From assembly GCA_028753945.1 (NCBI GenBank), contig JAPNXP010000007.1:2790001-2854000 (forward strand): a stretch of 64,000 nucleotides of DNA. The letters are read 5' to 3'. Below the pieces are notes generated by a model that did no database searches, was not told where the DNA came from, and saw nothing but the letters and a program-made list of their open reading frames with translations. This document shows, piece after piece, positions 1 through 64,000 of this stretch. The stretch's first letter is position 1, and each line of letters opens with the position of its first letter. The position numbers and the translations under genes are program-made. The DNA comes from Hexactinellida sp. DTS-2022 (taxonomy: Eukaryota > Porifera > Hexactinellida).

Positions 1-1230
1 ATCTTTTAGTGATGTGCGTCTCCTCTATAATAATCTTTAGCTAGGTTAGCTCCTAGCTTGACTATCAAAGCCTGTTATCCTTCTGCTATTGAGCGCCAAA
101 TGTGAAACTTGTTTTGAAAGTATTCAACGAATTAATTGTTGCAGCTCTGAAGTTACAGAATGAACTCCGTAACCAAGAAGACCGAAACAATACACACGAT
201 TTTGTTGAAATGTTTCTTCAAATTTGGAAACTGTTCAAACTAAATTCCCCACTTAAAGGTAAACGTTTAAATGATGATATTTCAAGACCTCTAACATACC
301 AGGAGGAACGATTTTCATTCTAAGCTTGTGTTGTTATTTGGTTAGAGACTTGGCTGGCCTTGCCAGGAAATGTAGGAAAGTTAAGTAAACAAACGTTTAC
401 CAGTTTTAAACATGCTTGTACTGTATTTCCTCAGATAACTAACCATTTAACTGGATTTTGTGGATTTAACTATCTTTTGACATCCTTTTTACAGACAGAT
501 TCATTGGAACATCACTTTGGCCTATATCGTATGATGTCAGGTTCAAACGATCATATCTCGTATCTTCAAATCCTTGAAACTGAACGCCGCCTCAAGTTAT
601 CCAACATATTAAAGATTTTTGCTTCACAACAATATTGTGGCTTATATTCAATTCAGACATTTATTGATTCATACTTATCCCCTTGATACGAATAATGGCG
701 ATGAAATCGATGTCCAACTAGTCTGGGATGAAATTGATGATCTAACTACCATTGAATGTAGTTTACAGACTCTTCCGTCATTAGCTTTTATTGCTGGTTA
801 TGCAGTACATAAATATATTTTTAAAACTCAGCCATGTCATGTTTGCATTGATCTTTTGACAATTGACAAATACTTTATCTTTGATGAAGATTCACAACCC
901 GAGTTCAGGCTTTTGCAATTAACTGACCGTGGTGGCCTAAAGTATCCATCTGAGTTTATCCTCGAATCTATAGTAACTTCATGGAAGACGTTAATTGCAA
1001 TTGAAAGCAAAGACAACTTGTTGGCGATGTTGATGCAAGGATCCAGAAAAATTATTTTGGAAGTAACCTTGATATTCTTAGAAGAGACTGATGCGATTGC
1101 TAAATCGAGTTGCATTTCTTGTGGTGCCTCTATTTTGACTATCCTAAAAAATCTTATTTTCACTTGCGCCAACTGCTTACTAGCTAACAAGGTTAAAAAT
1201 TATAAATCCGCTTTGCATCTAAATGAATAG
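1..1230 (+). pseudogene. P-element (THAP9-like) transposase, 3' half, decayed
   Basis: This is the C-terminal half of a P-element superfamily cut-and-paste DNA transposase. The tract around 8-30 and 57-100 aligns with the copy at 32559-32771 (ACYPSAIERQ here, ACWPSSLERQ there). A one-base shift at about 100 moves into the frame read from 102. One in-frame TAA at 321-323 separates this from 360-686, which carries the signature DSLEHHFGLYR, whose D and E match the last two catalytic acidic residues of the P-element RNase H fold. A second shift near 660-690 leads into the 619-1230 frame with FIAGYAVHKY and a C-x2-C pair, the usual C-terminal tail. The N-terminal half would lie below position 1. 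It lies downstream of the last HTT exon seen and in the opposite orientation. The family call is firm, and the copy is clearly dead. Confidence 0.87.
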
Positions 1231-1356
1231 AAATGCGAAAACTGAATATGTTCTCACATTAATGAAATACACCAGAAGGCTAGTCTTCTATTATTATTAT
1301 TGTTATTTGAACCCACATTATTCTTTATGTATTCTTATCATTGTTGTTAAGTGAGC

Positions 1357-1362
1357 AATAAA
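1357..1362 (+). promoter_or_regulatory. Possible polyadenylation signal of the P-element copy
   Basis: AATAAA lies 127 bases after the transposase stop, on the same strand. A hexamer of this kind is common by chance in AT-rich DNA. Confidence 0.3.
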
Positions 1363-1581
1363 GACTCAATAGAGAAAATCTATTAATTTACTAGAATTAT
1401 TTTATTATAACAGAATAATTTGTAAATGAAGTTGAAAACATTGAACTGAGTTTATCACTTCCTCATCGTACACTACTTCATCCATGGTACATTTGATGGT
1501 AGGTAGGCTATGCTTATAACTTATTAATCGTGAACTATTCGCACTATCAAAAAAAAATGTAAATATATTTAATAATTGTAC

Positions 1582-1764
1582 AATAATGATGTGGACATGT
1601 TGGTCAGAACAGAATATCAATAGGTTTACTCATTATCAAATGATGACGCAATCATTAAAATTTCACATTTTTAATTTTGACTTTTTAAGAACATCAACGC
1701 CACAATTGAAAAATCATAAAACACACAACAATCGCGAAGCGACATAGCAAGCGAAGCGCGTAAG
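1582..1764 (+). mobile_element. Helitron family A, 3' fragment
   Basis: The last ~180 bases of family A are present: the gatgcggacatg block, the catgatgacg block and the terminal gcgaagcg hairpin remnants. The long terminal palindrome is reduced and the expected CTAG end reads TAAG. The 5' part is missing. Confidence 0.7.
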
Positions 1765-2464
1765 TCTGTAATTAAATAGGTGAATTTACGAGAGGATAGA
1801 CATAATCCTTAGAAGTAATATATCATACACAGTGCAACGTCTATAAGTGGGGTCTCTTTAAATGGAGAAGAGAGGAGAAACTTTGATCAATTTCGTTTAT
1901 TTCTATACAAATGGACCTCAATTAGCAGGGAAGTGGGGAATGGGGGACAATCCCAATAAAATCCCCAATAAAAATCATCTATATAAATTGGGTGAAATAA
2001 CAAATACTAATGAAATCATATATATTAAATCGCAATGGTTTTCCTCGATTCACTAAATATATTGCATTTTAATCAAAATTTACACTAGATAATTAAACAC
2101 TACTAATGAAGGCCTGAGTTCAATGATACTCTGTCATTCTCAAAATATAGTTGTGTGCAGACGAAATATCATTCAACTGTATTCCTAATTTCCTATTATA
2201 GTAACTCAATTAGATGGAATAGACTCTAATCTATGATTACACTCATGGTTTAAACGAAATCCGTTCACAATGATTACGAAATGAAACTACGCCCCTGAGC
2301 ACTTCTTATAACAGGAATTGACTGTAGTCAAATCAGACAATTCAAAAATGTGTGCACTTACCAAAATTAAGTTTTGGAAGCTTCATGACTCAGTTGTGTG
2401 CTAAATGATTTACAACTTACAACCATAAATATAATATGACATATGTACAATTTAAATACAGCTA
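1765..2464. other. No gene seen
   Basis: This is AT-rich sequence with one short open frame (1862-2056) that resembles nothing I know. No terminal repeats were found. Confidence 0.5.
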
Positions 2465-2738
2465 CAGGGTGTGATACACAGGGGGGTGCCTGGAATCCCC
2501 CCCCCCCCAAGGAATGATTCCCCCATACCATGAATTGTCTTAACTTTTCCTCATAGTTATTAAATAAGGATAAGTAATTGCTAATATAAACACGATTAAA
2601 CCATAGAATGATTATGTCAACTAAATACATAAATTTTGGCCCATACATATATAGCTTCTCCTTTATCCAAGGGAACAGTCTGTTTCTAGGAAAGTTTCCC
2701 CCCCCCCCGAAGAGGAAAAATTTCTGTATCAAACCCTG
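2465..2738. mobile_element. TIR element with poly-C blocks (hAT-like?)
   Basis: The ends are inverted repeats, CAGGGTGTGATACA and TGTATCAAACCCTG. Two runs of C lie just inside them. Flanking bases share only AGCTA, not a full 8-bp duplication, so the hAT assignment is tentative. The open frame crossing it is probably a chance frame. Confidence 0.55.
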
Positions 2739-2976
2739 AGCTATCAAGAATTAAATTGACTCTTATTATAATGAAATAATTTAAGAAATTCAATGGCAGC
2801 ATGACGAGGAGCTCGGGTGGATAATTAAATAATTGATGGCAATATTGATGGTACTAGGACAGGAAATGGCCGAAAGGAAGTCTATGCAAAAAATAAGAAA
2901 ATTAAAAAATTAATACGTTTGAGAGATAGGGAAACAACTTAGTTGGAGAATTGTTGAATTTAAATAACAGATTATA

Positions 2977-3336
2977 CAGTCAACTCCCGTTATAACCAAG
3001 TCAATATAACGAAGTAGCTGCTTATAACGAAGTCATTTAATAGTCCGAAAGTCCTTATATCTTATTACAATAACAAAACTTCGGTTACAACGAAATGGAT
3101 ATAACGAAATTCCGCTTACAACAAAGTAATTTAAATCCCATATAGCCTATAAGCTATTAATTTTCCAGTTATAACGAACTCCGGTTAGAACGAAATCCGT
3201 TTATAATGAACTCCGTTTACAACGAAATTTAACTTGTCTTGAACTCTTTTAAGATCGAACTCCGGTTATAACAAACTCCGCATATAACGAAATTAAACAA
3301 CGGTCCCAAGCACTTCGGTAGAACGGGAGTTGACTG
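2977..3336. mobile_element. Pogo/Tigger-like MITE, CAGTCAACTCCCG family
   Basis: The terminal repeats are CAGTCAACTCCCGTT and its complement, flanked by TA on both sides. Internally the motif ATAACGAA (in degenerate forms) recurs about every 15-25 bases along the whole element. A truncated sister lies at 40946-41178. It carries no coding capacity and probably depended on a pogo/Tc1-type transposase supplied in trans. Confidence 0.85.
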
Positions 3337-3729
3337 TACTTCAGTATAGAGATGTTTGTTATGTTAATTCAGAAGATTACATAAAGTAGAGTTACGTAAT
3401 ATAACTAACTGTGTATGGGTCTTTGAATGTTAAGTAAAGTTTCCAAGCGAATAAGGATTAGCATAGTGACAGACCGTCTTTTATAACAAAATGACAAAAA
3501 AACGTGATGCAGATTGGGATGTATAATCTTCAGAGAATTTTGCTACATAAACGGATATCGGTCAGCTGTACTAACGTGATTTATATAGCGCGCAACTTAG
3601 TTTGGCCTCGATCACACTCCAAATTTAATCAAGTCTAAGGGATTTTATCAAGATTTTCGAGCACTAGAATAGTTTTCGTCAAATTTACATGACTTTATTA
3701 ATTCCAGGTAGTTACCAAAGTTAGCAACA

Positions 3730-3833
3730 TGCCAAATTTCATTTTAAAAGCATTTTCTTAAAATAGAAGCGAGGGCTACAGGCCCGAGTTCAAGTTGCAA
3801 TAGCGTGCGTAGCGCGGACGAGCAGCTTGTATG
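3730..3833. repeat. GC-rich dispersed repeat, copy 1
   Basis: The segment with gcgagggc, caggcccgagt, caagttg and the cgtagcgcgga core recurs at 17965-18074 in the same orientation. It may be the 3' terminus of another Helitron-like family. The second copy abuts a Helitron A fragment. Confidence 0.6.
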
Positions 3834-4763
3834 TATATATGTGGGGTGTTTCCCCTTCGTTCTATTAAGCACTTAAAGTTAAAGTTTTAAACTAAGACAT
3901 CATTAGTTTCTGCACTGGAAATGTTTTTTATGTGACGTACATCGATTGTTTGTTGATAATAAACGCGTTTCATCAAAACGAAATAATGCGACAAACGGAT
4001 TACAAATCATCTAATTGGCAAACCGAATGACATCACCCTGTACTGCTTGTAAATGAAATGAACAACTCCTTACTTGTAGATACGATCAATCTAATCAATT
4101 TTTAGAGAATATTAGGATAGTTATGATCATTATCACAGCTTTGGCATTGAAATATTCTACATATTTGAAAGCGATGCGTAAGTGAACGCGGAGCACATCG
4201 TACTAAACGTGGTAAGCGGCTCTCTAGAGTAAAGGTTTTGACAATTATTCACTAACTCCAGTGTGCAAGTGTACAAATTAGCTGGTTTCACGAAACGGAC
4301 TAAAAATACCGAAGAAATCGAAGATCCCATTACATGGAAAGGAATTGTTTTCTTGGAGGTGGAAGAAACGTAGGTCCATGGTGTGTTCTTGGAGGTGGGA
4401 GAAAGGTAGGTCCACGGAAGGTAAGACTTCAAAATAAAGACTAAGTCCCCGAAAATGACAGAGTTGTATTTGCTATTTGATGGAATAGGTTATGATTCAG
4501 ATCATCATTTGGAATAACGAAGTATTAAATAATTATGATAACACATCGTCGCTCTAAACCAATGATTTCCAAACTGGCGCCGCGGTAAATCCAACAGAAT
4601 AAATTCCACATCAAAGATTCAATTAGTATGTGAAAATACGAGTCCTTTGGTCTCGGTCGCTTTGCGACAGATCGGTGCTACACAACTCAAGTTAACGGCC
4701 GCTAAGCGGCCTTACTCCTCACTAAACAATTGATTACATAGTTAGTAATATTTGTCGTATTTA
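3834..4763. other. No gene seen
   Basis: AT-rich sequence. The antisense open frame at 4157-4432 contains a short internal duplication (ggaggtggaagaaacgtagg-like, twice) but resembles no family. Confidence 0.45.
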
Positions 4764-5264
4764 TCTATACTATTAAAACACAAGGGTGTATAGGTGTGTG
4801 TAGATATTTGTTTGTATGTTCCGAGTTGATTGAAGAAAGTGGACGGTTTCCAAATGAGATTTTTGGCATATAGGGGTAACTTTTGGCACACGCCAACAAG
4901 TTGAGGTTTCCACTAAAAATTTCTCACACCTCGACAAGTTATGACGTCATTGTCACATTTCGAGGAGCTTGAAAATTCACTTAATCGCACATAATTCGCG
5001 CGCTCTAAGAGATAAATATTTGAAAATTTAACAGAACATGGACATTAATGATGCGGACACGTTGGTTATACCAGATTGCCAATATGCTTACTCATTATCG
5101 CATGATGACGTAATCACTAAATGCACATTGTTAAATTTGACTATTTATGGCCTATTTACGCTTATAATCAATATTAGGAGTATATAAACCACACACCAAC
5201 CGCGAAGCGGTTGGTGTGTGGTTGTGTTCTGCCGCGAAGCGACCTAGCAAGCGAAGCGCGATAG
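4764..5264 (+). mobile_element. Helitron family A, full-length non-autonomous copy
   Basis: The 5' end is TCTATACTATTAAAACACAA and the 3' end is a GCGAAGCG-rich hairpin finishing in ATAG, with the element sitting between A and T as Helitrons do. A 33-base palindrome centred on cgcgaagcgg (5189-5221) precedes the terminal hairpin. At 501 bp it has no Rep/helicase and is non-autonomous. It is near identical in layout to 51073-51592. Confidence 0.9.
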
Positions 5265-5509
5265 TATACTTATAATACCCGTTGAAAGCTAACTTCTAGG
5301 TCGATTTAGAATTTTAATTAAATTTGTTTACCTATGTTGTGTAAACAACAACAACAAATATTCATATTATAAATTTATAATTGCGAATTTCGAAATCAGC
5401 ATAATTGTTTACCTATTATAACATCAGACAGTTAATTTATATCTCACATATTAATTGCGGTCTCTATTTCCCCATTACTTTAATTTTAATACAATCCACA
5501 CACACACAC

Positions 5510-5540
<31 letters not shown>

Positions 5541-7047
5541 CAGCAATCGAGATTTAATAATATAGATTTACAATGCAGGAATATTCTTAAACAAGTGAAT
5601 ACATTTCATCCATTAATGGCAACGAATTCCTTATGTGTTATAGGCGCCTTAATTTTGATTCGGCCCAAGGGGATAAATAATTCTAAAATTTCACTGTGCC
5701 AACAAGTTGTATATTTAATGAGCACTATTTCCACGAACAACAACATATAGTGCCTCCAATTAAAATAAGTCGGCAAGGCTGAAATTTTTATTGTAGTATA
5801 AGCGTAGCTTTTGATATTTTGCTGTTATACTTTGCAATATTTAGTATGAATAATATACTTGCTAGAGTTATAGGTTTCCATATTAAAAAGTGGATCAAAA
5901 CATATCTTTTTCTAAAGTTTGGGAACCGCTCATTTCGAAGGATACAAAGCACTCCTCGATCTAATTTCGACACCTAGGTTAAGTGCCCATCTAATCCTGT
6001 CCAGGGTAATAATAAAAGATGAAAGATTAAACTTAAGCATTGAATGCAATTGGTATGTTGCAGGATAAGCCCTCAAAAATAATAGAATGCATACTCAATG
6101 TTTTGGAAGTGAGATTTTAAGTTATAGCCATTTAGTCAGTGTCGTGTTAGGGTTTCATGTGACACAACAATGAAGATCGATGTGAAGAACAGTCTAAAAT
6201 ATAGAGGACTATATACGCGAGGCTCTCTCAAGACAAATGTATGTTGTCACCGTCTTTAGAAAAGACACACCGTATACAATAAATTGAACGAAATGTTAGT
6301 CAAAAGAAGGTAACTGGCATAAGATTAAGGACAATCTTAGGAATGATATTGAGGCGAGCATAGAGAAATAAATATATACAAATCATCCCAAATTACATAC
6401 GAAATTGGAAAAGGTCTGGAATGTAAAATTTAAAGGTACAAATTATTTCCAGAATATTAGAGTCTGAATTCCAGTGGAATACAAATTAGACATTAGAAAA
6501 TGCATAGAATAATCAATATTTTGTAATATAGCCAAAATATAAATTTTAGAAGTGACTAATTTGGAATGTTTATGTACGCTATAAATAAGTGTCAAATTGA
6601 GAATAATATTCATTAAAGTCTAGAAAGTATTATAAAAATAATTGACAAAAGAATGATAAATAAATTAGTGAATTTAATTTACTCAAAGAAATATAACAAT
6701 TTTATATATATATTCGCAGCACAGTTAATGATGACTCACTATAATTCGGGATTATATCCATAAATAAAAATCTAAGACAAAATATATATGCACAAATAGA
6801 ATTTACTTTTTGGTCTATTTGACCAACAATAAAATTAAACGAATCTTAGTGATTATTGGGATAAATGAGATGCATCATGAAAATAAACTGGCTGTTGAGG
6901 ATAATTACAAAGAGATTTGTATCTAAATAATTGCGATTGTGCGGATCTTTCTGAATATTTGTTCGAGTAATAAAAGATAGGACAGATTGTCAAACACAAT
7001 TTGGAGAATCCCAATTATTACAATACCGATTAAAAAAATAAATTTAC
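5265..7047. other. HTT: HTT intron, no further gene seen
   Basis: Apart from the CA repeat at 5498-5542, this stretch shows no terminal repeats and no frame longer than 61 codons. It follows the donor of the last HTT exon found. I could not locate the next HTT exon down to position 1. Confidence 0.5.
5498..5542. repeat. CA microsatellite
   Basis: A run of CA dinucleotides is interrupted by two TA steps. Confidence 0.9.
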
Positions 7048-7622
7048 CTGTTGGTTTCGAGAAATAGTACAGCCTCTTTCCAATATTGCTACATATTTCC
7101 AGTCAATAACTGTTAGGAGATTACAAAATTCTCTTCGTGCCAACCAGAATGAATGATGCCTCATAGATAAAAATTTAGAAAGAGTATCCAATACTAAAGT
7201 TCCATAACAACTTAACAACAATTCCGGGATACAGTTTTTCAGTGCTAAATAAGAAGCTTTGGCGTGTATTCCGTCGTAAGAATTCAGTAGTTGAGTAAAT
7301 GAATCAAGTAAAAACGACAGTATGTAACGAAATCCAAATTTAGACTGAAAGGAAAGTGAACAACTATTAGAGGTCTGGATATGATGTTTGATAAATAACG
7401 AGGACAAAATAAGAATCTTTTCAACGGTAAATGGATCTGGGTGGGAGAGAAATAAAAAGACATCACAAATATATGATGTAATTGAACCATAAGATGCTTC
7501 AGATTGTAAAGGAAAAAGAGGAATAAGCAATAATTCAGGTATTAACCGAAATGCTGCAGACAAACAGTTGATTGTTGAGTTCTGAATACAAATTTGTGAG
7601 ACTCCATGATACAATAAAGACC
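7048..7622 (-). CDS. HTT: Huntingtin exon (N-terminal HEAT region)
   Basis: Huntingtin is a large HEAT-repeat scaffold protein active in vesicle transport and autophagy. This 575-nt exon encodes 191 codons. Two stretches match the huntingtin N-terminal HEAT domain along their length: the SYICDVFLFLSHPDP block, and the ALKNCIPELL...FWLARREFCNLL...IDWKYVAILE block, which corresponds to the vertebrate segment ending IDFRLVSFLE. The acceptor is ttcag before 7622 and the donor is CAG|GTAAAT after 7048. Two starting bases complete the codon left by the 18519 exon and give an uninterrupted helix-rich reading. The frame opens at the acceptor, so the first methionine of the open frame is not a start. 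Confidence 0.92.
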
Positions 7623-7645
7623 CTGAAATTCCTATATAATAGAAT

Positions 7646-7955
7646 TAGTGTTGTAAAATTTCCAAAAATTTTGTTTTCTATGGAAATTTCCGGAAATTTC
7701 TGGAAAGATTACATATTTCAAATTATGCTTAGGAACTTTAATTGAAATTGCCAAAATTTTTGTGCTACTTAAGTTAGACTATCATGAGGGAAATAACAAG
7801 CGCACAGTATCAAATCTACATTATAGATATGGTTTATCAAAATTCAAAAAACTAGGTATATATAATAATTTTTCCTTGTAAAATTTCCGGAAATTTAGCT
7901 ATTTTTGGGAAATTTCCGAAAATTTCCTAGGAAATTTTCCGAGCTTACAACACTA
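7646..7955. mobile_element. hAT MITE, TAGTGTTGTAA family
   Basis: The termini are TAGTGTTGTAA and TTACAACACTA, flanked by the exact 8-bp duplication AATAGAAT (7638-7645 and 7956-7963). Inside, variants of TTTCCGGAAATTT recur in both arms. It lies in the HTT intron only 23 bases upstream of the acceptor of the large exon. Confidence 0.92.
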
Positions 7956-8125
7956 AATAGAATGAATTACAAATAAATCACATTATACATTAAGAGGTTA
8001 AAATTGTTGGATTAATTTGCCTTATTATAAGTTATAATTAATTATGTGATCACCAAGTGGATAGTTACTTAACTATATGCGCAAAGGAGGCAAAGTGAGG
8101 ACATAACTTAAGGCTGAGTGATTGG

Positions 8126-8282
8126 CAAAGGCGGCGGACATACAGTTGTAATGATAATTTCCAAACCTCCGTGCTTTTGGAACGGCCGCTTTTCTTACGT
8201 AAACACTGGATTTACGCCCCTCCAACAGGGGGGCGGAACAAAGATCTGGGGAAGCGTCCGCCCACTCCTCGCTCCGCCACTC
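8126..8282. mobile_element. hAT-like MITE, GC-rich
   Basis: Ends CAAAGGCGGCGG and CCGCCACTC are an imperfect inverted pair. The flanks carry the exact 8-bp duplication GTGATTGG (8118-8125 and 8283-8290). The short open frame across it is incidental. Confidence 0.75.
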
Positions 8283-8659
8283 GTGATTGGCTTTAACTGT
8301 AATATACAGGAAACTTAATCTTTAGGGTATTACTTTGTATCTACTTTCAAGCAGATTTAAATTATATTTGTTGATGTAAATTAATTGCTGACACAGAATC
8401 ATACCCTTCACATTCAATAGATGATTACCTAGAGACACATTCTAGAGGGCATGCACACTAATAAAATTTGCCAGTGTCTCATTCAATCATATACCACAGG
8501 CTTTCCCTCAGGCTTGATTTTCCACACCCCCCACAAGAAATTTGGAAAGTACGATGTTATTATTAAGATGTAGCAAGCAGTTAGAATAGCTAAACTAGTC
8601 AAAACCCAGTACAGAACAATAATAATTCTCTACAATAGGTTTTTTTTTAAGGTTGAGAC

Positions 8660-8790
8660 CTTGGTGTAACTCAGTGGGGCTTGGTGTAACTCAGTGGGGC
8701 TTGGGGAACTCAAAACTGCAGCGGCCGAGGCCGACCCGAATCGTGGTGTAAATTAACACTGCAGCGGCCGCGGCAGGCCCGAATCGTGCA
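8660..8790. repeat. Two short tandem duplications
   Basis: A 20-base unit (ttggtgtaactcagtggggc) occurs twice in a row at about 8660-8702. After it, a ~40-base unit starting actgcagcggccg and ending cccgaatcgtg occurs twice. Confidence 0.8.
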
Positions 8791-8989
8791 GTAAATGACT
8801 GTAAATTTGGCTTAGGATTCGAAAAGAGTCACTTCTAGTTATCATAAATTGAGAATCATTCGAAGGAGGAGATACGAAGGTTTTCCGCGTATGATTTATT
8901 TCAATTATTAAATTTTCAGTTGGTTATTTTCATCTTACAAAGCCGCACTGGTGGCTCATCAAAGATCACTTTCTCTAAATTTAATTACA

Positions 8990-9660
8990 TTTCTGAAAAG
9001 TGCGATTATACTTTTGAGAGATGGAGGTTTATGTGATTAAAATATTATTTCAAAATTCCCAAAATTTTGGAGTTATAAACATTCAAACTTGATTTTGGGA
9101 AAATGACAGCTAGTCGAAAATTGAAAAGTCAACTTAGTAGGATTAGTTCAAAGTGTCAATTCCTATCCATATAAAACTGAATCTAATTTATTTTGGTATC
9201 ATTCGTTAGAGGAAACACGGAAGTTTTCAATGTTATTAAATTTTCGAATATTCGCTAAATAACAGATAAATCAGTCTTCAGAAAAGAATTGTAAATTTCG
9301 GTTTTTATTGTGTTTTCTTTTAAAACGTGAAACTGAATTTTCCGAGAACAAATAAAATCAGAATCGATTCTAAATTTATCGGATACTATCTCTGATATAT
9401 TATAATTCATTCCCCCGAAAGGAAAACAGGGGTTGCTAGTAATTTCTTTCAGAATTTTACGAATATCTTGGACAGCAATGTATAATTAATTAATTAAATT
9501 TTCAATATTCATACTTTAGTTAGCTCAGTATACACAAGTATGCACCTATAGCCCTAAATGGTATTTTGTCACAGGTCAAATTTGCGTCACACATTGGTAG
9601 TTCCACTTACAAATTTAGCTATTGCGCATTAGGCTATTCTTAGAATTTTTAAGCCTCGAC
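8990..9660. repeat. Dispersed repeat, copy 1 (inverted to 61920-62620)
   Basis: About 670 bases match the reverse complement of 61920-62620 with moderate divergence. Shared landmarks include gaatcgattct, the attcattcccccgaaa block, and gcgcat...aggctattcttagaat. Neither copy has clear termini or coding capacity. Confidence 0.75.
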
Positions 9661-9898
9661 TCAATCTAGGAGGAGATTTCGAACTTGACATTCATTGTTT
9701 TTAATATTCATCATTCTTTCAAACTTTTCCTTGATTCTTCTACTATTTTCTGGAATTTTAGTTCTCTCTCAATGATTTCTATTGAATTATAGCGTGCTCG
9801 CATCGGCTTGCATTGCAGCCGCAGATGCAACAATATCCATCCAGGCTCCTATTTAGACAATGACTTAAGGGATGCAAAATTATGGTTTTCAGGAATAA

Positions 9899-9980
9899 GG
9901 GTGGCGAGGATATGACCGCGCGCGGAAGCACGCTGTAAGGTAGGGGTGCGAGGGATGGCGGAAGCCAGCCCTCGCCACCC
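9899..9980. repeat. GC-rich inverted repeat
   Basis: GGTGGCGAGG is mirrored by CCTCGCCACC about 60 bases later. This may be a small hAT-like remnant, but I could not find a target duplication. The antisense frame at 9779-10117 that covers it is not believable as a protein. Confidence 0.45.
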
Positions 9981-10264
9981 CTAAAAAGCCAGCCATCATC
10001 ATCATCAATCAACAGACTAAACTGATTCATTGTTTCGATCATCTTGGCTTCTAATGGTTGTATAGTAGCCATTCTACTAGTCATTGGCGGCATCGAGATA
10101 GATCCTGGGACTATCACCCCAAATCAAGATACTCATCACGAACGAGGCAATTTTGACTGATATATGTTATGCATGTGAATAACCTTTATTGTTATTTCTT
10201 TTAGAACCACCAGCTGAGATAAATCCTTTGTCGACGCACTCCTCTCCACAACACTATCATTTGA

Positions 10265-13200
10265 ACAATTGGTCCAGCCCCTGTCTGCAGCTACAGTTCG
10301 CCCAGTTCCATCTGTAAGAAAGTCTACTTGCGTAACAAGCAGTGTTCGGAAAAAACAGCCCTTTTCTAGAAAAGACCGGGGCAGGTGGAAAAAACCGCCC
10401 TTTTCTGGACTTTTCTGCCTTTTTCTATTGACTGGCCTACGCGTAATTAATATACGTATTTCGGTGTATTTAGTGGTTAATCCACTAACCTTTGTATAAC
10501 ATTAGGGATCCACTCTCAAAAGTCCTAATTTAACAATCGTTGGCACTAGAAGTGTAGAATCTCTTTATAATATCTGTCTCTTGCATATAGAAGCTGACCA
10601 TAAATGGGCCTATAGTGTTGCCATATATGGTCATAAGTGGGTTTTTTCAAATTTACTGCCCTTTTCCGGGGTGGAAAAAACCGGTTTTTTCCGGTTTTTT
10701 CCGGGGTGGTCTTTTCTGGCAAACACTGGTAACAAGACTGAAAAGAGACATAGCTTGTACTTGAAGTGGAGAAATAATTCTTATTACATAAGAACCCTGC
10801 TGAGGGATGCTCTGAGCGAGGTTAAGCCTTTAGTAAGCCCCCCAAGTTCGGAGGAACAATTTCACGTGAGTTATAGTCTTAGTAACTTAACTATTCAGAG
10901 CAGAGCATCATTGGTAACTTCCACAATTCTTAAGAAAGTAAGTTTAAGTGTAGCTGCTTGTTTCGATCCATTATCGTTATTCGAAAACTTAGATGTAAGA
11001 AAACATGAATTGAATGGAGTGGACGATAAACTTCTTATTGAGTGGGCATCATCTGCATCCGACCAAGCTGTGAATGACCGGTTGAAGAAAATAATGAAGG
11101 TCTGTATTACATGTTCAATACAACTGAATGCCAGTTATGGGTAGACGGCGCTCTGTTTTATGGATTAATCAATCCACAAATGTTTCTGGTTTTTACAATT
11201 CGAGGAAATGTGCTATTTTGATGAGTGTTTTGATTATATTACCACGATTGTAAGTACTTACATCAAAAGCTTTGTGGAATGTACCCCTTTATTAGTTTTG
11301 TGGTTGTCTGAAGTACAGCTTGAATGTAGTTTCTTGTATCAAATGTTTGGTAAGAAACATGTGTTTTTAAGTGGAGATGACTTGAGTATTTTTATTACTT
11401 GGGTAAAGGTGTTAAGAGAAGAGTACAATGCTAATGGTGTTAAGTGCTTAGAAAGTAAGTGTACTGATGTTAATGTTAGAGTTGAAAGTGAATTTGGTGA
11501 ACTCGCACTTCCTCGATCTCACGATGTCGCTGATATTAAAAATGACAACATTTAAACTCAAATGGTGGTAGAAAGTTCTGAGTTTTAAGTTCTAAGTAAT
11601 ACGAGTAGTGACTGTGGTGAGTTTTATCCCGAACTGAGTGAGTGGGATAATCTTTGTATTACCAATTCTACTGGTAAAACTTCATTGGTTAGTATTGGAC
11701 TAATGTTTTTGCTGAAAAATTTAAAGATTCAACCCCAATGTGTGTTTTGAAGTTTGTAATTATTGGTTTAAGAAACCTGATAGTTTCAAGGTTAATAATC
11801 CTTTCTTCAGAGCTAGAGCGTATTGTAGGTTTGAAAATTGTCGATCTGATATCTTCTATAATGATGATGTAATTTATTCGATTATGACATACTTGTCAAG
11901 ATTTACTCAGAAGGATATTTGTTACTGTCAACTAAGCACAGCAACACAGATTAAAGGGAAAAATCAACAAAGATAACACAAGGATTCTGCATTAGTGGGC
12001 ATATTTATGATGGCATCAAATAGTTTTCTTCATCCCGTCAAGTGCAGGAGTGAGTTTAACTAATAACTTGTGTCACCCATCAATATCACATTAGCCATGA
12101 ACTACTATAGATAAGGACTGGAAATTACTACAAAAAATTGGACCATGGACGAACTAGAAGGGCATTCGATATTTTTGCCTATTACAATAGGTTATTAACT
12201 TTACACATAAATTATGTTGTTTTAGCTGGATTCGACGCTAAAAATGGACTGGAAATGCATTTTAAGTGTCTAGAATTAAGGTATTATTAATGACCCATAA
12301 ATATTGAAACTATATTTGAGTATATATATTTGTTTTTGTATTATGAGTATGAATGTAAATTTTGTACGGAGCTTTGTAAGCGATAATTGATACCCAATTC
12401 TTTTATGCATTTACTCCTTATTTCTTTACTTTTTCTCTATTTAAATAGTTTATATGAGTCAAACGCGTTGTTATACTTAGCACACGTTCTGTATTTGGAA
12501 GACAAATTATAGGGGTTACCTTAGTACCACTGTTTTCAGATTGCCGAAGTTTCACGTGATATCAAAGCCAAATGGAGTAGAGCTCTCCATGGACTGATAT
12601 CTCCAAGAATACAAGATATTATTTGTATCCACAACCTTAGAGCGGAAGAATACATTACTCCCTCAAGTTCCACACCCAACTTGTCCAGAGAGAGCTCTAT
12701 ATATTGTTTGATTTGGACTCAATAAAGTTGATAATAAACAATTGGCTAAACTTGGACATTGAATCATTGATGTTACGTTACTCTTCACTTATTTGACTAC
12801 TAAACTGAATGAAGCTAAGATTAATGATATTCGATTATTGTACAAAGAAGAACGACTTTCTACTATAAAGTAAGCTCACTACCTCAGTAATGTATGTTGG
12901 TCCACAAGTATAGTTCTGAAATTTATCTAGCATTTGGCGTATTCAACGATAAATACTCATCTTAAACATGTGCGTTTGAATGAAGAGATTCTAGACATCA
13001 TAGCGTTTGGGTTTCTTGAATTAGTTTGTAAATTGCTTGAGCGAGGGAGTTCAACAATTGGAAAGGATGATAAACTTAGCGCACAAAATTTCAAAAGTTC
13101 TAGTTTTTCGTTTTCCCAATCTTGTATTGCTCGGCCATTAACCAATTCACAGCTCACTCTAATTGAGGTTATGAGAATGTTCTTAGCTACATATAACTCC

Positions 13201-13470
13201 AGAATACCCATTACCCAATAGAGCACCTATTTGGGATTTATATTGAATGATGAGCGACGCTTAATATCACATGACCTAATCTATAGTATTAAAGAGTCAA
13301 CTTGGCCTAAACCCAGTAATGGATTTGACAAATCCATCTACTCCACAGTTCTGTTAAAACCTATAATTTTTCTTAGTCAATTTATCCACACTTTTCTTCA
13401 ACAACAGATGGAAATAATTCATTTTCTTGCGACCAGGATATTGAAGTTATTCATGATCTAAGCTCTATCG
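10265..13470 (+). pseudogene. Decayed protein-coding tract, family not recognised
   Basis: Several plus-strand open segments follow one another. The first spans 10265-10339 plus 10737-11144 and becomes one frame if the hAT MITE between them and one copy of its duplication are discounted. The others are 11208-11555, 11740-11976, 12934-13221 and 13231-13461. The third segment has a compact aromatic/cysteine block (NYWFKKPDSFKVNNPFFRAR then CRFENC) of the kind seen in DNA-binding domains of transposons. A possible acceptor (ttcttttag) ends at 10204. I cannot assign a superfamily. The FDPLSLF segment near 10970-10990 is faintly like BEL/Pao retrotransposons, too weak to call. Frames are broken by stops throughout. 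Confidence 0.4.
10340..10728. mobile_element. hAT MITE, CAGTGTTCGG family
   Basis: Ends are CAGTGTTCGGAAAA and TTCTGGCAAACACTG, with the exact 8-bp duplication GTAACAAG (10332-10339 and 10729-10736). Motifs of the type TTTTTTCCGG fill both ends. It splits an open reading frame. A second copy spans 56461-58009 and is itself interrupted by two other elements. Confidence 0.93.
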
Positions 13471-14205
13471 ACTTCGACATTCATATTCTCCAATCTGTTG
13501 TGCTTGCTCTTATTATCTTGAAACCACTGACTGCCATCATTGTATTCAACGATCAACTACTTACTGAAACAAGGATATTGAAATTACAGAGGCTACGAAA
13601 TATGACCTTGTAAGATATGTATATATTGATCGTGGGTCTATTAAATGGCCTTCAGATATTGAAACAGAATCAATTGTGGTATTGTGGGAGATATCAATCA
13701 AGTTTGATTAAAATCAAGCTTTAAAAAACAATCATATCCCCCCCCCGCCTTCTAGAAAAGTGTGAATTCGACTAGCTCAAAACGTATTCGTTGATAAATC
13801 TTGCTTAGAGGAATATCTCTCATAGTTGTAGAGTTCGGAGGATATTTAGTACTAATATCCACTAAATGCACATTACCTAAAGATATTCGGAAGGAAATTG
13901 AAATCAATTATTTAATAACAAATACTATGCATAGTAATTCTGTTTTCATTTCACATTTTGTTATTTGAGTACTTACAATATTGCTTGTATGTTAATGGAT
14001 AACTTATTTCTACAATGAATGGATGTCAAATATATGACAATATTACATACTTAGTTTACAGAGTCAAATCCAGGTTAAAACAACATAATTCATGTGTAAA
14101 GTTCATAACCAATTGTAATAGGCAAACATATCGAATGCACTTCTAGTTCATCCAAGGTCCATTTTTTATTGTCGTTTCCAGTCCTTATCTATAGTAGTTC
14201 ATGCA
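12098..14205. repeat. Long inverted repeat with ~150-bp arms
   Basis: The arm 12098-12250 (catgaactactatagataagg...ctggattcgac) is repeated in reverse complement at about 14050-14205 with few differences. The loop is ~1.8 kb and holds the last open segments of the unrecognised coding tract. It may be the inverted end structure of a DNA transposon or a local inverted duplication. Confidence 0.7.
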
Positions 14206-15117
14206 TCAGCTTATCAACTAAACACAAATACATAATCACGGCCCAAAGTATTCGTACAGATCAATAATTTATATGTTAATTTTGTACATTCACCAACATT
14301 TCAATAGAAGTAGACACTAAATGGGTTTCAAAATGGTGAAACTCAGAAATTAGTATATCAGGGATAATAATTTACAAAGTTAAAGTAATTTTGAATTTTT
14401 TCAATGTTAGCAAATGAGTTCATTAAATATTTATTTATGTCTACAAAAAAGTGTTTCAAATTAAGAAGGCCTGATTGTGCATATTTTGATTAAGGTGACA
14501 ATTTTCTAAAAATCCCACAATTTGTTGTTAACTTATCGACTCTTCCAAATTACCACTTGACCACAATGGAACATGCAGGCCACTTAAGAAATGTCGACTA
14601 AACATGGCCCAAAATATTTAGTAAACAAGCTAATAAACAAACTCGAAAATCCAACATATCAGACTAGCTTGATAAGGCACATATGAAGTTCGTAGCATAT
14701 TCCCGCATGTTCCATTTGTGGAACAGATTAATGATTGATATGAATACATTTGGTAGGCGAGTGTATATCGTCAGGTGTTTTAATTTACTAGTACACCACT
14801 ACAAGTGCGGACATGGAAAATGCTATAACTATTCCTTCAGGCAAAACGATATATACCAGTAGCATTGCCCAAAAATATTTTTAAGATTATTTCTCAAATA
14901 GGGGATGGAAAATGCGATAATAAAAAGAATTTTTTAAATCATTACGTATATACTGAAAATACCTTCATTCCACTACGATTGCGGTTTGGATAATATGACC
15001 AAATTATATTTGGGCTAAATATAGAAATATTAAAAAATTTATTATTTGAATGTTGCCGAATGACAATGCGAGAATGCATCTGATTGTCTATGTACATTAT
15101 GAATGCTTAGAATGGAC
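14206..15117. other. No gene seen
   Basis: AT-rich intron sequence without terminal repeats or frames over 60 codons. Confidence 0.5.
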
Positions 15118-15867
15118 CAGGGTTGCCAATCGAGCCATTTTTGGACAATCGACAATCCAGATTTAGTCAATCGATTATTCGCATGACAATCCAATAGAAA
15201 TCGACAATCCCAAATATTATCGATTATTATCGATTGTTTGTTCGATCATTTTCGAATGTTTCTTCGATTTATTTCGATGTTTCTTCAATTTTTTAGATTG
15301 TTTCTCCTCAATATATAGATATCAAAAACAGTAATGTTTCAAACTTCAAATATATATTACCAAATAACTTATATAGAGCTCAGCTCTAGTATAGTTCAGT
15401 TTTTCAGTACGTGTATTCAGGCACTGAGAAAGGTCAGTTTTTCCCAGAGTTTGAAATTGACCTTTATAAAGTAAGCCTGGGCTTTTAGTATGGGAAAAAT
15501 CTGAACTCTACTAGAGCTCAGTATATACAGTGGCAGCGCCACATGGCCCCCCCTGTTTTGAGGCTGGCCCCCTAGAAAAACATTGTTGTACAGTGTGGCC
15601 CCCCCCTAAAATCCCCCCTAGCCCCCCAAAGCTCCCCTACCTGAAAATCCAGGCGCCGCCTCTGGCTCTATATAAGGATTCTCATATATTATTGGGTTTA
15701 ATTGAAGAGCAATTGAGTATTTTAGATTTTGGGATTATGTAGGGATTTAAAAAACAAAGAAATGAAAAAATCGGGAAATCGAAGCAATGCATTCGACAAT
15801 CCAATCGACTAAAAATGCAGCAATCGGCAATCGAGAATATTCTCGATTGCATTGATTGGCAACCCTG
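15118..15867. mobile_element. hAT element, CAGGGTTGCCAATCGA family
   Basis: Ends CAGGGTTGCCAATCGA and GATTGGCAACCCTG are flanked by GAATGGAC and GAATGGAG (7 of 8 matching). The motif ATCGA/TCGAT recurs throughout. It carries nested inserts: an inverted-repeat stretch at about 15370-15525 (arms based on ctctagta-gttcag) and a GC-rich block at about 15531-15663 starting CAGTGGCAGCGCC and ending GGCGCCGCCTCTG. Confidence 0.8.
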
Positions 15868-16605
15868 GAATGGAGCCAGATACCTTCCTTTCAAAATGCG
15901 AAATTTTAACACCACTGAGCGAACGAGATATGAACTTGAAGCAAAGTTCTAGATTGAAAAAGGATTATGTTAAAGAAATGAAAACACACATTTGAATAAT
16001 CTAGACCAAGTTTAGAACATGGAAATTGGATAAGCTTCAAACAGAATGAATAATTCCTTATATATTCACAAACTTGAGGCTAATGTTATCACTTCTATAT
16101 CATCAATTGAAACTAAATAAAATGTTAAATAGATTAGTAATTATGATCAACAAGAAGAAAAGGATATCAAATAGAATTGAAAACAATAAAATCTGCCCTA
16201 ATTCCGTTGAAAAATCGATTCTGAGTTGTACGTGGAAAATAATATACTTTTCCAGGACAACCAAATATTTTAGTCAGAATATTTCTGTCGATGTTATTTT
16301 AATATCATATACAATTAAAACATAACCTTTATATATATATATATGCGAAAAGTGTCAAAAATCAAGTGTTCTTTTAAGTATGTTGTACTTGTATGGAACA
16401 TATTCGCCAAGTGTCTGTCGTGGGATAAATTGCTCCATAAGATATACTTGAGGTTTGCCTAGGCAAAACTAAGGTTTACGGGCACATTCAGGGATATTCG
16501 GATTATCCGGGATTAACGGACAAAAATACCCTGCTTTTCGAAGAATGAAATAATATATATAGGCATACATTTTGTATATTAAATCTCAAAGATTTTTTTG
16601 TTTTT

Positions 16606-16634
16606 CTTGTTTGTTTGTTTGTTTGTTTGTTTGT
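16606..16634. repeat. GTTT microsatellite
   Basis: Seven consecutive GTTT-type units. Confidence 0.9.
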
Positions 16635-16655
16635 TAAGAATTGATTGAGGAACTG

Positions 16656-17222
16656 GTAATAGTAGTTAGGGAATTTCACCTCAAATTATAGGTAAACCTT
16701 GAAAAAAATTGTTACCAAACAATTTCTACACTAGAGTCTTCTTCTGGACCCAAATAATCATAGAAAAATCTCGAATAATTTTATAAAATCACGCTTTAGA
16801 GTGTCGGTATGTGTATAATTTTACTCAGGTGGCTGAATGGAGTCGAATGAGGGGTCACTTGATTAAGTGGGAACACAATTTGAAAATGGAATTTTTACAC
16901 ATTCCCAAGACATTCCAGCGTTGCTATGGAAAAAATACTTCCAAATATGGACATGTGATATATCAAATTGCTGGAAATTTAACGCAGAGTACCAATATGG
17001 TGATAATAAGTTGATTGGAGCTGATTTGAGAAGGTTAGCTCCAGAAATGTCGGTGATTTACTATGGAAAATCAGAAACTGCAACCCGTGTAAAAAACTTC
17101 CTCACGGGTTTGGGCTTGCAACTTTTTTATATGTTTATTTGGGTCCAGAAGAAGACTCTAGTGTAGAAATTGTTTGGTAACAATTTTCTTCAAGGTTTTG
17201 AGTTAAAATTCCCTAACTATAG
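16656..17222. mobile_element. Fold-back element with ~105-bp arms
   Basis: Arm 16656-16765 is reverse-complemented at about 17118-17222 (landmarks ttgttaccaaacaatttcta and tcttcttctggacccaaata). The outermost shared bases are tagttagggaatt. The ~350-base loop is open in two overlapping frames, but these resemble no protein. No clear target duplication was found. Confidence 0.7.
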
Positions 17223-17339
17223 CTACAGACTTGAAATTTGGCATGGGGGTAGGGAATAGTGTATCTAGAAACAAATTCTAATATCTAAGAAAAACATTGG
17301 TATCTTCCCTCTCAAAAGGAGAAATTTCTTTTAGCATAT

Positions 17340-17530
17340 TAAACTCGAGGGTTTTCCAATATGGATTATCAACTAGCATTCAATTAGTATAAAAAGATTT
17401 TAGTGTCTCTACCAAGTGCATTATAGAATGCCTATCTGAGACTGAGATTTAATTGGTATAGAGGAAGATCATTCATCCAATCAATTATTGTGTTCCCTCA
17501 GTCTACCCATATGTTTCTAACATTCCATTG
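17340..17530 (+). mobile_element. Helitron family B, internal fragment
   Basis: This matches the middle of the family B copies at 34903-35745 and 37136-38023 (attcaattagtataaaa, tctctat...gagact landmarks). Both ends of the family are missing. Confidence 0.6.
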
Positions 17531-17964
17531 TGTCTATTTGATTATTACTAATCAATTCAATAACTTTTCCACATCCCAAAGTTAGGATCTACAGAGCTGT
17601 ACATTTCTTAGTGATATTTAATTAATTTTCTATTTGGAGTTGGTTTATTATTATACACGGACATGCGTTAATATCTAGAAAATTGTAAGTTCTAATTAGC
17701 ATAAATATTCAACAATACAGGCGTTGATTAGTATTTCCCAATTTATTACTGTGCCGACTATACTATAGTTAGTGGCCCAGTATTGGAATTACTGCCTGTC
17801 CTTTTTTTGTAAAGAAATAGCAAAAGCGAGATGAAGGGGGTATATAATTTGCTTAAATTTTTCGTTAAATAACCGACATTATTTTACAGGCGACTAGATT
17901 CAGTTTGAGCTCAATCATGCACATACATTACTCAATTTGCATTACGTCTATTGGAGTATGTATT

Positions 17965-18074
17965 TAAATACAATCGCATTTCATTTTGAAAAGGCATGTG
18001 TTTGAATACAAGCGAGGGCAGCAGGCCCGAGTGCAAGTTGTAAGAACGCGCGTAGCGCGGAAGCACAGCTTGTA
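17965..18074. repeat. GC-rich dispersed repeat, copy 2
   Basis: Sister of 3730-3833, with the gcgagggc...caggcccgagt...cgtagcgcgga core. Its end runs directly into a Helitron A fragment. Confidence 0.6.
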
Positions 18075-18455
18075 CTAATAAAACACAAGGTTTACTCTAT
18101 TTGTAAACATGTGCATATACATATACATTTGTTTGTACATATGTTCCGAGTTGTTGAAGAACCTGGAGGGTTTTCAAATATGATTTTGGCATATATGGGT
18201 AGCTTTTGGCAGCCGACAACAAATTGAGGTTTCCACTGAAAATATGTCACACCTCGCTTCGCTATGACGTAATTCTCACATTTTTCGAAAGCTTGAAAAG
18301 TCACTTAATCGCACATAATTCGTGTACTCTAGGAGAAAGAAAAACTTAATATAAAGGATATGTAGATTTATAATACGGAGACGTTCTTCAGACAAGATTT
18401 ACATTATTAAATTTGAGTATTTTAGGCCTAGAGCATGAATTTGTAATCATAATAA
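18075..18455 (+). mobile_element. Helitron family A, truncated copy
   Basis: It begins within the 5' end (aataaaacacaagg), keeps the gttccgagttg, cacacctcg and aatcgcacataattcg blocks, and lacks the terminal palindrome. More diverged than the full copies. Confidence 0.7.
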
Positions 18456-18518
18456 AATAATTATACCAAATTTGAATTATATCCAATGTTTAAAACAACA
18501 ATAATAATATCCAAATAC

Positions 18519-18769
18519 CTGACAATAGATGTGCAATACACAACCTTCTGATAATACGTGTTAACGGAAACAAATCAATTTCGAGAATTAATGAAGATTC
18601 AAGCCAAAACGCATCATCATCAAGAATACATGGAAACTTTAATTCACAGTTACTTGTATTTAATTCACTTTGCGAATCAAGCTCAAAATTCGATTCGTAA
18701 TCTGTTCCTGGTAATATACTTTCATGGTTTGATCCAAGATATACGTTCGAATCTTCTTTGACAAGCAGT
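18519..18769 (-). CDS. HTT: Huntingtin exon preceding the large HEAT exon
   Basis: The 251-nt exon begins after acceptor ttatttag and ends at TCAG|GTATTT. Its first base completes a codon left by the 23005 exon, and its last base plus GG of the 7622 exon makes a glycine codon. The N-terminal part is rich in E, S and D (NVYLGSNHESILPGTDYESN), like the unstructured acidic linker of huntingtin before the HEAT repeats resume. The C-terminal part (FPLTRIIRRLCIAHLLSG) matches the huntingtin helix that leads into the segment encoded by 7622-7048. The phase match on both sides and the collinearity are the main support. Confidence 0.8.
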
Positions 18770-19102
18770 CTAAATAACAAGAATATCTAATAGATACATC
18801 AGATTATTGATGGACAATAATTTGAAGAACTGTTCAAGACCATTGAAATTTAATGTATGGAAGTTTAAATGGTACGTTTTAAATGAACCAATATCAATAG
18901 TTTTCGAGTTGATTTCGAATTGCTATTATATAATTAGCGGGAAATTCTAAGAACTAAATTTGAGAACTGTTCATTTTGTACATCATTTAAGTATTAATTG
19001 CAAATGCAAACTAAACATTAAAGCATCAAGAAAGGAAGAGTTAACGATATATAAATTGCTAATATAACACATTTAACAGCTTTGACTCAATATTGTGACA
19101 TA

Positions 19103-19204
19103 CAGTCAACTCCGCTTAATAGAGCCATCGGTTAATCGGTTTCTCCGCTTAATCGGGTCAAAACAACCTGGTCCCGAGGTGACTCTATTAATCGGAGTTG
19201 ACTG
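19103..19204. mobile_element. Pogo/Tigger-like MITE, CAGTCAACTCCGCTTAAT family
   Basis: 102 bp, TA on both sides, ends CAGTCAACTCCGCTTAAT and ATTAATCGGAGTTGACTG. The motif TTAATCGG is repeated inside. Near identical in structure to 35470-35571, with a longer relative at 31596-32121. Confidence 0.92.
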
Positions 19205-19384
19205 TATTCAATGTGTTTTATCAACAAAAATAAAAAATATATTTACCGGGAGCATGAGGTTAATGTTACTAGCGTATTAATTTTACACAATAAATTTCGC
19301 AATGGTAAACAATTTGCTGAGAATGTTATAGAAAATCAATTTGCTAGAATTTTCAGTGTTAAGTTCATATGCGAATAATACCTA

Positions 19385-19758
19385 TCTATACTATTAAAAC
19401 ACAATCATGTGCGTATACACATGTGTATGTATTTGTTTGTATGTTCCGAGTTGATTTAAGAAACTGGACGGTTTCCATATCTGATTTCTGGCAGAAAGGG
19501 GTGACTTCGACAACAAGTTTAGGTTTTCACTCAAAATTATCACACCTCGCAAAGTTATATTGTAACATTCTCAAAAGCGTGTAAATCACTTAATCGCACA
19601 AAATTCCTGCACTCTATAATATATAACAATCTAAAAATTTAATGGAACAAGCACATTAATGATGCGGACATGTTGGTTACACCAGATTGCCAAAATACTT
19701 ACTCATTATCGCATGATTACGTATTCACTAAATATTACTATCAAGCGAAGCGGGCTAG
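19385..19758 (+). mobile_element. Helitron family A copy lacking the palindrome
   Basis: Starts TCTATACTATTAAAACACAA after an A and ends GCGAAGCGGGCTAG before a T. The ~33-base palindrome and nearby sequence are deleted (374 bp against ~510). Confidence 0.87.
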
Positions 19759-21471
19759 TCTAATCTAACCATTTTTTGGTATGGTATCGATCAAGTAACA
19801 CCTTGAGCCATTATACAAGACCCTAGTACACATCCTTCCACATCCCGTAACTCATAATATACATCTATATAGCAGATATAACAAGAATTTGACCATTCGT
19901 CCACTGTATTCTATTCTTTACGTCAATTATTTGTGTATCCTCTACTATTTTACCCACCCATTCTTGACGTTGCCATCAGCAGGGGCAACTACCACGTCAA
20001 TGTATAAGTGGATGAAGATGTAAGGCTATAGGAAAGTTAGAACTTAGTGCAAACAAAATTATTGAGAAGTTGTGCGATTTGCTTGTCGTGCAAAACACAA
20101 GAGTAGGGAAGGAGGTCCAGTTTGTACCTCTAGTATACTTTGTGATCAAGCAAGAACTCTCTATCAGTAAGCTTGAACCCATTCATTAAGTTTTAATTCG
20201 GATAGGATCAAACCATAGGCATATTAATTTCGAATAGAGATATTCCGTAGGGAGTTTATTCTACAGAAATCTGTGGACATCAAAATATCATGTAGTATTG
20301 CAGAGATACATGCAGAAACTCTCTAGTCGAGAATGTCACAGGAAACTAAGTAGAATGAATCATTACTCCAAAATTAACAACCATTTTAACGACAGAGAAG
20401 GGCGTACCTGTTTTTGTACAAATAATTGAATATTGTGGCCCTTGGAGTAACTTGGACGATATGGTGATGCTGCAATGAAGAGAAGAAAAAGAAAAAAAGA
20501 TTAAGCTATCATCATAATACGTAACACTGTTGCTCTTGCATATACACATTTTAATTAGTAGCTTAAGAAAATTCAAGATTGTAAGCGAGCAGAAATTATA
20601 AGATGGAAATTCTTCACCTATTCGCTAAATAATGGAGGATGCTTGAACAAATTAAATTTTCAACGATTTATTTTGAGTAATGTAGCAGTTGGAAATCGGA
20701 AGTAATTGCCGTTTGGTCCATTATCCCTTAGGAGTAGTTTGAAATTAAAATAGATTCCTCCATATTTGGACGTTTACACTTAACCCGCGGAAGCTGCAGG
20801 TTACAAAAACTCACTTTTAAATTAACTTTCACTTTCATTTGGCAACAAAGCTTAATTAATGTGAACAACTCCATTCATCACTTGTTCATCTAAAGCGTTT
20901 AGTACTTATCTTTAAGACGGAAGCCAATCTGAAAACTAGAATATTGGATCGAGACAGTGGAGCTGAATCCGTTCACGGCTGAAAAAGGAATAATTGTTTA
21001 CAGTAAGGACAGGAACTAAGTAGGCCTGTTGCACTTGCTTGCACCATCTAAAATATTAATACTACAATTATTTTTAGCTAATTGATGAAAAAATAGATAA
21101 TGGGTTTCCTTAAACAGAATTGCTGTCCGAATTTGAGATGTATTAAACGTAGAAAAGAGACGAAATCAGTGAAGCCAAGACTCGGTGATCGCACAAAGAC
21201 CATTATAGACTACCAGGCTAAAATACATCTGAATTATGGCCGAAAAGAATCATGCAGAGATGCCAGTGGGGTAAGTTAGTTGATCACAAAGAAATCTAAT
21301 TAGCGTGAGTGTGAAATGTTCAACAATCAGAGAGGAAGGCATTGCAAAACTCAGGGGTTTAACAGGTGCTGGCAGGATTAATATGTTGATTTCAGCAATT
21401 ACGATTAGAATCGACCCGTTGATTCATATTCTCAATGACAAAAAGTTTCGGCACACACCATACAACGCGGA
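19759..21471. other. No gene seen
   Basis: AT-rich sequence. Open frames at 19997-20182, 20346-20576 and 21305-21502 resemble nothing known and lack splice-supported continuation. Confidence 0.45.
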
Positions 21472-21574
21472 TAATTTCAAGTACTCGACTAGGATGCGAT
21501 AATTTAATTTCAAGTACTCGACTAGGATAATTTCAAGTACTCGACTAGGATACCATACATCGCGATGTATGGTA
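21472..21574. repeat. Short tandem repeat ending in a perfect palindrome
   Basis: The unit ataatttcaagtactcgact (plus aggat) is present three times. It is followed at 21551-21574 by the perfect 24-base palindrome whose half is taccatacatcg. Confidence 0.85.
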
Positions 21575-22040
21575 GTTGTCGATATGCCCTGGATATTCTA
21601 GTAATAATTGTGTTAAATCATTAGATTATAATATAATTTAATATAATAAGGATATGATTTTGTTGATTTTGAAGATTTTGATTATTTATTGCAGATTTTA
21701 ATAAATACACATTTGCTAGTTCCATCATAAGGGGTAGTTTTCTAGAATCTCCTTCCATCATGTTACTGGATCTAATTCTAAAAGACAATCGAGATGACGG
21801 GCATCAGCTCTAAAGAATGTAATTTGATATCTATTTTTTCAATGGTACGTAGAAATTTTCCATAATTTTTCTTGTATGATTTTGTAGGGATTAAGGTTTT
21901 TCTACGTTTCAAAGGTGGATCTTGCAACTGTTTAGATTCTTGAAAGAGATCCTTGTCGCATAGTTGAAATGTATCCCTTTTTAGTGATTTAGTAAAGTTT
22001 TAGTGCTTGTAAATACCCAACATTTCCAAGGGTTCTGAAC

Positions 22041-22223
22041 CAGGGGGGTGCCCCACCTGAATTTGAGCGTGTCCCACTCATGCCCCACCTGAGGTGGGGC
22101 ACAAGCTTAAATTAACGTTAGTGTGTCCCACCTGAGGCAGGTTGTGCCATAGCTACGGTAGGCTGTGCACCACCTGAGACAGGCTGTGCCCACCAGTGGT
22201 ACCGCCCGCTAGCGCGGCCACTG
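22041..22223. mobile_element. hAT-like MITE made of CACCTGAGGCAGG-type repeats
   Basis: Exact 8-bp duplication TTCTGAAC (22033-22040 and 22224-22231). The element starts CAGGGGGGTGCC and ends GCGGCCACTG. Its body is a degenerate tandem array of GTGCCCCACCTGAGG-like units of about 30 bases. Confidence 0.82.
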
Positions 22224-22231
22224 TTCTGAAC

Positions 22232-23004
22232 CAAACAAAGGATACAGACAGGTACCAATTCAATGGAATATATATGCTAAAGTTTTCTTAAAATGATTTT
22301 GAGAAATTGTCCATTGTACTCCAGTGATGAGGTTAAAATTACTTAGTATTAAGCTCTTTCAAAACAATATTAAGTGATGGAACCAATATCCCGATCGTTC
22401 CATATATAGCTTGAATTCTTATAGTGACCAAATCTCACAGTTAACTTCGCAAAATATTCAGCTCAAAATAATGTTGGAGGTTCTCGTTTCAGTTTTTGGA
22501 GTTCTTTTAATAGATTAAGATCATCCGAACTAGTAATTGACATTAATATTTTTTACACACTGATCTCATGAGTCTTTATAATTGACGGTAAATTGAAAGA
22601 TTCATCGATGAAAAATTCCACAAATACGAAGCAGTGTCCTTTGCCAATGTCAAGTATGACACAAACATGGGCACCACATATAAAAAATTATATCCATCAG
22701 TAAGGGTATGTATTTATAAGTAGGTCCCAAGTGCGGCCCAGGTAAATTATAATCCTTGCTACGCCAATACGACACCCCCTCGAAATGGTTAATTGATCGT
22801 CTGGGGGTTGCAAGCCGTAGTTTGGGAATAACTAAATAATTAAAATTAATGAAATAAAAATTTAATCAAATATATTAAAAAAATAGTTGAGAGGAAATAC
22901 CATCATACTCACTAATCGATAAGATAGCCTATTTTAGCTATGTAGACTAATATCATATGCATCAAAAATTACAAATATAGCATTAAAAATATAATTTGAC
23001 AAAC
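22232..23004. other. No gene seen
   Basis: AT-rich HTT intron sequence without recognisable repeats. Confidence 0.5.
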
Positions 23005-23170
23005 CGAAAATCGTGATCATCTGAATAGGAATCAGATGATTCCGTACTAGAAATAGATTGATCACCGGAGAATTCAGCCAATTGTTGAACGTTCTCAATA
23101 TTATCAGAAAGGTTAGGTAAGTCAAATATAGAAAGATCAGATTCAAAAGTGTCTTCGGTAACTTGAGGAA
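23005..23170 (-). CDS. HTT: Probable huntingtin exon, acidic Ser-rich linker
   Basis: This 166-nt frame starts after acceptor atatttttag and ends at a weak donor (CG|GTTTGT). It needs two bases at its start and leaves two at its end, exactly what the 39423 exon (leaving one) and the 18769 exon (supplying one) require. It encodes a D/E/S-rich segment (EFSGDQSISSTESSDSYSDD) comparable in composition to the disordered region of huntingtin at this place. Composition alone cannot prove homology, so the call rests on phase, position and strand. Confidence 0.55.
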
Positions 23171-23216
23171 CTAAAAATATTATAGATAGATTAAGCAAGT
23201 AAACCAAAAATAAATA

Positions 23217-23386
23217 CAGTCGAAATCGGATTATTTTTGTCCAATTCTTTTCATGGATAATTCGACAAAATAATTCGATAAGACAAATAAAACCGGTGGG
23301 ATATCCATGCAAAATGGTATATATATCATAATTTTCCTCGAATATTAGGACAAAATAATCCGATGACGAAAATCCGATTTCGATTT
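23217..23386. mobile_element. Pogo-like MITE, CAGTCGAAATCGG family
   Basis: Ends CAGTCGAAATCGGATTATT and AAAATCCGATTTCGATTT lie between TA dinucleotides. The motif AATCCGAT/ATAATTCGA recurs inside. A sister is at 56602-56789. It lies 47 bases upstream of the 23170 acceptor. Confidence 0.78.
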
Positions 23387-23506
23387 TACATTCGAAAATA
23401 GTCAACGCGCTACTCTTACCTGTGTATATCGACCACGTGCTTACTTGGTACGAAAAGCAACCACTTTTTATACAAAACAACCCTATAAAGCAAAGATATT
23501 GACATA

Positions 23507-23680
23507 CAGTAGAACCTCGTTAGTACGAACACGTTAAAGCAAATTTCTGATTAACACGAACAATATTCAGTCTAGTGAAAGACTGTTCAATACAAATAAA
23601 AAATGAATTGTGGACAGGGTCAAAACATTTTGACGGTCCCATGAAATTAGTACAAACTAGATTTGCAGTTAGTAATGCTA
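23507..23680. mobile_element. Pogo-like MITE fragment, CAGTAGAACCTCG family
   Basis: The left end TA-CAGTAGAACCTCGTTAGTACGA is typical, and ACACGAAC/GTACAAAC motifs follow. I could not find the matching right end. Confidence 0.5.
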
Positions 23681-25708
23681 AATTGTATGGATGCGTTCTA
23701 TTCTAAAATATTGAAAATTCTCGCCGAAATATATTTACAGAATCGATTTATCACTTAGGCTATAATAGTTCAATAGACGCATACATATAAATGACTCAAC
23801 TGATTATATTAGGCTTAAAAGTGTAGTAGCTAAATATAAACTAGGAGTAGCTATATTATAGTACAGTTGAATTTACCATAGGCAGGTTTTCACAATATTG
23901 GAAAGATCCAATAAGTGATCGTAATAGTATTTGGTTTTTACATGAAAAAGGGAAACGCGCAGAGAGATTCCCGTCGAGATGCGCATGGTATCTGGCGATA
24001 AGCGCCCTTAGAGCCATTAGTATACAAATGGATAGAGTGTTGAGAGAAAGGCTGGGATACTAAGCTTATGCAGGTCGCCCAAATAGTCAGGTCTGCTGAG
24101 AAACGTTCAGCTGATTGAGAGAATAATGGATGAACAGGTAGTTTAAAGTCATTTTGTAGAGCAAAATGTAAAGGAACGTTCCGCAAGTGAAGACAAAAGA
24201 AGTATATGACTTTTAGTAAAGGGGTATATCATTTCATATCAGCTGTACAAACAACCTAGTTTAAAATTAGAATAACAAAAACAAATTCATCTTAGGCGTG
24301 CGAATTATATAATTTATTATTAAAAAACAAAAAGCATCCGATTGAAATACTATATACGTATAGCAGATATCTTACGTAAGAATCTAAATTATTCAAAATT
24401 ACATCATGGCTGAAATATGAAACCATATCTACTACTTTTGAAATGTCAATTATGATCTCATTTGAAAACGTGTGAGCTCAATGGAAACTATATTATAAGA
24501 ATTCCAATTGCTCTCGTAAGTTTGTGAGGGTGCTGAATTCAAATATAACAACATTATAAAGCAATCCAAAGTTATGATTTTCTATCCAATTTCCACATAT
24601 CGTGTCACTGTGGGATAGCCACCGTATTCTGGGATATAAAGGGTATACTGTCAATTGATTGGCTCCAAGAGAAAACTACCATTAAGAGTGATTATGATAA
24701 ATGCGAGCTTGAATAAATGCGGGAAGCAATTCAGCGGGAGAGGTGTGGGATATTAAGGAATATAATTTTATAGCAATATAATATTGCGAGGCCACAAGTC
24801 GGATATCAATCAACGGACGAAATTATTCACATGGAATTTGAAAGTAATCCCCACCCACCCTACAGTGCATACCTAGCTCCAAAAAACACTGCCTGGTCAG
24901 AGATTTAGAAAGTTCAAGCAACTGGAGCAAAATAAATTACTGGGATAGAGCGCCCCGCCCGAATTCTTTGCCACGGGCATAGATAGGTTGTCAAGAGGGG
25001 AAGCTGCAGAACGTTGAAGGGGAGATATATTGAAGCTTTGATGATTTTTTCATTTAGTTAATATAACATATTTGTTTAATAAAATCCGTATGTAACTTTT
25101 TAGACAACACTTGCAAAACAAGTAGTCGGTTGAAGTAACATTTTCTCAAATTTATGAAGTAATTTCGGAAATTCAATGGCTAATATACCAATAATTTTTG
25201 TATTTGCTCATTATGACATATCTCATTATTATGCTTGATTTCAGATAGTTCGAAAGCGTATATGCGTATTCTTATACAGTATTTCATATATTTCAACTAG
25301 TTTGCAAAAAGATATGTATAGTATTTCAAATATATTTACCAGGTATGTGACTATTCCATCGGCTTTGCGGCCGCCTGAAGGCGCCAAATATATTTTCAAG
25401 GTAAGAAAGGAGATCATAAAATCAGACGAGTTTTAATCTTTTTGCATTATCAAATTGAACTTTATAGACTAATCTCCTTTCAAGTTTAAAGCTTAAATTT
25501 AGCTTGCAAAAACTTCAATTAGCGATATTGTGGGATATAAATGTAATCCTCCGTGTATTGTGTAATAGCGTAAATGTATCAATATGGAGAACGTGAGGTT
25601 TATGATCTAGTTAAGTTATTTTTACAGTAACTTTATAACTTAAATTCTGAGGTCAGCTCCACCACCCAAGTCAGATATCACTCGCGCGAGAATACTGTTA
25701 CTAATGCC
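23681..25708. other. No gene seen
   Basis: Two kilobases of AT-rich sequence. A frame at 23938-24186 (minus) includes HLYTNGSKG, reminiscent of the RNase H start of retroelements, but nothing around it supports this. Confidence 0.4.
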
Positions 25709-26149
25709 CAGGGGTGGTGAATCTGCTGTTAACAGCCATTTTGGCTGTTTGCTGTTAAACAGCTAACTATTTTCTGTTAACAGCTAAGAATTCGTCCCAA
25801 ATTGACATTAAACCTTAACGCATTTAAGTCGCCTTTAAGTTGTCAATTAACGCCAATGTAAGCTGGTAGCAGCCAATGAGAGCTGTTAACAGCCAAAGAG
25901 AGCTGTTAACAGCTCAATTCAAGCTGTTCAAATTCAATAATTGTATCAGTAAAAATTAAGGAAATGGGACAAACAAATAAAGTTATACTAAAAATGTTTA
26001 AATTCGAATTGTATATCGTATATACTTAACAGTGAAATTTGAAACTAATGATTATATAATAATATTTCAATTATTGCATTGGTCAGCATCTAGCTGTTAA
26101 CAGCTTCGATTTTCATTTGCTGTTAACAGCTTAGCTGTTTACATCCCTG
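25709..26149. mobile_element. hAT MITE built of AGCTGTTAACAGCT motifs
   Basis: Exact 8-bp duplication CTAATGCC (25701-25708 and 26150-26157). Ends CAGGGGTGGTGAAT and TTTACATCCCTG. The palindrome AGCTGTTAACAGCT or parts of it occurs at least eight times, concentrated in both arms. Confidence 0.93.
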
Positions 26150-26157
26150 CTAATGCC

Positions 26158-27441
26158 AAATTTAAGGTTATAATTATCTAGTAATCAAAAGCACAATTAT
26201 GAGAAGCATTATAGCAACAATTGTACATTTTATCAAAAAGCAGTAGGAAATAAGACTTGATGGTGGGGAGGAGCTGAAACAATAATACCATTAACACTGG
26301 CCTAAATATACCCCCTACCAAAAGTATTAGTACTCCCAAATTCCAAAATAAAATTACAATATAGTGTGTCAAAAAATTGTATACGGTATTGTATTGAAAT
26401 ACATGAGATATTGCAAATTTGATGCCATTTCTTATTCTAGGCATTCGAAATATCCACTGCAGAAGCCTTCACCTCTCTTAGCAAATGATTAAGTTGAAAG
26501 TTACCATCCATTGCCACTTGTTCCCACCTTGTACCATGTTGGCAATTGGATGAATGGTACATGGAGCCACCGTATGATTTTTCAAACTAACAAATAGGTT
26601 ATTGAGTTGAAAGAGTTGAATACGATTGTGCAAATTATATGACGACATATAAAAGAATTTTAATGCATTATCGTATAATATTAGACTTATATATTACTAT
26701 TTCCGATGGGAATTCTTGGGCGCAATAATACTTTGGGTAGTTGAGAGCAAATTTCCATTATATAATGTAATAATATTGCTTCAATTTGTTAAATGTTTAT
26801 CCATTGTTTCAACTTGCGAAAATGATATTGAGTCAACTTATTAAAACATATACTTTATTTTCTAATAGGGAGCTATTTACAACACAACAATGACGGAATA
26901 TCTCAATATATTGCTAACCGGCATCCACTGTAAATCTGATATATAATTTCAGAATACAGTATATGCACGAAAAAGAGCCAATGGGTGTTTGTATCGTAAT
27001 TGCAAATTTAATTAATTAGAATAAAATAAGTCAGTATACTAATAGTCAGTATACTTGCAGAAGGAAATAAAGTCACATAATCTGTCGTATTAAGTTATGG
27101 AATAGATAATCTAAGTTTTCAATAGAAAATAGAAGCCTAAACTACTTCACAAGTCGAATCAGTATAATTATCACATGTTGAAACAATAAATTAGATTTAA
27201 CGCTTTCTATTTAACTGAAGTAGTAGAAAAAGAAGGAAAATTAACAAATAAACCATAGCACAAACGAAGCCCAGTCTGAAAATTCGTGCATAGCGAAAAG
27301 GTGTAGAATATAATTTCTATTGAATGCAGAATAATTGAATATTGGGCACTATATATTGTTCCTATTGTGATAATAAAGAGATGCAAAAATGTGTCCAAAA
27401 ACAAATACTCAAAGAACGTGACTCGGGTGCACATCTGGAAG
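26158..27441. other. No gene; diverged family X-like sequence
   Basis: Scattered matches to family X (for example ttgaaacaata, gatttaac and caatttgtt...tgtttcaacttg blocks near 26790-26830 and 27175-27215) suggest an old copy. No coding region. Confidence 0.35.
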
Positions 27442-27915
27442 CAGAGCTGCAAATGGGTCACGAGCAGTGACCCATGACCCATCGAAGGAGTGACCCATGA
27501 CCCACTGACCCATGGGTCAATGAACCATTCATGTATTATCTGACCAATTATATATACAATATTTGAATTTAGAAGTGACTATAATGAAAATATAATTTAG
27601 TCTCACACAATCATGATACCAAGTAGTTTTTATAACCTTCTAGCACTACAGATACGGCTTCGATGGAATCGGGTAACATTGAATTACTTTGAGACGTTAC
27701 TATATGTAGAGCATCAAAGGCATTAAAATGCCTCTCGCTCTCTGATGATCTCTTATTACAAGTCTAATTATCTCTATTACGTCTAGATAAATAATTAATC
27801 AAAGTATTGATGATTCATGACAGATGGCGTGTGACCCATGACTCATTGACCCATCCCAAAAACGTGACCCATATGACCCATTGACCCATGGGTCACTGAC
27901 CCATTTGCAGCTCTG
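27442..27915. mobile_element. hAT MITE built of TGACCCATG motifs
   Basis: Exact 8-bp duplication TCTGGAAG (27434-27441 and 27916-27923). Terminal repeats CAGAGCTGCAAATGGGTCA and its complement. The motif (T)GACCCAT(G) occurs about six times in each arm. Confidence 0.94.
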
Positions 27916-28315
27916 TCTGGAAGCCATTAGACACTCATCCTGAAGATTTCCGCTCTTAATTAAAAAACTCTGTCCCGTGGAGTTAACGCAAATTAAATAA
28001 ATAAATAAATCTGTTAGACTTAAAATTAAATTCACTGCGAAAATTATTGTTTATACAACTGATGTATAAATAATTTTAAAATTAAGCAAATTTAATAAAT
28101 GTAAATTATCTAAGAGATTGTAATGTGCCGACTACTATGCAGTATGCCAGTTATAAAATGGTTTCCTGGGTAGATTATTGGTCAGTATTCTCGCAATGTA
28201 AATATATGAAAGCTACTATTAAATAGAAGCATCCTAGACTTACAATTATAGTCAATACACTAATTATTACAAGTTAAAAAAAAACAGATCTAACAAATCT
28301 GAATCAATATTATTA

Positions 28316-28520
28316 GAGTCGAGCCTCTCATAACGGACACTCCAAATAGCGGACAACCTCTAAATAACGGACAACCCTCGTGGCACGGATTTATTTATTT
28401 AGCATATGTCTAATAGAAAAGCAACCTCTAAATAGCGGACAACCTCTAAATAGCGGACAACCTCTAAATAACGGACAACGGTTCCGGTCCCAAGGTGTCC
28501 GTTGTTCAGAGGCTCTACTG
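28316..28520. mobile_element. Pogo-like MITE, GAGCCTC...ACGGACA family, long copy
   Basis: Right end AGAGGCTCTACTG before TA; left end degenerate (GAGTCGAGCC after TA). The motif AAATARCGGACAACCTCT is repeated five times. The 101-bp sister at 50663-50763 has an empty-site proof. Confidence 0.85.
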
Positions 28521-28522
28521 TA

Positions 28523-29309
28523 TTACAAGTTCAATCAATAGAATTGGATTGGACAGTTTACTGAATCTGAAATGTTAATAAATACAGGAAATCAACATAA
28601 CAATTACAACAGAGTTTTAGTGAAAATTCGTAAACTCTCAAAAAGAGTAGAATACAATTTTCTAACCATACATGTAAAATTGATCTAAGTCATGATCATA
28701 ATTTCGTTCATAACGTTAATAATAATATGTGTAATTAGGTATGGAATATATTTAATAAATTATTGTAAACTCATGTTTTATTCAGACGGTCACTCCGCTC
28801 CTACCATATGCAAATGTTCACCCCTCAACCCTAAAGGTGTGGCCAGGGTACCGTACAGAGAGAATTAAAAGCAGTGATTTGGAACTTGCCCACTACATAG
28901 CAATATTATAATTATTATATACTGTTCTAATAGTAACCGAGTAATAAAGATATGACTATCATTTCTACGACAAAATATAATTATTATATCCAATCCTTGG
29001 TGATAGGAGGGTAATGAATATTCTCACAATGAGCCACTATCTCTATAACGATTTTTTAAACAGTCCCGTATTTGTGACCCATAGCATTCTATACATAAGG
29101 CAATGGCAGTTTTTTTTGGATCAGGGAATTGGTTAGTATATTCAAATATACATTTTTCCTTTATTACGTTATATAGTAGGTTAAATAAGTATTAAGACGT
29201 ATTTAATCTTCGTAATTATTTTTATTCCAGAATTAAACAACCATGACACAATTTAATTATATATGTATAGCTCATACAGGTATAAACACAAAAAAATATA
29301 TAGATTGGA
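28523..29309. other. No gene seen
   Basis: AT-rich sequence; no terminal repeats or long frames. Confidence 0.45.
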
Positions 29310-29317
29310 GTTAAATA

Positions 29318-30665
29318 CATAGGCGTCGTTGCAGGGGGGGCGGGGGCCTGCCCCCCAAGGAAAAATTTCGGGGGGGGCAGCATAGGTCTCGCCCCCCCCC
29401 AGATTTCGCATACATGGCAACCTATTTGAGTCATATCCCTGTACAGGGCTCCAATTTCCCCCTGTACATTGGCCAAAATCCCTGTACATCTCCCCAAAAT
29501 TTCTCGCTCGCTGCGCTCGCTCGTCCAAGGAATTCCCTTACACTTACATTGCTAAATTAGTACTTGGAAAGGAGAAAGCATTGAATTATATACACTAACC
29601 GGCCAAAAGTATTTGAACAATGGGGATTTTAATGCACACACAATACTCGTCTGGTTAACTTATTAACGGCTATCTACTCTACTCTGAAATAACTATATAT
29701 ATCTTAATATAGATATACATTACAAAATATTGTGATTTCAATTCAATTTTGAAAATATCCAAGAAGTGGCATATGTGTTTCTGCCACGTGCCACTTGTGG
29801 CATAAGTGGCACAAATTGAAATGTGGCTGTATCACAGTGGAAAATATTCGGATTGATTTGAAATTATGCACTTAGAGTAATCAAACCATGTGGAATTCAA
29901 ATCTGCTATCAGAATAAATATATTAACATTGCATCTTAATGATAACAAATTAATTATTTAATTAGCTAATTAAATATTTAATGAGTTTAACGCCTCCATA
30001 GAAATGTATATGTGAAAGTTTTGCTGTTTTATAATACTTTACATATCGTTTCATGTAAATATGCATTTTGTAGCATCTACTAATGTTATTATGCTTGTAA
30101 TACCTCAAATGTCTATATGCAAATTACTGCTGTTCAAATACTTTTGGCCGGTTAGTGTATTGTACAGGGAATCCCTGTACGCTTGAATACATATATATAT
30201 ATATAAACCAGTTGTGCCTTTATGTGGTCAATGCAGAATGCTTGGCAGAATATACTATTATCACTGTAGACATTTTTAGGCATTATTTGACACATAATTA
30301 GTAAATTATAAATCCCTGTACAAATTAAATACATCCCTGTACGCCTGTACAGAACCGCCAAAATGTTTAAATCCCTGTACTGTACAGGGAATCCCTGTAC
30401 GGTTGGCAGGTATGATTTCGTCCACTAAGCTGGCGTTTGTCTAGAAAATTAGTTGAAACAGTGGAGGATAACAGGTTTTTAATTTGCCCCAAAATTTCAA
30501 GTTGCATAAAGCTTTCTCAGTAAATTTACATCTCACTAACGTTATTTATTTAAAAATTATGTGTGATTTTTGCGTATTAATTGCAAAATAACATAAATGT
30601 CTTTTAAATGTTTTCTGGCTGCCCCCCCCAGATTATCAGAAAAATTGGAAAGTTCGACGCCTATG
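29318..30665. mobile_element. hAT element, CATAGGCGTCG family, with nested insert
   Basis: Ends CATAGGCGTCG and CGACGCCTATG, exact 8-bp duplication GTTAAATA (29310-29317 and 30666-30673). Poly-G/C blocks lie just inside both ends, and the palindromic motif CCCTGTACAGGG is reiterated. A Tc1-like MITE (29593-30157) is inserted inside; without it the element is ~780 bp. The open frames seen here are chance frames. Confidence 0.9.
29593..30157. mobile_element. Tc1-like MITE, CACTAACCGGCC family
   Basis: Ends CACTAACCGGCCAAAAGTAT and its near-perfect complement sit between TA dinucleotides. It interrupts the CATAGGCGTCG hAT element. A diverged relative is at 45353-46346, alignable along most of its length (the ccacgtg...cacttgtgg block is diagnostic). 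Confidence 0.9.
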
Positions 30666-31014
30666 GTTAAATAACATATCGGGACAGATTTGTACTCCAT
30701 GGACAGACTTGTACTTCATGGACAGATTTGTACTTCATCGACAGACATGTACTTCATAGAGAGACTAGTACTCATGTGGCGGAGTTGTGATAATAAGACG
30801 GAAATTTACTTCGAAACATATGAAGAGTGATATAGGCAAAGTTTGAACTAAAAGAAATAAAAACAGAATTAGTTCTTGAATTTTTTAAGTTTAGAATTGT
30901 CGTGACCTAGAACCATCGCGTTATATGTCTTGACTTTATTGGAAAGTAAGCAATTAGAAAGAAGCTCAAATAATTCCTGCAAAATATCCCAACGTGACAT
31001 GCTACAATCACACC

Positions 31015-31170
31015 CATGGGCGGCGCGGCCGCACCACGCACGGGTGATTCACCTGCGGGACCTTCCACCGATTACAAAGGGGAGGCCCCTTGTTCAGGCC
31101 CCCGGGACCCTGGACAAAGGGGACTAGTTGGTCGATCACCCGGGGGCCCCCAAAGGCCGAGCCGCCTCTG
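31015..31170. mobile_element. Small GC-rich hAT-like MITE
   Basis: Starts CATGGGCGGCGCGG, ends GCCGCCTCTG, flanked by ATCACACC and ATCACATC (7 of 8). GC content is far above the surroundings. Confidence 0.7.
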
Positions 31171-31595
31171 ATCACATCAAACCCTCCACATACTACCATA
31201 ATTTGTTTCTGTCCTTATACAAGCTAACTGAACAAGTTTTGTCCGAGACTAACTAGTAAAAATTCTCAAACAGCTGTTTTCGACTGTCGATTTACTATAT
31301 ATGTCATATATAATTTTTGCAATTTCGATTACACAAGTGGATGAAACCTCTATCCAACAATTATATTAGTCTAAACTGATTAGCAAAGTCGTCGTTAACC
31401 TGTATGGATTTTTCAGTCGTAAGAAAATCTCTACACAATGGACAGCCATTTGAAAAAACTGCATAACCTGCCACAAATGTCAGGCACTCAACTTGAGAAA
31501 TAGCTATTTCTGGAAGGATGACCTGTTCTAAATTTGTTATAAGTTTTTCTAATTCAAAATTTGAGTCCTCAGTAATACTAGAAAAGATTCAAATA

Positions 31596-32121
31596 CAGTG
31601 TACTCCGCTTAATTGGGACACCGGTTAATCGGGACAGCCGCTTAATTGGGACAACGCCCCAAGAATCGAATCCTTTCATTAGAAGCTATTACTAAATTTT
31701 CGGTTAATCGGGACAAACTAAACAAATTTTGTTCAAAATTGGTGCTCGCTCAATAGAAATTCATATTGATCAGAACTAATTCGAAAGATCTTTGTCAATA
31801 CTGATGAAGGCAGGACAAAATATCTAAATATTGTCTATTTCTTATTGATTTCCGTAATATCGAAATTTACCAGAGATTATGACCTTGTGGTTCAGGGATA
31901 TATCAAACGTTCCAAAGAATATTACGGCTCATTCTATGGGTTTGAAAGGAATCAAGGGTCCGCAGGCATTGGAGGAATTGTTGTAACAGGTTTAAAATCA
32001 AAATTTGTTTAAATCACAGTTAAATCGGTACTTTACAAAAGTTTTTCGGTTAATTGGGATCTCCGCTTAATTGGGACAAGAGGCCTGGAACAAACGTGTA
32101 CCAATTAAGCGGAGTAGACTG
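31596..32121. mobile_element. Pogo-like MITE in the P-element copy, TTAATTGGGACA motif
   Basis: Ends CAGTGTACTCCGCTTAATTG and CCAATTAAGCGGAGTAGACTG between TA dinucleotides. The motif TTAATYGGGACA is repeated near both ends. Coding similarity to P-element transposase resumes on both sides, so the insertion is clear. Confidence 0.92.
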
Positions 32122-33436
32122 TATTCCATGACCATGAGAGAGAGTTGTAATCTGCGTTCGGATTCTAGGATTTGGCTATAGGAGATTTGATAGTGGGAAC
32201 CTGACATTTGTCTATACAAACCAAAATGATGTTCTAAAGGATCGTTTTGTATCCTTGATGTCAATAGGTACAGGAAACCATATTTGGTACAAAGCATATC
32301 AACAAGCAAGGGAAGTGCGTTGCAAGTGTGTTTCAGACTTGTGAATGTCTAAGGTGACAGTTTTCCTTTAACAGTGGGAAGGTTTTTCCAACAGTCTAAC
32401 CAGTTAACTACATTTCGAAGGAACAGATTCGAGAGTCGTTTGGAGATAGAGGTCTAGAAAAGTCGTCATTAAAACGTATACCTTTCCCACCCAAATTACA
32501 TTAAACATTTTCCAGATGTCATTAATTAACTTCAGAAAATCAACAGTTTGGTTTTGACTTATACTTTTCCTTTCAAAATTGAGAGATAATAGGCCAGCTT
32601 AAGTTGACTCGTGAAAAACTTAAGTGCCAAATTTACATTCTGCCTTTCCAAGCTAGATGGCCAACAAGCTTTGGAAGTTAATTTTGGAGCTCGTTTAAAA
32701 ATATTAAATCTGTCAGATTTGTATAAGGTCCTAATGTCATCAAAAACTGAATAGCATATTGTAGGATACAAAGATTTAGCAAATTAACTGTGTAAATTTT
32801 GACCTTGAAGTATTGATCGATACTCTCAAATGACCCTGAGATTCATCTTCAGCAAATGTTTGGTAAGGAATGGTACAATCATTAAATTTAGGAAAAATAA
32901 ATACTTTTTCGTAGTCTTTCAAATTTAACCAATTATTTTCAATTGATTTTAAAATATGGACTATATCAAAAAATAAAGTAAGGTCTCTATTTGGGTCACA
33001 AGGATGTATAACTTCAGGTAGCAGTGTTTTGTGATTTGGGGAAAGAAGTATATATATAAACTGACATTTAGGGGATAATTGTTGGTACAGACAGAATCTA
33101 AATAGAAATTACAACTCTCAATGTCCGAAATCGTCTTAATAACAATGAATAATAGTGCAGCAGCAGAGCTAGAACCAAGAGGGACTAGCCTTAGATTGGT
33201 AGATAACTTAGAAATAAAACTAGATACCATTATAGAAAATACAGTGGTGGGTGGGTCTTCCGGATGGTCAATAGAGCCAATAATTATACCACCTTGATAA
33301 CTAGCATCGCTACGTATATGAACTTTGCCCATCTGAAGTATAACATGCCTCTCTAAATTTTTGAATGTAGATGAAAATTCCTTAAGTACACTTAAATATT
33401 CACACTCTAGTCCAATTGAATTATTAATTTTGAGTA

Positions 33437-33819
33437 CCTTATTATAGGAAATTAACGCGCCATGTAATTAACGCGAAGGAAATTAACGCTCCATGAAATG
33501 TACGCGAATTGGAGCTAAACATTTTCAAATACATGAAATTTACGCGAATAAATTTTATAAAAAAATTTCAGGATTATTAATCTCCGGATTTAATACCATT
33601 ATTGTGCCCAAATAGGCTTCAAATCTACCTGATAGACATGGTATATCCTTTGAAACTAGTTGCCCATCTGAAAATATGTAGCTCGGGAGTTTGTCCATCA
33701 AATGTATAATTTTGCTAAATAGCAGGAAATTAAGGTCATGGAAATTAACGCGAAGGAAATTAACGCGATTTGGAGAAATTCGCGTTAATTTCATGGCGCG
33801 TTAATTTCCTATAATAAGG
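33437..33819. mobile_element. TA-flanked MITE built of AAATTAACGCGA motifs
   Basis: Ends CCTTATTATAGGAAATTAAC and its complement, TA on both sides. The unit (G)GAAATTAACGCG(A) occurs about four times per arm. It interrupts the P-element pseudogene between the linker and the first RNase H segment. Confidence 0.88.
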
Positions 33820-34902
33820 TAGATTACGTTCATGAGGGAGATTCAAACAATTTGAGGATTGGATTAGCCGAAACAAGCGGGAGAAATACCGTGTACCTTG
33901 AGGGAAAAAACCCGCATTGTCACGGTATAACGGCGCCCATGTTTTGAAATTATTTAATATCTCAATTGATCAAGTAGCCCCAATTTTTGGTAATATAGGT
34001 AAGTTATCGATTTGGGATCCCTGAAATTCTATATCTTGATCACTCTGCTCTATTAGTTCAATGGCACTTTGCAACTCAATAATAGCATTTTCAACATTCG
34101 ATTTAACGGAGGGTTGACGTTGGTTGGGTTTGCGTTTAGGACTATTAACTGGGAATGATTCAATTTCTACTAACAATGTCTCAATCTGGCGGATGTCATT
34201 AATTTTATTGAGAGATAAATATATTTGGTGCTTGTGTTGATCAAAACAATTAATCAATAAACATTGATCTATTACAAGTGAACATTGAATAGAAGGTTGG
34301 TTATCTAAAGTGGTGATTTTTAGAAAAAAACAAGGTGTCAGTGTCTTGTTTGTGGACGACCCAACTATTATAAAGATCGATGCAACTCAGCTTATCAACA
34401 ACATCACTAAGAATACTGATTGAAAACTTATCTATGGTAGATGCATTGTCCACTATGCTCAGATTGATTGCAGGTTGAACCATTGTCAGCTCTCTATCGT
34501 CTCTCGAAATTATTTTGTCTTCTCTGTAGTGTTTGCCAAGTAGCTGGGGCAGTTCGGGAATATAGTTGGTACAGCAGTCTTCATCAGGACAATCGGTCTC
34601 GTGGTGCCACAACCATCTTCTGTTCCTTTCAATGAATTCCTCTTTGAAGTGGAGTATACAAACCTAAGAAATAATTCAATAATTTCGAATGTGAACTAAT
34701 GATTAGTTCAAAAATAAGTGTATTTATGTTGTTCTGGTAATCTTCTCTGGGTCTTGGAATGGCTCTAAGCAATTTTTCACGAACATGTTCATCCTTGGGA
34801 AAACTAAATACTTTTGTGAAATGTTCCTATCCTAGATAATTCGAGGTACATTCGGGAAGATAGAACTCATCTCGTTTATATTGAAGTTAGAATAAGTGTG
34901 TA

Positions 34903-35745
34903 TCTATATATATAAAAGACAATGTCCGTCTGTCTGTCTGTCCTCACATCTCCTCTGAGATGCCTGAACCGACCTGTACCAAATTTTGCATATTATCTAG
35001 GAATTACCTGACCACTCCAGATAAGGAATTTTTAAGAAAAATATTCACATCTTCCATCCCCAAGGTGGAAAAACATTGAACCAATTAAATTCGAGGATTG
35101 TCCCAGTATGGATTAGCATCTAGCATTCAATTAATATAAAAGGATTTTTATGTCTCTATCAATTGTTAAGTGTGCAGTATAGAATACCTAACTGAGACTG
35201 TAATTTAATTGGGCGAGAGTAAATTAATTCATCCAATAAGTTATTTGTATTCCGTTTGTATAGCTGAACATTGTATATCCCTATATGATTTCCCATATTA
35301 TAAACAACAATTGAATATACATATACGTAGACCAATAAAATTCAACCTTACTTTTATGTTGTTGGACAATTTAATAGTCATACCTATTGCTATATATAGA
35401 TCGCGTTGACAAATTTTTGCCAACCTCAGTCATAATTGACATACTAAATCAAAACCTGTTATTCAACTACAGTAAACTCCGCTTAATAGAGCCACCGGTT
35501 AATCGGTTTCTCCGCGTAATCGGGTCAAAACAACCTGGTTCCGAGGTGGCTCTATTAAGCGAAGTTGACTGTATTACGTATGCCACTTAATAAACGTTCG
35601 CATGTTGGTAATGATTGTAAACAAACTTCCAATACAGTGAGAAAGCGAATAAAACGTGAAATGTAACTTACCACCAAAGACAAAGCGTAGAAAAGCGTAG
35701 TAAACTAGCAGAAAAACGCCGCCCGGAGGGCGGTTTTTCGGCTAG
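34903..35745 (+). mobile_element. Helitron family B, full-length copy
   Basis: The 5' end TCTATATATATAAAAGACAA lies after an A and is followed by GTCTGTCTGTCTGTCC. The 3' end has the hairpin CCGCCCGGAGGGCGG, then TTTTTCGG and CTAG before a T. No Rep/helicase, so non-autonomous. It starts 18 bases beyond the P-element pseudogene and carries a nested pogo-like MITE at 35470-35571. Confidence 0.88.
35470..35571. mobile_element. Pogo-like MITE nested in Helitron B
   Basis: Sister of 19103-19204 (same 102 bp). The uninterrupted Helitron B copy reads ttcaactattacgtatgcc at the corresponding place, so the insertion added the element plus one TA exactly. Confidence 0.95.
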
Positions 35746-36183
35746 TAGTAGATAATAATAATTTCAATATCGCTTATTTATGTTGAATAGTTAATATAAT
35801 CATTATGGTTTATATAAAAAATAATCTCGAAAACACCTTGGTAAATGTTTTGTATGTTACAGGTTAGTTTTGCATCTCCTAGACTATTTTGATATCAAAA
35901 CAGCTTATGGATGTTATATAACGTAATAAAGGAAAAAGGAAAATTTGAATATACTAACCAATCCCTGGTCCCAAAAAAAAAGTTACTGCCATTGCCTTTT
36001 GTATAGAATACTATGGGTGACCGTTGAAGAGGTTCCATTGTAGCAGTATATTAATTTTTAAAAAGGCCTAAAGCATTAAATATTTTTGTTAAATGGTAAT
36101 TTCGGTGATAATATATCTATTTTGCACTCATACTATGTCACATTTCAAATAGCATTATCTGTAATTGTCAATTAATGAATATA
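35746..36183. other. No gene seen
   Basis: AT-rich sequence. A short piece near 35920-36010 (aaggaaaaagg...atactaaccaatccctgg) is reverse-related to about 29080-29165 and seems to be a minor dispersed repeat. Confidence 0.35.
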
Positions 36184-36708
36184 CAGTGGAACCCCGCGTA
36201 TCGGGGCACCTCCGTCCAAGCGCTCAGCGCCACGATACGAGGGAGTGCCCCAATATGCGGGGTTCTAAGAGAACTCCAATATGTTTGGTTAAAACAATTA
36301 AGTTAGCACCTACACAACAAATCATACACATATAGGCAAAACCTAGAGTTAAGGCTGATATTAAAGCAGTACTACATATTACAATTTCACATTATACTTT
36401 ACCTACACTAGGAGCCACAAATCTATGATATTCACGGAATTTTCTTTTTGAAAAACTCCCCCGATTACCTCAGCACGTGTCTCTAGTGTGAGTTGGTGAC
36501 GCTTAGCGGCCATTACAAAGAATACTAAGCTGCTCAAAAGTAAATTATGTACTCAAGAGAAATAATCTTCGGTGGAGTGCCCCGATAAGTGAAGGGCGCC
36601 CCGATACGCGGGGTTATTTTAAATGGGAAAAAAACAAATTCCCAACCGACTGCCCCGATACGTGGGGTGCCCCGAGAAGCGCATGCCCCGATACGCGGGG
36701 TTCTACTG
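36184..36708. mobile_element. Pogo-like MITE built of CCCCGATACGCGGGG motifs
   Basis: Ends CAGTGGAACCCCGCGTATCG and CGATACGCGGGGTTCTACTG between TA dinucleotides. The motif GCCCCGATA(C)GCGGGG is repeated five to six times near the ends. A mid-section of ~300 bases is plain AT-rich sequence. Confidence 0.92.
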
Positions 36709-37135
36709 TATTTTGCAAATTCGGTCTGCTATGGAATAATTTCAAAATCGACCAATTACATGCTGAGTATAGGATACAACCCAAAATGAAAATGTATTTA
36801 TTAGAATAGTAAGAAATAATTGTTAGGATTCTTTGACGCATTTAATTAACCTAAATTGACTTTACATATGGCTCTACTGGTTTCAAAAGGTGAAGTGCGT
36901 ATTTAGAATGATATGTTGTATTATGTCTGAATTCGGCCCTTTTTACTACTCATCCAGCACATATCATTGACGTTTTTTAATTTATAAAGCAAAGATCTAA
37001 AGATGTATGATGATTCATTAAAATATATTACGATAGTGTATTAGACACAGGAAACAACCGTTTGTATTTCCTGTTTTGTCAACACAACAAAAAATTAAAT
37101 GTGCATGCAAACACACAAAAATAAATTTATATCTA

Positions 37136-37155
37136 TCTATACATATGAAGGACAA

Positions 37156-37187
<32 letters not shown>

Positions 37188-38023
37188 CTCACATCTCCTC
37201 TGAGATGCCTGAAACGATCTGTACCAAATTTTGCATATTATCTAGGAATTACCTGACAACTCCAGATAAGGAATTTTTAAGAAATATTCACATCTTCCCA
37301 TCCCCAAGGTGACAAAACCTTTAACAAATTAAATTCGAGGGTTGTCCCAGTATGGATTAGCATCTAGCATTCAATTAGTATAAAAGGATTTTTATGTCTC
37401 TATCAATTGTTAAGTGTGCAGTATAGAATACGTAACTGAGACTAAAATTTAATTGATTGAGAGTAAATAAATTTATCCAATCAGTTATTTGTGTTCAGTA
37501 TTCCATTATGATTTCCCATAATATAAACAACAATTGAATATACATATAGACCAATCAAATTCAACCTTACATTTGTGTTGTTGGACAATTTAATAGTCAT
37601 ACCTATTGCTATACAGTCAGGTCTGCTAATTATGAACAAGATTTCGTCTGCTTAATGTGAAGATTTTCTATTATGAACAAGCCTTATGGTCCTAATTTAA
37701 CAACTTACATAGGGTTGTATTAAGTTGAGTTTGCTTATTATGAAGTCTCTCTATAATGAACACATTTTTGGTCCATTAAATGTTCATAATAAAAGAACCT
37801 GACTATATATAGATCGGGTTGACATAATTTGCCAACTTCAGTCATAATTTACATACAAAATCCAAACCTGTTATTCAACTATTACGTATGCCACTTAAAA
37901 AACGTTCGCGTGTTGGTAATGATTGTAAACAAACGCCCAATACAGCGAGAAAGCGATTAAAACGTGAAAATGAAACTTACCACCAAATACAAAGCGTAGT
38001 AAACTAGCAGAAAAAACTAATAG
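37136..38023 (+). mobile_element. Helitron family B, second copy
   Basis: Aligns with 34903-35745 nearly end to end (TCTATACATATGAAGGACAA start, expanded CTGT run). The terminal GC hairpin is missing and the end reads CTAATAG before T. It carries a different nested MITE (37614-37805). Confidence 0.85.
37614..37805. mobile_element. Pogo-like MITE nested in Helitron B, TTATGAAC motif
   Basis: Left end CAGTCAGGTCTGCTAATTAT, right end ...AAAGAACCTGACTA (last base changed), motif ATTATGAAC repeated. The other Helitron B copy reads gctatatatagatcg here, giving an exact TA empty site. Confidence 0.9.
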
Positions 38024-39422
38024 TGCAAAATATATATCAAATCAAACTGCCTCGAGATTGTATTAGTATATGAATGGGGTGCTAGTGACAAGAGGTAATT
38101 AACCAGTACATTATAGTCAAGCAGTTAGGAACCAGATTTCATGAGAATACTCCAAAATATAAAGCACCAAGTTTTAACACATGCTACCAATTGTATTGGC
38201 TCTCAATTAGTGGTAGGAATCACTTTCAAAGGAGATAATTATTTGATTAAAAAGGTGTCAACTATTGATTTCTGAACATGTGAACGAATTCCCCAATCAA
38301 AAATTCATTGTAAATTACCTCCTAGAGCGTTAGTAAAACATAGTGGTTCTCAGGTTAGGTTAGGTACAATTCTTCTCCACATTCCAGTATCGTAAAAGAA
38401 AATATATTCAAACATGGTTGTATGCACTATAACTCTATCCCCATTTCCCAACCTACTGGAAATATGTTCTTCACTCTACTTAGTGGCACACCAAAATTAC
38501 TGTAGAAATACAACTTGGTTAGAAAGTGCATCCTGGGTGGAGAAGGCTCTCCATTGGTTTCTCCCTCTAGCGTAACATCTATCTGACTTCAACCGCAAGT
38601 ATTCACACAAAAGTTTGGTAGGATTTAAAAATTTATTAAATTGGCAACGATCGTCTAAACAGGCATATTTCTCATATTGTCGATCTTATTAACTATATAA
38701 TCACCTGATTTAGCATTTATTCAGTGTAATTTTATGATCAGAATCATGAAATCCGATCGACTTATACATCTAACTGTTAATACCTCTTAAAAAGCATTCA
38801 AAAATTTTGTTGCTTTGTAGTTAACTCTGATATGTCTCTATTTCAAGGATATGCTACAAAATTACCTAAAGATAGTCGCCTTTCAGTTGGTCCCAAATTG
38901 ATAAATAAAAATTTCTGAATTTCCCTCCCAAATTGATAGCATATCCGTAGCACGCTAATCATAACGGGAGACCAAAATATACTTAAAGTGGAAAAATCTC
39001 AAATATAGCTATATTATTATTATGGAATTATACACATATTTTAAATAGTGCACTACAGTGTAGATGTTCTGTTCGGGACAGATGTTCTGTTTGAAAACTT
39101 TGGTTCGGTTCATCGAGTTGCTCATTCTATAGATGTCTACAAAGAATGTTTTACTCAACGTTGGAGAAGATTAATTCTAAACAAGTGTATAATAGAGAAT
39201 TTGTGGCGCTAAATAAAATAATCAATAAATTCAAAAATAAAAAAAACATTAAATAAAAAAATTGACAATTTGTATAAATTAGGAGCTAAATGAATACGAA
39301 ATGAATTCGAACTGAATTCGAACTATTAAGTTAATTAGCAATAATATCAATCCAAGAACATATTAGAATATAATTTAGAAAATATATATGTAAAGAAAAA
39401 TTAATAGGAAATTATAACTTAC
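38024..39422. other. HTT: HTT intron, nothing recognised
   Basis: AT-rich, without terminal repeats or frames of note. Confidence 0.5.
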
Positions 39423-39648
39423 TCTGGTGAAGAATCAGAGATCTATCCCAAACATCAGAAATATTTGAGTAGTGATCATTGTTTATAGATTGTAGTATTG
39501 ATTGAAAAATGGTAGGGTGCTGATTCTTAAGCAACCAATTAAGAAGTTTTGAATGAGGATTAGTCAGCATTACTGATAATGTGTCTAAAGAAGCATTGAC
39601 GATATTTTTATGAGAAAAAGTAGAGGAGTGTACAACAAAAACCAAGGC
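39423..39648 (-). CDS. HTT: Huntingtin exon (HEAT region)
   Basis: The 226-nt exon follows acceptor tttttctag and ends before gtaagtt. It continues in phase from the 42755 exon. The block HKNIVNASLDTLSVML matches the huntingtin helix DHNVVTGALELLQQLF in position and pattern, followed by a short leucine-rich stretch (NPHSKLLNWLL) equal to the PPPELLQTL segment. One base is left for the next exon. Confidence 0.88.
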
Positions 39649-39690
39649 CTAGAAAAATGTGAAAAGTAGCTTCAATTAATGAATAAGATA

Positions 39691-40171
39691 CACTACCCGG
39701 ACAAAAGTATTCGGCCACCCAACATTTTCCCATTGAAAATAGTACTATAGTGGGGTTAACGATGGAAGTTGGTGTTTTTAAACTACATGAGATATTGGTA
39801 TTTCGATTACATATTCGTATTCTGCACATTCGAATTAACATTTGTAGGAGCTTTCAATTCAATCCCTTTTTGATTTGGTTAAAAATTATCTTCCTGTGCC
39901 ACTATGTACCACTTTTCCAAAATTGCCACTATTGGAGAGATGGGAACTGGTGGCACATGTTGCCATTTGATGATCATTTTCAACCGAATTAATATGTAAT
40001 CAATTGGAAGCATCTACAATGGGTAATTCATTTGCGTAGAATACGAATCTTGAATTCAAAATAACAATATGTCATAAAGTTTTAATACATTGAACAATAT
40101 TATTAGGCCCACTATAGTACTATTTTCATTGGGAAAATGTTGGGTGGTCGAATACTTTTGTCCGGGGACTG
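39691..40171. mobile_element. Tc1-like MITE with ~65-bp inverted ends
   Basis: Ends CACTACCCGGACAAAAGTAT and its near complement (CAGTCCCCGGACAAAAGTAT) between TA dinucleotides. The arms stay alignable for about 65 bases. It starts only 42 bases upstream of an HTT exon acceptor (39648) and ends next to a Helitron end at 40181. Confidence 0.92.
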
Positions 40172-40180
40172 TATATTATA

Positions 40181-40600
40181 CTAGATGGCTTCGCGAAAGA
40201 ATACAACAACACACCAAACGCTTTGCGGTTGGTGTGGGTTTAGAAACTTCTAACAAATATTCAACCAGGATTGCTAGCTCGTTCGCGACGTGTCGCACAC
40301 CCAATAAAAACCACTTCGCGGTGTTGTGTGTTACACACGGCACTTCGTGCCTCGCGAAGGTGAAAAATATATTTTTTTCAATTTTTTTCAATCATCATGA
40401 TGACGTGATATTTTGACAATGAGTAAGCAGATTTTGGATTTTGGGTAGAGGATTTATTGGTATTATTAATATACATTTGTATTAAATTTTCACTGTTAAT
40501 AGTATTTAGGTAAATTTTCACACTTCCAAGAATGTGACAATGACGTCAAAATTCCATGGTAGGTGTTAATTTTCTTTCAAGACTCGAACTTGTCCGAGCC
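40181..40600 (-). mobile_element. Helitron family A relative, diverged
   Basis: Reading the minus strand, it ends in a CGAAGC-rich hairpin and CTAG before T, with ccaaccgcaaagcg palindrome remnants and a gaatgtgacaatgacgtca block near 40530. An extra palindromic tract (40270-40370) not present in other copies is included. The 5' end is not clear. Confidence 0.55.
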
Positions 40601-40679
40601 AGACCGAAAATGCCTCTTCAGCCCTGTTGGTATTGTAGTTTTACAATCAATTCTGTACATACAAAGTAATACATATATA

Positions 40680-40937
40680 CAGGGGCGTTTGTGACCATTT
40701 TGAGTGGGGGGGGGGGGGGTGTAACTTCTTGGTTTTAGCGACGAACATGCATTGGTGCTATACGTGGAGGGAGATAGAACAGTTTACCTACAGCCTGGCC
40801 TCAGGTTTCATCAGCAAGAATATCCGAAATTACTGTTAATTGATCAGTTTTACCGATGACCCAGGATTTACCGCCAGATTGGTGAAAAGTGGGGGGGTTG
40901 CAGCACCCCCCAATATCGCCCGCACGGAACGCCCCTG
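40680..40937. mobile_element. hAT MITE, CAGGGGCGTT family
   Basis: Ends CAGGGGCGTTT and AACGCCCCTG with the exact duplication CATATATA (40672-40679 and 40938-40945). G-runs and C-runs flank the middle. Confidence 0.9.
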
Positions 40938-40945
40938 CATATATA

Positions 40946-41178
40946 CAGTCAACTCCCGTTATAATCAAGTAGGATATAACGAAGTGCCTGCTTACAACGA
41001 AGTCATTAATTGGTCCGGAAATACCTCGAAGTTGTTACATTGTTAAAACTTCGGCTACAAAGTTCTAACGAAATCAGTTTAGAATGAAACTACGGTTAAA
41101 ACGAAATTCAACTAGTAATGAACTCTTTTAAGATCGAACAGCGCTTATAACGATCTGCGGTTATGACAAAGTCCGCTT
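40946..41178. mobile_element. Pogo-like MITE, CAGTCAACTCCCG family, truncated
   Basis: Sister of 2977-3336. Its left TA is the last two bases of the preceding hAT duplication. The right end is lost at a Helitron 3' fragment. Confidence 0.85.
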
Positions 41179-41179
41179 A

Positions 41180-41224
41180 AAAGCGGTTGGTGTGTGGTTG
41201 GGTTCTTCCGCGAAGCACGCTAGT
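41180..41224 (+). mobile_element. Helitron family A, 3' terminal 45 bases
   Basis: Only the second half of the palindrome and the terminal hairpin ending GCACGCTAG are present, tail-to-tail with the element at 41263. Confidence 0.8.
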
Positions 41225-41262
41225 ATCTATATAGATTGATGCTACAGTATATCTGTATATAC
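41225..41262. repeat. 38-bp spacer between two Helitron tails, copy 1
   Basis: Lies between CTAG ends of two oppositely oriented Helitrons. Its reverse complement matches 61414-61451 at 36 of 38 positions. Confidence 0.88.
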
Positions 41263-42300
41263 TAGTGCGCTTCGCTTGCTAGGTCGCTTTGCGGCAGAAC
41301 CCAACTACACACCAACCGCAAAGCGGTTGGTATATGGTTTATACACTTCTAACATTGATTATAAAGGGTAAATAGGCCTAAATAGTCAAATTTAAAAATG
41401 TGAAATTTTAGTGATTACGTCATCATGTGATAATGAGTAAGCATATTGGCAATCTGGGCCCGTATTCACCAAGAAGTTAAGTACGTACTTAGTACTTAAT
41501 TACTAAGTACGTAATTAAGTCGTATTCACTAAGATTGGTATTCACTAAGATTTAAGTGTGTACTTAAGTACATACTTAAGTATAAAACTTAAGTAACCTA
41601 CTAAGTTGACTTAACTTATAAGAATTTTCTTTTATTGACTCTTTAGACGTTGGTGTTTAATTAGAACATTGTAATAGATTTCTAGTAGTACTTGTTTTAC
41701 TTTAGGGGAAGTTTATGATTCTATTTTCAACATTTATTACAATTGGTTGTTGTTTTCTAAAAGTCTGTTTTTTCTCAAGCACAAAAATCAAAGGAACTTG
41801 ATTGAGAATATTCTTTTTAAAGTTAAAAGAATACAGCAAGCTATTACAATAGCATTCCATACACTAATATGCTATGCTATTAAATATAATTCAATAAATA
41901 TAATCCAATTTCGTACTTGAGTACGTACTTAGTTAAGTATGTACTTAAGTACAACAATATTTCTTAGTGAATACGACTTAAGTATGTACTTAACTAAGTA
42001 CGTACTTAGTACTTAAGTATATACTTAGTACTTAAGTACTAAGTAATCTTAGTGAATACGGGCCCTGGTGTCACCAAAGTGTCCGCATCATTAATGTGCA
42101 TGTTCTATTAAATTTTCAGATTTTTATCTCTTAGAGTGCGCGAATTATGTGCGATTAAGTGACTTTTCAGGGTTCTCGAAATGTGACAATGACGTCATAA
42201 CTTGTCGAGGTGTGAGAAATTTTGAGTGAAAACCTCAAATTGTTGACGAATGCCAAAAGTTACCCCTATATGCCAAAAATCACATTTGGAAATCGGAAAC
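41263..42300 (-). mobile_element. Helitron family A interrupted by a Harbinger-like MITE
   Basis: The minus-strand copy ends GCGAAGCGCACTAG at 41263. Matching sequence runs to 41456, is broken by a 608-bp insert, and resumes at 42065 through the tgtccgcatcatt and gacgtcataacttgtcgagg blocks to about 42300. The 5' terminus is lost. Confidence 0.87.
41457..42064. mobile_element. Harbinger-like MITE nested in Helitron A
   Basis: Ends GGCCCGTATTCAC and GTGAATACGGGCC, with the 3-bp duplication CTG on both sides. CWG or TWA duplications of 3 bp are characteristic of PIF/Harbinger. Uninterrupted Helitron A copies give the empty site (caatctggtgtgacc). Motifs of the form AAGTACGTACTTAAGT fill ~120 bases at each end. 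Confidence 0.87.
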
Positions 42301-42754
42301 CTAATGCTTTTTCAATTTTATAATTGGAGCCTATCAGACTCAAGTTAAAAACCCCGAGATCGCGACGTTCCAGTCCTTTACTTAAGGAGTCTATGGTTTT
42401 ATCACAAAAACATTTTAATAATGAAATTAGTGAGACATTTTAGCTGAAATTTATCGCATCTTGAGGAATAAATCTTTTTCAAAATTCGACGATGAATGTA
42501 AATCCATCAATTAATATTATTCATGACGAGTTGCTAAGAGTTTGTGGAGACGATGCATCATTATATGCAAATATTAGAATTAGAATAAGTTCTTCAGGGG
42601 ATGGGAAAAATCTATCGAAACTGAACTTTATGCAGGGGGCGAAAATATGTTACCAATGAAGCAAAATTAGCAGTATTAAATGTCATAAAATGTTAATGAT
42701 ATAAAATATGTAAACAGAGGATTTCTAAAAAGGAACAATGTGATGAAAAGCTAC

Positions 42755-42924
42755 CTGCAATATATAGTGAAAATGAAATGTCTTCAAAGTTTCCCCAATA
42801 TCGTCTATGAGAGAGTCAGATAGAGTTTCAGCAATATTATTTCGTAAATATGGGGCCAAATGCCTTAAACACAAAAGAAACCCAAGAATACTCTGATAAG
42901 TTCCATTACCTTCAGGCACCAAGG
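42755..42924 (-). CDS. HTT: Huntingtin exon (HEAT region)
   Basis: The 170-nt exon lies between acceptor attttctag and donor CAG|GTAGCT. LVPEGNGTYQSILGFLLCLR followed by HLAPYLRNNI matches the huntingtin segment LLVPVEDE...[21 protein letters not shown] without gaps. Two starting bases complete the codon left by the 60151 exon, and the exon ends in phase 0, as the next exon (39648) requires. Confidence 0.92.
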
Positions 42925-43095
42925 CTAGAAAATAAAATAGCTAAATAGATTATTATAAAAACTATAGACAAAATACAAAAACAGAAGAGTTTCTAATGTG
43001 ATTAATTCATCCAACGTTAATTATCAAAAAGTAAATATTTAGTTCATACGATTTAGTTTACTTTAAGTTTAAGTGATCCTGTATACAACTTAGAT

Positions 43096-44983
43096 CAGTT
43101 GTTCTCAACTTTTTCCGGGCTGTGTACCCTTTTACCTCAAGACGCGGCATCACGTACCCAACATTAGAGAAAGAGTCTAGTACTCTAGTAACTCTAGGCG
43201 AGATTCCGTAAAACCTTTTTTTGTAAAATTGGAAGAATATATCATTATTTAATGGGGAAATTATAAAATACTCAAGTTTTTCAGAACATTACAAAATGTT
43301 TCTTGACTTTCAATGAGGGCTGTGCTTGCTTAGCTTCCACCAGTGCTTAAATTCTGGGTTCAGTCTTAGACAAAGCGATACGAAGATCAGCCTCTACGCT
43401 TAACCGAGAACGAAATCTGTTTTTTATAAAGAAAAGTGCAGAGAATCCTTGTTCACATAGATAAGTACTTGGAAACATGAATAACCCACTCACAGCTATA
43501 GGACATACACTAGGGTAGTACGCACTCATTTTAGACCAGAAATTAATCAGTGGTAAGGTCTCAAATGCATCTTTTGCTGTTGAATTATTAACAAATTCCA
43601 CGAATTCTTGTGCACCTCGCCGGGTAGTGAACGGACTTCTACAATGAACGGATCTCGAATTAATGTAGCATTCATTTCACTCAGGTCTGGAAAGTAAGAT
43701 TGAAACTCTTCCCGCAAGGAGGACAGGTGGGCCTTCACTAGTTTCATGTTCTCAGTATCAAGCCTTTTACTCCCAACTGCCGCTGTAAGATTCTCAAAAA
43801 TATCTAGGTTCCCTTCAATAGCCTTTCCTTCCCATAAGTCCAACTTCATGATGAAAGCTCTGATTTTATCTATGAAATCAACAACAGTTGTAAATCGTCC
43901 TTGAAGTGATTTGTTTAGTAAATTTAAGCGTGTAAAAATGTCATCCAAGTAAGAAAGTCTAATAACCCACTCTTTATCCAACAACTTATTACTAAAATAT
44001 CTTGCCTTGCCTCGGAAATTATTGCGCTCAAAGAATTCTACCATCTCATTTCTCAGGGAATTGTCTAGACAACATATTAAAACGAGAAAGCCAACGAACT
44101 TCGACGTGAAAGAGCAACGCCTCTTGGTCATCATCAAATTCTTGGCACAATAATCGGAAGGACCGAGTATTAAGGGCGCTGGATTTGATACAATTTACCA
44201 TATGGATTACATCTTCAAGGTTGCTTTGAGCTCAGGTGGTAGTGTCTTAGCTGCCAGAGCATATCGATGGATCATGCAATGGATATGTTTTGTATTAGGA
44301 TTCACTGCTTTCACTCGTGCCCGAAATCCAGAGCGATTTCCAAGCATGGCAGGAGTACCATCAGTAGTGCACGCACTAACATTATCCCAAGAAAGTCCCC
44401 TTTTTCCGAAAATATTTAGAAACTTCATTGTCAACATTCTCTCCCCTCGTAGTGGATTCCAAACAATGGAAAAACAGGAATTCTTCCTTGAAATCTCGAT
44501 CCTTAATGTATCTTGCGAAAATAAGTAGCTGAGCACAATTAGCAACATCCGTTGACTCATCCAACTGAATTGCAAACTTATTATGTGCTGCTCCGCGTAT
44601 TTCAGCTACTACTTGTTGCTCAATATCGTTTGCAATATCATAAATTCGTCTTTGAACTGTGTCGTTTGAGAGAGGACACAATTGAGCTTCCTTTCCTCAA
44701 CATCTCCAATTAATCAGCGAACAATGTCCTTACAACAGGGTAGTATAAGCTTCACTGCGATTGTGTGAGGGAATTTTTCTTTGGCGATCCTCAGAGCAAC
44801 GATGTATGAGGCGCGAAGAGCTGCTTGATTTCGTTTATTTACATGACCACTCTTATCCAATCGAACTCGTTTCAATCCTATTTCTTTCTGCTTGAAGAAT
44901 TCAACATCTTCATCTAATAAGTTATGGCTCATTTTAAGAAATATGCATTTCCCTGGCAACCGAGGAATGTGTGAACATTCCAT
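43096..44983 (-). pseudogene. ZBED5-type hAT transposase, decayed
   Basis: Minus-strand segments in order: 44983-44714 (NKRNQAALRASYIVALRIAK...HTIAVKLILP), 44681-44382 (FAIQLDESTDVANCAQLLIF, with the first catalytic aspartate), 44575-44207 (CTTDGTPAMLGNRSGF, second aspartate, then HCMIHRYALAAK), 44137-43547, and 43601-43347, the hATC dimerisation block (FPSTYLCEQGFSALFFIKNR). This is the ZBED5/GTF2IRD2-type hAT lineage. Several frameshifts break it. A terminal repeat CAGTTGTTCTCAACTTTTTC begins at 43096. The BED finger and the other end are not seen. Confidence 0.88.
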
Positions 44984-45352
44984 TTATAATTTCGATATAT
45001 TTCATTCTACTAGTTATGGACATCAACATGTTCCAATTTTGAACATTCATAACGCGTTTAACTATGTTAAACGAAGGATATAAAAACAAGATAATTTCCA
45101 CGAAAATAGCGATTAAGTAATCAAATGGTGATATATCCAATTCTAAAGGGTGTTATGTATGCCTTGATATCATGTTCCTAACTTCCTATATAATTATAAT
45201 GCATTTCTCAGGTCTCTCATTACTAGCTATTGAGATATAGATATGTTAGCTAATAATGAATGGCCTTGAAGTAATCCATGGTTCGGAGTAGTAGTAAGGG
45301 CTTATATATAACGAAGGTCACGAATAAGATTATTCTATGATTGATGAATATA

Positions 45353-46346
45353 AACGGACCACCCAAAAGTATTCGAATAACAGGAATTCTAATCAGACAC
45401 AATATTCGCGAGTTATTTATTAATGGCTGTTCAAACTGCACTGAAGGACAATAAATATCTGAATATAGTGAAAACTTTAACAATATTGTGAATTCAACTC
45501 ATTTCAGTCAATATCCAAGAAGTTAAATAAGTGTCTATGCCACGTGGCCCACGTGCTACTTGTGGAACAAGGGATACAAATGGTAATGAGTCTAGAATAA
45601 TTCGATCATGCTGTAAACAAATTTGAAATCATATTTGTTTCTTGTTAATGCCTCATAATGATCAGAAAATATATATTTAATTAATTCCTATATAGTTATT
45701 GAGTTTAACCAGGAAATGAAATGTTCATGAACGAACTTTTTGATTTTGAACTGAACGAACTGAATGCAGGACTTTTATGAATTTACGCTGAACGAACTAA
45801 ACGAAAGTCAACGGTTTCCTGAACGGCAGTTGAAAGAACTGAACGAAAGTACGAACTGAATGAACGAATTTAACGAACAGAACGAAATAATTGAATAAAC
45901 GAACTGAAAGAACTAAACTGAACATCGATAAATTAGAAATACTGAATCATTAATCCATACGTAGAAAATAAATATATCACTAGAAAAAGTAGATCACATC
46001 TCATACCTGCTTGTCATAACTAATAACTACCACCAACTCATCTGAACTGAACGAACGAACGAACTGAACGAACAATAGAGGTGTTGAAGTTAGGAGGTGA
46101 ACGTGAACGAACTGAACGTGCGTTAATTTGAAATGAACTGAATTGGGTTTATTCAGTCCGTTCGTAAACTTTTAATTCCTTGAGTTTTACACCTTCATAA
46201 AATGTAAATTCAAAAAGATTATTCCACTTAACACATCGTTTTAAGTAAACATACATGTTGAAGCATCTATAAATTATTTTATGCCTCTAGAGTATGGATT
46301 GTATGAATACAATTTATTGTCATTCAAATAATTACGGCCAAGTAGA
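45353..46346. mobile_element. Tc1-like MITE, diverged copy with a nested hAT
   Basis: Aligns with 29593-30157 through most of its length (cacgtg...acttgtgg, gagtttaac, aatttattg...tcaaataatt). Ends are degenerate (ACGGACCACCCAAAAGTATT, ...AATTACGGCCA). The alignment is broken by the element at 45710-46182. Confidence 0.75.
45710..46182. mobile_element. hAT MITE built of GAACTGAACGAAC motifs
   Basis: Ends CAGGAAATGAAATGTTCATG and its diverged complement (CAAGGAATTAAAAGTTTACG). Flanks AGTTTAAC and AGTTTTAC (7 of 8). The sister element at 29593 provides the empty site (gagtttaacgcctccat). The body is mostly GAACTGAACGAAC-like units. Confidence 0.82.
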
Positions 46347-46379
46347 TAGATAGGTATATAGACTGATAGTAAGTAGCGA

Positions 46380-46490
46380 AGTTGATTAATACACGTAATG
46401 CGTATACTAAGTAAATACATTTATACGTAATATGCTATCCATCAACACGTATTATACGCAAAATCATAGCATGCTTTAAATACAGCTAGA
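46380..46490. repeat. Fragment related to the hAT at 53202
   Basis: Shares cgtaat-gc/gta, tatacgtaat and cacgtattatacgc blocks with 53202-53300. Confidence 0.6.
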
Positions 46491-46599
46491 CATGCTGCAT
46501 ATACTACATCGAATAAATAGGAGTCCAGTTTTCCATTGAAAATCTGATTTATTCCAATAATTCGTAATGATAGACCCGAAAAATGTATCACAACTATAT

Positions 46600-46870
46600 A
46601 GGAATATGGTAATATGGTATACGAATCACCCTTCAGAATTATGATATTTCATCATCTGAATACGTCATCTTAATTTTTCAAGCGAATTATCGTGTTTTTT
46701 ATCCTGCTCTTAACTTACTTAATCGCGTTATAAATGTTCAAAATTTCTATATAGTAATCCTCAAAACTAGTCTAAAAATAAAATATATCGAATAATTAAT
46801 GGAGGTTGACACATTCCTCGGTTGCCAGGGAAACATATATTTCTGAAAATGATTCATGACTCTAAAATAT
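46600..46870 (+). pseudogene. Inverted fragment of the ZBED5-type hAT 5' region
   Basis: The attcctcggttgccagggaa block (~46810-46865) encodes the same HIPRLPGK start as the minus-strand pseudogene at 44983, and the preceding ~200 bases match its upstream sequence (44985-45140) in reverse orientation. Confidence 0.65.
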
Positions 46871-48280
46871 CAATGTTATGTAAACTAGGCTAGTACAAAA
46901 ATATCCACAATGGGGCAAATTCCATGAGCGCGCGATATTATACTAAAAAAGGTATACGTATAATACAATATTTCGAGCAGATCTGTCATAGTTACCAGGT
47001 TAGAATTGTAACTCTCCAAATGGGAGGTAGGATCGTAAGTATGGATGCTATCTACCCTCTGAAATCCATAAGAATTAAAGAAGTTATCCAGAAAATAAAC
47101 TCGTGTTAAACTCAAAATATGAAGCGCAATATTTCATATAGAAGTCGTTCCCCTATTAATACATAATCGAGTTATTTATTATAAAGAGTTGCGTGTAAAT
47201 TCTATGTAAACTTGAATTGATTGAGATGTAAGCGACCATTTAGCTGCCCCAGACTGCAAATGATATAACAAACATAAAGCAACGAAAGATAAACGGAAAA
47301 CTGTGTAGTGGAGAAGCAGGAAATATATCTAGATTCTAGTATATCTGAAAAGTTCTTTCGCGCTCGATATTGATCAGTTAATAGAAAATCCAAGTCTAAC
47401 AAGGTATAAATCCCTTAATTCCCAAAATGTTGCTGTACACAAATGACAGTTTGCACCACCCGCCCCACTTGCGGGCATTTTGCTTCAAAAAAAGCTGCGA
47501 GCAATGGAAACTTAACGTTTCCATTTGATAATATTAACCCTGTCATAATATGGTAACTTGAAGATTTATTATATTCCAAAAGAAATGAATTATATTTTCG
47601 TGATTGTGCAATTAATGCAATTGGCCATCGCCGAAAGTTCTTATGTGGAGAATACTTAGAAAACAGGATAATATGTCGACAATTGAAATCTAGGTAATTC
47701 TAAATGCAGATAATTAATAATTCGTGGATAATATGAATGACAGTATTACTACCATGACAGACTTACTTTAATTCTACACCATTTCAGAGTGCACGAATTT
47801 TTTAAATTGGGATAGGTTTGTGCAACAATTGAGTTGCAAATTTCCATTGTTTACTAACAGTTGAAAGCGTTCAGTTGAAAGCGTCAAATCTAATTCTAAT
47901 GTTTCAACTCGTGATTATTTATTGATTCAACTTGTGAGATCGAGTAGTATTTTATAATAGAAAACTAAGATTCTACATTCCATAACAACGACAGATTAAG
48001 TGAATATTTTCCTTCTGCACGAATACTCTTGCACGGTTAATATACTGACGTAATTAATTAAAATTAATTACATTTTTATTTGATTAAATAATTGCTTCCA
48101 ATTGTTTATTAGGGGTCATCGAGTGTGCGGAGTTAAAATTTGGTATCTAAATTAATTTTATTTACTCTTTATGACAAATAGTTAAACTTAATAAATCTAG
48201 GTTGACATGCAAATTGGTGTAAATAATTAACAATTTTAATAATTAGATATACTAAATAGCATTCCTCTCAGAGATGATAC
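46871..48280. other. No gene seen
   Basis: AT-rich. Frames at 46885-47115 and 47202-47402 (minus) were examined as HTT exons and not accepted. Weak family X-like motifs (gtttcaactcgtgat) occur near 47910. Confidence 0.4.
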
Positions 48281-48674
48281 ATGATAGAAACAAACTTCCA
48301 ATTTATCATTTGATCGTTATGCCAAGTAACACCTCTACAAATAGATCTTAACACTTTGACGTGATGATCACATCGTCAAAAATGTGTTTCTCCAATTTGA
48401 TGAATAATATATCTAATGGGTTGGTTGGCGTTGGGTGAACGCCCAACCACAATCAAAAATGCTGACTCATCAAATATGATATTCTACTGAAACTTGAATA
48501 TCTCTGAAATGAAGTGAGCTAAAACGAAACTTCCAACTGACAAAGAGTCGATACCTTACGAAACACCTTTCTGAAATGGTTTAAAGTGATGATGACATGG
48601 CGAGAAAAATCCAAAATTGCAGCTGTGCAGACAGCATTTTCCTTTGAATGTCCTATCAATTATCCAGGCTCTAG

Positions 48675-50371
48675 CAGTGATGTGCTCCGTTACTAGTAAC
48701 GGAGTAACGGTAACGGTAACGGTAACGGAAAAAGTAACGGTAACGGAAGAAAAAAAGTAACGGTAACGGAAAAAAGTAACGGTAACGGAGGAAAAAAAAT
48801 TGCAGCCTGTGCCGACGCATGTCCCTTTGGTGGCACTATATTTTGTTGGTGGTTCATTGATAGTGCCTCCAAAGGAACATGCTGTCGGCGCAGGCTGCAA
48901 TTTTGTATTTTTTTTCGCCAAGTCATCAACTCCCAAGGTGTGAAGAACCATTTGTTAATTGGTCGGAGTTACAAGGAACGGTAGATAAATTTGAAGTTAG
49001 TTTCTATCATAAACCATCAAGAGTTTAATGCCATTCATTCATTATGTATTGATAATAAATTATATTATTAGTAATTTATTTTAGCAATGTTATCCACGGT
49101 TGTTTGAGTTGAGTCAACAAATTCCTTATATTATTATAATTTATTTAATCCATTGTATAGTAATACTAGAATTAAATAGAAGCCAGCTGGAATTTATAAG
49201 TTGAATCAATTTAATTATCGCAAGTTGTAACAATAGTGAAAGATTTAACAAGTTAAATCAATATAATTATTACAAGTTGAAACAATGGAATTAGATTTCA
49301 CAGTTTTATTGCAATTGAAGTGTTGAGTAAACAAAGGAATTTCAACCCCCATTTATGGCAGAAATTAAACCAATTTTAACAAATTTTCTTCTCCCATCAG
49401 ACGCAAAATTTTAAGATGAATCTAAATATGAAATAAAATTTTGGGGTTTATTAAAACATATTTTGAGTTATGGACCAGACAAATTTTGAAAGGTGTTAAA
49501 GTTGTGTCAAAAATTTGTTAAACAAAAATCGTAACCCCAGGTGCAAATTAGACGGTCCCATCGCACCTACATGCCAAGTTTCAGCCCATCAACAATTAAG
49601 CTCTTGCCAGGGCACTGTCTACGAAGAAAAAAATAATAATAATAAAAATAATAAAGGCAGTGATTCTAATACTGGGCCACTATACTATAGTATAGTCGGC
49701 ACAGTAAAAAGTAACGGTAACGGAAAAAGTAACGGTAACGGAAAAAAGTAACGGTAACGGAAGTAAAAGTAACGGTAACGGAAAAAAGTAACGGTAAAGG
49801 AAGAAAAGAAGTAACGGTAACGGGAGAAAAAAGTGTAAGGAAATCATTTACATTTATCTTTATTCAGTCACTCTTACCATTCCATTACCGTTGCTCTCTT
49901 ACCGTTCCTATGTTAAACTTTTCCATTACCGTTACTCAGTTACTCCATTATTCCGTTATTCCGTTACTCCGTTATTCCGTTACTCCGTTATTCCGTTATT
50001 CCGTTACTCCGTTATTCCGTTACTTTTAATTAATTACTGTTATCTTTAATTACATTACCGCACTGTTACATCGTTATCTTTAGTCCGTTACTTTGTTACT
50101 TTTAATCAGTTACCGTCCGTTACATTAAGCTAAAGGTAACTGATTGAATGTAACGGCTTAACGGTAACGGAAGAAATAAAGTAATCGTAACGGGGGGGAA
50201 AAAGTAACGGTAACGGAAGAGTTAAAGTAACGGTAACGGAAGAAATAAAGTAACGGTAACGGAATAACGGTAACGGAAGAAATAAAGTAACGGTAACGGA
50301 GTAACGGTAACGGAAGAATTAAAGTAACGGTAACGGAGTAACGGAAGATTTAGTAACGGAGCACATCACTG
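48675..50371. mobile_element. hAT element with TAACGG arrays, carrying family X
   Basis: Perfect terminal repeats CAGTGATGTGCTCCGTTACT and the exact duplication GGCTCTAG (48667-48674 and 50372-50379). Degenerate arrays of GTAACGGTAACGGAA fill 48690-48790 and 49706-50360, in inverted orientation in part of the right array (gttactccgttattcc). Between the arrays sits a family X copy (48801-49704). No transposase, so non-autonomous. Confidence 0.95.
48801..49704. mobile_element. Family X copy 1, inside the hAT element
   Basis: Ends CTGTGCCGAC and GTCGGCACAG. Near its left end a hairpin of ~45-base arms (ttgcagcctgtgccgac...gtcggcgcaggctgcaa) encloses a short loop. It aligns with the reverse complement of 56852-57704 over ~830 bases. 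Superfamily unknown; no coding capacity. Confidence 0.78.
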
Positions 50372-50662
50372 GGCTCTAGCCACCAAAAGATAGCGCTTCC
50401 AAGGAACATGCTTTCGGCACAGCTGGAATTTTAGAATTTAATATTAATTTTTTCCCTGACCACACCTTTAAAAATCGAGAGCTGAAACTTGGCATGAGGT
50501 GTTTTGCTCCTGTGGTTACGATTTTTGTTGAACAAATTTTGGCACCTTTCAATGTATGTCTGTTCCATAACCCAAAGAATGTCATACTAACCCCCAATTT
50601 GTATTTAATCATTGGATTCACCATTAAATTTTGCGTCTGATATGAGAAGACAAATTATAATA

Positions 50663-50763
50663 CAGTGGAGCCTCCCATAACGGACACTCCAAATAGCGGA
50701 CAACCTCTAAATAACGGACAACGGTTTAGGTCGCAAGGTGTCCGTTGTTCAGAGGATCTACTG
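50663..50763. mobile_element. Pogo-like MITE nested in family X
   Basis: Ends CAGTGGAGCCTCCCATAACG and CAGAGGATCTACTG between TA dinucleotides; ACGGACA motif repeated. Family X at 57150-57165 reads taataatgggtttaat, giving an exact TA empty site. Confidence 0.95.
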
Positions 50764-51072
50764 TAATGGGTTTAATTAATTGCATAAATGGGAGTTGAAA
50801 TTTCTTCGTTTACTCACATTTCAGTTTCAGTAAACTGATAAATCTAATTCTATTGTTTCAATTTGTAATAAATATATTAGTTTAACTTGTTAAATCTCAC
50901 TCAATTGTTTCAACGTTCGATTAATACATTGATTTTATTGTAGTATATTACTATACAATGGATTAAAGCAAATTAAATTAAATAAGGAATCTGTTGACTT
51001 TAATCGACTCACCGTAGACAACATTGTAAAATAATAAACTATTTATATAATTTAATATCAATATATAATTAA

Positions 51073-51592
51073 CTAGAGCGCGCTTCGCTTGCTAGGTCGC
51101 TTCGCGGAAGAACACAACCACACACCAACCGCTTCGCGGTTGGTGTGTGGTTTAAATACTCCTAATATTGATTATAAAGCGTAAATAGGCCTAAAATAGT
51201 AGAATTTAACAATGTGAAATATAGTGATTACGTCATCATGCGATAATGAGTAAGCATATTGGCAATCTGGTGTGACCGAAGTGTCCGCATCATTAATGTG
51301 CATGTTCTATTATATTTCAGATGTTTATCTCTTTGAGTACGCGAATTATGTGCGATTAAGTGACTTTTCAGGGTCCTCGAAATGTGACAATGACGTCATA
51401 ACTTGTCGAGGTGTGAGAAATTTTGAGTGGAAACCTCAACTTGTTGGCGGGTGCCAAAAGTTACCCCTATATGCCAAAAATCCCATTTGGAAACCGTCCA
51501 CTTTCTTCAATCAACTCGTAACATACAAACAAATATATATATACACATATACACATATATATATACCCAGGCTTGTGTTTTAATAGTATAGA
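51073..51592 (-). mobile_element. Helitron family A, full-length copy in family X
   Basis: On the minus strand it starts TCTATACTATTAAAACACAA and ends GCGCGCTCTAG, between A and T. The 33-base palindrome is intact. Two uninterrupted X copies (near 49035 and 57490) show the empty site between the cataatga and gaatggcatt blocks. 520 bp, no coding capacity. Confidence 0.94.
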
Positions 51593-51762
51593 TGAATGGC
51601 ATTAAACTCTAGATGGTTTAAGATAGAAACTATCTTCAATTTGTCAATCGTTCCTTTGTCCCGAAACAACTTGATAAATGGGTATAAACACCTTGACGCG
51701 TCCATGACATGGCTAAAAATCCAAAATTGCAGCTGTGCCGACAGCATTTACTTTGGAGGTAC

Positions 51763-51927
51763 TGCGGGAATTAACTTTTACGATCGCGATAGTTGGGACG
51801 GTAATTTGTAATCCGTAAGAAATATAATTGTAGTTCAAAGTATAGAGACTAAATGAGAGTACTAATACATATTCTACATTAACTAATCTAGCTAAGGTTG
51901 ACTAACAACTAAATCTTCGTCACATCA
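51763..51927 (-). repeat. Probable 3' LTR of the Ty3/Gypsy element
   Basis: On the minus strand the polypurine run GGGGAGGGAGA is followed by TGATGTGACG, and a possible LTR end CCCGCA lies 165 bases on, at the junction with family X. No second LTR remains to compare with. Confidence 0.5.
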
Positions 51928-54900
51928 TCTCCCTCCCCAAATATGAGGTGTTGATGCTAGTGTATGGGGTTGCCGAACAGATCAGGTTCCTTCCGAATCC
52001 TGGATGAACGCCTCAACATGTGCTGCTCCGAGCATTCCATCCCAGCTTGTACTCCAGGTAGATTATCGACTACCACAGTATCTCGGTCTTGAGACTGTAC
52101 ATCCGTATAGAACCCCACTTCTCCCGAGCTGTCTTGTCCTGCCTCTGACCCTTCATGCTCGTGTTCCAACTCCAACGACTCACCGTGGCAGACACGGGGA
52201 TAATCTTGCAATCATTATGGTGGATCCATGAAAACCGGTTATTTCCCTTTTGATCTTCACGTTTGGATACTTTACATCGACCACCGAGTACGGTCCAGTA
52301 TACATCTTCCCTAGACCATCAATCCGAGTAAAGTTCTTATACGTTATGGTTTGCCCAGTACACACTATCGTAGGTAAGCCAACTGTTCTTCTATCGTAGT
52401 GCCCTTTACTATGCGCCTTGCTGGGGATCATGTGTTCTGCCGCTTCTTGCCATTCTTCTTTCTTTTCGGTGGTTGGGTACTCGTTAGTTCCTATCGTCTG
52501 GTCCAGCGCCGACCTAATTTTCGCTCCGAACATCAGTTATTGGGGTGTAAAGTTGGTGCTGCTAGTCTGCTACTCTTAAGTGAATTCACGGTGAAGGCCA
52601 CTTCCTGTAGGATATTCGGCCAAACAGTCTTGTCCGGTTTTCGCTCTGACAGAGAATATCGTAGAGCTTGTTTAACGATCTCTACTGTCCGCTCAACTTG
52701 GCCATCCCCTTGGGGGTGATAAGGTGAAGAATGCCTCTTTTCAATCCCGAAATAAGTGCACATCTGACGTATCACTTCCCCATCGACATTTCACCCCTGG
52801 TCCGACAGTAATACATCTGGTACCACATATCTATACACCCATCCTGTTTCTATGGCGATCCGTACAGATTCAGCAGTCTGGTCTTGTATAGCGGCTACCT
52901 CTACAAATTTCGAAAACAAGTCCACAATAATAAGAATATATCGGTATCCGTCGGCTGACCACGGCAAGAGTGCAATGGCGGTGCTATCATTCTTCTTGGC
53001 TCTGCTACATCTAATTCGATGGGCCTCAGAGGTTCCCTCTTCTTAGTAGCTATCAAGTTCTCTAGACATATGACGCATGCCCTACAGCATTGTTCTACGT
53101 ATTTCGCATTCCAACCCAGTAGAATCGATCTCGGAGGTAGGCATACGTGGTTTCGATCCCTGGGTGAGATATCCGATGTGCTATTTCGGTCATCTTTAAC
53201 CTAAGTTGTTTAAACGCGTATTGCGTATAAATCGTATATACGTAATACGCTATCGATCAGCACGTATTATACGCTAATCTATGATCAACTAGGAATGTTT
53301 TCAAAGTAATTCAGTAAAGCATATTTTTAAATATTATTGGAAATACAAGATTCTAGCAAATAATACTATACAGACTATCTATGAGTCGATTAACAATGAA
53401 AGAATAACTATTAAACAGAAAGTTGTTCAAAGGAAATTTCATGAGCTCGATATTATAACTAGGGTATAAGTATAACAAGTACTACATTATACGTATTATA
53501 CGTAAACGTATCCAATAAAATACGTATTAAACAACTTAGTCTTTAACCTTAAACGGTTGGGTATTACCAAAACTCTCTTGAGAAACAGCTTTCCTTCTAC
53601 GTCTATCCTCATGCCTTCTTGCTTCTTATATGGTCCAACCGATATATTCCCGTGCTCCCTTAGTTGTTGACAGGCGTTCACAATGCTCTGGTCTCTGAGC
53701 TGTCCATCCCGGAGTACGTAACGAAGTGTACCCACTTCTTGATCTAGTATGTACACGTTTCGCTCGAAACTCTCATCATTCATGACTCTGTCCACACTCA
53801 TAGGTGTTCGACTTAAATAATCGGCGCAGCCATTGGACTTTCCCCTGCGAAACTGTATTTCATAGTTTATTGGCTCAAACTCCAGGATCCACCTGGTATA
53901 TTTATTGCGAGGGTCCTTTTGCCGTCTTAGCCACTGCAACGGATGATGATCTGTAATTATTAAAACCTTCCTTGCTGCCTGTAAGTAGACCTTCCATTTC
54001 CTTAGAGCAGAAATTACCTCGTATGCTTCCAGCTCTCCTGCGGAGTATTTCCTTTGCGCATCATTCAAACTACTCGAACAGAACTCAAGAAGTTTTTGGT
54101 TTCCATCCTCATCATTTGGGACTATACAGCTCCGACAGCAGTTTTAGACGCATCTGTTTCCACAAATAATGGCTATCCCAATTCGGGATGGCCAACTGCC
54201 GAGGCTCATTAACCAGTTGATCCTTCAACTTTTGATAACTCATCTCACACTCCTTTGTCCACATCCACGGAACCCCGCTTTTCGTGAGTTCATTAAGTGG
54301 TTCCGCGGTCCTGGAAACAATGCGGATATACTCCCGATACCAGTTTATCAGTCCAATGAGCTGCCGCACCTCTTTTTTCGAGATAGGCCGTGGAAACTGT
54401 GCCATCTTCCATAAAGTGGTAGGTAAGGGGCGCTTTCCATCCTTAGATACCAAATGTGTCCTGGGAGTTCCACTTCCTCATACCCGAAAGAACACTTCTC
54501 CACTCTTAGTTGAATTCCACCCTCATAGAACCTCTCCAGTACGCCCTCCAGGTGGCTCAGTTGCGCTTCGAAATCAGGTGAATGAATACATGTTTCATCA
54601 CGAACGCCTGCACATTTGGGCATCCTCGGAGAGCCTGATCCACAGCCCTTTGGTAGGTCGCTTGTGAGTTCGAAAGACGAAATGGCATACGGTGAAACTC
54701 GAATTGTTCCCGCGTTGATACAAACGAAGAAGGCTCCTTATATTCTTCCTTCACTGGTACATTCCATTAAGCAGAAGCTCCATCCAATTTACAGAAATTC
54801 GTGCTCCCCCCTATTCTGTCAAAATATTCCGTGATCCGGCATGGGGTAAGCATCCTTTTTCGTAGCATCATTTAAGTCACGATAATCTACAGCGAAATGG

Positions 54901-55440
54901 TGCGATCCGTCCTTTTTTTAACTAATATGACTCGGCTTGCCCATGGAGAGGTCGAGGGACGTATGATATTGTTTTGGAGCATCTCGTTTATTTGTCTAGT
55001 TACCCTGCTTCAATTTCAGGAGATCCTCGGAGGGGACGATGTCGGACCGGGCGCTCGTCCAATAGCGTGATTACATGTTCTGTGGTCTTGACCTCTCTAG
55101 GCTTCTTTGGAATATCCGCGAAAACCTCGCCCCATCTTTCCAATACTCGGTGTATCGCCGTAATTTCGTGGGGGGAGACTGGGATTTACGTTATATTTCG
55201 TAACCCTTGCACCCTTGACCTCTTTCACCTCCATTTGTAGGACCTCGGCTCTCGTGACGGCCTGGCCACCCTGCCATGGCTAAGGAGCTTATCCAATGAG
55301 TCCCTAGCTTAAATTGCATCCTCTCCCAATCGAAAACCGTTTGTCGGAATAACGATAAGAATCGTCGGCCTAAAATCGCTGTCCTTGCGTTTGTATCCAT
55401 AACCTCTACTAAGTGATCCACCCGTTGACCATCTCCCACA
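51928..55440 (-). pseudogene. Ty3/Gypsy retrotransposon pol, broken
   Basis: Minus-strand order: end of the aspartic protease (AILGRRFLSLF...DW, 55439-55191), reverse transcriptase pieces (54754-54112), RNase H and tether (YSAGELEAYEVISALRKWKV ... DYLSR, 54068-53770), integrase with C-x2-C finger remnants and core (YRYILIIVDLFSKFVEVAAI; LSDQG; YHPQGDGQVERT, ~53100-52533), integrase C-terminus (52533-52180) and a charged tail to 51957. The RT active-site region around 54585-54600 is shifted by one base and reads DE where DD is expected. A hAT MITE sits in pol (53202-53540). Gag and the 5' LTR are missing, replaced at ~55450 by a hAT fragment. Confidence 0.9.
53202..53540. mobile_element. hAT MITE in Gypsy pol, CGTATTATACG motif
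   Basis: Inverted ends TAAGTTGTTTAA and TTAAACAACTTA, duplication CTTTAACC (53194-53201 and 53541-53548). CGTATA/TACGTATTA motifs are dense at both ends. The frames of integrase and RNase H lie on either side. Confidence 0.87.
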
Positions 55441-55451
55441 TCTATCGAATT

Positions 55452-55912
55452 AAAGCGGTGTAATAATGAAAGTGAACGAAGTTATCAAAGAGGTGGACTC
55501 TTGTCTAAAATGCCTTCTATTGATGCAACAATACTACCCTCACAAACAATTATAGAACATTTAAAAAGCAATACTGGATCCAGAGAACCAAATAGGAGTT
55601 CAATGTTTTCATGAATGGAGTTCGATGAAGAGCACACTACTTTTCATGGCACTAATAAATCTGAATTAGACGACTATCTTATCAAGCACATTATTCCTCA
55701 TGATTCTGATCCATTATCATTTTGGAAAGATAATGAAAGCACCTACCCAACCTTGAAGAATTAGCGAAGAAATATTTAGCAATTCCTGAATCATCTGCAC
55801 GGGTCGAATGACTTTTTAGTTTGGTGGGAAAAATTTCGTCCGGATAGGTAGGTGCAATCTGCCTGACGAAAGATTTGAGATGTTGATGATCCTCAAATCA
55901 CATCTCAAATAA
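55452..55912 (+). pseudogene. Ac-type hAT transposase fragment (C-terminal dimerisation domain)
   Basis: Plus-strand frame from about 55620: ELDDYLIKHIIPHDSDPLSFWKDN..YPT, then one frameshift, then EELAKKYLAIPESSARVE, stop, LFSLVGKISS. This is the hAT C-terminal dimerisation region (consensus DPL-W-x-YP-LA-LA-KYL-IP-TSA-SER-FS-G). The upstream part to 55452 is less certain. It cuts off the 5' end of the Gypsy element. Confidence 0.85.
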
Positions 55913-56601
55913 AGTAGTCTTAACTTACTAAATACTTAGGACATTAGGAATTGTGTTCGTGTCTAGGACTACTGCTACGTTCAATTAAATAGACTTGGAT
56001 GATACTATATAAACTAGGCATTTAGCTATTTCTACTATTAGAACGATAGAATTTATGACAAGAGCTTGGGAAGTACTTGTACTGGTACTCTTTCCAAGCG
56101 TAATTTTACATTATATAAAATGACGAAAGGAAAGAATAATATATAAGCGAACGCTCGTAATTTCCTAGGTTACTGCTTGGTAGTGTAAAGATGGAGCTTT
56201 TTGAAGATGGAAATTGAATGAAAGGCTTGTGTCAAGAACTTTGTGAATGCAAAGCCAATATAAATTCCCCGCTGGAACTCAATCCATGAAGTTAAAATTA
56301 CAGCTGTGAATTTGAAAGAATCGAGCAACAATATGAAAATTCTGTCGATAAGCGACCTAGCAAGCTAAGTTTACTAGTATAAACATAATATGAATTAGAA
56401 TTCTAAATTATCTTGCCTATACTATTATTAATAGATACCAGAATTATCGATTCGACACCTCTAGTTCTCGGACAAAACATTTCTAGAAAAGAATGGGGCT
56501 GGTGAAAAAACCGCATTTTTCTGGAATTTCTGCCTTTTTCTAATGACTAGCTTACGCAATTAAATATTTAGGTTACATTGCGGTTACTGTTTTAATGTAT
56601 A

Positions 56602-56789
56602 CAGTCGAAATCGGGTTTTTTTTGCAACGGTTTTTTTTCCTTATAAGGTTATTTTGCCTCATTGCTTCTCCTTGTTTCTTCACAACCTCATAGAACTGTA
56701 TATTGTTAAATACGGGTTTTTTTGCGTATAGGGTTTTTTTGCCTCTTTTTCCATGCATTTAGGGGGGCAAAAAAACCCAGTTTCGATTG
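56602..56789. mobile_element. Pogo-like MITE, CAGTCGAAATCGG family
   Basis: Ends CAGTCGAAATCGGGTTTTTT and AAAACCCAGTTTCGATTG between TA dinucleotides; GGTTTTTTTGCC motif repeated. Sister of 23217-23386. Confidence 0.85.
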
Positions 56790-56851
56790 TACAAGGAATT
56801 AAATGCTTATTCCATAACTCTCTCTCATAGTTAGAGGTAATCACTATTAAA

Positions 56852-57704
56852 TGAACTGTGCCGACTATACTATAGTATAGTGGACAAGTTCTAATCTCAC
56901 TGCCAATATTTTTATTTCCTTTTGTATGTTTCTCCGTAGACGGTGCCCAGGCCAGAGCTTTATAGTGGATGGGCTGAAACGTGGCATGTAGGTTGCACCT
57001 GGGGTTACGATTTTTGATCAATACATTTTGCACACATGCTTAACACCTTTCTAAATTTGTCTGGTCCATAACTCAAAAAGAGTTCTACAAACCCCCAATT
57101 TTTATTTAACTTTTGGATTCATCTTAAAATTCTGCTTCTTATGGGAGAAGAAATCTTTTAATAATGGGTTTAATTTCTGCCATAAATGGGGGTTGAAATT
57201 TCTTTGTTTACTACACTACAATTTCAGTAAACTGTTAAATCTCATTCTATTGTTTCAACTTGTAATAATTATATTGATTTGACTTGTTAAATCCTACTCT
57301 ATTGATTCAACTTGCGATAATTATATTGATTTAACTTATAAATTCCAGCTGGCTTCTATTTAATTGTAGTATTACTATACAATAGATTAAATCAAGTAAC
57401 TTAATATCAGGAATTTGTTGAGTTAACTCGCTCACCGTGGATAACATTGCTAAAATAAATAAGTAATAATATAATTTGTTATCAATACATAATGACGAAT
57501 GGCATTAAACTCAAGATGGTTTATGATAGAAACAATCTTCAAATGTATCTACCGTTCCTTGTGACACGGACCAATTAACAAATGGTTCTTGACATCTTGA
57601 GGCGTTGATGACTTAGCAAAAAAATCCAAAATTGCAGCCTGTGCCGACTGCATGTATCAAAATAAAGTGCCACCAGAGGAACATGCGTCGGCACAGGCTG
57701 CAAT
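56852..57704. mobile_element. Family X copy 2
   Basis: Starts CTGTGCCGACTATACTATAG, ends with the hairpin ...GTCGGCACAGGCTGCAATTT. It is reverse complementary to copy 1 (48801-49704). Uninterrupted in the places where copy 3 has the pogo-like and Helitron insertions. Confidence 0.8.
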
Positions 57705-58137
57705 TTTTTTATTCGAGGATTCCTAATACCACAGTTCGCTTATCAGCGTTCAACTTTCGGTGAGATATTGATGATTGGCTTAACATTAGGGAACCGAATC
57801 ACAAAGGTCCTAAATTCAACAATCGATGAAACTAGAAGATAATTTCTTCAGATTATCTGTCTCTTGAATATAGAAGCTGACCATAAATTGGCCTCGAGTT
57901 TTGCCATATATGAATTTTCAAATTTATTACCATTTTCCGGGGTAGAAAATCCAGTTTTTTCAGGATTTTTCCAGGGTTTTTCCAAGGTGGTGTTTTCTGG
58001 CAAACACTGGACACACCAGTGGTAACTTTGATTATGAGTCATTTCAATTAGATTGTGTCAAACACTCCATTTAGATATGCCAGAATTTATAAACAATATC
58101 GACATAATATATGTATTAGAGCCGAGCGATAAGAGAA

Positions 58138-58434
58138 GAACACGATACGAACACGACACGAATTCGTGTTCGTGTCGTGTTAGGCCAAGGTTTTCGTTTT
58201 CGTGTCATTTTCGTGTTAAAAGTTCATGTATAGTGTCATGTTCGTGTCGTGTTCAGTTAAAGTTTCAAGGGGGTTTTGTTATTAATATTATACAATACTT
58301 GTGGTGGACAAGTTATTGTATAATATTCGCATGATATTATCTTAAATCAATATATTTATTCATTTAATTTTCCCAACTTTGTATTTCGTGTTGATGTTCG
58401 TGTTTCGTGTTCGTGTTTCGTTTTCGTATTTACA
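58138..58434. repeat. Array of CGTGTTCGTGTCGTG motifs
   Basis: Direct and inverted copies of cgtgttcgtgtcgtg cluster at 58138-58260 and again at 58380-58434, with ordinary AT-rich sequence between. The layout resembles the motif-rich hAT MITEs, but I found no convincing termini. Confidence 0.6.
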
Positions 58435-60150
58435 TTCTATATTTACAATTACTAAGAGATTTAATTTTAGAAATTTGGGAAATTAGATGATCCATATGAA
58501 GTAAGAGAATCCACAATTTCCTACATTTAATCTATAAACTGTAAATCCTAAGTAAACATTGTTTTATGTCTCTGTCCAATTATATTGAAAACATATAAGG
58601 AGGCGATAGTGGCCCTTGAAATCTTTCAAAAGTTCCTCAAAGTTTGTGGCCATGTGTATAAGTGGCTGCTAATATTGCAACTACGATATAACTCAAGAAG
58701 TTGAGCCAGTCAAAACATTTTCAATCGTAAATGCCCACTGTGTATTGCAAGATATTCATAGTAATCTCACAGTGGTTTAAACAGCCGACATAAAGTCACC
58801 CGAAGAATATTGAGTCCGCATTAAAATTCCTGTGAATCAAATGATGTTGTTTTCTCTATCGATGTATTAAAAAAATAAGTTATTTAATATTTTGTGATGA
58901 TGACGTGGCATAAAAGTGACCGCGCCCTTTCTCTTTTGGAAGTGACAAATGTAAAAAATTTCCGTTAAAATACCCAGCAGTAAGTCATTTCTATTTCTAA
59001 CATTGGCATATTGGTTTGGTTTCTAGGTCATAATTGTTCAACTTTTTAAATCTAAGGACAACCAATATAGTCGTATTAGTCAAGTTTTGAAACAAATGAT
59101 TACTTATTTGTTTAGGGGATTACAGTATATCGATTTTAAGAGTTAGTGCGTGTCATCAATTTTTGTCAAAAAAAGTAAAGTAGCTTGTTCATATATATTA
59201 TGCTCATGTTGGATTCAAACTACTAGGTTTTAAATATAAATACAAAGAACTGCAGTGTTTTTTATTTTCCTGAAAATATTTCGGTTAACTTGTCCATTAA
59301 ATAGTCAATGAGTTGAACCATTCCATATTTTTGTATTTTGTTTTAGATATAACATAACGTTTCACATAAAGAGTCATGTGGAAGTGTCTACAAAGGATAG
59401 ATTGTCGATAGAAGCCTTGACAAAATCTAGTTGTTCAAAGTATTTTGGCCGTAGATTTAACAAGTTGCAACACCACAATTAAACAAGTTCGACCAAGAGA
59501 AATCAATTTCACACTTTCATATGGACTGAAATATTAGTAAAGGAAATTAGTAGCCCAAAGATGCATAAATTAAGCGAGTATTGCAAATTCGTGAAGTGCT
59601 ATCATGGGTATAAATTAATTCCCCATCCAATGCATGCAAATTTAATTTTTCACTTTAGTTTTCCAGTTATAACATTGGGTGGGTGTTAAATTATGACAAA
59701 TATATTAATACAAAACGTGACCCCAGGTGCATATGCGTAACCCAAGACACACCTTCTCAAGGAAGAGTTTGATTGACGAAGAGCTCAAAATCCAGAAATT
59801 TTGAGCCATGAGTCATTCAAAATTTGGAATGGGGAGATTACTCTGATGTACTAAAATTACAAGTCAGTAAATTCAATTGCGGGCCACTAACTAAAGTATA
59901 GTGACCTAAAATCTTTAGTGGCGATTAATGTACAAATTATACATATAAGTAATGACAGAATACGTGAACCAAATTTGAATGGAATATAAAATGACATATT
60001 GGGTCCAAAATAATGAAATCTTTTTGAGTAAACACTTCAGTTGTTTTCAGCTAATATGCATCTTCCTCTAAATATAAATGGACAAGTATTGCACTTGTTT
60101 TAAAAATAGTGCCTAATAAACAAATAAAAATTGAAATTTTTTTAACAAAC
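58435..60150. other. HTT: HTT intron, nothing recognised
   Basis: AT-rich sequence. Short blocks near 59700-59900 (aacgtgaccccaggtgca; gggccactaactaaagtatag) echo family X and may be an old copy. Confidence 0.4.
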
Positions 60151-60292
60151 CTAATATCTTCTTGAGAAGAAGGAAAATATAATATGCAGGGTTCTTGCAA
60201 TAAATTACCAAAGAAACAAGGACATTTGCACCAACCCTTCTTTTAATAGGTGACTCCATTGTCAAAAATTGAACCCAAGTTTCCATAAGATC
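60151..60292 (-). CDS. HTT: Huntingtin exon (HEAT region)
   Basis: The 142-nt exon lies between acceptor aactatttag and donor TTAG|GTTTGT. It encodes LMETWVQFLTMESPIKRRVG..VLVSLVIYCKNPAYYIFLLLKKIL, matching the huntingtin segment [43 protein letters not shown] without gaps. The one base left over plus CC of the 42924 exon continues directly into the LVP motif, as in huntingtin. Too short to stand out as an open frame. Confidence 0.92.
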
Positions 60293-60931
60293 CTAAATAG
60301 TTAGAATAAATAAAATAAAAGAGTTTGAAATGATCAGTATACAACAATCAGAATCAAATTCGATGCATTATCCGACTTTAATTTTGACCATAGCCTACCA
60401 TACAATAAGGTTGAAATATCGACTAAGGACAAGCAATAGCCGGTGTATTAAACCAAGGAAATTATCAAGCTTGATTTTGTTAAAAAGATTAGATTTGATA
60501 AAATTGTTATAGCAAGAAATAAGCAAAATGGCATATTATTATATAATGTGGTAACAGATATTTTCAGACTTTATTCTAATATTTTTAATCACACTAACGC
60601 CTTTTGTGAGTTTTAACTAATAGAATGCTATTGAAACGTGGCAAGAAGTTGCAATTTCCCCGGATAATTTTCGACAGGAAAATATCCAAGTCTGTTATTA
60701 AGTATCCAAAGGAGATGAATTTTCATACAAGAACCTCGTGCCAAGCCGAGGTGAAAGAAGGCGCCGTTCCGTTTTCTTACATGGATGTCCGAGTAATATC
60801 AATTTACCTCGAAATTCAAACGAATAAAATAGTCATTGGTTCAAAAGAAGAATTAAAGAAAAACTTGCAATTGAGCCTGATATCTGAGAGTAAGGTGAAA
60901 GAGAAGTACAAGATCAAATCTAAACAGGAAA
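60293..60931. other. No gene accepted; one Lys-rich open frame
   Basis: A plus-strand frame starts at 60625 and runs into the Helitron at 60932 (lysine-rich, e.g. SKEELKKNLQLSLISESKVK). It matches no family I know and its end belongs to the Helitron, so I treat it as unproven. Confidence 0.35.
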
Positions 60932-61413
60932 TCAATAATATTAAAACACAAGCTTGGGTATATAGGTATATTTGTTTGTACGTTAAGAGTTGATTGAAGA
61001 AAGTGGACGGTTTCCAAATGTGATTATTAGCATAGAGGGGTAAGTTTTGGCACCAGCCAACAAGTTGAGGTTTCCACTCAAAATTTCTTAAACCTCGACA
61101 AGTTATGACGTCATTGTCACATTTCGAGAACCCTGAGAATTCACTTAATCGCACATAATTCAAAAATCTGAAATTAAATAGAACATGCACATTAATGATG
61201 CGGACACTTTGGTCACACCAGATTGCCAATATGCTTAATCATTATCACATGATGACGTAATCACTAAAATTTCACATTTTTAAATTTGACTATTTAGGCC
61301 GATTTACGCTTTATAATCAATGTTAAAAGTGTATAAACCATACACCAACCGCGAAGCGGTTGGTATGTGGTTGGGTTCTGCCGCAAAGCGACCTAGCAAG
61401 CGAAGTGCACTAG
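60932..61413 (+). mobile_element. Helitron family A, nearly full-length copy
   Basis: Starts with a mutated 5' end (TCAATAATATTAAAACACAA) and ends GCGAAGTGCACTAG before T. Palindrome present (61343-61375). Tail-to-tail with the fragment at 61452, the same subtype as 41263-42300. Confidence 0.85.
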
Positions 61414-61451
61414 TATATATAGATATACTGTAGCATCAATTTATATAGATA
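61414..61451. repeat. 38-bp spacer between two Helitron tails, copy 2
   Basis: Reverse complement of 41225-41262 with two differences, again exactly between CTAG ends. Confidence 0.88.
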
Positions 61452-61890
61452 CTAGCGTGCTTCGTGGAAGAACCCAACGACCGCCAACAAGTTGAGGTTT
61501 CAACTAGAAATTTGCCACACCTCGACAAGTTATGACGTTATTGTCACATTTCGAGAACCCTGAGAATTCACTTAATCGCACATAATTCGCGCCCTTTAAG
61601 AGATAAAAATCCTAAAATTTAATAGAACATGTACATTAATGATGCGGACATGCTGGTCACACCAGATCGCCAATATGCTAACTCATTATCGCATGATGAC
61701 GCAATCATTACAATTTCATATTGAAAATTTGACTATTTAGGCCTATTGCGGATTATTATCAATGTTAGAAGTGTATAAACGACACACCAACTGCTTCGCG
61801 GTTGGTGTGTGGTTGTGTTCTGCCGTGAAGCGACCTAGCAAGCGAAGCGCGACAGTATATATATATATGTTTGTGTTCCAATAGTGTAGG
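61452..61890. mobile_element. Composite Helitron A: minus-strand ends around a plus-strand body
   Basis: 61452-61482 is a minus-oriented 3' end (CTAGCGTGCTTCG...). 61483-61861 is a plus-oriented body with palindrome and 3' hairpin (ending GCGCGACAG). 61866-61890 is a minus-oriented 5' end (ttgtgttccaatagtgtagg). This looks like a Helitron inserted in, or an inversion within, another. Confidence 0.68.
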
Positions 61891-61919
61891 TATGCATTCC
61901 AAATATCAAAAAGGCCTAT

Positions 61920-62620
61920 TTAAGTTTGAGTAAAACTTAAATATTCTAAGAATAGCCTATATGCGCAACAGCAAATCTCTCTAAAATGTGAAAGTGAAAA
62001 TAACGATTATGTCACGCAAAATCGACTTGTCATTACTGAGCTTGTCGCTAACAACTTAGGTATTAAATTTAGTTAATTAGTGTTTTCCATGAAAAGAAAA
62101 TTCAGAAAAAATGACTGCGAACCATGTTTTCTTTTTCGGGGGAATGAATAATAATATATCAGAGAAAGTACATGTAAAGTTTGAATCGATTCTGATTCAA
62201 TTTATCTCGGAAAATCGAGCTCAAAGTTTGAAAAGATAAAACAATAAAAACAGCTATTTAAGGCATTTAAAATAGATTTATTTGTCTGTTATATATGGAA
62301 TATTCGAGAATCTAATGGCATTTAGGTAAACCTCCGTGCTCCGAACGAATGATGCCAAAATAAATTAGATTCAGTTTGATATTGAATAGGAATTGACACT
62401 TTGAAGCAACCCTACTCAATGGACGTTTCAAGATTATACTTTCACTCTTTTCCCAAAATTCTAGTTTGAATGTTTATAACTGAATGTATATTAGGCAAAT
62501 ATTAAAAAAGAATTAAATCACATAAACCTACATCTCTCCAAAGTAGGATTACAAATTTTTAGATTTGTAAACATATTTTGAGATAGTGATTTTCTATGAA
62601 ATACAAACACTGCATTGTAT
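61920..62620. repeat. Dispersed repeat, copy 2 (inverted to 8990-9660)
   Basis: See 8990-9660; the two copies are ~52 kb apart in opposite orientation. Confidence 0.75.
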
Positions 62621-63273
62621 GATAAAAATAACCAAATGAAAGTTAATTTTTTTTAATAAATCAAATTATGGAAAACCTCGGTATTTCCTCTGTCGAATGA
62701 TAACAAATGTATTCAAATCTGAATACTGTAATTGAGTCAAATATCTGACTGATGTGACCCTTGTCGAATACAAAGCCAACTTCATACTCATTAATGTACA
62801 GTTTAATCGAAATTTGGGTATTCTCTAAAGTGCATTGATAGCCTAAACCAAACTACGCCTATGGAAGGGATTTTGGAAGTCATACGAGGGATCAATGGTA
62901 GGACACGCAACGGCCCTGTTTTCAGGGAGGATTTATAAAGAATGTTTGAGGCAATACAGTCACACCTTTAACAAAAGAAATTTAGGTCAGATAGTAAATT
63001 TTGTGGAAAGGTTAGGTCAATGGCTGTAAGTCGTTTTTCTTTGCATTCAAAACTTGTTTGCATACACCTAGGTACCAGCCCACTGAGCCCAGCATCGGTA
63101 AGGATCAAAGGTGATTGCAGTATGATTGGATTTAGGTTGGTACTTAATTTAGGTGTCAGGTGTTGGCCAGATTTGCAGGCCCTTTTAAGTCCTGTATAAA
63201 GCCCCATTTGGGTACCAAACGAAACTTTCCTCCATCTAATAGTGCCGCATCATTGAATTATACCGATCATATA
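62621..63273. other. No gene accepted
   Basis: The minus-strand frame 63207-62968 is open for 79 codons. I compared it with the huntingtin segment expected here and found no convincing match. Confidence 0.4.
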
Positions 63274-63363
63274 CACACTGTTCTCTATAATATTCCACCA
63301 GTGGGAAATTGGCTCAAAGTGGACCATTAGAGAGAGAAGTGGACAATTAGAGAGAACAAACTG
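63274..63363. mobile_element. Small pogo-like MITE with AGAGAGAA motif
   Basis: 90 bp between TA dinucleotides, ends CACACTGTTCTCTATAAT and AATTAGAGAGAACAAACTG, imperfectly inverted. TGGACCATTAGAGAGAG-like units repeated. Confidence 0.65.
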
Positions 63364-63365
63364 TA

Positions 63366-63832
63366 TAATGATATGCATTTAGGGTGCCATACATATGTAT
63401 TTACCTCCATAATAAAGTGCCGGCCCAGAAAGTCCTATATAATGCCCTGAGTTTATATCCAAAATTATATATATATTCGTGAGGTTATATTATAATGATT
63501 CGATAACTAAATGTGCCTAACGCACATCTCGGATAAAGTTATTCAAAAAAAAAAGAGTAATAACGACTACATGCACAATGATATAGAATATCAGCATAAT
63601 AAATATCATACAGATAGTGTATGAACTGTGACCAAAATAAATTGCTTCCTAATTGTAAGAATTTCTAAATTTTAAAACTGGGTTATAGATTAGAATAGTT
63701 CACAGTTATATAGGAATTCGAGCGAAAGATATAATCAATTAAAACGTTAACAATTACTAATGGGATAATTCCAAATAGTTTACTAAGCAAAACACAATAG
63801 AATGACATTTTAAATGAATGAAAAATAACAAC
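63366..63832. other. HTT: HTT intron, nothing recognised
   Basis: AT-rich; no terminal repeats seen. Confidence 0.4.
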
Positions 63833-63904
63833 CAGTATATTCTGTGAAGTAAAGAATCTTGCTAAGTGTATGCTCATCGTCCCAAAAGAATCTATAAATA
63901 CTTC
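63833..63904 (-). CDS. HTT: Tentative huntingtin exon (most N-terminal in window)
   Basis: A 72-nt, phase-0 exon between acceptor ttttttcttag and a weak donor CTG|GTTGTT. It encodes EVFIDSFGTMSIHLARFFTS then QNIL, which lines up with the huntingtin helix ending ASFGNFANDNEIK, and it joins in frame to DLMETW of the 60292 exon. Identity is low and the exon is short, so this is a positional call. Confidence 0.45.
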
Positions 63905-64000
63905 CTAAGAAAAAATTCAATAAAAAATGATAGATTGTTTGTACAAACAAAAAAGTTTCATATAACATAAAACATTTAATTTATGCAATTGATAGAAATA

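Follow-up and report, generated by a model that had tools for sequence, protein, structure and literature searches.

Apparently intact huntingtin gene with exons located over 609 kb in a hexactinellid sponge genome

We found that the window, meaning the whole 64 kb stretch of DNA analysed here, very probably covers the middle part of a huntingtin (HTT) gene that lies on the minus strand, is single-copy and apparently intact, and has its located exons spread over 609 kb. At this locus the exons are homologous to huntingtin and follow its order on one strand, their frames are open, their splice borders are in place, and the parts checked contain no N. Since the C-terminal exons lie far below it, the window contains perhaps one sixth of the coding sequence. 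Huntingtin is a well-known protein family, and its presence in a sponge is already known as well, an ortholog being reported for Amphimedon queenslandica (PMC7725122); what is new here is the size of the gene and its contrast with the sampled genes of the same genome.

The exon chain in the window

We rebuilt a stop-free chain of seven minus-strand exons (1602 nt, 534 codons), each preceded by AG and followed by GT, with compatible phases throughout (Table 1). A sequence-only reading of the window had proposed seven such exons with the same total, and because the totals agree the two chains are very probably the same.

Table 1. Exons and introns of the huntingtin chain in the window. The codon score is the count of background segments that score as well in leave-one-out codon usage.
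Feature	Position in window	Strand	Length	Codon score	Remarks
Exon 1	63833..63904	minus	72 nt	1394/3000	Phase 0 to 0; EVFIDSFG..SQNIL; AG/GT borders
Exon 2	60151..60292	minus	142 nt	711/2577	About human huntingtin residues 252-298 (6x9o numbering)
Exon 3	42755..42924	minus	170 nt	179/2209	Alignment pairs ILGFLLCLRHLAPYL with ILGVLLTLRYLVPLL
Exon 4	39423..39648	minus	226 nt	11/1744	Huntingtin alignment
Exon 5	23005..23170	minus	166 nt	0/2178	Acidic, Ser-rich; phase fit
Exon 6	18519..18769	minus	251 nt	50/1464	End matches human 678 onward (6x9o numbering)
Exon 7	7048..7622	minus	575 nt	0/174	N-HEAT region, human 711-887 (6x9o numbering)
Six introns	7623..63832	minus	3540, 17226, 3106, 16252, 4235, 10896 nt		With transposon remains

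Searched against the PDB (177635 distinct sequences), the joined chain matched human huntingtin at residues 243-397 and 678-887 (6x9o numbering) with an E value of 4.5e-19, and the best non-huntingtin match was at E 0.048. Huntingtin is thus the best match among solved proteins and the only significant one, which bears out the identity first proposed from the letters; the solved huntingtin structures are, to our knowledge, human. With 72 bits over 534 joined residues, the protein encoded in the window is highly diverged from its human counterpart. Exons 1 to 4 joined matched huntingtin 243-397 (E 4.4e-7, with small indels) and exon 7, searched singly, matched huntingtin 711-887 (E 6e-10). Huntingtin made up 9 of the 17 rows for exons 1 to 4, 9 of 9 for exon 7 and 9 of 17 for the seven exons joined; among exons outside the window, described below, it made up 10 of 10 rows for the C-terminal join, 9 of 9 for the exon at 2689262-2689048 and 9 of 17 for the upstream exon. 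Every non-huntingtin row in all these searches had an E value of 0.048 or worse. Furthermore, at E values up to 1 the two homologous parts matched huntingtin families only in Pfam, and exon 7 matched PF12372 there (E 1.5e-5) and again in a genome-wide search with that family.

The four exons that had been aligned to huntingtin by the sequence-only reading (2, 3, 4 and 7) do match in order, but not without gaps as it stated, given the small indels and a shorter disordered stretch. This stretch comprises 155 residues here (query 168-322), opposite about 280 in human huntingtin (398-677, 6x9o numbering). Exon 5 takes the position of the huntingtin disordered region; sequence comparison gave no homology for it, and extra small exons may lie within the stretch.

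Codon usage was most favourable for exon 5, the best of the chain, and gave no help to exons 1 and 2, which rest on homology; exon 1 falls within a PF20926 match starting at residue 4. Exon 7 had been singled out as the only long open reading frame, which is true among the four exons named above, but a 165-aa frame on the list (22983-23480) contains exon 5 as well. An alternative acceptor for exon 7, at 7631, is equally in phase. The structure predicted for this exon without an alignment is all-helical, with nine helices, and poor (pLDDT 52).

Extent of the gene in the genome

We searched the genome (112.4 Mb in 18 contigs, which may be incomplete) with the four Pfam huntingtin families PF20926, PF12372, PF20925 and PF20927, scoring first-look candidates. 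Eight of the 11 matches fell on the minus strand of one contig (C16), collinear over 609 kb: both matches to PF12372 (E up to 0.001), the one match to PF20925, all three to PF20927 and two of the five to PF20926 (E up to 1). They follow the exact order of the protein, namely N-HEAT_1 1-25 and 45-80, N-HEAT 4-134 and 638-704, bridge 125-211, and C-HEAT 604-661, 860-928 and 953-989. No first-look candidate outside C16 in this possibly incomplete 112.4 Mb matched PF12372, PF20925 or PF20927, and on this evidence the gene is apparently single-copy. Among other features looked for in this genome, five tandem TTAGG units occurred once and five tandem TTAGGG units did not occur, COX1 was not found, and no Hox-like homeobox was seen.

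Between them, the exons located so far cover C16:2931500 to C16:2322428, a span of 609,073 bases. The length of about 57 kb proposed earlier is therefore true of the part inside the window, where it is set by the window edges, and not of the gene. Our exon inventory is partial and most middle exons are unseen, because 366,306 of the 609,073 bases were unread.

Beyond the window chain, eight further exons have AG/GT borders and open frames. Upstream, a 121-nt exon corresponds to residues 113-152 of the human protein (6ez8 numbering), and one of 80 nt reaches 19.9 bits in Pfam against a cut-off of 31.2 and falls outside the aligned stretch in the PDB search. Upstream exons had been expected by the sequence-only reading, as had a polyQ or first exon; the latter did not turn up in 13 kb comprising the highest located exon and the sequence above it, where a score-filtered list (C16:2929880-2942954, minus strand) showed no stretch of three or more Q and nothing clearly recognisable as exon 1-2. 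Its expectation of later HEAT exons below the window was borne out on the same strand and in the right order. An exon at C16 2689262-2689048 matches human 1422-1487 (E 7.5e-6), and the C-terminal exons follow at a distance of 329 to 468 kb from the lower edge of the window, as seven segments in order inside one gap-free 139 kb. A join of C-terminal segments, picked by eye, matched PF20927 (93 bits, E 1.3e-26) and huntingtin in the PDB (E 8.6e-30, human ~2666-3024). Three of its segments tested singly gave no Pfam match, nor did a bulk string holding two of them, and the last, tentative segment (2322303-2322163) had no match in the PDB search.

The Pfam cut-offs are passed by one N-HEAT exon, at 38.4 bits, and by the C-HEAT segments once joined, at 93 bits, and the bridge and N-HEAT_1 pieces stay below; the bridge match is weak (E 0.37 genome-wide, and 0.0035 in the Pfam search, under the cut-off). 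The suggestion that a routine search could miss the gene accordingly holds for single exons, which lie near or below the cut-offs, but plain phmmer finds the joined translation. The protein was recovered with confidence only once its exons were chained, and annotation limited in intron length would be expected to break up such a gene.

Alternative explanations

Great length and a heavy transposon load would also suit a decaying or split huntingtin, in which some exons remain open but there are several shorter transcripts or no expression, and the absent codon bias of window exons 1 and 2 points the same way. We regard this as improbable: neither the 534 codons of the seven window exons nor the eight further exons show a stop or a damaged border, and no other huntingtin copy was seen in the genome searched. 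In addition, repeat copies in the window introns differ by 2 to 40%, many of them by 10% or more, and neutral exons of that age should therefore hold stops.

Wrong scaffolding could have spread apart the pieces of a shorter gene, since assembly is difficult where repeats abound, as they do here, and 366 of the 609 kb were unread. We consider this less probable still: both the 64 kb of the window and the 200 kb of sequence read at the 3′ end of the gene are free of N, and seven exons in a gap-free 57 kb, like the C-terminal segments in their gap-free 139 kb, are all in order.

The three PF20926 matches on other contigs (C7, C11 and C18) were rejected as further huntingtins, being SF3B1-, GCN1- and MROH-like: one is splicing factor 3B subunit 1 (PDB E 5.9e-226), one is GCN1 (7nrc chain GCN1, E 1.7e-75) and one resembles MROH proteins (PF23227 E 1.5e-5 versus PF20926 4.8e-4). 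The SF3B1-like exon even exceeds the PF20926 cut-off (33.3 bits), so PF20926 alone is unspecific and a weak match to it proves little; nevertheless, that the locus encodes a different HEAT-repeat protein, alike in fold only, is nearly refuted already by the ordered matches to all four huntingtin families and by huntingtin being the sole significant PDB match.

Gene size, introns and comparison with other huntingtins

On the preferred reading, a single huntingtin gene, splicing would be of the ordinary kind although the introns are very long, and the pre-mRNA would exceed 600 kb if, as we infer, all located exons share one transcript. The exons seen are small (72 to 575 nt) and would be joined over introns ranging from 3 kb to tens of kb; the product would be the usual large alpha-solenoid of N-HEAT, bridge and C-HEAT domains, presumably with the scaffold role that huntingtin has in other animals. 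Transcription elongates at 2-4 kb per minute, so the transcript would need hours, and the locus poses the question of how splicing stays correct over such a time.

With its more than 600 kb, the span takes up about 0.5% of the 112 Mb searched. At six other loci of this genome the introns measure 66 to ~809 nt, versus 3.1 to 17.2 kb for those of the window, and at a seventh no intron was found within reach. Transposon remains were found in the window introns, as the sequence-only reading had described, and the introns may have lengthened through repeated transposon insertion. Open reading frames at 32-34 kb, 43-44 kb and 52-55 kb were rejected as exons, since they resemble P-element/THAP-like, hAT and Ty3/gypsy remains; the P-element call has a PF21787 match as the one test, and the remainder was judged by eye. 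A match of 34304-34663 to the RAD24 helical family (E 0.0025, under the cut-off) was taken as chance.

We hold it possible, short of probable, that a conserved scaffold gene has grown beyond 600 kb by strong local intron expansion, and has been kept functional, in an early-branching animal with otherwise short introns or very long uninterrupted exons. That it stayed functional at such a size might have to do with, for example, a repeat-rich location in mid-chromosome or a use for slow transcription. Provided that other genes here are really compact, the locus raises the question why a single old scaffold gene can tolerate kilobases of transposon in every one of its introns seen. Drosophila heterochromatic or Y-linked giant genes have small exons across very long, repeat-filled introns, and this gene resembles them in its small exons dispersed among long, transposon-laden introns. 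Our literature search on giant introns and on sponge intron length retrieved nothing, and the titles and abstract openings searched on huntingtin named no giant huntingtin gene.

The domain order is the same as in human huntingtin (PDB 6x9o/6ez8; PF20926, PF12372, PF20925, PF20927), to whose family the locus adds a diverged sequence. Exon lengths of 121, 80 and 142 nt here equal those of human exons 3, 5 and 7. According to PMC2206037, huntingtin genes in print measure 33 to 180 kb; the 609 kb or more found here, more than three times the published human size of about 180 kb, compares with over 50 kb and 63 exons in amphioxus and 33 kb and 61 exons in Ciona, both likewise intron-rich and with intron positions partly conserved. 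In the same paper human huntingtin exons measure 48-341 nt, and the 575-nt exon of the window is larger than the largest of them.

Huntingtin homology of the window exons

The sequence-only reading had assigned seven minus-strand exons with 534 codons to huntingtin. We found splice borders and open frames at the four exon ends named for that strand, and a phase-consistent chain of 1602 nt with the same number of codons could be rebuilt (introns of 3540, 17226, 3106, 16252, 4235 and 10896 nt); acceptor 7631 offers an alternative start for exon 7 that is also in phase. In a search of PDB sequences (6x9o numbering), the joined translation bears out the proposed identity with an E-value of 4.5e-19 against human huntingtin, which accounts for 9 of the 17 matches (best other E 0.048). 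The 203 aa encoded by exons 1-4 align with residues 243-397 of huntingtin (E 4.4e-7; best of eight other matches E 0.15), and exon 7 (191 aa) matches 711-887 (E 6e-10), with huntingtin being all nine matches. Pfam places the same two parts in PF20926 (N-HEAT_1, E 9.4e-6) and PF12372 (N-HEAT, E 1.5e-5), both slightly below the curated cut-off. The huntingtin alignments contain small indels, and the earlier description of them as gapless is therefore inexact.

Furthermore, we scored each exon for codon usage, training the model on the six remaining exons, relative to open AG..GT segments of similar length (background pools above 3000 were sampled). Exons 5 and 7 score above all 2178 and 174 background segments, respectively, while exons 4, 6 and 3 are equalled or outscored by 11 of 1744, 50 of 1464 and 179 of 2209. 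Exons 1 and 2 are not set apart by this model (1394 of 3000 and 711 of 2577 segments as good or better). Exon 5 is without homology and lies where huntingtin is disordered. Among the four exons named for their homology, the 7048 exon is indeed the only one to stand out as a long ORF; exon 5 also lies inside one of the 13 window ORFs of at least 120 aa (22983-23480). Extra small exons are possible between 39.4 and 18.8 kb of the window.

Collinear exons along the contig

We searched the whole assembly (18 contigs, 112.4 Mb in total) for the four huntingtin families of Pfam, at E limits of 0.001 for PF12372 and 1 for PF20926, PF20925 (bridge) and PF20927 (C-HEAT), and obtained 2, 5, 1 and 3 matches, respectively. 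Eight of these 11 lie on the minus strand of C16, the contig in which the window occupies 2790001-2854000, and are collinear with the protein. Five of the eight are individually weak (E 0.026 to 0.37), so that their weight rests on shared order and strand. Three PF20926 matches considered as further huntingtin proved to be an SF3B1 exon (C11:12175673-12176092), GCN1 (C18:810853-811218) and an MROH-like protein (C7:1110183-1110518). Since the SF3B1 exon exceeds the PF20926 cut-off (33.3 vs 31.2 bits), this family is by itself not huntingtin-specific.

Later HEAT exons, which the sequence-only reading had placed below the window, were found there with AG/GT borders, from N-HEAT to C-HEAT. The exon at 2689262 matches human huntingtin 1422-1487 (E 7.5e-6); in the exon at 2931500, NSTDFSKLLGITFERLFMLCSDECD aligns with a 24-letter stretch of the human protein. 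Exon 1, expected further up, was not found in the score-filtered list for C16:2929880-2942954, minus strand. Directly observed are thus the homology, order, open frames and borders of the exons.

At the 3′ end, 2168 open segments of at least 26 codons in 200 kb were ordered by codon score, in which the three Pfam-found C-terminal exons rank 2nd, 8th and 1127th. Huntingtin-like segments picked by eye from 134 high scorers were joined with the exon ranked 1127th. The join (438 aa) matches C-HEAT 573-929 (93 bits, E 1.3e-26) and human huntingtin (E 8.6e-30, 10 of 10 matches huntingtin), both values being inflated by the by-eye selection. Three of its segments, however, gave no Pfam match when tested singly. 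A bulk Pfam scan of four of ten segment strings gave C-HEAT matches in two and none in the other two, one of which contains two segments chosen for the join.

Huntingtin exons, profile matches and transposon remains (C16 or window coordinates)
Feature	Location	Strand	Evidence
Exon, 121 nt	C16:2931500-2931380	minus	AG/GT borders
Exon, 80 nt	C16:2886261-2886182	minus	AG/GT borders
Exon, 215 nt	C16:2689262-2689048	minus	AG/GT borders
Exon	C16:2461006-2460791	minus	AG/GT borders
Exon	C16:2456884-2456729	minus	AG/GT borders
Exon	C16:2427548-2427358	minus	AG/GT borders
Exon	C16:2380159-2379867	minus	AG/GT borders
Exon	C16:2322515-2322428	minus	AG/GT borders
N-HEAT_1 1-25	C16:2931454	minus	Pfam genome search
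N-HEAT_1 45-80	C16:2886264	minus	Pfam genome search
N-HEAT 4-134	C16:2797443 (inside window)	minus	Pfam genome search
N-HEAT 638-704	C16:2689250	minus	Pfam genome search
Bridge 125-211	C16:2601007	minus	Pfam genome search
C-HEAT 604-661	C16:2456911	minus	Pfam genome search
C-HEAT 860-928	C16:2380070	minus	Pfam genome search
C-HEAT 953-989	C16:2322523	minus	Pfam genome search
Ty3/gypsy RNase H	window 53499-54143	minus	PF17917 E 2.8e-19
hAT C-terminus	window 43350-43676		PF05699 E 7e-4, below its cut-off
TNP-like RNase H domain	window 32964-33467		PF21787 E 1.8e-5

Gene length and transposon-rich introns

The located exons span 609,073 bases (C16:2931500 to 2322428), 242,767 of which were examined. 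PMC2206037 gives huntingtin gene sizes of 180 kb in human, 80 kb in fishes, more than 50 kb in amphioxus and 33 kb in Ciona. Distances between adjacent located C-terminal exons include 3.9, 29.2, ~40 and 57.4 kb, the last of which may hide another exon.

Introns in six other loci of the genome measure 66 (L044), 78 (L040), ~84 (L003), ~154 (L043), ~577 (L042) and ~809 nt (L036), whereas a seventh locus (L047) showed no following exon within 1.5 kb. The MROH-like and GCN1 matches sit in open frames of 1709 and 2627 aa, whereas huntingtin is finely split in the same genome. Given these short introns and long frames, huntingtin looks like an intron-length outlier, in a sample biased to short introns because those above 1.5 kb are invisible to it.

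The window introns contain transposon remains, with 3 of 20 tested ORFs matching transposon families (Pfam, E <=0.01). Dispersed repeat families of 0.1-0.3 kb occur in both orientations, and the 2 to 40% divergence between copies suggests insertions of mixed age. The simplest account would be an intact huntingtin gene, probably expressed as a single transcript, that lies in repeat-rich surroundings towards the centre of a 5.6 Mb contig; inserted transposons would have enlarged its introns, with selection maintaining the exons. Its product would presumably act as a scaffold with HAP40. HTT is already published from the sponge Amphimedon (PMC7725122), and the presence of huntingtin in a sponge is to that extent not new.

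Other repeats were also observed. Ty3/gypsy polymerase remains lie in several frames at window 52000-55500, minus strand, with RNase H the clear portion; GC is 0.437 at 52001-56000 vs ~0.34. Several GTAACG-unit tandem arrays in both orientations occupy 48700-50350. A dispersed repeat family of ~0.5 kb, perhaps a non-autonomous element, has copies in either orientation with a mutual similarity of roughly 60 to 98% (4781-5268, 19406-19741, 41194-42295, 51077-51558, 60945-61868). Plus-strand open frames at 324-1227, which have no Pfam match, resemble by eye the P-element-like 32070-32348 (common words LEHHFGLYR, MSGS). A long minus-strand open frame (C16 ~2388000-2392000), lying between a huntingtin exon near 2420 kb and another near 2380 kb, has, by eye, a THAP-like start and a P-element-like body.

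Genome-wide, 21 first-look candidates yielded 16 homeobox matches, which by their signatures include Msx, NK2-like, Bar-like, POU, Islet, Six, TALE, paired and HNF1 types; judged likewise, none of the 16 looks like Hox. This repertoire, taken together with the short introns of the other loci, probably points to a sponge as host. TTAGG x5 occurs once in the whole genome, and the control pattern GGATT x5 has 24 occurrences on one strand and 45 on the other.
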